DNA from: Dirofilaria immitis
Lineage: Eukaryota > Nematoda > Chromadorea > Rhabditida > Onchocercidae
Reading direction: 5' to 3'
Length of the DNA: 64,000 nt
NCBI GenBank assembly: GCA_024305405.1
Contig: JAKNDB010000109.1
Location: 4,340,001 to 4,404,000 of the forward strand
The translations under genes were made by a program, and so were the position numbers. Under the pieces are notes generated by a model. The model did not search any database, was not told where the DNA came from, and saw only the letters and a program-made list of their open reading frames with translations. Below are positions 1 through 64,000 of this stretch, one piece after another (within the stretch, counting starts at the first letter, position 1; the number at the start of each line of letters is the position of its first letter).

Positions 1-234
1 ATATGATGTGGCATCTCAAAGTAAAGTGAAAGATCGTTATGTTAAGAGCTCATATTTACTCATTTCGTCCGACATATATTTATTCCTTATCATCAAAAAT
101 GCAATCTTTCACTTTATTCATCTAAACACACATATCTACTCTTATATTCAGTTGGAAATATCAAAGCGCAAAATTTTAAAGTCATCTATAGGTACCGTTT
201 TTAGCAATAACTGTCTAAACCGAACTTTCCTAAC

Positions 235-775
235 AGCTTCTAAATGCTGCATAAGAAGGCGTCTTCCGTATTTCATTGATTCCTCGCACCTGTGGTTAAA
301 GGATGATGAAGATGCTCTTAACATAGCGTATGCAATACCAGCTCCACCGGTATATGCACCTCCATGTAAATCATCAATATTAGAAGATCTATTCATTATT
401 TTTCTCAAAAATTGTTCTGCTTCATTCTCCAACCACGCTATCGTGACCTGAAAAAATGGCTAACTAAATTTAACTATAATCATAGGAAACTCATAAACTG
501 TGTATGACAAATAGTTAATATCCAGTGAATTCCAACATTCTGTTTCACAAAATGATTGACAGTTTAAATTTTCCACTTTTTGAAGCTTTTTAAAAGTTTA
601 CAAATTAATTAAAAATTAAAAATCTCTGGACATATCTTCGTATACCACTTTTTCTTGCATTCTGAGAGCAAACAGTATAAATCAACGAAAAGAGATAACC
701 TTCGGAATTACTTACGGATTCAGCTCCTTTATTTGGGTTTTTTGAAAGGGATTTTCTATATAACGCGGCAGCCAT
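235..775 (-). CDS. LANCL: LanC-like protein, N-terminal two exons (gene runs off left edge)
   Basis: Two exons are visible on the minus strand. Exon 1 (775-716) starts at ATG and codes for about 20 residues before a GTAAGT donor. Exon 2 starts at 447 after a TTTTTTCAG acceptor in the same phase and reads to about 235, where GTTAGG could be a donor; the true end is uncertain. Exon 2 holds LHGGAYTGGAGIAYAMLRAS, the first glycine-rich hairpin of the LanC alpha/alpha toroid, followed by a helix like that of human LANCL3. LanC-like proteins are eukaryotic relatives of lantibiotic cyclases, and LANCL1/2 have been linked to glutathione chemistry. The zinc-binding Cys/His residues lie in the C-terminal part, outside this window, so catalytic competence cannot be judged. 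The family call is fairly secure; the subfamily is not. Confidence 0.6.
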
Positions 776-3700
776 TTTAAGGACATAGCCTTTTTTTTAC
801 TGAGAGGTCTAAAAATAAATAAGAAATAAACACCAAACAGATATAGAATAAACATGACAGAAATGGTCCAGTCAAAGTCTTTTGATATGCTATTCCAGCA
901 AATACGGGCTGAAAAAACTTGGCAAAAAACAGTAACAGACTTAAAACATTGAGAAATTATTATTGTAATAATATATGGATACTAATCAATATGTATCTCG
1001 AGTTTCACTGTTTTTTTGGCATTCTCCTACTTAGCAATGCCTACAGCGCTTATAAATATATTAACGACGACACTGCACAATTCGCGAAATCTCCGTCCTC
1101 CCGGCTGAATTCCTGAAGTACTTCCTACCCAAAACCCTGGTCACCTAACCATTATACAACCACTGCGCTTATATCCCTCCCGAAAACTGAACGACTTCAT
1201 ATTTTTTCAACAATGTTGCATGTCGTGAAGTATGAAATTTTACTCTCATATTCATATCGCAAGCTATGAAATTTTACTCTCTCAATTATAACCGTCAAGC
1301 GGTTATAATTTGCATTATATTCTATATGGAAGAAGAGGCTCCTCAGGGCACTTAGGTTTTAGCGTTACCGATTGAATTCCCGGTTTGTTTGTTGGAATTC
1401 AATAATAGCTATGGTCGTATTCACTATGATGATGTTTAATCTCACATTTCTCTGCATCTTAATTTTTTTGATAAATTAAGTGCAATTTTGCAGTATGTTA
1501 AGGACGTCATGTAGAAGAAGTTTGCTTAGATCACCATCAGTTAGCGTGTCTGTTGCGAAACTTGAAAGTGGCATACCATCGATGAATGATATCAAGAAAT
1601 CAGATGATTACCATTCATCAAAATATACCATTTTGGGTTGTATTTTATCTTTGATATCCACCTTCCTTTTTTAAAATTATGAAATCTTCTTGTTCCCCAC
1701 CAGTGATTTTCCAATGAAACAATCTTATGCAGGCAGTAAACGGAAGGATCCAATGCTTTATACCGACAGAAAAGTGGGTCGAGGTTACTGGCATTTCTCG
1801 AATACCATTTTTCACTCATGGCCAAAAATTCATCCAAAATCAGCGAAAGGGATAAAGCAAAATTTTTGCATAATTTTTTTCTTCTTCTCGTCATGTGCAT
1901 AGATTACAATTGGTATGTTGTTTCCTGTGAATAATTTACATCCATTAATGCTGCCAACTTTTTTGACAGCAGAAAATGTGCTGTTAAGTGTTACACTTTA
2001 TTTTACTTGATATTCATGAAATAGCTACATTATTTAGAATTGAATCCCAACAGATTAAACAGTTTATTTTATTTCTATACAAATCTGTGTTTTCTTTTTT
2101 TTTAATATACATTTTCGAATTATTGTTTCCTATTTCAAGTGAATCTTTTGTGCCAATTGGCCATGCTGAGGAAAACTGTATTAATAATTATTATTATTTA
2201 ATAAGGTTTGGCTATCAGATCAAGAAATTCACAGCGAATTTTTGTTCGAAAGCTGGTGATTACAACTTGCAAAGATCAAGAGTATGAACACTTATCGAAA
2301 TGAGCAAACTGTTCTGAATAATATGGATAGTAATGATAATTGAGAAGAAAAAAAATTTTGGAAAGGAGCGAATAATTCAGTGTGGAAATCATATACAAAA
2401 ATATTTTCCAAATAGGATTTTGCTGTATTTTATGACTTTGAAGTGTATTTTTTGATAATATACAGCGTTATTTTATTAGTTCTCTGAAGTTGTATTCGCT
2501 CTTGTTTTGATGAAAAGTGGAATACTTCCAATTCTGCTTTTTTGGGAATTTCAACGATATGTCTTTGTTTGCTCGTTCACAGATTTCGTTCCTGCGCAAA
2601 AATATGTCAGAAAAAATAAAAGTAATAGCTTTATTATATGGGAATGAATTCATGCCGGAATAATCTAATTTCATCGTAAATTTTCATAGTAAATTTTAAA
2701 ACCAATTTTGATGTTATGAATCCATTCTCAGATTTTTCATTTATTATATGCTTATAAAATATATAAAATATCTCTTGTACATTTAAATAATAAACGATAG
2801 AGCTTCATTTGGAATGTTTATGACTTAGATGAAAGCTAAAGATTCCGTGCGTTCTTTTGCAGAACTGTGGTCTAAATTTGATAAATATCTTATGCACCCG
2901 ATGTAAGTTTCTATCTTTTCAAATCTTAAACTTGCATTTAGCATATTCCGAATTTCTTCGCTTTCTCTTTGATGATACCATTATTTTGTTTTCATTCAAG
3001 ATTATGTAATTTGCATAGCTGGTAAGGATGGTCTAATAAATTTTGGCAGTTACTTGTTCCTGACAGGCATATTTTTCAGTAAATCAGAAAATTGATTCTA
3101 ATTGAGTTATGCTTGTGTAATCTCTTTATTGTTGTATTTTTGGTATGTTTCAGTCTACTGGAGCTAGTTTTCTGTTTTTATTAATATCTTTTTCGGATTT
3201 TGCTCCGGCTTTTCGGGTATCTGATGTTAATAATGATGAAAAACCGGATACGAATTTATGGGTGAACCCTGTTTTTCGCAGCTAAATTAGTTTTTTCAAA
3301 CCAATTTTTCGTTATTTTTGTTAAGAAATGGGAAAATGAGGCAGAGATATTAATTTTAAGAACTTTCCATGTTGCGCAGCAAGCAGAATTAAACATTTGT
3401 TGATTTATTACTGAAGCCAAAATAGAAAAGAAGTTAAGAACGAAATAGAAGTAAGATTCCTGTAGTTCAGAAGTACCTTTTGTTTTTCTTTTGTCTTATG
3501 TGTATGGGAGTTTTATTTTTATCTAAATTAATTTTTATGGACAATAGCTTGATAATATTGCAATTTTGGTTTTCTGATTTGTGGGATTTTTTCCTTGATA
3601 TCTTATTGCTGGTTTTAAATTTGCTTCGAATACGCGAAGAAAAATAATTTTTCGTGTTCAAGGATCAAGCATAGATAGAGTGATGAAATGGCAAATTAGA

Positions 3701-4511
3701 CTTCCATTTAAAGCTATGTCATTGTTCATGTGTAAATAGCTGACACTAGTGGGTAGAATTGCATTTATGAGTGTTCAGACATCTTTTGCAATTTACAGTT
3801 GACGAGGTTGTTTTTTCTGCTCTCTGTATTTCAATAATAAAATACTTCGCCAGTAATACCAACTCTATTTAAATTAGCATTAATGTAATTAGTTTTACTG
3901 CAAGTTTCTTAGAGTGTATCACGGAATGTTGTTGGCAATAATTGTTTTGATGAAAATTAGAGAAAGAATTCTTTCTTTATGTTAACGAAGATCTATTATT
4001 TTTTTGATGCCTTTTAAAGATTTTGGTATCTTAAGTTTCTTTTTAAATAAGATTCATAATCATCGCAAAATGAATTTACCGAAGCAATGAAAATAAATGG
4101 GACATAGTTTAGAAAAACCGAAAGATATTTGTTTTTATAAAGTTATTGAAACTCTTGATTTTGCTATCATAGTCAAAAATTTGCTCTAGCAAAGATTCAC
4201 TAGATATGTTTTTAGTTGACAGTATAGATTATGAAGAATGCGTTTTGCCAAAGTTCGATATGCCATATGTTGCGCATTTATTGTTTTTGAGCAAATAAAA
4301 CGAAGGACATGTACTGATCTCTAAACACTGTAGAAAATCTAGAAAAGCGCAATTCAATCTCAGAATGTCTGGATGAATATTTGCAACTTGGCCAATAAGA
4401 CCAAGCAAGTAGTAATTATTTCGTAAATATCTAACTTCCACTGGAAATCAGACTACTAAAATTACACGGGATCTCGAGCATGTTTCACTATAATAATTTT
4501 CACTGTTCCAG
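776..4511. other. Intergenic or intronic AT-rich stretch, no supported gene
   Basis: No exon with both splice signals and recognisable homology was found in this 3.7 kb. Short ORFs occur on both strands (for example minus 1592-1900 and minus 4229-4441), but none shows a domain or plausible splice partners. A perfect 11-bp inverted repeat with a 5-nt loop lies at 1284-1310, next to two direct copies of a roughly 15-bp motif, TATGAAATTTTACTCTC (about 1229-1246 and 1265-1281). Confidence 0.5.
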
Positions 4512-4921
4512 TATTGGTAGACGATGGGCCGAGCATGTATTTCCCGTCAATCTAATATGCTACGTTTTTATTTTTGTATTGTTAATCATATGGGCTTTTT
4601 CCAGTGTACCGTGGCATTCGTTCGTTGGCAAAGACGGCTGGTATGATTTCAAATGAGGAAGCGAAGTATCTGCGTGCTATGATAGTATATGCATGCAATA
4701 AATATATACTCTTTCAGTTCCAACCGAGAATCACTATAAAAAGTTGTTAGACACTAAAGTAAATATATTATAAGCATATTAACGTATATCTGAATCGATA
4801 TTTGATTATAGGTTTATGCTAGTTCCATATTCTCTAAAATTTTGGCTTTTCTAATGCATGTCCGAAGGTGCTGTGGATAAGAGAAGCTAAGTATCATGAT
4901 ACGCTCATCAAAAAGATCTAA
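4512..4921 (+). CDS. Possible small unidentified gene, C-terminal exons
   Basis: Four exon-like open stretches follow acceptors: 4512-4563, 4605-4684, 4718-4758 and 4868-4921. They read in part as YRGIRSLAKTAGMISNEEAK, then PTENHYKKLLDTK, then VLWIREAKYHDTLIKKI and a stop. The last two join in phase. The joins 4563/4605 and 4684/4718 are each one base out of phase, and the putative intron 4685-4717 is only 33 nt, which is short. Given the single-base losses elsewhere in the window this may still be a real short gene. I do not recognise the family; the hydrophilic, Lys-rich end would suit a small mitochondrial or ribosomal protein, but that is only a guess. Confidence 0.3.
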
Positions 4922-5581
4922 AATAAGTTAGTTCAATCCCTCAAATCATTATCTCCATATCATTTCTTTAAGTAACATTATTGGGTGTCCTTGTGAGTGG
5001 GAAAAATATGAGGGACCGTATCCGTGCTACTCATTCGTTATTTCTTTTTATTTTTAATTTTACAATTGGTAATTTCTAAATAAATCCTTCAGTGGATGAG
5101 AATGATGGAATAAGAACGCAGTGATATCTAAGAATGCAACATTTGCATTTTATTTCCAGTTTTCTAAACTTCAGCGATATCAAAGAGTTCAGAAATAATA
5201 GGAGAGACCTATTTCATCATTCTCATCCATATAGTAAAGCTACAAAATTCTTTTTCTCTCGCCAACACTACAAAGTATCCGTCATGCAAGTTTCGACCAT
5301 CCGTTACAGATTATCAGTAACTTCAGAATTCAGTTCGTTTGTGTTGCTTATTGAAATAGAAAGCCTCATATTCGCATAAACACAGTAAACTAAGTAGAGA
5401 AATTGAAATATTGTCAAACTCAATAATAAACGAAGAAATGCAGGAAGAGAAGAGGAAATGGGCGTAAAGACAAAGAATCAAAAGTGTAATGCAAGGAATA
5501 AAGATCAAAGAATACAATGCACACAGTAGCAACTTGGATTCGTTTATTTGCCGATCTATCGATTAACAGTTTGGTAAAAAA

Positions 5582-8500
5582 ATGGATGCAGAAACGAAGA
5601 TAATGCGGGATGATGGGGTATGTGCGGCTACGACTACGACGACGACTTTACAAGTAAGTGCTATCTGTTGTATGCGAAATACTCTTGGATATTTTATTTT
5701 TATCTTTATGTCGCATGAGATCTGTTCCTGGAATTTGATATCTATCCACTGAACTGCTGTTTTGGAACCGATTATCTCTTTTTCACTATGCTAGAACAGA
5801 AATTCGTGCAATTTTAGTTATTAAATTTAGTAAATATTACAAATTATACTTGTATATCACTTGATATTCCTTTTTTCTCCTGTACTCAATTCTTTCATTC
5901 GGTTAACTCTGAGCATTTGAGAATATAGAACGTAAGTGCTACATGCAAAAAAAGAATTTTATGAATTCATCCTGCGCATATCTTACTGAAGAATGACAGA
6001 ATAGAACAAAACGGTACTGATATGATTGACAATTTTAGTTTTAGGCAGAAGAGACTATCTTCAGAAAAAAAAAAAACAATAGTTTTGTAGATCTGGCGTT
6101 GACTTTTGTGACATTGAAAGCACTGCAATGATGATTAAGCACATGAGGAATCGTGATGGGAATAGAAAACATTCCTTCTATCACTCTATTTTTCAAATGT
6201 TCTACTAGATTTTTAATATTGTCTTCAATTTCTAAGCGACCAAAACCGAATTTGCCGTCGTTTGAAGAAATAAGACGTGCCGTACCGTCGTCATGTTTCG
6301 AAAAGTCGCTGATCAAATCACTGTTTTATCTTGTTTTCGATTCCATAATATTGTATGGTTTGTACAGATTTGTTGGTATATTCGAATCATTTGGGATTGT
6401 TGGGCTGTTTATATGGTAAAGTAATTTCATGTTTGCTCCACCTTAAATGATTGCAAAATAGTATAAAAAATTGCTAAATATATGATTTACCACAAAAATC
6501 GACTGAATAATGTTGAGAATTCGTTTGAATTTGAAAATGAATTACATATATTGAAATAGGTGCATAAACGATTTGAATTTTAGGTATTGTTGCATAGGAA
6601 TGTTCGGATCATCATTGTTTGTGGTTGGCCATGATTGTGGACATGGTACATTTTCCGAATATACGTGGGTCAACGATTTTTTCGGACATATTGCTCATGC
6701 TTCACTTTTGGTACCGTATTGGCCTTGGCAAAAGTCTCATAGACTACATCATCAGTACACTTCTCATATTGACAATGACATGGTCTGCTCGCTTTCTTCT
6801 ATTAAAAATTTGTTTACTTGTATCAGTTATCCTGATGTATTCAAATGTGGTAGTATACTAATCATTAATAGATTGCTTTTTTAATTCTTCAATTAATGTT
6901 GGAGACCAATTGCTTCACTTTATTTAAAATTTAGGGACATCCCTGGGTGGTCGAAAAAGATTTCATGACACGTGGTTGGATAATTCGCAATTTTTCAAAG
7001 ATCCCACTTTCCGGTTTTATTCGGTTGGTTAAACATTATATTTTTAGGTTTGGCTGGTGCAGAATACTGAAGTAAATGTGAAGAATCCCTTAAAAGCAAT
7101 TTCCTAATTCTTGAGATGTGCTTTTCGTTTGCGGATTAATAGATTTCAAAAGAAGCTCTTTTTTACCCAAATGAGAGATTCAGTTTAACATAATGTCATA
7201 TTTTTCGACAAAAAAAAGAATATTTCTAGATGGAGTCCGATTTACACAATAGTTGGTCTACCAGACGGCAGCCACTTTTGGCCTTATAGTAAACTTTTCA
7301 ATAACAATCGCGAACGAGTGAAATGTGTTGTTAGTGGTTTGGCATGTGTATTTTGTGCTGTGGTTAGTTTGTTCCTGCTTAAAAATCTATAATAAATATA
7401 CCGAAAATATATTTCAAAAGTGGTTTCCTCCAAAGTCTGTAAATTTTGCATCGTTTTTGAATTTAATGTATCAAAAACATAATACATATTCCTATTAATA
7501 AATAAATACTTTAGGTGGCCTTTGTTTTATGTAGTTGTAGTTGGTATACATTCATCAAATATTATTACGTTTCGTTATTGTTTCAAGGCTATTGGCTTGT
7601 TATCATAACTTATCTACAACACAACGATTACAGCATAGAGGTTCGTTTCAGAGATTTTTTTATCTTTTTGTAGAAGTTTTTTCATTACTTCGCCACAGTT
7701 GGAAAGTTTCTTGGGATAGATATGCATCCATATCCGTGTATCTGTATTTTTGAGTTCATGGAACATATTTTACATATATTCCACGATATTTTCGATTGCT
7801 TGATGAATGAAAGTTTAACGACCTTGGACACACTTCTTCATTATGGTGTTATGCTTTCTGGTGTTCTACGAATTTTCTTTTTTTCTCTTTTATATTCACA
7901 AAGTGATTAATGCGTTCAAGGAAATGATTAGTAAAGGAGAGATTGATTACAAAAATAAATATTTGAGCTTGAATAAATTATATTCATTTGCTTTTGTTAT
8001 AGTTTATTGGGCGGAAAAATAAATGATGATAAAAGCTGAGGAAAATATGCAAAGGAAGGATTTATAAGCGCATTCATTGATACAAGTGTTATAAGTAGAC
8101 TATTATTATACATTTAAATCATTTTTATACCGCCATAATGGATTGCTTAAAACTGACCAATTTCACTGTTTTATGTTTGTCTAGGTTTACGAGGAAGATT
8201 ACTGGAGTTATGTAATGGGGCAAGTACAAACCATTGATCGAGTTTATGGTTTTGGTATTGATACACTGCTACATCATATTACTGATGGTATCAGTTTTTC
8301 CAGTGTTGATCTTTAGATTAAAAAAACTAGTGGAAAGAAATGAACTAATTGTATCATAGTTATATAAGAATATATGTTTTTAGAAGAAATTCTTTCCGTA
8401 AAAGAAGCGTTATGTTTAAGAAAGCAGGTGATACACCTTTGAAGTTGTTGACGGAGCTAGTGGAAAATTCTATTTTAATTATCCATAATTTATTTTTAAT

Positions 8501-8771
8501 CCATAATTTGCTTTTATATTTATGTCAATATTAATAATTTTTCATTTTCAGGACACGTGGCCCATCATTTCTTCTTTACAAAAATTCCACATTACCATTT
8601 GATGGAAGCAACAGCGGCAATTAGAAATGTTTTGGAACCTTATAAGGCATATCGATGTAAAAGCAATTCCAATTTTTATTGGATTATTTGACGCTCAATG
8701 TAAAGTTAGAATATCTTATTGGTAAAGGCACTGGGATCCTTACTTATGCTAGACAACAAAAAGAGGAATGA
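5582..8771 (+). CDS. fat-2: FAT-2-like membrane fatty-acid desaturase (delta-12 type)
   Basis: Eight exons: 5582-5653, 6237-6415, 6584-6782, 6935-7023, 7230-7362, 7512-7640, 8185-8287 and 8552-8771. All join in phase to about 374 residues, close to C. elegans FAT-2. The three histidine boxes of front-facing membrane desaturases are present: HDCGH (exon 3), HRLHH (exon 3) and HVAHH (exon 8), as are the conserved WPWQKSH and [10 protein letters not shown] segments. HDCGH and HQYTSH resemble FAT-2 more than the omega-3 enzyme FAT-1. The family uses cytochrome b5, a di-iron centre and oxygen in the ER membrane to desaturate oleoyl chains to linoleoyl chains. As written, exon 8 hits a stop at 8689-8691 after about 347 residues. 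One extra T in the T5 run 8673-8677 restores a C-terminus that aligns without gaps to FAT-2 and ends at 8769-8771. Some donors (6783 GTCTGC, 7024 GTTGGT) are weak, but the protein homology fixes them. Confidence 0.92.
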
Positions 8772-11602
8772 TGATTTGTCAAGTTTTTTTTTTTTTTTTT
8801 TGTAATGTTTTTAAATCAGTTTTGAAAAATGAGTTTGAAACTTTCATCACTTCAGTGTTTTACAATGTCAACGATTGGTGGCATTTGTAATAAGGGTTTG
8901 CTTTTACTGTTATGAGTTCTGGTGTATTAGTAATAAAAGTTTTTATTCGACTATGTTAATTTAGTAAAGTTATTTGTTAATGTTGCTCTGCTTCTCTCAT
9001 AAATATTATTAGCTTAAATCTAAATAAAGGTTTCAAAATTTTGCCTCGAAGGTTCAGAAAAAGTTTCTGATTTCCAACATTGTTTTCTTGTTTTATGTTG
9101 AAGAAAAAATTGTAATGAAGTGAGAGGGAAGGAGAGAGAGTAAAAAGAAATCAGTGAAGCATTGGATGGAGGAATCGTTGATTAAAAACGTGCAATTTAA
9201 TTAGTCAGGTTATTTTGACATCGAATTTTATGGTTAAGACATAAATATAAATATTTGATAATTCTCTTATCTTTGCACTTGGCTCTATTTCCTTTGATTT
9301 CTTAAAAATGAAAAATAAATGCCCAAGTTTGACTGATGCTCTGTGCCCTATAAAGAGACATTAACCAAACAGTAATGATGACTTATCGCATAATCCATTC
9401 CAATTGGAAATTCCGGATGTAAAGAAAACGGGTAGTATAGCCACTTGCGAATGGATATTTGCTTAAATAAGTAAAACATCCCAGTCTTTGGGTTTGTAGA
9501 TTTATTTCCGGTTCTTCGGAACTTCCGAGGAAGTCAGTCAATCTAGACTCACTGAGAGTTCTTTACGAAGTATAAGTATAGTTTGTGAAGTTCATCTTAA
9601 AAACTTCAAGAAATCCATGAAATAAAGAAACGGGACAATAGATTTTCAAATCCACTGTCCTGTTTCTGATCTTTTAAACTTTCAAATCGTGAAAAGCGTT
9701 TGAAATAATAGTAAAAAATCGAAATCCCTGTAATGTTTCATCAAGACTGGTTACAGTGTGAGTCTGGGGTATTGATTATTCGCCGTCGTCGCTTTGAAAA
9801 TCTAATTCTACACTTACCAAATAGTCGAATGACCAATTCGGGCTAAAAAAAAATCGAAGGTTTCTAAATTAAAATGTTTGAAAACACTTGAATTTGCTTC
9901 GTGATATGCATAATTATCAACTTGAGAAATAGTATGAGAAATATCATAAAGTAATTATAAGGTGATTATCAGAAGATGATTATCAATTGAAAAATATCAT
10001 GCTGAAATTGCTTGCTCCGAACTTTCATTGGATGCTATCCACCTGTTTTTGGAATAAAGCTCTATTGACCTGATTTTCAAAACTTACTATAAAAAGGAAT
10101 AAAGTACCATTCACCTTTGAAACAATTTGTGGATCTCTAGGATTCCAACTCCTTTATTAATAATTCTTATGAGGATTAATATCTATATAAGAAACCTAAC
10201 GTTTATTTTATATAAGGAGATTTTCACTTCAATTTTTCGATCGTTGAAACGCAGTTCGCACAAAGACTATTCAACTTGCAACTTGCTATGAAATTCAAAA
10301 AAAACTACTTTCGAAACTCAGCTCAGCATTCTGATTGATTGAGGAAGATAAGTAGAACAATCTAGATGTAGCCATGAAGTATCTATAAAGTTTCAATTAA
10401 GTTTATAACATTTTCAAAATATTTTATTTGCATGTCTCCTTCAGAACAGTCTCACTCTAAGTATAAATTTTAATATGCTGGTAAATCATCGTATACCTTT
10501 TGTTCAGTCGCGATTTTAATATCTACATTACTAATATCGTAACATTTGTTCACAAGTCATGATCCTTTCTAGTTAAAAAGTTACAAATGTTAATAGTACA
10601 TATTTTTCGCCTGCTCTTCGATTTCAATCATAAAAAATGCTACTAAAAGTATTTTGTCCTTAAGGTAATTATTTCTATCCTTGCATCACTTTCTTTGGTT
10701 ATACATTATTTGCATACGCTTATTCATCCATTCCTACTCCTTAACATACTCTTGTACATTATTCTTCTATCTTGGCTTAATTTTCTTTAAACTGTAGACA
10801 CTTGTCGTTATTTAAATCTTACACTGCTGGTTCAATGAATATGTAATAATTGCAGAACGATCATGTAACTGCGATATCTGCTAGCACGTTTGGTTTTGAA
10901 ATAAACGCAAACAGCATAATTCACGCATCCGTGTCGTAAATAAAAAAATCGTGAATGTATTCAATCCTTTTGTATTTTACTCTTTTTACATTGGAACCTT
11001 TCTTTTTAATTCGGTAATTTAATACTAAGCATTTACAAGTTTTGCATTACGGTTGACCTCACAGAATTTACTGATAAGTTGTTCAAGCTGTGACGTTCCG
11101 GACACCTAACTATTTCATATAGTTTCTTATAAAAGCAAAAAAAGCTTTCAAAAAGTTACTTTTAGAAGGCAAACTCTTTTGCTTTTGAAGCATTTGGAAG
11201 CCCCAGCCTGTTAATGCATGAAAGAAAAAATAATAAATGTGTCAAACTTCCGAAAAATCGTGATCTCAAACTTATGGCAGAACTATTAAACTAAGATCTT
11301 TGTTTCCATAAAGATGCCGTTACAGACCTTAAAAAACAAAAAATCGAATTACAATTCGTCATATCTTAACGTTACTCAGATGATTATATTTACCTTTACA
11401 ATAGCTATCGCTCCTTCTCATCAAAAGATTTTTATTTGCAAACAAAAAAATTGCGATTTGCAAAAATTGTGGAAACTTTAAAAATTAAGCATTCATTATT
11501 AATCAAATAATTCGAAAAACCCAGATAACTGCAGCAGAAACTTTAGAAAAAGCTATTTTTAATTAATTAATTACTTATAATTGGAAAAAATTGTTTCTGA
11601 TA
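8772..11602. other. Intergenic, AT-rich, no supported gene
   Basis: This 2.8 kb stretch between the end of fat-2 and the cysteine-repeat gene, which converge, has no ORF with homology or coherent splice signals. It contains a poly-T run near 8780 and otherwise unremarkable AT-rich sequence. Confidence 0.5.
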
Positions 11603-14359
11603 TTAGGCGCCGCTCGTAGGACATCCATGACCACGCTCACCAGGCTGGCACTTGCAATCTCGATCCTTCATTCGCCGTTCCGTGATATCTCGTCCATCTC
11701 GATCTTTTCCGATCACGCATAAACATCCTTGAATGTCCACAATTAACAAAAATAACATATACCGTGATGATTAAATGGAAAGTCAGGAGAATATAGCACA
11801 CTGCTAATCATTTAAAAAAATCTGGTTTATCAGCTGATTAACAACTTATTTTTTTAAAAGTCTAAAGTAATAGTTATTTCACCCTTAGGTCTCGGAAAGC
11901 ATCCTTCTTTTAGTCCCTTGAATTTTTCATTCAACTCATTAATAACAGCACGATAATTTGCTTGAGCTCGTTCCCGAACTGGATCACGAACATTTTGAGA
12001 TGATCGTTCGTTAGTTGTTCTTTTATTCTTCTGAAAAGGATGTTTTTAAGCGATAAAATACAAAGAAGTTCACATGAGGAGCTAGTTGCTGAAATAGAAG
12101 ACTTGCGTTTCCAATCTGATTAAAGGTGAAGTTTTCTCAATACAATATTGCAATAGCCAAATTTAAAGTCAATAAAGCTGCTTAAAAAATGTTCGTGATC
12201 GTGATCGCTGGAAAAAACCTTTAATTGTAAATCTTTGAAACAAAAGATTGATAGTCTCAAACAATGGCGAAATCTCAGACAAATGAACTCATAGATATTT
12301 TTGCAATTAAACTTATGAATTTGCACGATCCTTCAATTAAATGAGGATTATAAAGACCAAAGACAATAGGTTGATGCGAAGCATTTTTAGCGATTGGAAA
12401 ATTATCGAATCATGATCATTTCGACAGCTGTCGTCAAGTTGTTAATATGGAAAAATGTTAATCAAAAAATAACAGTAGTAATCACAAGGCGATTTCGGCA
12501 AAAACAGAACTATAAGGTATTTTATAGGATCAAGAAGGGCTAATGATTTATGCATATAAAACACTTTGAGATTTTGGAAACTTCCTTCAAAGTTGTGCCT
12601 GATATAATCGCGATAGGTAATTTTATGCATTTTAATAGAAAATTTTTCGAATATGCGAAACTTATATGAAACAGTAATGAATATGAATTGCAAATTAAAT
12701 AGTTTAGAGATAAACAATTTATCCAAACTAACTGATTTTTAACATAATCTAAAGTTAGTACAGGTATCTTCTATGCAAAACCACGAATTGAAATGGATTA
12801 ATAAGGTAATAAATTTGATCTAACTACATTACTGGCAAATCAAAATTGTAGTACATATATGCTATAAACAAATTGAACTTTCATCATTAATTAAATTTGT
12901 ATTACAAAGAAGAAGAAACAGTTCGTGACAACTCCGAAACTTTTAAATGCATTAGGGATTTGCAAGGAAAGAATGTTTTTCACTGATTATACATAATTTT
13001 CACTAGTTTCATTAAAAAGTTTGCAACATACCCGTGAAATTTTGCAGTGCGTTTCGTCATCATATTTTCTCACCACCTTTTTACCAGCTGCATCTTTTTC
13101 AGTGCATTTACAACCCCAGATGGCATCGGGAAGCAATCTTCCTTATAATTACCATACCGGTCCTTGATTTCCTCGTTCAATTGCTTCTTATTGTACATTG
13201 TCTGCACTGGAAAATCCTGATTTATTGAAAGTTCAGAAAATATAAGCTTCGATGTGCATTGCTTTCCAGTGACTTAATTAATCGATGCCCGCAACATTAA
13301 CTTGCATAAAACGATTGATTATCCGGTTTTCTGATAAGACTCGTCATACTTATTCTTAAACAATACTTTATCAATTTACCCATCACTGCTAATAGACTAC
13401 TGATAAATCGAATACGAACTATTCTAATAAATCATCCAAGTTGAAAGAATTTTTCATTTCTTTCTCATAGCTAATGGAAATATTCTACAAATCACAGTTT
13501 TAATCATATATGGACGCCAACATAATACTACTTGAAAACCGGCTCATAATGTTTCACATTTCCCTCTAATTCTTCTGCATACATCTTTGCCAATTTCTTG
13601 TAACGAAGAAGATTGCATCGTCCCACAAGATATATACAAATATATACAACTGTAAACTAATTTATGAAAAATTTAATACGGTATCTTATAAATCACCATT
13701 CGTCATCATACATCAATTAGTTCTACTCTGTACTACTCTGCGAAGATTTAGCAAGCATATCAAAATAAGTAGATAGATTACACTAGGACTAGAAGTCATT
13801 CAAATCAGTAATTGAACCAAGAAAAACGCAGGATGAATGCAGGCAGTGCTCAATGTTTTAATTTCCTCCTGTGCACCACATTATTTAAATTTTGTAAATT
13901 ACAATGTTCGATGTTAGTTTAGTTGCTGGTGCAATTTTTATCTCGACAAGATTATCCACAAAGTTATGTCGAAAGCTAATGCAAGTCTTTTTCACTAGTT
14001 GATTATTTCATAAATCCCTCCAAAACTTTCTGAATTTTTATTACATTGTAACAATTTGAGCAACTTCGATATCTCTGAAAATGTTTTCAAAATTTCAATT
14101 GATTTCTTCAAAGCAGATAGATGGCTTTTGTATTCCATTTTTTAAAACTTCAAATACTGAATAATATATAGTTACCTGCAACTTGTGATTTGCACTGTTC
14201 ATCGGAATCATAATTTTCGACGGTTTCTACACCGTTTCTTTGTCTCACAGTACATGCACATCCACCACTAGGTCTTGGGAAACAGTTCTCTTGTAAATTA
14301 CTGTATTTTCTTCGTAATATTGCTGCTGCATCACGTTGCATGATTCTCGCATTTGTTAT
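11603..14359 (-). CDS. Protein with three cysteine-containing tandem repeats, family unknown
   Basis: Four exons on the minus strand: 14359-14176, 13206-13032, 12030-11883 and 11727-11603 (stop TAA). The first three each begin with a basic helical stretch and lead into CFPRPSGG, CFPMPSG or CFPRPKG, then C-x-C and, after roughly 20 residues, another Cys. The consensus is C-F-P-x-P-x-G-(G)-C-x-C-x(15-20)-C. The last repeat ends in a Cys/Gly tail (DCKCQPGERGHGC). All joins are in phase once one base is added to the C4 run at 13114-13117 (G4 in coding sense). Without it, exon 2 leaves the repeat frame between PSG and GCKC. The start is not identified: exon 14359 begins after GAG rather than CAG, so upstream exons with a signal peptide are likely missing. 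The C-x-C spacing faintly recalls thyroglobulin type-1 or other small disulphide domains, but no family is established. A secreted nematode protein is inferred. Confidence 0.55.
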
Positions 14360-14841
14360 CTCAAAAAATATTTTCGTTAAAATTGAAGGAGGAATATTAG
14401 AAAAGTATAAGTAGATTAAATCAGCAAAGATTTTAAGTAATGAATATTAAATCTCAATCATTAATTAGAAGTTGTCTGATTTATTTATATTAAAAAAGTA
14501 GTTGAGATTATTCCAATTTTTTCGATTTTCAGAAATGTATATTTAATCGATAAATAGCAAATTTAATGAAAAAATAACAAACTGTCGGTATCATAAAAAT
14601 GAACGAGCATAAGATAAGTACTGGAAGAAACATCGTGCCAAGAATTGAAGGCATTTTTGTGAGTTTCTTTTATAAAAATTTAAAGCTAGGAGGAGAAGGA
14701 TGCTGTGCAGTACTGCAACAACTGGCATGCAGTTGTTATCACAATGGGTGTTGATTACATCGCCAACAAATGTTTTATTTTTGACATGAACTTTCAAATC
14801 AAATTCGATATGGCAATAAAGCAAGCGGATCAATTGCATAG

Positions 14842-15509
14842 TCAATAATGTTTTTCGTACCGTTCCTCAACTTCTCTTCCTCGTGCAATTTTTTTTGTTT
14901 CATAAGCAATTAATGGACTCATCTCAAAAGAAACTGCCTGACAATTATTCAAGAGATCATCATCAATAACAACATTACATGACCTATCACTAATTTCAAA
15001 CAAGACATAGACTCTCTTTCTGTCTGAAACATCTGTTGCTACTAATATTGCTCTCGAAATCTATCAACATTTGATTTCTGTTACATACCGTTGATGGATG
15101 CAGTTCGTTGTGAGTCAAAAAAAAAGTCACCATAAAATCATGATCAAATAATGATGATCTCGCAGATAACTAAAGAAAAAAATCAAATCACATTCGGTTT
15201 GAGGAAACTCTTCATCCTCAACATTTGATTTCTGTTAACATTTGATTTCTGTTACATACCGTTGATGGATGCAGTTCGTTGTGAGTCAAAAAAAAAGTCA
15301 CCATAAAATCATGATCAAATAATGATGATCTCGCAGATAACTAAAGAAAAAAATCAAATCACATTCGGTTTGAGGAAACTCTTCATCCTCAACATTTGAT
15401 TTCTGTCAACATTTGATTTCTGTTACATACCGTTGATGGATGCAGTTCGTTGTGAGTCAAAAAAAAGTCACCATAAAATCATGATCAAATAATGATGATC
15501 TCGCAGATT
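14842..15509 (-). CDS. Unidentified gene, C-terminal exons overlapping a tandem repeat
   Basis: An open stretch on the minus strand ends with TGA at 14844-14842 and reads in part SDRKRVYVLFEISDRSCNVV and later AYETKKIARGREVEERYEKH, a convincing charged protein sequence. Its acceptor is either at 15060 (leaving a very short 28-nt intron) or, more plausibly, at 15032 after AACAG. Upstream are exon-like units 15169-15089 and 15340-15260, each with a TTTCTTTAG acceptor and a GTATGT donor, plus a divergent third copy to about 15509. Each unit is 81 nt and includes a T9 run; if that run is one short, the unit joins the 15032 exon in phase. I do not recognise the family. The gene may continue into the minus-strand fragments at 16.4-17.4 kb. 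Confidence 0.4.
15066..15508. repeat. 171-bp tandem direct repeat, about 2.6 copies
   Basis: Copies start at 15066, 15237 and 15408, a period of exactly 171 bp; the third stops at about 15508. They are nearly identical; the visible difference is A9 versus A8 in the adenine run of the third copy. Each full copy, read on the minus strand, contains a complete exon-like unit with acceptor and donor, so the repeat duplicates exon plus intron. Confidence 0.9.
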
Positions 15510-16034
15510 TTTCTGTTAACATTTGATTTCTTCAATTGATTCTCTTTCATTTACATGAAGATTACCGAATCCTTACTTGAATAATCAGAAAATCTTTATT
15601 CAGAACTGCACTTTTGCACCTAAATATAGTTTTGACCTTGACCATTAGAGGTCGCGCCCAACTTTTCTCTGAAAAAATGCAAGGTTTTATCCAAACTTCT
15701 TTCTAAAAATATACATTCCCGGTTCACGAAAATTTTTCCAAGTTTTTCAATTATTACCTTCTTTCTTCTCTTTTTTGGGTGCTTAACAGCTTATCTATCG
15801 ACTACTACCAAAAAGTTGTCGAAATTTTATCCAAAAATATTTAAAATCTTACTTTTTAGAGATGAAAAATTCCGGTTCAGACACATTGAAAAAAATAACA
15901 AATCCTTAATTGGCGCTTTTCGGAAAACTTACGCGATTTCTAGAAAACTTCAATAGAAGTGCTAGGTGTGGTAGACCGCAAGCACCCAGTACGAGGAATG
16001 GACAATATGAAGGTTAGAAAAAGATCGACTGCTA

Positions 16035-16110
16035 GGGAGGAGTACAGCTCAGGTGTAAAGCGCCCCGTTCGCATCGGAGAGGTCTGGAGTTCGGTTCACC
16101 ATGCCTTCAA
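16035..16110 (+). tRNA. Degenerate tRNA-Ala(CGC)-like sequence, probably a pseudogene
   Basis: The order of elements matches an alanine tRNA: an A-box-like AGCTCAGGTGTAAAGCG, an anticodon arm CCCCG-TTCGCAT-CGGAG with CGC in the anticodon position, and a B-box-like GGAGTTCGGTTCACC with a seven-base T loop. The D, anticodon and T stems each have one mismatch, and the acceptor stem pairs poorly with the 3' side near 16101-16108. A functional tRNA is therefore unlikely; a tRNA-derived pseudogene or SINE-like remnant fits better. Confidence 0.35.
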
Positions 16111-16454
16111 CTAGTGTTAATTAAAAAAAGAAATCCATGATTTAGAAGGAACCTATAGCCAACAAACAGGAAACGTTATAAGACGGCAACAACTGAACCA
16201 AAGAATGATTCAATCTTTGGAATTTTCTTCAAATAATCGCTGGACTTTAACAACGAAAAATATATATAGCAGATCAAAAATAAATGCGTTCATGATGAAA
16301 TTAGCTATTTGAGCCGTTGGATTATTTGTACGTTCAATATAATAAGAGAAAAGAAACTGCTGTCTCTAAAATCGGTTTTGAATTATTTGCAAAATAAGTA
16401 TTTAACTAGTACTGGAATTCATTGTGTTTTTCCTAAAAATTAAAAATGTCCACT

Positions 16455-17380
16455 TTATTTCCGTTCTGTTCCTCCATGTCCCAATAATCCAGGATTGTAG
16501 GATGATCTTCGCTCTGAACTTGAATCACTGGATAGAATTTTTGCAAAAAAATATTGTGGATGAGTCAATTTCATGAGGAAGGCCTTGTCATAAAACTTTG
16601 GACTTTTTGAGAGAACGAATGGCTGAAACAAAGCTAGTTGTTGCAGAACTGGAAATAAATGAGCATAGAATAGATATGGCATAGGTAATAAAAACTAAAG
16701 ACGAGGAAATCTGCGAGTCGAAATCAGCAAATGGTAAAAAATGATAGACTGATGAATGAACTTGCCTCTGCACAGTTATTTTGATAACAAGCACCATTAT
16801 ATCGCATGCTAGTCTTGCTAGGGATTTATGCGCGATCATTGCTTTGGTCTTTGCAGTTGTGTATATTTGTTTTTGTAAAAAAACGTTTGCTTCGCTACCC
16901 ATTAATTATGCATTAACTATCCAGCCTTCTCTATAACGAATCACAGGGTAGTTTTACATAGATAGCGCTGCAAGGATATTTTATCTATTGAAAACGCTGC
17001 ATAAATTCCTACAGTGTCAATGTCAATATCCTTTTGAAACAAAAATCTAATGATTCATGAAATTTGTATTGAACTTTAATCTCTCAGAATTTGCAGTCTC
17101 ATAAATTTTTGTTATTATAAAAAATTCATAACCTCTCAACTGAGTGGAAAAAATTTGCCAGAGAAATTGTAAGCAAGGCGATGAAGAAAGAGGAAAGAAA
17201 AACGATTATCGAATATAGAAAATCTTACTTGTTAAAAGCAAAAAAGTAATGATGAGAAAAGCAGTTTAACTGCGCCATCAGCAAGATATTCGAAATCGAG
17301 TCCTCGAGATTTCCTGATGGTGAATTGCAAGAAATGGAGCAGTTGTTCAAGTAATGGAAAAATAAGAAAATCATGTTCTC
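16455..17380 (-). CDS. Possible unidentified minus-strand gene fragments
   Basis: Three coding-like stretches: about 17380-17226 (contains IRKSRGLDFEYLADGAVKLL), 16902-16767 (contains TKAMIAHKSLARLACDIM, possibly starting at ATG 16902) and about 16641-16455 (ends NPGLLGHGGTERK, stop). Acceptors such as TTTATTTCCAG precede the last. Phases do not join cleanly, and the strand-opposite reading at 16504-16685 is also partly open, so exon structure is unresolved. No family is recognised. They could be upstream exons of the gene ending at 14842. Confidence 0.25.
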
Positions 17381-18354
17381 TGATATTTCAAATATCCGAG
17401 ATCACCTGAAATAAAAATCTGAATGTCCACAATCCGCCATTTTACATACAATGCAAGAGTTTCTACTGCACGATACCGGAATAAAAAATGTATGCATGCA
17501 TTATCTGAGTGCACTTCTACTTATCCCTATCGGTCATGCAGCTGCATGTTACCAAAACACAAAGCTGGATTCTATTACTATTCCAGGCTTTCCTACTATC
17601 TCTCCATTTCTACCTTACCTCATCAATTCAACAATCTCACTATTTGTATCACGTGCATCTCCTTTTCTTTTCCTTTCCTTCTTCTTTCTCTGCGTATGCC
17701 AATAATGATTATCGAAATTGGAATTTCTCTATACTGTAGAGAGGATGTGAGAGAATGAGAGAGGCGTGTAGCGCGACGACTCGATGCAGCACGAAAGGTC
17801 AGTCAATCTCTCTCGTGTAGCACTTTGCGATAACTTCACCTTTATCTTGTGTGACTTAGCCTTTTAGTGATTGGTAAGTTCGTGCAGTAAATTACTACTG
17901 TTATTTTTACCACTGTTATCATTGTTATTACCATTACTGTTATCTCTGCTGATGCTGTTGCCATTATCACTGCTGATTCATAGATAATAACCATATTCGT
18001 TATCACTTGCTTTTTATTTTACTATTCATCCATTACTTCCAGCTTTGCTCCTGATCGTTAATTCATTTTATCCGCTGAAGACATTACCTATGCTCGTTAA
18101 GTAATCAGCTACTTTCAAATTTTTTATTCAACATCTTATCATTCACATCACTTTCTCCTCAATGTTCTGTTCATTGCATTTGTTGCTAGTCAAAGATCGT
18201 TTACTTACCGATTTATTTCTATAGGTACAAGCCGAGCCAACCTTACTGGGTCATCATTTTGTTTTTGCTCCCATCACTCCTTTGTCTGCCGTCGCAATTG
18301 TCATCTTAACTCCCATTAAGAGTTGCAAAAATAATTCACTGTTAATTTATCGCT
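17381..18354. other. Upstream region of the Rab gene, with imperfect triplet repeat
   Basis: No gene is supported. Around 17740-17770 the sequence is GAGA-rich. From about 17881 to 17985 there is an imperfect pyrimidine-rich ATT/ACT/GTT triplet repeat. This is probably 5' flanking or outron sequence for the Rab gene starting at 18355; no specific regulatory motif can be assigned. Confidence 0.4.
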
Positions 18355-20151
18355 ATGAATTACAACTATTTATTCAAAATCGTTATTGTTGGTGATCATA
18401 ACTGCGGCAAATCATGCATTTTGCTACGCTTTGCTGAGAATTCATTTCGCCAGGATCATATTACTACGCTTGGTGTTGACTTTAAACTGAAAACAATCAA
18501 ACTTGGTCGTGACAAAATCCGATTGGAATTGTGGGACACAGCTGGTATTCCGTTGTCTTCTTTCATTTCATTTATCTAATAATATTTTTCTCATACAATA
18601 GTTAAGCAGTTGCAATTTCTCACTTAATTTCATACATCCTTACTGCATAATGATATCGCATTCAATAAGTGAGAATACAAATTGTCGTTGGTTCAAGCTA
18701 ATAACTCGCACGCTGAGTTCTATTGCGTAGGAAGGAATATTTGATATGGTTCTCGATTCAGGAATAGCGAATTTGTCTTCTTCCATGTTTAAATTTCGAT
18801 CTATTTCATACATGATATAATTTATAGCTTTAAGGTTTTTGTAAAATAAATTCAATTTGTAGAAGAGAGTTTAGGAAAGCGAAATATATCATAACTGGGA
18901 AGAACGTGAGCAATGATGTGGTGATTGACGTAAAATCATTTCTTTCATCGCTCTTATATCTCCTATCGAGTACTTTGTTCTCGCATTATCGCCGGTAAAT
19001 AATATGGATAAATAAACAATTTTGATAGTCATAAGAACTAGGATTAAATGGTCGGAATTAAATTCCATTAAAAAAAAATATTTCTTAATCGCAGGTTAAA
19101 AATTTTTGCAGGGATGGAACGTTATAGAACAATCTATAACTCATATTATCATTCAGCACATGGAGTAATGTGTGTTTATGACTTGACAGACGAACGATCT
19201 TTTAATAATTTACGTAATTATTGGTTAAAGGTAAGCTTTATAGAGAAAAGTGATTTGAAGAACTATTTCCGATAAATAAATGTATAGCAAATTGTTCTGA
19301 ATTTTATTGTTTATTTTTCTTCAGTTTGGTGATTCACTGCCCAGAATTTAGAACTTCCTCACTAAAAATAATTTTTTTCAAGATATCGATAAAAAGCAAT
19401 AGTCACGTGATTTCGTTTATCACTAATGTTTCTTTGGAGGAGGGGGAGGTTCAGCCGAGATTCTATTGTTGATTATTCTGGCATTCGTTCTGGTTCTTAG
19501 AAAAAGCATTCGATTAATAAATAAGTCGCGGTATAGTAAATTATTTGCTAGTAGAATTTCTTTAAGAAAAAAAAAGTGGAAAATCAGTGACATTCTGTAC
19601 CATGATAATTTGCTAAATGAATATTATAGGAAATTCGAGTCCATGCACCATCAAATGCAGTACTAATATTAATTGGAAACAAAGCTGATTTAGAAGATAA
19701 AAGAATGGTTAATTTTGAACGTGCTGAACGCCTCGCTAATCAGCTCGGAGTCTCTCTATATGAAGTTTTTTTCTTTTCTTTTTTTTTATCGTATGATTCA
19801 TGAAAATTGCAGTTCGTGCTATTAGTCACTTACTATATTTATGTCAAAAGACGTCCTTTCCATCATTTTTGGACGGTCGAATATTAAAGGTGTAAATGCA
19901 AGAAATGAAAAATACAAAATGTAACACTATGGTAAAGGACAATTATAAATGTAATTTCCTTTGCTAATGTTGCTTCTTAGAGAAACTTAGTAACCATATC
20001 CAGGCAGCTGTTAACGCCGAATTTGTGACGCAGGAAATGTTCAAGAATATAAGCAGTTAAAGCCGATTATTTGTAGGTAAGCGCGAAGACAGGTATCAAT
20101 TGCGACGATGCATTCTATAATTTGGCAGCAGCAATGCGTGATCGGCTTTAG
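18355..20151 (+). CDS. Atypical Rab-family small GTPase
   Basis: Four exons join in phase: 18355-18544, 19112-19230, 19630-19764 and 20077-20151, giving 172 residues. All five G motifs are present: P-loop GDHNCGKSC (residues about 12-20), switch I with TTLGVDF, WDTAG, GNKAD and VSAKTG. Three points are unusual. The P-loop has His-Asn-Cys where most Rabs have Ser-Gly-Val. The catalytic Gln after DTAG is replaced by Met (DTAGMER). The protein stops at MRDRL, where other Rabs carry a variable tail of about 25-30 residues ending in prenylated cysteines. A longer reading exists: one extra T in the T3 run at 20147-20149 opens an acidic, Ser-rich tail to about 20336, but that tail also lacks a Cys motif. 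Rabs direct membrane traffic; a GTPase-impaired or non-prenylated form is inferred, not shown. The closest subfamily is unclear (Rab1/8/35-like core). Confidence 0.82.
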
Positions 20152-22288
20152 TATCCAGCATGCATTCTGATTCAGAAGATAGCGATCATCTTAGTTCTGC
20201 TTTTCATGTTGATGGCGTCACTCTTCTCGACAAAAAGTCATCTTTTTACCATCATGCTGTTCTTCAGTGGCACAGCCAACATTTGTTTGATTGGTTTTCG
20301 TTACTACACTTAATCATATTGTTATCGAAATGGTGATGCCAATTATTGGTATTGTGTGTGCATCTTAACTCGCATTTTTCGGATAGAAAAGTTACCATCT
20401 AATAAGAAATCACAGAAACAGTGTCTGTAGTTTAATACGGCAGCTTCCAAGTATGACATCGAATTTCGTAGTTTATAATCAATCAATTTTGTAAAAAGAG
20501 GTTTTCGTTTGTTTTCTGAAAAAAAGAGGGATAGAATTTCGTGCATAACTATAGCTTATGTTTTTTTAAATTGGAGAATGAGGATTGTTTTCCCTCAAAC
20601 TTTGGTAAATGCTCGAACTAGTTTTTTTAATGTCGTACACTGTCCGGAAAAGTATGTTGAGGTTTTTAAAAAAATTTGGTGAAAAGTGAGAGAAAAGAAA
20701 AAGAAGGCAAATGTGTATCATTATGCGATATTGACAGATAAGCTTTGAAGCGCATAAGTTCAAATAAATGCAAAAAGCAGACCTGATTTTAATCCACTGA
20801 AGCTAAAGAATCTTAACTACCAACAGTGTCACGATCGTCAAGTAATCCTCGTTATGTTCGTGTCAGGAATTCACAACCTGATTATTTATAGATTGGATAG
20901 TCGTAGTTCTGGAAGGAACGAATGATATTTTGATTAGCCTTGTTATGGGAAACAAAATATTGATGTACTTAATATTTCTATTCAATATTACGATATAGGT
21001 ATACTCGGCATTCATATTTTGAGAAATATTCAAAGAAGCAATACATATTCACTTGAACTGTTGTAATAAAACGGCAAGTACACTGATTTGACATGACAGT
21101 CATAAGGACTTTAAAAATGATAAATTGTGTGGGTTCACAGCGGTGAATTTGTTTAGAGTATAAAAATGAACTAAAACATTTGCATAACAATTTTATTGCG
21201 CTTATTTTTTTATTGGCTCAATTTTCGGCTGCTGGACCTGCGAAGAAATTTTATTTTTGGGGCTGTGGAGGTGAGTGGAGACCCAGGAGAAAGAAGAAGA
21301 AACAAGATTACTAACTTTTTGGTGATAAGCTGCAATCTCGTTTTCACACCGTTGATGTAACGTAATTACAACAAATATGAGTGTAGGTGATGTTGGAAGT
21401 CGCAGAAAAGACGCATCGTCGGCACTTTTTGCATTTTAGGGAAAATGAATTATTTCGATAATGAGTGCTGTACGGAAATGGAACTCATACTTTCAAAGTT
21501 TCAGCAACTACTAATGGATAATTGGTGAGGGTGTCGATTACGGTGGTTGGCTATCATTTTATTATTGCATTACTTTGTTCGACTTGTCATGAAACCGGAG
21601 GGATGGGTGAAAAATGTGAGACATAGCTGTTAAGATTAGGTCAATAAACTTCGGGTTCTTTAATCAGTAGATGGATGGTTCGAGTGGTCTGATGATCTTC
21701 TTCGTCAAGGAAACTGAATAACCAGGTAACGGTTTCGCCAGTTTTTCAGCAGCGATTGTCGTCACCGCAGACAAACGCGACTCCTGACGAGAAATTTGGA
21801 TCTTCGGTGGATGTTCAGCTTCTCAAATATATATAATGAGACGGAAATCGGTGCATTTTCGGGCCGCATGAAAATTTTGACTCGTATATGTGGTGATGTG
21901 GAGGAATAAGATTTGACATCAATTTGTTAGGCGGTTTTGGTGACAGTGTTGTATGTCGTGGGGTGCTGGCTGAGGTTTTGCGAAGGTTTAAGTATTTAGT
22001 AGTATCCGGCGTAGTTTTATATTATTTATAGGCAACTAAACAAAGATCAAAAAGTGGTTTAGGTGATTACAGTATCTCTTGTTCAACTTTTTATGGCTTG
22101 GAAAGCTCTCCAATTTGGAAAAGAAAATTCCTTTTCACAGATAACTTGTCGGCTTACTTGTTGACCACTTTATTTAAAGTTTTGAAATTCTTCAATTTTT
22201 TATTCCGGTGATCTTTGTTTCTCCTAAGCTTAACTTTATCTAGTCTTTTATAGACAAAGTCCAGATTGCTTGAAATTTGCTTCCACTG
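20152..22288. other. Intergenic between Rab gene and arl-1
   Basis: No supported gene in this 2.1 kb. A Met-less ORF at about 21150-21315 ends in a Trp/Cys/Lys-rich stretch but lacks a start or splice context. The rest is AT-rich; the part nearest 22289 is presumably arl-1 promoter or 5' UTR. Confidence 0.45.
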
Positions 22289-23792
<1,504 letters not shown>

Positions 23793-23944
23793 GGCAAGAA
23801 TGACCAACAGCATGCATATACAGTTAGTTTGTCCCTGTTAAGTATCTTTGTTTCTTGGTGATCCTGTTTATATGATCATAATCAGTAATATTACTAACAG
23901 AATTGATATAAAAAATTGAACCGAAAATTTGACGATAACTAGAA

Positions 23945-26900
23945 TTAGTCTAACAATTTCTCTTCTTCGGAAGAAACAATAGCACCACCGCAACAGAAAT
24001 TATATAAATTCTTTAATATTCCTTTCCTGAAATGACAACACTTGTAATGGTTGTTGCTTATAATAGAACACATCCCATATTTACCTACACTCAAATTCCA
24101 AAAGCAAAACGAAAAGAGGAGCACTTTTCCAGAACTAATGGAGATTTGATTGTAAAAATTTTTGTAACATTTTTTTGAACCAAATTCATATTAATTCACT
24201 CACGAAAACGGGCTCTTTACTGTTAAACGGTCTCCAGCTGAGTGAAAATGTTCATATCTATAAGCGTTGAGTCTCTCGTTTGTTGTAATTTCACAAAGTA
24301 TCTACAATTTTTAAACTTTAATACTTGGGAATATACTTGGGTTTAGTGCTTACATTCGTATCCTTCCACATGTCATCTTTCCTTGAAAAAACTAATGCCC
24401 ACTTAAGCCATATTCTTCGTCAAATCAAACTGTCGCATAGAACGTACATACAAGATTTGTTAACATTTAATCATTCTAGGTTTTGAAAAATTTATTTTGG
24501 CGATTTTAGATATCCACCAGAATGGGAATAAACATGTAATTCTTCATATTTCCTTAAAGTTTGTTCTTACCTGATATATTTGAAATATGAACATCGCGCT
24601 TGTCCATATAAAATGATAAAGAGCTATGGCAGAAACATAAGTTACCCAAGGATTGCAGTATGTAATATTTGCTTGAGAGATCTCACCACATGAATCGCGC
24701 CAATCTTAAAATTAAGTAATTAGACGTTTGAAGGATTCACGTCTGTTTTGACTTGTGTTATATAAAAATTTATAAAATGTAATGACTTTATACAAACCTT
24801 ATAAATGATTCGTTTAAAACATTTACTTAGCTTCCCTTTTGGAACAGGTCTGGGTGGTAAAAATAACTGATGCGTTTAATACCGGCTTTAAAATTTTTGC
24901 GCGCACTATACTGTGATTATTAGTGATTGTGTCGAAGTTTCGTATATTGCATCCGGCTGATCTAATTGATGAAATATTAAATGTTTCATTTGCCATTTTT
25001 TATGACTAGCGAACTAAGGAAAATAATAACAATGCATTTTCTTTGAATTGCCAGGAGTCATTTAGTACAGTATGCCGTTGCTATTTATACGGATGGCTTG
25101 ATCCCATAAGAAAACTTCCCTCGACAGTCTTATCTCGTTTCATCCAATCCATAAAATAGGGTTCTCTGAAGTCGAAGCAGCTTGATTTTCAATTTAGAAT
25201 ATGGAGAGTCTGTTAAGCGCGTTAAAATAGCTGCAAGAGCTTACAGTGGAAAGTTGCGACAAGAAACTGTAGTGAAGAAGCAATGACAACGCCAAGATAA
25301 AAAACAAAGTGTAAATGATTCTTTTCTCCGATGCAATTCAAGATCCACGGACAATGGTGATCAAACCTGCAATCATGTGACTCCAGGGAGTTTAGTGCGA
25401 AAAAAGAAATGAGAAGTCGCAATTGTGTTTTGTGGAGATCGGAATAGCCAAAATATTTATAATATAAAAATGTTGATAATAACCAAATAATCAAGATATT
25501 CGTATTAATAAGTATCTCGATTAAGTGATTTCGTAATATAAGATTACTTCGATTCATAATTTCCAAACGAGGAATCATCCCTTTTAAGTAAACCTTTTAT
25601 CTGAAGGAATCCTTGATTACACCGAGATATTTAAATAATATAAATATCTTGATTATTTTCGACATATTTAAAAATATTTCGATTATCCCGACAGGAGTAT
25701 AAATTCATGAGCGACTCCGTCCCAGGTTCCTACAAAAAATTTTCAAGATAATCTTACGTTCTGCAACGATTGGAACTAACTACGATCTCTCAAAATAACG
25801 TTGAACTAATGCTGACTAAAACGAAAGTGAGTCCTCGCATTGTTTGGTATTTTAAGCATGCATAATGTTCACTGAAAGTTATTTCACGACCAAAAATCGA
25901 AGTCGACATAAAAGATAAGAAGAAACATTTCCCGTCCTTTTAAGTTGAAACTTTGTCCTCGTTCCAACACAAATTTTAAGCGAAAACAACCTTTTCACGC
26001 AACGATCACATACTGAACAATGTTTTGATCTTGCTGGTCTTCTTAGCAAGCATGTGCTACAAAATGAGACAGCTGACTGGTTTTCTTTTCCCACATATCC
26101 CGTATCATTTCGCACCGCTCCTGAAAGTACATCATAGAAAGACTTTAACGACCAGAGATAAATCTGAAAAAATGATTACTTTTGGAATGACGTAACTTGG
26201 AAGTTCAAAGCAGATAATGTGGCAGCTTGAGTTTTTATATTCGTGAAGATTAAAACATGATTTTGGGAATATAAGAAAAAAATCTGGCTACGAAACTGCA
26301 ATCCAGCAGCATACTGAGTACTAATTGCACTTTATCAGAACCAAAATGGAGAAAAATAAGTTCAAAATTTTAGGAAAACAATATTTACGTTAAAATATTA
26401 AAGTAGTTACTGGAAATTTCAATTTCTAGATGAAAACATTTCTACAAATTAATCAAAACAACTTTTAAAAATTTTTGAGATAATATATGCGCCAAAATAG
26501 TTACTTTATGAGAAGCGATAACGACACCGGGATCAGAAAAAACAATCCATAAGAACAATACTGGAACAAGTATTACAAAGATGAAGAAACTAATTTGCCA
26601 ATACCAACCAGCAAAGTCATGCAAATAAAGCAACCAAGTTACAGCCAATATAACCTTTGACGCGACTGCTGCGCCTAAAGGTACGATGCAGAAACTCCGA
26701 TCTGTTGCGAGTGATCTGAAATCAAATCTCTTGAAACGAATATTTCGAAAACTTAAAGTTTTCTCTCCATGGATTGAGATCAAAAATAATAGAAAAGGTA
26801 CCTGTAAACAGTTCGTCCAAGAACACCAACTAATAATAGCAATAAGACCTTGATTGTATAGGATAAAAAATGTGTAAAATTATACCCACAGCGACCATAA

Positions 26901-28381
26901 TAAATACCGGTAGGAAAAACATTATTCGTGATATCAATACCTAAAAAACTAGCCAATTTAAATGGCAAACAAATTTTCAACGAAATGAAATAAACAGCGC
27001 AATTTTATGAACAAACTCACATCATTTTCCCTCACATACTGGATGAAAGTTGAAGAGATCAGCCTTTTCTTGCGCTCAGCTCTTTCCAATATCTTTGCGC
27101 TAATCACATCTCCTCGTCGAATTGCAATATCACGAGGAGTTTCATTATCACGATTACGAACCACTAATTCTGTATCATATTTTATCAAAACATTAACTGC
27201 AGAATGATTGCCTTGTATCACGGCCCAATGCAAAGCTGTATTTGCGTAAGTTGTATCGGTACAAGACAAATCGGCACCCATTGTTATTAGCATCTGGAGA
27301 GGATCACGACTAAAAACCTGGAAATGCAATACATTATCAAGTCTTCCAAACTAAGTAAGATAAAAGTGATGTAAAACCTGCATTTCTAGAAATTTCTAGG
27401 AACAAGAAAACTTTATAAGAATAAGTAATTAATGAAATAAAAATTCATCAAATTGAATCATTGTTTATTTTGAATTTATTTTGAACCTTATACGCTGCCC
27501 ACATTGCCGGTGTCATCATTGTTTCATCTCTTTCATCAGCGGACTGTCCAGCTGCAATCAAATATGCAGCTGTTGATGTTCTTCCAAACTGTACAGCAAC
27601 ATGAAGGGAGTAAAACCTGCAACAAGAAATCAGAATAACTAAATGAATGCAAATAAGAAAAAAAAGAGGTTCAAATAGTGAAACCAGTATCTATGTTATT
27701 GTTTGTACTCCTGACTCATCTGAAATACTATTATAGCATAATATCGTGATTGTTTAAAAGAAATTCTTTTCCTAATGATATTCCTATTGGTTTGACTACA
27801 TTTTTTGCTCGTTCCATCTCGTTTATGAATAATACCTAATTAAGAATGCCCAAGGATGGAAAAACGCAAATGAAATTACTAGAAATGACCAAAAAGATGG
27901 GCTGTTAAAAATACCTTCAACATCACTTAGGTGGACATCAGCTCCATGAGCAACCAAAAGAGCAACCATATGAGTATGGCCATGTCGTGCTGCCCAGTGG
28001 AGTGGCGTTGAAGCAAGGACACCACCGACTGCATTCACATTGCAACCACGGTCGATTAATATTCGAGTTATGGGTAAACTAAGCAAAAAATCGTAAAATA
28101 AAACTTGCTATGAGAAATATCTGTCAAAAAATTAAAAATTCTAATGAAGCGTTAGTTACTATAATATTGTTATGTACAATATTCGAAATAAAGTAAGAAT
28201 AGGTTGGTAAAATAATTCAGAAACACCAGATTTACCGATTGTTAATAGCAGCCCAATGTAGTAAAGAGCAATCATCAGCATCCAGCGTATCCGGTGTACA
28301 TTCTCCAGAATCTAATAGTTCTTGTAGTCTTGATACATTACCAAATTGCGCAGCTTGTCGTGCGTCCATTAAATCGTTCAT
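23945..28381 (-). CDS. ZDHHC17: Ankyrin-repeat DHHC palmitoyltransferase (ZDHHC17/HIP14 type)
   Basis: Eleven exons on the minus strand: 28381-28236, 28078-27915, 27616-27487, 27317-27021, 26940-26802, 26715-26505, 26120-25991, 25366-25245, 24704-24571, 24301-24204 and 24026-23945, giving about 551 residues. Residues 1-245 hold ankyrin repeats ([50 protein letters not shown]). Four to six membrane segments follow, and the Cys-rich core [20 protein letters not shown] leads to RFDHHCPW across the exon 7/8 join; the DHHC Cys forms the acyl intermediate. TTNER and a C-terminal CCGG region match the human protein. The enzyme palmitoylates synaptic and vesicle proteins at the Golgi, and its ankyrin domain picks substrates. 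Three one-base losses break the reading frame as written: the A4 run 27612-27615, the A6 run 26865-26870 and one of the T4 runs in 26081-26089. With them restored, all splice phases agree. The first Met follows an in-frame upstream stop. Confidence 0.93.
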
Positions 28382-29660
28382 ATTGAGATATCAGTAATAT
28401 CCGCAGGATTCGCGTAGAGTCAGTGATAGCAATCAGCAGCCGTTCCGTACCGATCTTACTCGCAAAGAAAGATGTATCGTGAGAACTGGGATAAGGTTTA
28501 ACGATAATGACAGGTACATAGTCCAGATAGGTGCCAAATGCTCGAACTTTATTTTACGATGAAATTCGAATAACCATTATCATGAAAGCAGATCTAAACA
28601 ATAAACCATAAGTATTAACTAACTGTAGCAAATAGGTTCATCGTTTCTTAGCAGAGTTGCTACAACGTCTGTAAGAATCAACAAGATCGCATTAATAATC
28701 ATCGAAGAAAAATGTGATCAGCACACTGCAGCCATTAATGCCAAAAGTATGACTTACCGAATAAGAGATGAGAAGATAGGTAGACAAACACTCCAAATGG
28801 AAGATTATAGAGTAAGATGGCTTCCAGATTTTTGAAAGCAACACAGATATAACACTCTTAGTAACAAATATATCTGTTTGCCTTTGTGATGATTTCTGTA
28901 ACACTTCTGTCCCTACCTATCCACAACGCAAATGGAATGGATTGATTTAATGATAACTAGGTAGTACATAATACTCCTCCAATTTAACCTTTTATATAGC
29001 ATAGAACCATCGTCACTAACAAATAAAGAACACCAATATCTTCTGATCCCCGCTCTATAAGTTCATATTTTATTTTACTAATTCAAACGACTACAACCAA
29101 AATTAATGCGATCATTGGATACGTTCACGCATCTAAGGAACTTCAATTTTTTAAATTCTTACAGATCGATTAGTGATACATAATATTTTTCCATATACTA
29201 TTCTACCTATCACTCGCCAACCTTTCTAAATTCCCAATTCCCGATTATCTCAGCTTTGTCATATCACGTCACAAAAAGCAGTAATCCCAGAATGCCTCCA
29301 ATACAGTTAATTTGAGACGATATTTTCCTAATGTCCCAGCCACAGTATCACAAAGTTATGATGTTTCATAATCTGCAATTAACTGCTGTGAATTGTCGTT
29401 GAAGTGTTGTTTTTCAAATATTGGTGGCGGTCTCTGTCGCTGTACAAAGTAGTTATACTTTTTAAAATATCTTTTTCTGCATGATAAATTGAGCATGAAC
29501 ATGGTACAATTATTCAAAGTGATACAATTATGAAGTGAATTGAGTAACGATTAATATTTCTTCATTTGCTTTGTGTTTGAATATTTTTGCAGTAAGTTTG
29601 CTTATGTGAAATCTCAAGTTTATGCATCATCATTGTTTTTATGTTATATTGGTCTTTTAT
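28382..29660. other. Divergent intergenic region between DHHC gene and vang-1
   Basis: No supported gene. It separates the 5' end of the minus-strand DHHC gene from plus-strand exons starting near 29.6 kb, so it probably carries promoters for both directions. No conserved motif was identified by eye. Confidence 0.45.
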
Positions 29661-29865
29661 GCAGTTTATGTCAGTATATGCTATTTATATTATATTCTTT
29701 GGCTGCCAGATTTCATCTTGAATCAATCACGACAGTGAAGTCAGGTGAAATATGATAGGCGGAGTTGTTTTTACATTTTGCTGCTTTACTTCTGAACTTA
29801 GTAATTTTCTGTTTTTCAGGAGTAACAAATGCATTAGTTGTATATGCGTGTGATATGCTGATAAG
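29661..29865 (+). CDS. Two orphan exons, faint MPV17/PMP22-family resemblance
   Basis: An open stretch ending at 29744 (GTGAAA donor) joins in phase to exon 29820-29865 (TTTTTCAG acceptor, GTAAGA donor) and reads LYSLAARFHLESITTVKSGV then TNALVVYACDMLIR. The spacing of SG, Ala and D-x-x-x-[QR] resembles the N-terminal membrane segment of MPV17-like proteins, but the downstream GPxxHxWY motif is absent. The next exon (29987 onward) does not continue in phase. This may be a truncated gene, an untranslated leader of vang-1 or chance. Confidence 0.25.
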
Positions 29866-30000
29866 GTAAGAGACACTTTCGAAATTACATAGCTTTGAAC
29901 TTCTTACTTTTTATTTTTACTACTGGTAAATAATTAATTTTGTCCGATCACAGATTCTTTTAAATAGCTTTTAGTGCTTTATGTAGGTAACGAGTTGTTC

Positions 30001-32710
30001 ATGTCCTTGTTGTCCGAGAATTCGGGGCGACGTTCTTCGTCACATCGTAATCTACGAATGGCTCGAAATTTATCACGTGGATGTCCTGGTTCGATGGATG
30101 CTGGTACCTCCTTTATTCCCAATTTTTGGCGGTTGCAAGTGAGGTATTTTTTTTGCATTGCTGTTTTTACTTCATATGACTAATTTTTTCAATATTGAGC
30201 CATCACGTTTTGTTTGTTTGTTTCTCTTTCTTTTCATTTTATGATTCATGTAGGGCATGAAATTGACAGTCGATGATGATAACTGGGCAGAAAATACCAC
30301 AGTTATAACGGGCAATACAAGTGAACACTCATATAGTGGTCTTGCCGAAAGAGCATTTATGGCTCCAGTTGGACGTGTTGTAGCCAGAAGATGTTCTCGA
30401 ATATTTTGGCTTTTCAGTGCCTCGCTTATTTCATCTGTGGCTATTATTTCTCCCTCTCTTATGGTTGCTTTACCAATTATTTTGTCTCAGGTTGGATTCG
30501 GCTGGCCTGAGGTTTTTTAATGATTTTTTTGAAAAGTCTAATGAATCCGAATCACAATTAATGTTGAAAATAAAAAATAGACGAAAGATATATTTAATGC
30601 TGAAAATGTTAGTAAATCAGCTTAAAATGGTTATCGCAAGATTCTTTGCTATAACATGTAGTTTGAAACGCTTCGCCATGATTTCAAAATCTGCAGGTAT
30701 TATGTGACGCTGACTGCCAAGGACTGATGTTAAATTTGGCAGTAAAAACAATGCTGTTATTAGGCGCACTTTGGGCGATGTATTTCCGACGTGCTTCAGC
30801 AGATATGCCACGTCTATTTTTTCATCGTGCTGCATTAGCATTCTTAGCTTTATTCGTTCTCTTTGCCTTCTGGTTGTTTTATTCTGTTCGTATATTGTTC
30901 GAGAAAGAAAACAGTTATAATGTGATTGTTGGTTTTGCTCTTTCATTACTCGATGCAATGCTTTATTTACACTATATTACGGTCATTATTTTGGAGCTGC
31001 GTTCGTTGAGACCAGAATTCATTGTTAGCGTTATAAGGGATCCGGATGGAGAAAGTCGAACTTTTAGTCTCGGATTGATGAGTATTCAGGAAGCTGCTGT
31101 CCATGTTCTCAGGATGTATTATTCCACTTTTCCATCTTATAATCCATATATGGATAAAGCTTTTAATGGAAGTTCAATGCATTTCCGATCTGGCAAGTTA
31201 TCATGCTTTATTTTTACTTGTGGAAAAATGGTTCCCATTTTCTCGCTATTCAACATATGAGTGTTGCCTATTATATTATTTATTCATTTTTCCTTGATTA
31301 GATGATTCGAAACCTCTCTTATGCTGTTATTTGGCTCCGTTACATTATTCGATATTATAAATATATAGCGCAGTAAATAGAATGGGCGCTTAAAGAATTT
31401 ATTATAAGTATATCAATCGATATTAGTAATCTCAAAGCCTTCTAGATAAACAACAGGATTGTATCTTCTGCTTATGTATTGAATTACTTTAAAATAACTA
31501 AGTATTTAGTCGCAAAAAAAGAGTCTGGATATCGAGAGATCCTTCGTTTTACCTGTAAGCAAATAGTTTAGGTGTGTCACAACCAGCAGGAGGTTTCAAG
31601 ATGTATGATATCGAAGGTTTGGGTAACGAATGTACTATAACGGAGGCTAACGCTCGTGTCATCATGGAAGCTGCTGCGAAGAGACGAATCGGTGGACACA
31701 ATGAACGTTATCATGAAATAGTAGAGTGGGAACGGCGAGTTCAAAAACGGAAATATCGCTTGATTAGTACCACTGAAGAGGCTTTTGCAAGTGTCCAAAA
31801 TGTGACAGCCAATAATCAAAATAAGGTGTGTATTCCGGAAGAAAATTTTTTCCTGAAGTCACACTTTATTAAGACTTTCAAAAGCTTCTTAAACATTCAT
31901 AATACTGAAATATTCAGTTTACGGAGATGCATAAAATAACTTTTGCAGGTTTTGGGAGAACCTATGGAAGCACTTGGAGCAGCGCAAGCAGTGTTTTCTG
32001 CTATCGCTAGGCCACTGAATAAATATTTGAAACTTACTCGACAGCAACCTCGTCATACAGCTGATCAAGTTGTTGCTCATCTTGCTCGCTGTCTTTCACT
32101 TCGTTTTACAGCTGCTACATTTTTGCAGAGATTTTCTCTTCGAAATTTCCTTTCCCAGTTAGTTTTTTAGCTTTGACTTTATTATTTTTGCTGCTTCCTG
32201 TCATTAGAATTGAAGGTTTTATGCAAAAAATTTATTCCTTAAATTTTGGTTTATAACTATTGCTAGATGCTGTTTACTAACACTTTTGTACTAAAACATG
32301 GTAATGGAGTTTTGGATTATATATATATTAATGTTTAATGTTGTTTAGGAACGCGTGAGGGAAACAAAGTGGTCAATTGTATGCAATGTCCAAGCATCAG
32401 CTGGTATTAAGCATGGTACGGTGTTTGTACTACGTTGTCACGAACGTGATGATGATGCTGGAGTGCAGTTGCTTTGTTCACTTCATTCATTTCCTTTTTT
32501 AATCTCACTGAACAGCAATCGTCGACATCAAAATTTGCTTTAAAATTACTCCAGAATCAAATGTTTAGCCACATTTTGACATATTTCTTACTGATTTTTA
32601 AGTTGTACATTGCTGGATATCAGTTTATTCAGTTTTCTGCTACGTTTGCATATCCGTGCATAATATCATTCGATTTTTACTTGCATGTTAGAAATTTTTG
32701 CATGACTTAG
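30001..32710 (+). CDS. vang-1: Van Gogh-like planar polarity membrane protein
   Basis: Exons: 30001-30138, 30254-30490 (or 30511), 30697-31196, 31567-31825, 31949-32157 and 32349 to about 32543/32710. The N-terminus has DDNWAENTTVITGNTSEHSY, the conserved Vang signature. Four hydrophobic segments follow (around 30400, 30740, 30840 and 30930), then a cytoplasmic half with FRSGK, FKMYDIEG, AAAKRRIGGHNERYHE, ERRVQKRKYRL and KYLKLTRQQPRHT. Vang works with Frizzled, Dishevelled and Prickle in planar cell polarity at the plasma membrane. The start is taken at ATG 30001; earlier exons are possible. Two frame breaks occur. One lies in 32118-32157, inferred because exon 5 must end in phase 0. The other is the T6 run at 32495-32500, after which PFFNLTEQQSSTSKFALKLL matches the Vang C-terminus. 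The usual ETSV PDZ-binding end is not seen; the restored frame runs on to 32710 through a hydrophobic stretch, so the last exon is probably mis-ended. Confidence 0.92.
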
Positions 32711-33728
32711 ATTATTTTTCATCGTTATTCGTGTAACAAATTATTAAGGATTTAGTTTGAAAGATTTTTCATTAGTTGAATGTGTGAGCATAAACCACTC
32801 AGAGTGTAAGTTTCAAGCACAGAATGTCAATGTGATCTCAATAACGTCTGAAGATATCAATATTATGCATCATTCTTTATGATTTTTCATATTTATGAAT
32901 CAGTTTGAAAATGCATCCAATAATTATCAGTTAGTTCATTTGCTCAGCACATGCATAATATTGAAAATACCCACTTTCATAATTGGTGCTTACTTCCGAC
33001 TAAAAAATAAAATTTCATCAGCTTATTAGGACGATGAAAGGACTTTGTTTGTCCGTTTCCTGCGTTTTTTCTTTGTATTGCCCACTATTGTTTGGTAATC
33101 CATTTCTGCATGGATTAAACAGTCAACATTTCATACTGTACCTAAATGAACAGTCATTTCATGCACTAGATTTGATACTCATAACGTCTGTTTTCCTTTG
33201 TACAATACAGTGGTCATTTTGAATCGTGTTTTGTTTATACTGCCATGTTATCATGATAATTTTTGCCTCTTCACTGGATTTTTCTGCATTTTGTTAATTA
33301 TTTATGCCATTGTTATCATCGTTAATGTTATGCCTTATAAACGACACAATGTAATTAGATGCGGGAAAGTGGACTTTATGAAGCAGTGCGTAAACAACAT
33401 TTAGGGAGAAATAGCATATCAGCTTATAGTTTCTCATATGATTCTTTTCGAGTTTTAATTTTTAATTCTTTTAATGTAGTGTAGAAATCCGTCGTAGTTT
33501 TTTGAGTTCTGACATTGTAGGCAAATAAAAAGGTAAAAGCGTGGAGCATTAGAAACAATAAAAGAGGTGAGGATTTGGAATCATACGTTCACAGACTTTA
33601 GAATGGTTGTTAATAGATCTGCTTGTGCTTAATTCACTGTAAATATTGTGTGAAGATGGAGTGGAGGTTTATTCTTCGAATTTTATTTTTAACTAGAGTC
33701 GGAAGGTATTGGTATTGTTTAGTTCATC
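32711..33728. other. Intergenic downstream of vang-1
   Basis: Only short ORFs without homology occur here (for example plus 33034-33222). It may include the vang-1 3' UTR or a missed final vang-1 exon carrying the C-terminal PDZ ligand, but none could be identified. Confidence 0.4.
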
Positions 33729-34183
33729 TTGCACTCGAGCCAATGGAGGCAACTAACTGATAGTTCAATGTCAAAGGGGATGTTTTTAGACTTTTCTAAT
33801 TATCGGACGGACTTCGGATTGTCACGTTTGGCCAATCCGTGCATTGCCATCAATGACCTATGCAAAGTGGAGGATGGGCAAAGAAGTTATAGCTATAGAC
33901 TATGGGGGCAACAAGAAGAATACGCTTTGGTCGATCAGGGTATGTTCCAAATGATCCCCAGGGACTGTACTTATTAAATGAAGAAAGAAAATGGAGAGTC
34001 GATACTTTCAACACAGAGCAGAGATATTTACGGGTACCAGAAAGTTCTTTTGCAGTAGAATCAGGAGAAAGAGAATCGCTATATGCTTCGAAGCGTCACC
34101 CCAGAATTTCGATAAGCCATCCTGACTTCTCGAATAATCGTTCCACTAAAGGAGGTTCCTCCAGTATCTCTGCAGACATATGA
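33729..34183 (+). CDS. Unidentified hydrophilic ORF of about 150 residues
   Basis: Two overlapping frames look coding. The first runs from 33729 (contains DFGLSRLANPCIAINDLCKV), the second ends at 34183 (contains VPNDPQGLYLLNEERKWRVD and a Ser-rich tail). They join into one 150-residue ORF if a G is added to the G5 run at 33904-33908, the same kind of defect seen across the window. There are no introns and no recognised domain; the product is polar and Arg/Ser-rich. It could be an exon of a larger gene or a small gene of its own. Function unknown. Confidence 0.35.
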
Positions 34184-34205
34184 TGCTGGGGGTTCCTATC
34201 ATTCC

Positions 34206-34308
34206 ATACTTAAGCTGTTCTGCTCCGTGCGGGTATTGACACGAAATTCGTCGTCACAGTACTTCACACTATATGACTGTTGCAGCTTAAGTATCAGTCG
34301 TGAAGTAT
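34206..34308. repeat. Nested inverted repeats (possible hairpin)
   Basis: ATACTTAAGCTG at 34206-34217 has its exact reverse complement at 34283-34294. A second pair, TACTTCAC at about 34258-34265 and GTGAAGTA at about 34301-34308, overlaps it. The two pairs cannot both form fully at once. Purpose unknown; there are no flanking target-site duplications that I can see. Confidence 0.4.
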
Positions 34309-34728
34309 TGGTGCGTGCTATTGTAGGGATAAGGAGGGGTGCTTTCTGTCGAGGGTGATTGGACGAACGTGTAAGGTTGGGAAGAAGGATCGTGGTGGTT
34401 TTAGTGAGCGGTAGAAAAGGGAAAAGAGAAGACGTAATATCCGAAATAGATGGTAGTAATCAGATCGCATTTAAATTAAGAGTGTAATTAAAGTTTTAGA
34501 TGAAATTTTTTATCCTTCAATTTAGTAAAAAATTTTGCGACTTTTAAACCATAAATTTTTCCTATTTTATTATTAAATTTACTCGTGGATGATGTGATGA
34601 AATTTGCACTGTTTGAAATATATGGGTGAATTCTCCAAAGGTATTTGTTTCTTTTTTTTGCATTTGGCATACGGCATGTTAAAAAGTCAAACGAACTATG
34701 TCAGTTTTTCTAGGCAAAATATTTATTT

Positions 34729-34740
34729 ATTTTTCTTCAG
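34729..34740 (+). promoter_or_regulatory. Likely spliced-leader (trans-splice) acceptor directly before math-33 ATG
   Basis: The sequence TTTTTCTTCAG ends immediately at the A of the start codon at 34741. In nematodes a strong acceptor abutting the ATG without a 5' coding exon usually marks spliced-leader addition. An ordinary 5'-UTR intron remains possible. Confidence 0.5.
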
Positions 34741-42580
<7,840 letters not shown>

Positions 42581-45274
42581 TGCTTTCACTGCTAATTTTT
42601 AATGATGTTATGGTTACGCTGCCTTACGGCATGGTTTAAGCAACCGTCTCTTGTGAATAATAACAACGTTGATTACTAATATTTTATGAGAGGAGTATTT
42701 ACAAGAAATATTTTACTAAACTTCTTAGATTTCGTGGAAGTCAGTATTATTCAACAGTGTATTTGGTCGCCGTGATTGTATTTGTTTTTTATAAGGAAGA
42801 AATCCTTCAGTTTATCCTACTGCTACTGCTGCTTTTGCTTTCCACTTTTTAAATAAAGTCTTTTTCTGCATCTGTGATGCCATTGCTGTCTATTGGCTTC
42901 TTCGCATCTAAGCTCTCCCATTCTCTTTCGCAAAAGTGATACGTTTGGAGTGAAATAATTGTAAACTTTATTTAAGATAGTATCAATGAATACAGATTGT
43001 CTGTTTAAACCAATGATGTATCATAATCGCCATCCCGTTTTGCCAGGCTACATAATTGTTCAACTGCTGAAGATTTTTTTAGTCTAGGCTTTTCTGATTT
43101 TTGTGCTACTATCTGTTATATTTTTCCTTTTATTCTGTTCCCATCATTTCATAGTAATGTGATTTATTATTTAGAGGATTTTCCAACTCCTAAGTTCTGT
43201 AAATGTTCATTTCACTGCATGCTGCATAACGTTCAAATTTACGAGATATCTCTTTCTGACTTTTTCTATTTTTGTGAATGCACTTGAATGAACCTGATAA
43301 TATGTTGCCTAAATGAGCGAGAGCTTATCGTTGTCTGATTAATCAGTTCTACTTATTTTCCGGTTTTGGGCACAAGTTGGTGGATAATGTTTCGACTCAC
43401 TTTCCGCTGAGGAGGAATCTTTTCCAGAAGTGAACAATCTGAGTTAGTATGTAAATTTCATGCTTTGTTTTCGGATTGATTTTCTTGTTCCTTCGTTTCT
43501 GTTTGTCGTGTTATTTATGTTTTATTGTGTGCATCCAACAAACTTGAAGCGTTCATCATAGGCATAGGGTGCGCTCCAAACGCACACCTCATTTTGTTAA
43601 TAGTTTTTTTTGTCTCACAAAATTGTTATGACGAATGAAGACGAATAAATTATTATTATTCGTTTTGCGCATTTTGAAAAACGCCTGCTCGATTATTTAA
43701 AGTTTAATAGTTTAATAGTTCAATCAAGTGGCAAAGTGATGGTGAATGTAAGTGTTGGGAATGTAGACGTGGTGTTCACATTGCAATTAGTTATGAGATA
43801 TGAGTGGTTTAGCATTGGTTTGGCAGAGGCTGAGGTTTCTTACTTTTTGTGAAGTAGAAGACAGGTCGGGAAAGGAAGTAGTAAGATTTCAAATTGGATT
43901 TATTGAGAATGAGGTGAATTGTGAACGGTGTCTAGAACGCAAATCGGGTTGTACTAAACATAAGTTGCAGAATGGCATTCATCAATATTATTTATTATCT
44001 TTACTTGAACATATGGGAAATTCGTACCGTTGCACAAGGCCAAATGATGTTTTGATAGTATTTCTATTTGGGTCAGTTCAATACGAGCCACTATTAGAGC
44101 ACAGTAAAGTGATGATGTCGTGCCCTAGTTGATATTCTTACCATCATCCTTGACCTGGTTAGGTTTTAATCTTTTGAAATTATATGCAATCATCAACAAC
44201 TTCTCTTATCTGTCTTTTCACTCATCTCAATCGCATTGAAGAGCAAACGCTATTCCTTGTCAATTTTTGTATTCTATAATTAGCGTTGTATGTCTTGATA
44301 TTGTAGTACTAAAGTTGGAATATTCTTGCAGTGATTTTATGAGTAAGCTTCCAAGAAAGGTGACGCAAAGTGTTTGATTATACTACATATTCGTACACAC
44401 ACATTTAGAAACTTATTGAAGGATTTCGAGATTTCAAATATCAACCTATTGTTGCTTTCAGTGTACCAGTTCAAAATCTTGTTCGATGAGCGAGTTATGC
44501 TGATGTTTTATTGACCTACGAGATAGTCACACACCGATGTATCAAACATTAATTGCCGCTGCATGTAGAACAGTCCATATTAAATGTGTCTGGATTGTTT
44601 TGATTTCAGTTTCTATTACGTATAATTTGGTGATTTGTGACATAATCAAAATAGTATAGATTCATTCTTATTTTAACTAGTATTTTGTTTTCACAACTAA
44701 CTGTTGGGAATTTTGATTTATGTGCTAGTCATTTCAAATAATCATCACTGTGAACAAATCCCTCTCCGTGCTTGTGAATAACTGAAAAAAAAAGTGTGTA
44801 TTTCCAGAAATAGGTATCATAACTAAGCTCTATTTCGAATTTATTGGATTAGAGTATAATTTTTTTTTATTTATTTATCGAAATGAAACTAAACAATATC
44901 TTACCAAACAAATCAAATAGGATTAATCTTTACCTCATTTTTTATTGAAGAACAGTACAATATGGTTCCATGAACGTTAACAAAATTTTTTCAAAAACTA
45001 TCATTAAACCAATCATAAAATAAACCGAGTTTTATTTTTACAACAAAAAACTTTGATTAAATAAAAATAGATTTATTGCATCATGTTTATCATATAGAAT
45101 AATCATGTGCTATGAAAAATGAATATTACGTTGAAGATTCGAATATCTATTCTCTTACGATTTTTCATAATATTAATTTCGTAAAATTGCAAATTGCATT
45201 TCGTGGATGTGGAGTTTTGAAGTGTGATATAAATGTTACAATTGATGTTTGCTTGTTTCAGACAAAGGAGAGCA
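42581..45274. other. Intergenic between math-33 and the lipocalin-related cluster
   Basis: 2.7 kb, AT-rich. A single 110-codon ORF at 43800-44132 has five Cys residues and no recognised domain; its composition and lack of splice context leave it doubtful. The last few hundred bases are presumably the promoter of the first lpr gene. Confidence 0.4.
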
Positions 45275-48200
45275 ATGATTATGAAAATAATTAGTATGCT
45301 ACTGATTACTGCTGGTATGATACATGCAGATATCAGTGATCGGCCAATAACAATTAGACTGCCACCACAAAATCGAAAACCAAATTTCATGAAGGAAGTG
45401 ATGCCGCCTCGTCCTATACAATCGCAGTCGCAGCAAACATCGGCTGCATCAACTAACCGTTCTCAAAAATCGCGTTTGGGAAGTCATCCTTCATTGACTC
45501 CTACTGCTCAACTTCCAGTTATACCGCCGGTAAGTTTATTGAAACCTATTTTAAAAGATATTTTGTACTTCACTGTGAAAAAATCCATAGATAATTTTCG
45601 AAATTTAAGTTTTGCTATTATCTTATTTGGTCTTCATATTAAAATGTTCTACCTCAGTTCATGCGTTTCCTTATTACCATATGAAGTACGACAATAACTG
45701 AGCAATAATAGGTAATAAAATTGAAAATAAAAAGCAGATATTGCGGAAAAATCTTGAAATAATGCTATAAGTAGTTTTACGAGATAAATTTTTCAGCACT
45801 AACAATATTAGTTAAGAAAAGAGTATTGAAATTTTGAGTAGTCTGTATTGTTGACTGACTCGTCGCTACTGTTAAATTAATAAATATACAAGTGATGGAC
45901 AAATCAACTACAAATTGTCATGTTCTTAATAGTTTTAAAGAAATCTTAACTTTACTTTTAGTGAACGCATTATCACATGATTTAAATTTCTCAGTCGAAT
46001 GGCATTCGGTAATTTCATGCATATTTTATAATAAAACAACTACAGTAAAAATTAAAACTATAGTCCATTTATCAACCATAAATAGAAAGAAAAATCACGA
46101 AATGAAATGTTTAGTCACCAGTCACGGAGCAGCAATTTGTACCGCGTCTCATAACGACACCACCACCGCCACCTCCATTAAATATACCACCAGATGTACA
46201 AAATCAACTCATCAAATTTTTTGGTCTCGATAGTTTTGGAATACCTGGTCTCACTGGTAATCACCCGGATGGTTTCGCAGGCGCTATTCAGGTTTCTTAT
46301 CTCGTATGCAGAAAACATATAAATTGGGTATAGGAAATAATCGCAAAAAATGCTTCAATTTAAAATTCTAGGAATTGAGAGCTGCAGGAATACCCGTTCA
46401 AGGTTTACCACTAGAGCACATTTCCGGAAGTCTTTCGCCTTCTACTTCACAAAATGGTTAGTATATATTCCTTAGAATTTATGAAGCTAACTATAATTTG
46501 CAGACAGATTAACTTAATTACAGATGTATTATCACAAGCAAATCCAGCATTTGGGAGTCAACTAAACCAGTTGTACAACGAGGCAACAGGTCCGACGCAT
46601 TATCGTGGCATGAGCAATATGCCTTTACCTGAAGCTACTCCTGGTGAGAATGGTCTTATTGGCTTACTGTCAAGTTCAATAAGGAAATTGGTCCAAGACA
46701 GTAAGTTATTTTTGCAAATTATTGTTTTATAGACGTTCACATATGAAACTCTTTTATCCTAGCAATAGATCTTTAATTTTATTGGCGTGCCTTTGTCAGA
46801 AGTTCATTTTAGACACCTATTTCCAGATTTTTGGATGCGAATCAGTTTTTGACAAATCATTAAGATTTCAGGAATTTGTAAACGAAAAATTTCATTGCAG
46901 CTGGTGTAGCCGATGCATTGTCACAAGGCATTCCTAGCGTACTGGGAACAGGTGGCAGTGATGCAGCTGTTGCTTACTCAAAGGATGCTGAGACGGAAGC
47001 CGTAGCACAAACTGTCTCAAACTCTGGGATTCGTCGACAACAGAATGTTGCGCAGCGAGTACTTTCTGGAGTTGCAGCAGCGCTTGGTGCCGGTGGTGGA
47101 CGTGGACCAGCTCATGCAGGGCTACCGCGAATACCTGGCTTTCCATTATTACCGGGTGGTATACCTCGTAACGAACAGGGTCAAATAGATGTTGTTCAGC
47201 TTATTGGTTTGTTTTCGATTTCATATGATATTCCATGAGAAATCCTGTGCAAAATCATGAATGATATTATTTGCATATGTGACATGCATAATATTCAAAT
47301 GGTAGGATCAATAACGCGTCGTATTTCTAATGGAACAACTCTGGCTGATGTAATACCACCGGAGCAGTTGCAAACTCTTGCCGATAACGTCACTGATGCA
47401 CTGTTACCACCAACACCTGAAGATTTCGACTTGCACAAATTTATGGGAAGGTGGTTTGAAGGTATCAATAGTCCTCGAGCTACTGAACAACGTTGCGTTG
47501 TACATCATTGTTCGTTTATCATTATTTCGCTTTGACACATCAAAAATATTGGCTCAATTAAAGAATAATGAAATTATGTGGTGTGTTTGAAATCACTGGC
47601 TTAAATGATTTTGCATAGAATGTGACTGCACTGAAGTCAGTAATCTTCAGGTTATTTAAGCTTGCAAAAGTAAGGATTTACTGACTCAGCTAATTTTTGA
47701 CCATTTTGGATATATGAAGCACAAAAAATTCTATCGGAACTGATGATCCATAATAAATAGTCATCAAACTAAGTTGATTTGCTTAAAATATAATCATTTT
47801 CATATAGATGGCGGTTTAACAAAGAACGATAAGACGGCTACTTTCACAGCACTGAAAATTTACCGTGAAGGGAGTGAATTTGGTCCGGTACGTTATTCAA
47901 TCGGTTATGCTTTTCGAGGAGGTAATAAAGATGCCATGCTGCAGCTTCACAGTTCTGAAACTTCTGATGCACAACCATGTTCGTCCGATTAGTTTTACCA
48001 TTATTATATTAACACTGTATCAAATTAAAATCCAATTGTTTATTCAATCTGGAATCCAGTAGTGACATAGTTGAAAGCTAAGTTAAGCTGAGTTGGTTTA
48101 GCGCTAATTTGAAATTTATCTTGCAGTTTCAGAATTCTTAATTTTAATAAGCATTTTCTAAATTTTTTTTTAGTTTGTAAAGCATTTTTTAGTTTGTATG

Positions 48201-48533
48201 TTTTTATGATTTGATAAAACTAGCAAAAGTTGCATTATATTTTCAGTTTGGATTTATAAGTTGGGTCCAGAAGGAACAGATCCGTTTGGTAATCCACAAT
48301 ATGAATGGGCAGTCGTGTCAAATTGGGTCAAATATCCTGTAACGGTATTAGTTCGAGATCCGGATAAATTTAAAGCAAAATACGAGCAAGAAGTACTGCG
48401 ATGGTTAGAAGATCAAGGTTTTATTAACGGTTTCATTAGAGCTTTTAATATGCTGCAACCAGCTAGCTATAGCTCTTGCCAGTATGCCGACAGTACTTTC
48501 GAAGTATTTGGACCTAGTAAACGTTTAACCTGA
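45275..48533 (+). CDS. lpr: Lipocalin-related secreted protein, cluster member A
   Basis: Eight exons join without a break: 45275-45529, 46115-46291, 46372-46456, 46524-46700, 46901-47206, 47306-47509, 47808-47978 and 48247-48533, giving 553 residues. A signal peptide (MKIISMLLITAGMIHA) is followed by about 350 residues of Pro-, Gly- and Ala-rich sequence, including a PPPPPP stretch. The C-terminal 170 residues form a lipocalin-like domain. It opens with the G-x-W motif (MGRWFEG), has Cys in EQRCVVHH and SSCQY, a TATFTALKIYREG strand, and VTVLVRDPDKF before a final helix (VLRWLEDQGFINGF). C. elegans LPR proteins are secreted, and several shape the apical extracellular matrix and thin tubes; ligand here unknown. 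It is the first of four paralogues in the same orientation. Confidence 0.85.
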
Positions 48534-50715
48534 ATTTCGTTACTTGTCAATAACGGTTAATTTTTTATTGGCTTTATTTGCTTTCTTACCTTGCATATAT
48601 ATCCTTTAAGTATTCTTTGAAAGATCGAAGGATGAGCAAAATTATATTCGAAAAATAGAGAGAGTTCGAAATTGTTGATTCTGTTAACAAAGTCCAATTG
48701 CATTTTGAGGAAAACTCTAAACTTCTAAATCGAACTTTAACGGATTTCATTCGCGTTATTTCCAAATTTTTATAATTTTTCGTTGTTTTAATTTTAATAA
48801 ATATACTACTTTTTACGCGGAGAGCTGATTTTGAAATTTTACCAAAATTTATTCTGGTTTTGGTCAAGAGAGTGAACCAGTAATATGTCGTTTTCAATCA
48901 TAGAGAGAACGTAATTGAAAACTGTTAAGTAAGCAAGAACATAGTGTAATTTTCCGTAATATTTCGTCGAGAAGTTCAGATATAGCTAAATTATATTTGC
49001 TAAATACTGCTCGCTAGACAAGTTGACCAGATGCTGATAAATTTTTTGTCTGTTGAAGTAATCAATTTTATCTATCTTCATCTTACGTTTTCTTTGTGCT
49101 GAAAAATATATTTATTTGCTAGGTATTACTCATTTGATTGAAAGTTCGTTAAAATTGTTTTGTGTTATTGATTAGAATTTCCTTTTGAAGTACTTGTGCA
49201 GGAAATTGATTATCAAATTGTAATTGATGTTATCACTGAAACATTATGTTTTGAAAGCAGGCGGATCACTAATGTGATTTGTTTTTAACTTGTTTTTGAT
49301 TGAATTTGGTTATAACCAGTCTTTTTTTCTGAAGGTTCTGTGATATAGTTTTCACTATTTATTAAAGTATTTCAAAACTTATTCTGCTAGCTTATAGAGC
49401 ATCTACGCCAAACGTGCTTGCCTTTCGAATGCTGTATCCTCGCTACTAATACGAAGAAGATCCATCCTTCTGTTATTTTCCGAATACGTGTTTTTGGAAA
49501 AAAAAAGGAAATGTAATATCAGGAATTTTTTTGGGAAAGTGATAAAAACGGATATGAATGACTGTGCTACTGCATTTATTGAGATGGAAAAAATCCTTAA
49601 ATGACTGCAACCAAGTGGAAACTGATACAAGTTATTAAAAAGTCATTAAAATTTTGCGGAATATTTTTAAATGCCTGAAAAAAAAACAACTTGTAGGGAA
49701 CAGTGGAGAATGTGATCTGGTTCTATCATCCTAACACTATTAAATTAATCAGCATCCTTATATATTATTCTCGTGCTGAGTAACCTTGATTCCATAATAA
49801 GGATGATATGCATAACGAACGCATTTTTTACTCTTACACTTCATAATCGTTGATTTAATGTATTAGCTATTGAAACGGCTCAACTGGTTTATAAAGATAC
49901 AAGTGGAATGCTTACTATACAAAAAAATTCTTCCATATTGAAAAATATTGAGAAAAGCAGAAAAATACACAACGATGCATAAAATGAGTTTCTCCTCTTC
50001 GCTACTTCTAAATTCAACTCTATTTATGTTATCCATTAGTGAGACAGAACAATGAGTGTAAAGGCTAAGGAGTCTTGAAATCCCTGAATAATGAATGTGT
50101 GGAAACAAAATCCTGCATAGAATTATCTCTCGTCCGTTAAAAAAATTTTTCCGCAAATGTAAAATAATTTAATCTTTCATATATATAATCGATACACATA
50201 TATATGTAGCAAAGGGAAGATATAAATGATTATCATTTTTGATCATTATTGCTATAATTATTATGCTTGCTTAAAATAATAATGGCAATGAATGAATCAA
50301 AATTGAATGATACAAAATCTAGTATGTTATATAATTTTTCTTTCATTTTGACCTCAACTCAGTCATGATTACCCGCTGAATTTAAGACAAAATGTAGCAG
50401 TGAGCGTATATTTTTAAAACAATGAAGTGATATAATTATTATGTTAAAATAATTAGGCATGCTACATGCCCTATTTTATTCAAAGACAGATCTTATTTTA
50501 TGACTGATATCTCCTTAGAAAAAAATCGGTGGTTTCATAAAAGGAATGGCAGAGAGAGCATTAACCTAAATTTAATATTACAATTTTCAAGGTCTGATCA
50601 GACGGTGAACAATGAATGAAGTTTAATTCGCAGTTCAATAACCTTACTCTATTAAACAGCTCCACAGAACATAATATTATTGCTCAATTTGTACGACATC
50701 CGCAATCCGGTGCAA
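48534..50715. other. Intergenic between lpr genes A and B
   Basis: No supported gene in this 2.2 kb AT-rich interval. It contains short TA-rich tracts near 50180-50210. The final stretch probably carries the promoter of member B. Confidence 0.45.
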
Positions 50716-53700
50716 ATGATATCAGTATTCCTGTTACTTACTGTTATTGTAAGCTATGTGGAAACTATTGGTGAAAATCCGGTAGGCGATTTATAGCTTC
50801 TCAAGATTTTATGAATTGAAAATTTTTGTAACGATTGTAAGAGGTGAATAGAAAAAATTTTCTCTTATCTAATGGAGTTTATTCATATTTTTTAAATGCT
50901 ATGAGCCTCTATTTATGCTTAATTCGTAGCATTCATAAATCAAACGATCAATTTGATTGAAAACTTTAAAATTCAGAATATAAAATCTGAAAAAAACATA
51001 GTAATCTTTCAACATTAATTAATGAGATAATATGAATTACTGTTCATGAAGATTCACTTGTAGTAACAGTGATAACTAATCATTATAATATATATTTTTT
51101 AATACTACCGTTTTATTACTATATTCATATTTTCAATGTACTTTTGAATGTTTTATTAATCTAGTCATTATAAAACCAGCTCGATTAGAACACGGGAATA
51201 ATGAAGACTTTTAATATCACAACAAAAGAACAGCTTCGAATATTCCAAATTGTAAATTGATTTCTTATTTAGTCAGTAATGAAATAAATTAACAATTTTT
51301 AGATGGACATCAATGCCTTAGCTGGCATCATTGGCGGTATAAGCAATATGATGCAAAATAATGTTGAAACAATTGATGTACCGTCTTCACAAATCATGGG
51401 CCAATGGTATCAGGTTATCACTTTTATATTTGCATTAAAATAATGATATGTATATGCTTCTGTCTGATGTCGTATTTCTGCAAACGTTCGAAATATTTAT
51501 ACTGGCGTCAACCATTGCATGCGCAAACATAGCAATTTAGTTTTCAAAGTCAATGATACTTTTCCAAATTAATTAATTACAGGCCAAATAATAGAACGTG
51601 TTGTAAATGTATTGTAATGCTGTTAAAATATTTATTTGTTTTTTTCTTTTTTTTTGTTTCGATAACCATGCCATCACATCAATAATTAAAAATTTGAGTT
51701 CAGAATAACATTGGATTTTTATATGTAGTGAAAAAACTATTTTCTCACATTGCACAGTCTTCAGAAATACATGTGTTACAGGTATATAAAGCAGCGATAA
51801 GTTTCGATGCGTACAAGACAGATATGTTTTGTCCAGTTGCATATTGTGAGTCTTTTTCGGTTTGCTCGTTTAATGCAGATACACAAACGAATATTTATAC
51901 AACATTGCCTTTTCCAACATCTCAATCTTAGCCATATTTTCATGTCCACTATTCTAATGAGATTACTTTACACTGTGTCTTGAATAAGCATTCCAGTGAT
52001 TGCTGATATGGAAATGCAAGACAAGGCTTTACGCTCAATCCATATTATTTCTTATGAGATTGATTGACAGCCTTTAAATTATATTTGAATTTACAGTCAA
52101 GCCAAATTCGGTAATGGGCGAAGATGGGTTTTCGATCGAAGAAGCTTATCGAGTGATAACAAAGAATGGTCCAGTAGAGACTTTTAAAAGAGATTTAAAC
52201 AAAGTTGGTACCGGACAATACTGGATGTATACTGAGGAATATTTTTATCCTCGACAATGTGAGTAGCATTTGCATTTGAAATTTGAATAAAAAAACATTA
52301 AAATATTACTAAACCAGATATCGTTATTTCATGTACTAAAATAGCAGTCGTAAAGCTTGCTGAGAATTTCAGTTAATATAATTGGTGTTGGCCCAAATTA
52401 CACGAATGCTACAGATGGAAGGAAAAGGAAAATCTGTATGAATATATGATTGTAACCGATGCAAACAGGCTATCGCTAAGTGTTTATGCTCGCCATCCAA
52501 TGATATTTTATCAAGTAATCTGATTGCTCATTTGTTTTTGTCTTAACATTTCGTGTAAACTATGTCTTTAAACTTAGTAAAAAAGGGGAATATTTTGAAA
52601 TTTTGAATTATACTTTCAGAAATATAACGAAGAAGTTGTGAAATTTCTTGAGCATGCTGGATTCGGTGGAAGAGTTTTTGGAATTCACCTAGACCTATTT
52701 ATCAAGGCACCGATTGTGAATGGCCATCCGAAAAGAAGTATTTGCTCGACGGTATATCTTAACAACAATTAATTGATTCATTTTTAAAGAGATTTTTTTT
52801 TTAAACTCTGGGGAGTGCTAACTGCTGATCTAAAAATTCCAGTTCTTTTGTGGTTCAAACGGGAATTTTATTGCTTTTGTAAATTTCTACCAGTGGGCTA
52901 AAAAACAACGATTGACATCTTTCTTCGTGTTTGAAAATAAATTATTAAGTGAATCGCTGACAGAAAGCTCAATAAATCTTCGGTTTTCTCGCTCTTCAAG
53001 TCCACAGTATTACTTAGTTATTGATCTCTTTTATATCTGAATGCTTCAAGGAATAAAAGAAGCAATATGAGAAAGAAAAAATGAACAACTTCAAAGTTAA
53101 ATCGTATTTTCTTTTTTCTTTACTCCTTGTCGCATCCTCATTGTTCTACTTAATCTTTTGGCAAATTCGCAGAAACAATATAGAGTAGATGGGGATTTTG
53201 TCTTAAATGCTGGTATAAATTTGAAATCGGTATTTTTCAAAGTAGAGTTCGATAAATAATGACTCAGAAAGATGTCTATTTCTGCTAAAAGCTTACCAAT
53301 ATAGTTTTAGTTGACACATTTTTAAGCACTCTAATTTCGAAGATGGATTTCTAAATTTGACCAATGCTTATCTTAATAAGTTGCAGAAAGTGCTGACCAA
53401 GAACAATAGTATTTTCACAATATTATTTAAAAAATAACAATTTGAAATAATGAAATACGTCATTAACATATTTTATTCGATTTAAAATGAATTTTGATTT
53501 TCTAATCTATGTTTTTAAGTAATGGTTTAAATAATTTTACCCATGAAATAGGACGTCGAAACTTCACTTTATGAAATTGTGATAGATTTTGAAAAATGAT
53601 CACAACTGCTTCCATTCGTTAGTTGAAAAATTTAAATACATAAATAATTTTTTGAAAATTAGATTGCAAGATTAATTGTTTTACAGAGTCTTGAAAAATC

Positions 53701-53846
53701 AGGAAGCGGCTAGAAACACAGGATTGGAAACAGCGACTAAATCCGGATTATTTGGTTCCTCGCTTACAACAGATGCTTACAATCCAATAAAAGAAATGCT
53801 TCAGAATCCACAACTGGCACTGCAGAAACTAGTGCAAGGGCACTGA
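50716..53846 (+). CDS. lpr: Lipocalin-related secreted protein, cluster member B (short N-terminus, extra C-terminal exon)
   Basis: Seven exons: 50716-50781, 51303-51413, 51782-51845, 52097-52258, 52373-52514, 52620-52751 and 53687-53846, giving 279 residues. The signal peptide (MISVFLLLTVIVSYVETIG) is followed almost directly by the lipocalin motif IMGQWYQ near residue 54, so the long linker of members A, C and D is missing. Shared features are CPVAY, a YEYMIVTDANRLSL strand, ARHPMIFYQ, and the helix VVKFLEHAGFGG followed by Cys-Glu-Trp. Three added bases are needed: A4 52423-52426, T5 52675-52679 and A4 52731-52734. With all three, EVFA aligns with EVFG of member A, and exon 6 ends in the phase required by exon 7, which adds a Gln/Asn-rich tail ending LVQGH. 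If the third is not accepted, the protein ends at 52762 and the 53687 exon is orphaned. Confidence 0.75.
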
Positions 53847-53857
53847 CCCTATTGATG

Positions 53858-53923
53858 TACACACCCACACCACACACCCATATTCATATACACATAGACA
53901 CACATACATACACACACACACAC

Positions 53924-53982
<59 letters not shown>

Positions 53983-54045
53983 TACAACATACACATACAC
54001 ATATAGACAGATATATATATATATACGAATATACATATATACAAA
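53858..54045. repeat. CA-rich microsatellite with CACATA hexamer core
   Basis: Begins just downstream of member B. A mixed CA tract passes into about ten tandem copies of a CACATA-type hexamer (about 53925-53990) and ends in a TA tract. The long ORFs on both strands through it are artefacts of the repeat. Confidence 0.9.
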
Positions 54046-54189
54046 CATTCCTATCCTAATTGGACCATTAAGCGTGTATTCTTGCGCCGTTCACTTTCGA
54101 AACATTTCAGCTTTGGCATCATCTAACTCATTAGTACAATTCCATTTAAATCCGTCACATGTTGATGGTCCTCTTGTGTGTGGGTGTGT

Positions 54190-54235
54190 CCGACCGTCCG
54201 TCCGTCTGTTTGTCTGTCTGTCTTCTGTGTTTCTC
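54190..54235. repeat. CCGT/CTGT tetranucleotide repeat
   Basis: Tandem CCGT units pass into CTGT/TTGT units. Simple sequence repeat; no coding role supported. Confidence 0.7.
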
Positions 54236-54906
54236 TGTCATGTGGATTACTCAGAAAGTTTTGATAGTAATGTATTATCCGTGTTCGATAAACGTGTTGC
54301 CGAAGGGCAATGGCCTAATGCGCTAGTTTGAAATGATGCACAAATATGCGATGATAACCGCAGTTACCGTCCAACCTTTTCTTCTTTCAGTTTATTTTCT
54401 AATTGGGGTCAGTCGCTGGCTTCCTTTCCTCCAATCGGCATTTTCTTCGGTGTTATCATCGATTTTATTTACTGTCTTCCTCAATTACCACTTCTAAATT
54501 AGTTTTCGATAATATTATACATTATCTTATTTAATCTTGAACGTATTGTGAGGACCATATGTGATTCAATGCTGACAGTAGTATGATTTCAATTGTAAAT
54601 AAAATTGTATATCAATATCACAAAAAAGTTCATGATGCTGAATATCAAACGTTTTCATTAATTTACATTTGACTAGGCTGCTCGTGATTAATTTATAATA
54701 TCTATTCTTGCAAATTTAGTGAATAGTGTAATATTGTTGGATCTCAAGTTAATCTCTCTGGTCACATAGAAGCGATCGTTCTGTTTGATTTCAAATTATT
54801 ACAGGAACACTCATATCAATTTTCGAAATTAAAAAAGCAGATTAGATTAATGGAACAGCCGGCAGACCTTTATAGTTGATGTAAAGAAAGCATCACCAGT
54901 AAATAC
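54236..54906. other. Intergenic upstream of lpr gene C
   Basis: AT-rich interval with no supported gene; presumably promoter or 5' UTR of member C. Confidence 0.4.
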
Positions 54907-57900
54907 ATGGGAACAAACATGGATGTGACACATTTTTTACTAATTTTGACGATTCGTGTAATGCCATTGACTGCTGCACAGCTTGACGTATTTGCGCTAC
55001 CGCAAGCTCCGCGTTATGCGGCAAAACCAACTGTACCACCCGAATACAAAAATATTTCGAATTGGAAGACCATGCACGTGGCCTTGTTGAAAGTGTTATT
55101 GGCCCAAGACCAGGTGGTTTTCCCACCAAAAAGTTATGAAATTGGTCGTCCAGTACGTATCAGTTCAGAGAATAATAATGCCGCATTGAATGAGGTTGAA
55201 CGTTCTTTGGAACAATTTCTCAGTGCACCATCAGGATTCCCTCAACAACTACCACCTGGTTTCAATCAGGGTTTCTCGGTTGCTAATAGTGGTAGTCCTA
55301 TTGCATCATTTTCAAATATCCGCAAACATCCAGTATGTGAAAATTTCATTTCTGCTGCTTATAATTTGGTTTATTTTGTATTTATTTTCACTTCTTCATA
55401 TAAAATGCAAAATACTGTGGTAGTTTTATATGTCCGCTTTTGCAGGATTTAGTAATCTTAGATTTCTGTTTTTTTCCGCTTATGTTCAGGTCAAGTTAAC
55501 TGCTGCAATCATAGGGAATGCAACCGAGAGGGATAGTGGATGAAGAAATTGAAGGATCAGGTGATAATGTACATTCATCTATACGTGGTATACCAAACGT
55601 TTATCCTGATTTAGCTAGGCCACCGGTTGAACTAATACGTCCTCATTTGCGACAGATAACTACAAAGCAGGTACCAAGTTTCAGTTGTGCCTGTGTGATT
55701 CTTTTTTTTGTACAGACAAAATTATTGGAAGGAACCAAATAATTGAGACTGAGCTAAATGCTGATGCATAAATAAGGAATTGAATTAGAGAAAAAAGGTT
55801 GAATTGTCAAATTCTAAATCAGATGACTTAGTTGGATTATTATTGCATCAGATCCCAACAATACCAAAGATTGAGTCACAACCAGAGGTTCCTGATGGAG
55901 GTTTTGGACCTAACGAGAATGTGATCCGTCGTACTTCATTTTCAAAAGAAAGTGATGATGAAAGCAGCGAAAATGAAGAAGTTCGTATAATTATCATTTG
56001 TTCTAGTTCTTCGGAAATTTTTGTAAAATTTAAGCTTTTTCAATTGCTCATTTTTGTTGGTGATAAGATTTTAATTATAATCCTTATTGAAGTATGGTAC
56101 ACTAAAGGACGATTCTTCATCGTCGGGTGGCCTGATTGGTACAATAATCAATTTAATTGGTTTAAATAGCAAAAAAATAAGTTGGAATCTGATACACGGA
56201 GTTTGACAAAAGCGGTTGGTAATTTGATTGGAGGTGAGAACAGCCCAATTCCAGCCAAAAACATGATTGCCGATGTTCTCTACAAAGCGCTCGCTGGTGG
56301 ATCTATTCAAGTAATTAATTATATCTTAATGGTACTTAGAAAATTCATTTCCAAAACTTTATTTGAAATTGTTAGTAATTTACTGTAAATCTTAACATTT
56401 TAAATGACATGTCTTCAGTTGGCTAAATTCATCATTGTAAAGAAATACTTTTAATTAGTATTACGAAAGCGTATTCCGAATTTTTTAGTTGACAGTCGCA
56501 TAAATGGAATCAAAGGTCTTAGATCATCTCGGTTTTGAAAGATAATATGACAATGGTTACTTTCTAAATCCAGTTGATTGAAATTATTTTTATCAATTTT
56601 TAAAGTATTGTATTCATGAATTTTCTTTATATGAAGAGTTACAGACGAATGGAAGTGATGAAAATCCTGACTCCAAGTCAGCATTAACGCTTACCCCTGC
56701 ACAACAAGCTGTAATCGGTGAAAATTTGGAAATGATTCAAAACCTAATAACTCAACCATCGTCTCCTCTCTGCAATCCAAAACCAATTCCTATTGAAGAA
56801 TTTGATGTTGATGCATTCATGGGTCAATGGTACCAGGTTAGTTAGAGCTAAAAATTGCGACATAAGATTATGAAAATTCTGGAGAGAGTCAACACCTGCA
56901 ACTTTATTTTAGGCATGTGGCTGTTTTCGCAAATGTTTTAGATAAGAAGACAAACTAACGTTTGTTCTAAAAGTCTTTCAGAATTCAAATATTTTAGCTG
57001 AGAACTTAAAGTTTGAAAAGATTTTTTCAGGTTATGTATAGTCCACCGTTGGCAACGGGACCGTGTAGTATGGTTGCTTATAAGAAGTTAGCAGATGTGA
57101 ACGATGGTGGAGTTGGCACGATATTTGAAGTGTTCGAGTACACAACTGATGGTACACCCTATGTTAAGCCACGTATCAGCTCTGGATATGCTGTTGTTAA
57201 ACAAGCTGGTGAACTTATTTATCGAACAACCAGTTATCAGGATGATGTCAACGGTAGGGTATTTGCATTTAAAAAGAAATATTCTAGATTTTTCATCGAT
57301 CATGAAAAAATCTTCTTGGAAATTAATTTTTGGTTAAATTTTTTTGCTCGGTTTTCTGTAATAAACTAAGCAATTTTTTCTGACTGTATAAAAATTTTAG
57401 TTCATATAATTCATGTCGGTCCGTTAAATGAAGCCGGACAGTACAGCTTTACAATACTTTCAACAAACTGCAATTATCCATTGTATGTATTCGCACGCGA
57501 TCCTGTCATCTATAAACAGGTTACTAATATTTTATACTTAAATTGCTGAGAAACGATTTCTTTAAGAGAAATATGGTGTTACCGATTATTTCGTAATGGC
57601 CAGATAACAGTTTTACTAATCATTTTAACGAAAAGATGACAATTTTAACGAATCATGGTTTGCTTGTTTACAGAAATTCAAATTACAATTTTTTTACGGC
57701 AAATCTATTGATTGAATGCACTTAGCCAGTAATGATTTGGCTTACTTTGCAACGGGAAAAATTCTAAAAAGTAAATTGCACAAGTTTTGATGTCAAAACT
57801 GAAGCCACTAAATCAAAACTATAAGTTCAAACATTTCAAATTTCTAACAAATTTATATTGATATTGCGATCTTTTATAATTCATTCATTTTTAGTCATAT

Positions 57901-58083
57901 TTCTCTTTATAATTCATTTTTTTGGTCATATTTTTTTTTTTATAGCGTTATGAAACGATTGTTAACCAGATTCTTGAACAGAAAGGATTAATCAATGGCT
58001 TTTCTCGCTTGCTGAACATTGTTGCACCTGTAGATAATTCGGTGTGCACATTTCCACCAAGTTTGTTCAATATTCATGGATAA
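54907..58083 (+). CDS. lpr: Lipocalin-related secreted protein, cluster member C
   Basis: Eight exons join without a break: 54907-55332, 55515-55670, 55798-55980, 56170-56310, 56645-56836, 57031-57253, 57401-57519 and 57946-58083, giving 525 residues. An N-terminal hydrophobic segment (THFLLILTIRVMPLTAAQ) serves as signal peptide. About 330 residues of Pro-rich and acidic linker follow (ESDDESSENEE at the end of exon 3), then the lipocalin domain: AFMGQWYQVMYSPPL near residue 360, CSMVAYKKL, VGPLNEAGQYSF, CNYPLYVFARDP, and the final helix ILEQKGLINGFSRLL with CTF near the end. It aligns well with A, B and D over the C-terminal 165 residues, with little similarity in the linker. The acceptor chosen for exon 3 (AAAAAAG) is atypical but fixes the phase. 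Confidence 0.86.
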
Positions 58084-60386
58084 TACATCGTTAATATTGT
58101 CTGAAATGACAAAGTGTAACAAGAGGCTTGTTGAAGGATTTGCTACAATAGATTATCTAATTAATCTCCGTTTTTCTTTAGCTTTTTTTTCGTTTAATGA
58201 TAAAAATTAACACAGTTTTTCTGAGAAAATTTTTAAGAAAAATAGTCAAAAATGCTGCCAATTTTGTAATTATATAATGAAATAATTAGAGGACTCCGTA
58301 TTCGATCTCTTTTTAATCAAAATAAACTTGAAATTTGTATTGAGCTTCATATTGATCACATTAATCTTTCCTGCGATTTGAAACTACGACAGATTTTTTT
58401 GTATTAATGTACTTACGGTGACAAATTAACATTTCCAGATATTCCTGCCGGGTATTTCTTATCTGTCATCTGTGGTTCTTTCCAAATCCTGATTTTTTCT
58501 GTTTTCATCGAAAAATACGTATAATCAAATAGTATGCAGGCCATTTCAAACTATCTCCTTTTGTTGTATCTCCCTATTATTTGTTTAGCCATTTAACATC
58601 CATAATTAAAATTAATTTTAAAATTGTTGGTACTTTTTCCTATTTTACAAAAATAACTATTTTGCTTTTCTAAATTTTCGGAAATTTCTTCCTGAACATT
58701 ATTGTTAGATCTACCAGGCCGAAAATATGTGCATTAACAGTGTACATAATGCTCCGAATTGAAACTTTTAGCATATATCTTCACATCGTATTTGATGTTG
58801 TGACACAATTATTCAATAAAGATGCAAAAAGTGTAAATTCTGAATTCTGGCGTACAGCTTTTACACTGCGCCAATTGTTATATCCATTACCGACTGAGAG
58901 AAAAAATAAATAACTATAACGGATCTTTTGCGTTTTGTTTATCCTTAAATAGTAGTTCATTAAAACAGAAGTGTTTAAATAACAGTATAAGGGAATATGT
59001 ATATAATAAAGTAACAATTTATAAGACAAAGAACTTGATCCTCAGTTCAAACGCCTCACACACTGGTGCTTTAATCAAAAATCTTAAAAAATTTTTCTGA
59101 AGATGCGTTAAATTAACACTCTCCAGCTGATGCAAATGGCGCTTCCCATTTTTTCATCATGTTATTTACCACGTGATCCTAATGATGAATTTATAAGTTT
59201 TAAAAATGGTAGGATGCGAAATGACGACAAAAGTTTTTGGACCAATGAGTTTGGGAAACTGTTTTTCAAATTTCGGATGGAAATATTTCCAACAAATATA
59301 GCAGTTTCACAAAACGCAGTTAGTGAAACATTATAAAGGAAAAGGAAGTAGAGGGGATATGAGAAATTTCTGAAGTGGAACATTGAGACAGACTCGTAAT
59401 TCTTGATCTGAAGTTTGTTGAAGGGAAAGTCATTATTCGTTACTTAAAGTTTCCTCGCTCGAAGGGAAAACGCTTAGTTTCAGCTACAATCTTTATATCA
59501 CATAGCTCCTTACCGTTTTCATATAATCAACTGTAGAAAAACTGCAACAAGATCACTTGATTGATGATAGATAGGGATCTATATATTTGTTCAGTTAGAC
59601 TTTCTCGTTTTCATGTTGCTATAACTATGACTATGCACCATCAGACTGTTAAATGCACAGTTATTCCTTCCATTAAGTTCAAAATTCCCATCTCTATTCA
59701 TCAGTTAAGCTTTTGGTGATTTTGTTGATGTCATAATCATAAAATTTTTTGTAGTAATCCAGAAATCATTATCTAATCTGCTTTAGTTTCCTCCAGCTTC
59801 TATAAATATTTTTTTTTATCAGTGTTTTAAGAAACCACGCATTCGAATGAAGTGGTAGAATAAGTTGAAATTGTTTAAGTATCCTACTACCACTCAACTT
59901 GATTCAATGAAGGCAAAAATTACGTCAGTTAATCATGGAACAATCTTTGGAGCGTACTAATAACATATAGGTCGTTTGCAATAAAAATTCTACTTACAAA
60001 ATTATTGCAAAAGGTGTGCAAAATATACATACAATGCGTATCATTTCTTATTAGAACCGTCTGTTATCTAGAATGAGACATTTTAGAGGTCATAGTGATG
60101 GGTGGAAAAAGTGACAATTCTGAGATGAATAAAATCTTAATAATGGTGGCTGATTAATAAATACTTGAAAATGAAGAAGCGATAGTAAGAAAAAGAGCAC
60201 TGAACTATGTGGATGTAGAGGCTTTTAAAATGACAGAAGTTGGTAAGGAAGAAGAGGTGAAAAAGGACATAGACCCCAAAATAACCCTCTTTTGGAGGGC
60301 GTAATAGTGCGTGTCGGTGTAAGAACAGGGAGACACAGACCGCTGATTATGTACCAATGACCTAAATCAAAACATTTCAAACATTG
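58084..60386. other. Intergenic between lpr genes C and D
   Basis: 2.3 kb with no supported gene on either strand; short ORFs only (for example 59130-59336 plus and its minus-strand shadow). Probably carries the promoter of member D near its right end. Confidence 0.45.
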
Positions 60387-63329
60387 ATGAGCCAAATGAC
60401 TGCTTCTTCTTTAGGTCGTTCCTCCACAGTCGGTGCTATTTTAATTTTAATCTTTAGCTACTTTTCGTGGATTAACTTACCCTTGTCTCACTCACAACTC
60501 ATCAAAATTAACGATGCCGAACGACAGCCTTCTTTAGTTGATAATGCTTTCTTATCATCCTTAAGACCATCTTCGAAAATTACTCGAGAAATCAAACAAA
60601 ATAGTTCTACATTACAATCATTTGGCAAAAATATTGCACTTACTAAACAGGTTTGTTTATTAAATTTTGTAATGGCATAATAATTATGCTTATAATAACA
60701 TATCCCATACTTTTAGTTAATATAATTAAATATCTATTAAACTAATTTTATAGCTATAATGTAAGGACATAAGCAATCCAAAATTTTTGGAGCGGAAAGT
60801 CAGGAGATTCAAACCATCATTGCTATTTGCTTTTTTATTATCCTCTACTGCTTGGATTTAGACAAAATGCTATTTCTATGACGTCTGAATTATATCTATA
60901 AAATAGTCCCGTCTGATTTTCAGGTGAATTATGCTTCTTTATATATCCAACTGTTAACGCACGAATGATATCAAAGTTTAGAAATTAAGGGAAGAGAACC
61001 ATAAATTCATAAAAAATGTGGTATTTTAACTCGTCCTTTACAATATATTTACAGGATAAAATCACACTAGCAAAAATAAGCGAAATAGCAGATAGCGTCT
61101 TGAACCAGCTAGGACTATCATCTGATTTCAATGGTCGTAGATACAAGCCACTGGCAGCATCTGGCTCCTTTCAAAATGATGATATAAATACGGTGATATC
61201 TGAAGCAAATCAGAACCGTATCGATTTGCAAGGTATTGCGAGCGGACAAATTCCTGGTTTGGCTCCAATCCCAGTACCAGCTTTTCCTGGACCACAAGAT
61301 GTACCAGCTATACCAGGAGTGAACACCATTCCTGGTCTTAGCAATTTCAACTACCTGGTCCTTTTTTTTTATTTTTAGATTTTAGATTATTTCCAAACTA
61401 AAATTTTTCTTAATTTTAGAGCTGTTTCGCAACTGAGTTTATTATTGAAAATATTCACGCATAAATTTTTAGTGATTATCAGGCCATATGGTAGAGGAGT
61501 TCTTTTGTAAATATCATTAGAAAACACTTCCCGTTATTACTTTTCTTCGAATGTATTCTTCGTTCAGATAAGCCAGTTATTTCCACAAATGATTCCACCG
61601 ACAAATACTCTTTTGGGTTCATCGATCAGCCGATTAGTGCCAAAAGGTTACGCTAAAAACTTGGCAAAAGATGTCTTTCGAGCTGTTCATCCAGCAGCCG
61701 AAAATGTCGACGTCGCTCGCATGATGGGTCGTTGGTTTCAGGTATGCATTTGCAGTTTTGATTCACTGTGCAATTTCCGTCAGCAATCTTTTCATCTAAT
61801 TCAAATTTTAGGTAATCAACAGTCCTCATGTTATCCGAGAAGCATGCACAGTGTCGCATTGTATGTTTTTGTTTGTTTTAGTTTGAACTACAGGTTTAAT
61901 TCCATTGATTTTAATATCCTAAAATAAAATTTCACAATATATATATATATACTCAAACAACAGTCGCCGGTTATTTCAACAACATCCAAACTTGCTAGGA
62001 TTGCACAAACTGAACCCTCAGGACAAAAGCGATAAGGAAGATCAGAGCCTTGGGTTCATCTTTTGCTCCCCTAGCGAATTCCCGGGTCTTCCGCAAAAAC
62101 TCCGAAGTACTCGGTAGCAAGCGGCAATGCATGCACAACCCTTAGCAGTTATATATATATATATATATACATGGATTTCTTTCAGCCAATGGGGACAAAA
62201 ATATCTGCCAAATCATTTAGATAAAAAAATACAAAAACCTAAACAGTTCTGAAGTTTTATTAAGATTCAAAATCAATCCTTTATAGTTGGCGCCCTGACG
62301 AACAATACATACAGTGCAACATTTACGATCTTGAAGTTTTATCGTGAAGGGAATGCTAATGGTCCACCTCGTTTTTCACTTGGTTATGGATTCAAGTCCG
62401 GCGATACTGGACAGTTTGTTTTACATAACAGCAATTCACCGGATTCAGAACCATGTAATTAGTTGACCGATTTATATATATTTAAAAAAATACACATCCA
62501 CATCCTTAAATTCAAGATATTTAGGCATTTACCCATCGGTTCGTTTAGATCAAAGCAAGACTAGGTTAAATACAACACTCAAGTTGGTTTTTCTGATTAT
62601 CCAAAATGATTTTCCAGCTTGTTTCAATGTTTGCTATTCTTAAATGAAACTTAAATCTGATCACATTGCTATCATATAATCTGAGTGCAATCGGATTTAT
62701 ATTCAAAGCACTGTAGAAACTTACGGAAGAAATTGGAAAACTCAATTCTTTCTTCTAGGATTTATATAATTTCAGATTTTTAAACAATAAATAACGTGAA
62801 TCTTATCCTATTTGAGGGTTTCATGGATTAAATAAAATTCACTAAAATTTTCACATTACAGTTTGGGTAATAAAAAGGGCCCACTAAACGAATACAATCA
62901 GTATGATTATGTGATTGTATCAAATTGGGTCCGATTTCCCGTATTTGTGATTGCCCGAGACCCAGAACAATTCCGTAACAAGCATATGCGAAATGTACTA
63001 CAATTTTGGAAGACAATAGTAAGTTCCTTGCTTTGAAAGCAAATTGTTAATAGAATATAAGAATTTAATAAGATTTCGAGAAACATATTTATTTTCTTAG
63101 ATTAGTGAATCGACTTAAAAATCAATTGACTTGAAAAGAAAATGGCAATAAAGTTGTCAAATATTATTTTCGGTTAATTTTTTTGAATTCGAATCTCATT
63201 AAATTGAAATTAATTAGTAAAATTACTTTCAGATTACATAAATGTAATGACAAAAGCTTTCAACATGATCTCCCCGTGGATTATAGTCAGTGTCAGTACA
63301 CGCCAACATTTTCTGGAGCAGGACGTTAG
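60387..63329 (+). CDS. lpr: Lipocalin-related secreted protein, cluster member D
   Basis: Seven exons: 60387-60650, 61055-61357, 61568-61741, 61812-61860, 62287-62454, 62862-63018 and 63233-63329, giving 404 residues. A hydrophobic signal or anchor (STVGAILILIFSYFSWINL) precedes a Pro-rich linker of about 200 residues. The lipocalin domain starts at MMGRWFQ (about residue 243), with REACTVSH, the strand SATFTILKFYREG, FSLGYGF, VIVSNWVRFPVFVIARDPEQ and a final CQY. Three added bases are needed: A5 62872-62876, T4 63004-63007 and C4 63272-63275. They restore VIKKGPLNEYNQYDYV, VLQFLEDN and ISPVDYSQCQYTPTF, each matching the paralogues, and bring both flanking introns into phase. The donor after CTG at 61357 (GTCCTT) is weak. 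Confidence 0.8.
61960..62175. other. GC-richer block flanked by TA repeats inside an lpr D intron
   Basis: Within the intron 61861-62286, a block from about 61965 to 62145 is clearly less AT-rich than its surroundings and contains CCCGGG and many CG dinucleotides. It is bounded by TA dinucleotide tracts at about 61938-61950 and 62151-62169. No ORF or terminal inverted repeat was seen. It may be an inserted non-coding repeat. Confidence 0.4.
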
Positions 63330-64000
63330 CTGTTACTTTTTCCGTTCCATTGATTGTAATATGTATTATGTTTGTTATCTTTAGATTGATCAGCCACGCT
63401 GTGAATCATAAAGTAAAAATTATCATGGACGGTTAATTTTACAGCAAACATTTTCTTTTCTACTGTTTTTTTTTTCATCATTACTAAGAAACCCGTCAGG
63501 AAAATGAACAACAATTATGAATTAATGACCTAAAACGCAAAGACCAGACAATCAGTCCTAGTATAAATGGACCAAAATAGGAAATCACAAAAACTAAACG
63601 AGCTATTACGGTGGACAAAATAAGAAATGGATCACCTGTAGATTACATCAGTAAAACGCAACGAGAACAAGGAATTCGTTTCTATTTGAAAACCGGTGCA
63701 TACACAAAAACATGCTCTATTTACCAAAGAAATTGTTCAAAAACGTAAAAAATAAAAGCAACGAAGAATAGGCTCTATAAAAAATAAGGATAACTTTTGC
63801 TGAATGCTTAAGAAAAGTCAGAAATGTAGAAATCAGCATAACTGATCCAGTTTGAATATCATTGAAAGTAAAGACTTCCTTTTGCAATGTAATGACAATA
63901 AACTAATAAGCATTAAATAGAGGATTCTTTGACTTGTAGTTTTAAAAGAGCAAACAAGAAATTCCATTTTTCTATATAATATGGTAAATTTTTAAAAGAA
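63330..64000. other. Downstream flank of lpr gene D, no supported gene
   Basis: AT-rich sequence to the window edge without a recognisable exon; it probably begins with the 3' UTR of member D. Confidence 0.4.

Follow-up and report, generated by a model that had tools for sequence, protein, structure and literature searches.

The reading frames of several genes in a 64,000-nucleotide stretch of the Dirofilaria immitis genome (herein referred to as the window; positions 4340001-4404000 of contig C60, in a genome of 86.69 Mb and 65 contigs) are interrupted by single missing bases, and we are nearly certain that these breaks are the product of homopolymer under-calling in a nanopore-only assembly and not of biology. 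The initial annotation of this stretch had proposed the same reading, and it is now supported by the single sign of the breaks, their dependence on run length, their recurrence in three of six genes aligned outside the window, an anomaly in run lengths at arbitrary loci and the published method of the assembly to which the window very probably belongs. Under-calling is a known kind of error and the artefact is an ordinary one, with nothing new as biology; its importance lies in what it means for users of the assembly.

Materials and Methods

Proteins were aligned to genomic DNA with a purpose-written aligner that permits GT-AG introns in all phases and charges the same cost for a one-base deficit as for a one-base surplus. 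Orthologs were aligned to vang-1 (five), math-33 (five) and lpr-3 (six), giving 16 alignments, and the remaining lipocalin-related genes were compared with four lpr references each (lpr D and lpr C) or with 11 distant lpr references (lpr B). The tally of breaks covers ten genes and 4416 codons with one reference each, four of the genes lying in the window and six elsewhere. Among the latter, SEC13 and VPS4 were recognised in 17 loci (12 on C60) and the CCT genes were taken from a chaperonin search, from the loci of 4 of its 56 matches, and neither group consists of random picks; exon-wise family matches to the CCT genes located no frame shifts. Each break was credited to whichever run in its interval was longest, a rule that favours long runs, and random draws were handled identically. 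Among the 20 breaks claimed in the initial annotation, the ortholog check covered the 15 in vang-1, math-33, lpr B and lpr D, and Pfam was applied to the genes of the other five, fat-2 (1), the cysteine-repeat gene (1) and ZDHHC17 (3).

Two further approaches were abandoned. One was an ab initio frameshift HMM, with window exons and long ORFs as its training set, which was dropped on recovering 1 of 14 homology-supported breaks; its output on the window comprised one deficit and one surplus on the plus strand and one surplus on the minus strand. COX1 was dropped as a mitochondrial control when the search returned six short matches on contigs of nuclear size and no whole gene, four or five of the six carrying stops in the standard code. 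One COX1-like stretch with many standard-code stops, on contig C58 near 519460-520410 (L026, L027 and L029), may be mitochondrial DNA copied into the nuclear genome.

Frame Breaks in the Window

All coordinates below are those of the window and, unless stated otherwise, the genes and breaks described lie on the plus strand. The vang-1 gene (Vang/Strabismus, PF06638; 29968..32565) shares 93.2% identity over 526 matched codons with its Cercopithifilaria ortholog (P0001) and carries four one-base deficits, at the same places against all five orthologs: beside a T5 run (30126..30129), at a T4 run (32131..32137), at a T6 run (32492..32501) and at adjacent T3/A4 runs (32539..32548). Breaks had been claimed here before and are confirmed, but the earlier count of two was too low.

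The USP7-type deubiquitinase gene math-33 (34741..42580; start and stop from ORFs) has 24 introns in the ortholog alignment and, compared with A. viteae P0065 over 1149 matched codons, shows 97.1% identity. Seven one-base deficits had been claimed, and all seven recur against P0064, P0065 and P0069, and six against P0066 and P0067, with P0069 putting one of the seven 9 bases further on. Five of these breaks are placed by five of five orthologs, at A5 runs (37335..37344 and 40959..40968), an A4 run (37391..37397), an A7 run (38357..38366) and adjacent G3/A3 runs (40126..40132, where the database model discussed below stops); the other two, at an A5 run (37937..37946) and a T7 run (39326..39335, one placement lying 9 bases downstream), are each placed by four of five.

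Four lipocalin-related (lpr) genes stand in tandem at 45275-63330, among which lpr-3 alone has close orthologs among the fetched proteins. This gene (PF24976, lipocalin-related; 45275..48533, ends from ORFs) provides a control within the window: one-base deficits are absent against all six orthologs, and a single surplus appears with one of the six (P0190). In lpr D, the three breaks claimed earlier reappear as three deficits at identical places against four of four lpr references, at an A5 run (62869..62878), a T4 run (63003..63006) and a C4 run (63270..63279), and one of the four references also yields a surplus. The references for lpr B (51303..52769) are distant (47-63 identical of 153-199 aligned), and its three claimed breaks fared unequally: a deficit at 52677-52692 is found with all 11 references, a second at 52399-52429 is likely, being found with six of the 11, and the third has no stable placement. 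With three of these 11 references, a surplus also arises close to an exon boundary, in two cases at one and the same place. Shifts in lpr C vary between its distant references (deficits with three of four, a surplus with one of four), and its lipocalin end aligns to the four without shifts; over the stretch 48900-54700, a surplus arises with one of two references.

Elsewhere in the window, a T5 run lies at the earlier-claimed fat-2 break (8673..8677), as read from ORFs and sequence. Pfam matches to desaturase, ankyrin and DHHC pieces fall in the fat-2 and ZDHHC17 stretches, and Pfam recognises nothing in the cysteine-repeat stretch; matches in three frames placed none of the breaks claimed in these three genes. 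A repeat at a distance of 171 bases occupies 15130-15405 and contains the same 35-residue ORF twice on the minus strand. The genes vang-1, math-33 and lpr-3 adjoin one another (29968-48533), and for two or three of them the orthologs are again found on equally long contigs in C. johnstoni (169923), T. callipaeda (27050), A. viteae (12831543), Loa loa (181701) and Pristionchus fissidentatus (16031970), which suggests that this neighbourhood is an old microsynteny.

Sign, Run Length and Distribution of the Breaks

Across the ten genes of the tally, with one reference each, 18 one-base deficits stand against 0 surpluses (sign test, p = 7.6e-6), in agreement with the earlier claim that every break has the same sign. 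The scattered surpluses reported above for lpr-3, lpr D, lpr C, lpr B and the stretch 48900-54700 arise with alternative references, and SEC13 gives a deficit/surplus pair at a penalty of 10 and none at 14.

The breaks also lie mostly at homopolymers, as had been proposed. The longest run at the 18 breaks averages 4.83, versus 2.65 in exon intervals drawn at random and matched for length, and 0 of 20000 draws reached so high a mean; this longest run is 3-5 bases in 14 of the 18 breaks and 3-4 bases in 8. The share of runs that hold a break rises with observed length for A/T runs, from 0 of 5044 (0%) at lengths 1-3 to 6 of 141 (4%) at length 4, 6 of 45 (13%) at 5, 2 of 9 (22%) at 6 and 2 of 3 (67%) at 7. 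For G/C runs, the corresponding counts are 0 of 4353 at lengths 1-2, 1 of 99 at 3, 1 of 8 at 4 and 0 of 2 at 5.

Breaks are not local to the window, since they are also observed in CCT2 (two), CCT8 (one) and CCT5 (one), on contigs C15, C9 and C22, respectively, and so in three of the six genes aligned elsewhere; ortholog alignment found none in CCT3, VPS4 or SEC13. Within the window, 14 breaks fall in 2567 codons, and elsewhere 4 fall in 1849, a difference in rate that is not significant (p = 0.10). Individual genes differ widely: lpr-3, CCT3, VPS4 and SEC13 together have no break in 1319 codons, and math-33 has seven in 1162.

The shortfall may well extend beyond coding DNA: a dip in the continuation of A/T runs appears both in arbitrary loci and in parts of the window without a recognised gene. 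Measured in D. immitis DNA alone, in 17 arbitrary 10-kb loci that are unannotated and presumed to be mostly non-coding, continuation from five to six bases is 0.346 ± 0.011, against 0.411 ± 0.007 from four to five and 0.484 ± 0.019 from six to seven (Fisher p = 5e-7 and 2e-10). Continuation from five to six is 0.347 ± 0.030 in the window stretches without a recognised gene; the dip is weak in three AT-rich loci (0.439 ± 0.022, compared with 0.469 and 0.597). A dip at this step could arise from a pore whose signal depends on five bases, and would not arise from translation.

The 18S rRNA gene offers a further hint of shortened runs. In both copies examined, a G run is one base shorter than in the Rfam consensus, which is not filarial. 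Partial or interrupted 18S copies occur at L020, L021 and L022 (contigs C10 and C6), and a full copy lies near the end of C3; the 18S of the assembly described in PMC9179477 is given there as 98.91% identical to D. immitis AB973231.1.

Provenance of the Assembly and Proposed Mechanism

Protein searches match the window to filarial nematodes and to D. immitis in particular, one D. immitis record (P0184) being named LiPocalin-Related protein. A nanopore assembly of D. immitis of 87.90 Mb in 110 contigs has been described (PMC9179477), and PMC12693587, which gives an assembly total of 86.81 Mb, links GCA_024305405.1 to that description. On the match of species and proteins, and with totals that differ somewhat, the window very probably belongs to this assembly. 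According to PMC9179477, the input was one worm, sequenced with LSK109 and R9.4.1 and basecalled with Guppy 2.3.5; the assembly was built with Flye 2.8.3 (nano-raw), followed by Pilon correction with the raw reads mapped, and was annotated with self-trained GeneMark-ES. The Materials and Methods and Results of that paper name no short reads, and the methods that it describes thus include no short-read polishing, for an assembly that we connect to the window by inference and not by accession. PMC9179477 makes no use of the terms frameshift, indel, accuracy or error, nor PMC12693587 of homopolymer or frameshift.

We explain the breaks as follows. The R9.4.1 signal, being set by about five bases at once, hardly changes inside a homopolymer, and the basecaller tends to call such a run with too few bases. 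Because the error is shared among reads it passes into the consensus, where correction with the same raw reads leaves it in place, and wherever a run within an exon has been shortened the frame is shifted by a deficit of one base. Such breaks are in turn masked by the gene finder through altered introns, truncation and fusion, as is seen for vang-1 and math-33. Five bases are reported to contribute to the R9.4 signal, with homopolymer length tending to be underestimated, in a study that found Guppy 3.3.3 worse than 4.2.2 on homopolymers and whose scope does not extend to version 2.3.5 (PMC8486125). Likewise, the mismatches of a MinION assembly of Brugia malayi were described as mostly indels, with shortened coding sequences, and homopolymer errors were suggested as their source (PMC6925183).

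Alternative Explanations

The same arithmetic would follow if the runs were truly short and programmed -1 ribosomal frameshifting restored the frame in many genes, and the two breaks in A7 or T7 runs might be taken to favour such recoding. However, the annotated ortholog proteins of vang-1 (five) and math-33 (five) are continuous across the break sites, 14 of the 18 runs are just 3-5 bases long, and the run-length dip extends to window stretches without a recognised gene; frameshifting on this scale is therefore exceedingly improbable. Programmed -1 frameshifting sites are expected to be conserved and rare, and we know of no genome with seven of them in one gene. Decaying pseudogenes, or real frameshift alleles in the sequenced worm, would also account for frames that are broken in the sequence as given. 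The initial annotation had reasoned that pseudogenes should show mixed insertions, deletions and stops, and this is not the pattern observed: all 18 breaks are one-base deficits, in-frame stops are listed in none of the 16 alignments of vang-1, math-33 and lpr-3, these three genes are 93, 99 and 92% identical, respectively, to their closest orthologs, and CCT2, CCT5 and CCT8 are hit too. We consequently give almost no credence to decay or to real frameshift alleles.

Errors in exon structure, such as a wrong join or a missed intron, deserve consideration because the genes are rich in introns (24 in math-33) and their exons had earlier been joined by hand. Nevertheless, an aligner that admits GT-AG introns in three phases still needs the one-base shifts, and needs them at the same places across orthologs, which leaves a negligible chance that exon joining produced the breaks. 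Homopolymer under-calling accordingly stands as the explanation of the breaks, and the worm itself probably carries intact copies of the affected genes. It is very unlikely, if marginally less so than the preceding alternatives, that a small minority of breaks are real (polymorphic one-base deletions or tolerated -1 slippage) and lie hidden among the artefacts.

Consequences for Gene Models

The breaks have propagated into at least one public protein record. When aligned to the window, DINM_021284 (P0073) agrees at 1329 of its 1331 matched codons (residues 44-1382 of 1382), and this near-identity implies that the gene model was made from the window sequence. Its introns differ from those based on orthologs: in vang-1, the intron at 32069-32348 bypasses the break at 32132, and that at 32463-33789 bypasses the final two breaks together with the stop and leads on towards math-33; that at 37101-37441 skips most of the math-33 exon that holds two breaks; and those at 38349-38562 and 39189-39401 skip one break each. 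The model then ends at the break at 40130, short of the final portion of math-33. The result is a public protein in which vang-1 is fused to math-33 and truncated. A Ditylenchus dipsaci protein annotated as "ubiquitinyl hydrolase 1" (P0242) combines a USP7 C-terminal domain with a match to lpr-3 (67% of the query) and is possibly another fused model, in this case of the neighbours math-33 and lpr-3.

With 18 breaks in 4416 codons, a break falls every 245 codons on average. At that rate, 1.8 breaks are expected in a gene of 431 codons (estimated from a mean gene length of 1292 bp given in PMC12562366, which also describes HiFi reads), with about 83% of genes of that length affected, a rough figure drawn from ten genes. 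GCA_024305405.1 has been used as evidence for the annotation of D. asiatica (PMC12546972) and as a reference for RNA-seq (PMC11144916).

Comparison with Known Systems

Two known systems resemble what we describe. Programmed -1 ribosomal frameshifting would likewise act at homopolymers, restoring the frame there; however, its sites should be conserved, whereas here it is the D. immitis sequence that shifts, and the orthologs, compared as annotated proteins, are continuous. Nanopore-only assemblies, as they are described in PMC8486125, PMC6925183, PMC8812927 and PMC12007338, lose bases at homopolymers, and more so at longer runs, with broken frames and gene models as the outcome. The breaks in the window are the same in kind as those of these assemblies, and are documented here gene by gene for the assembly of D. 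immitis.
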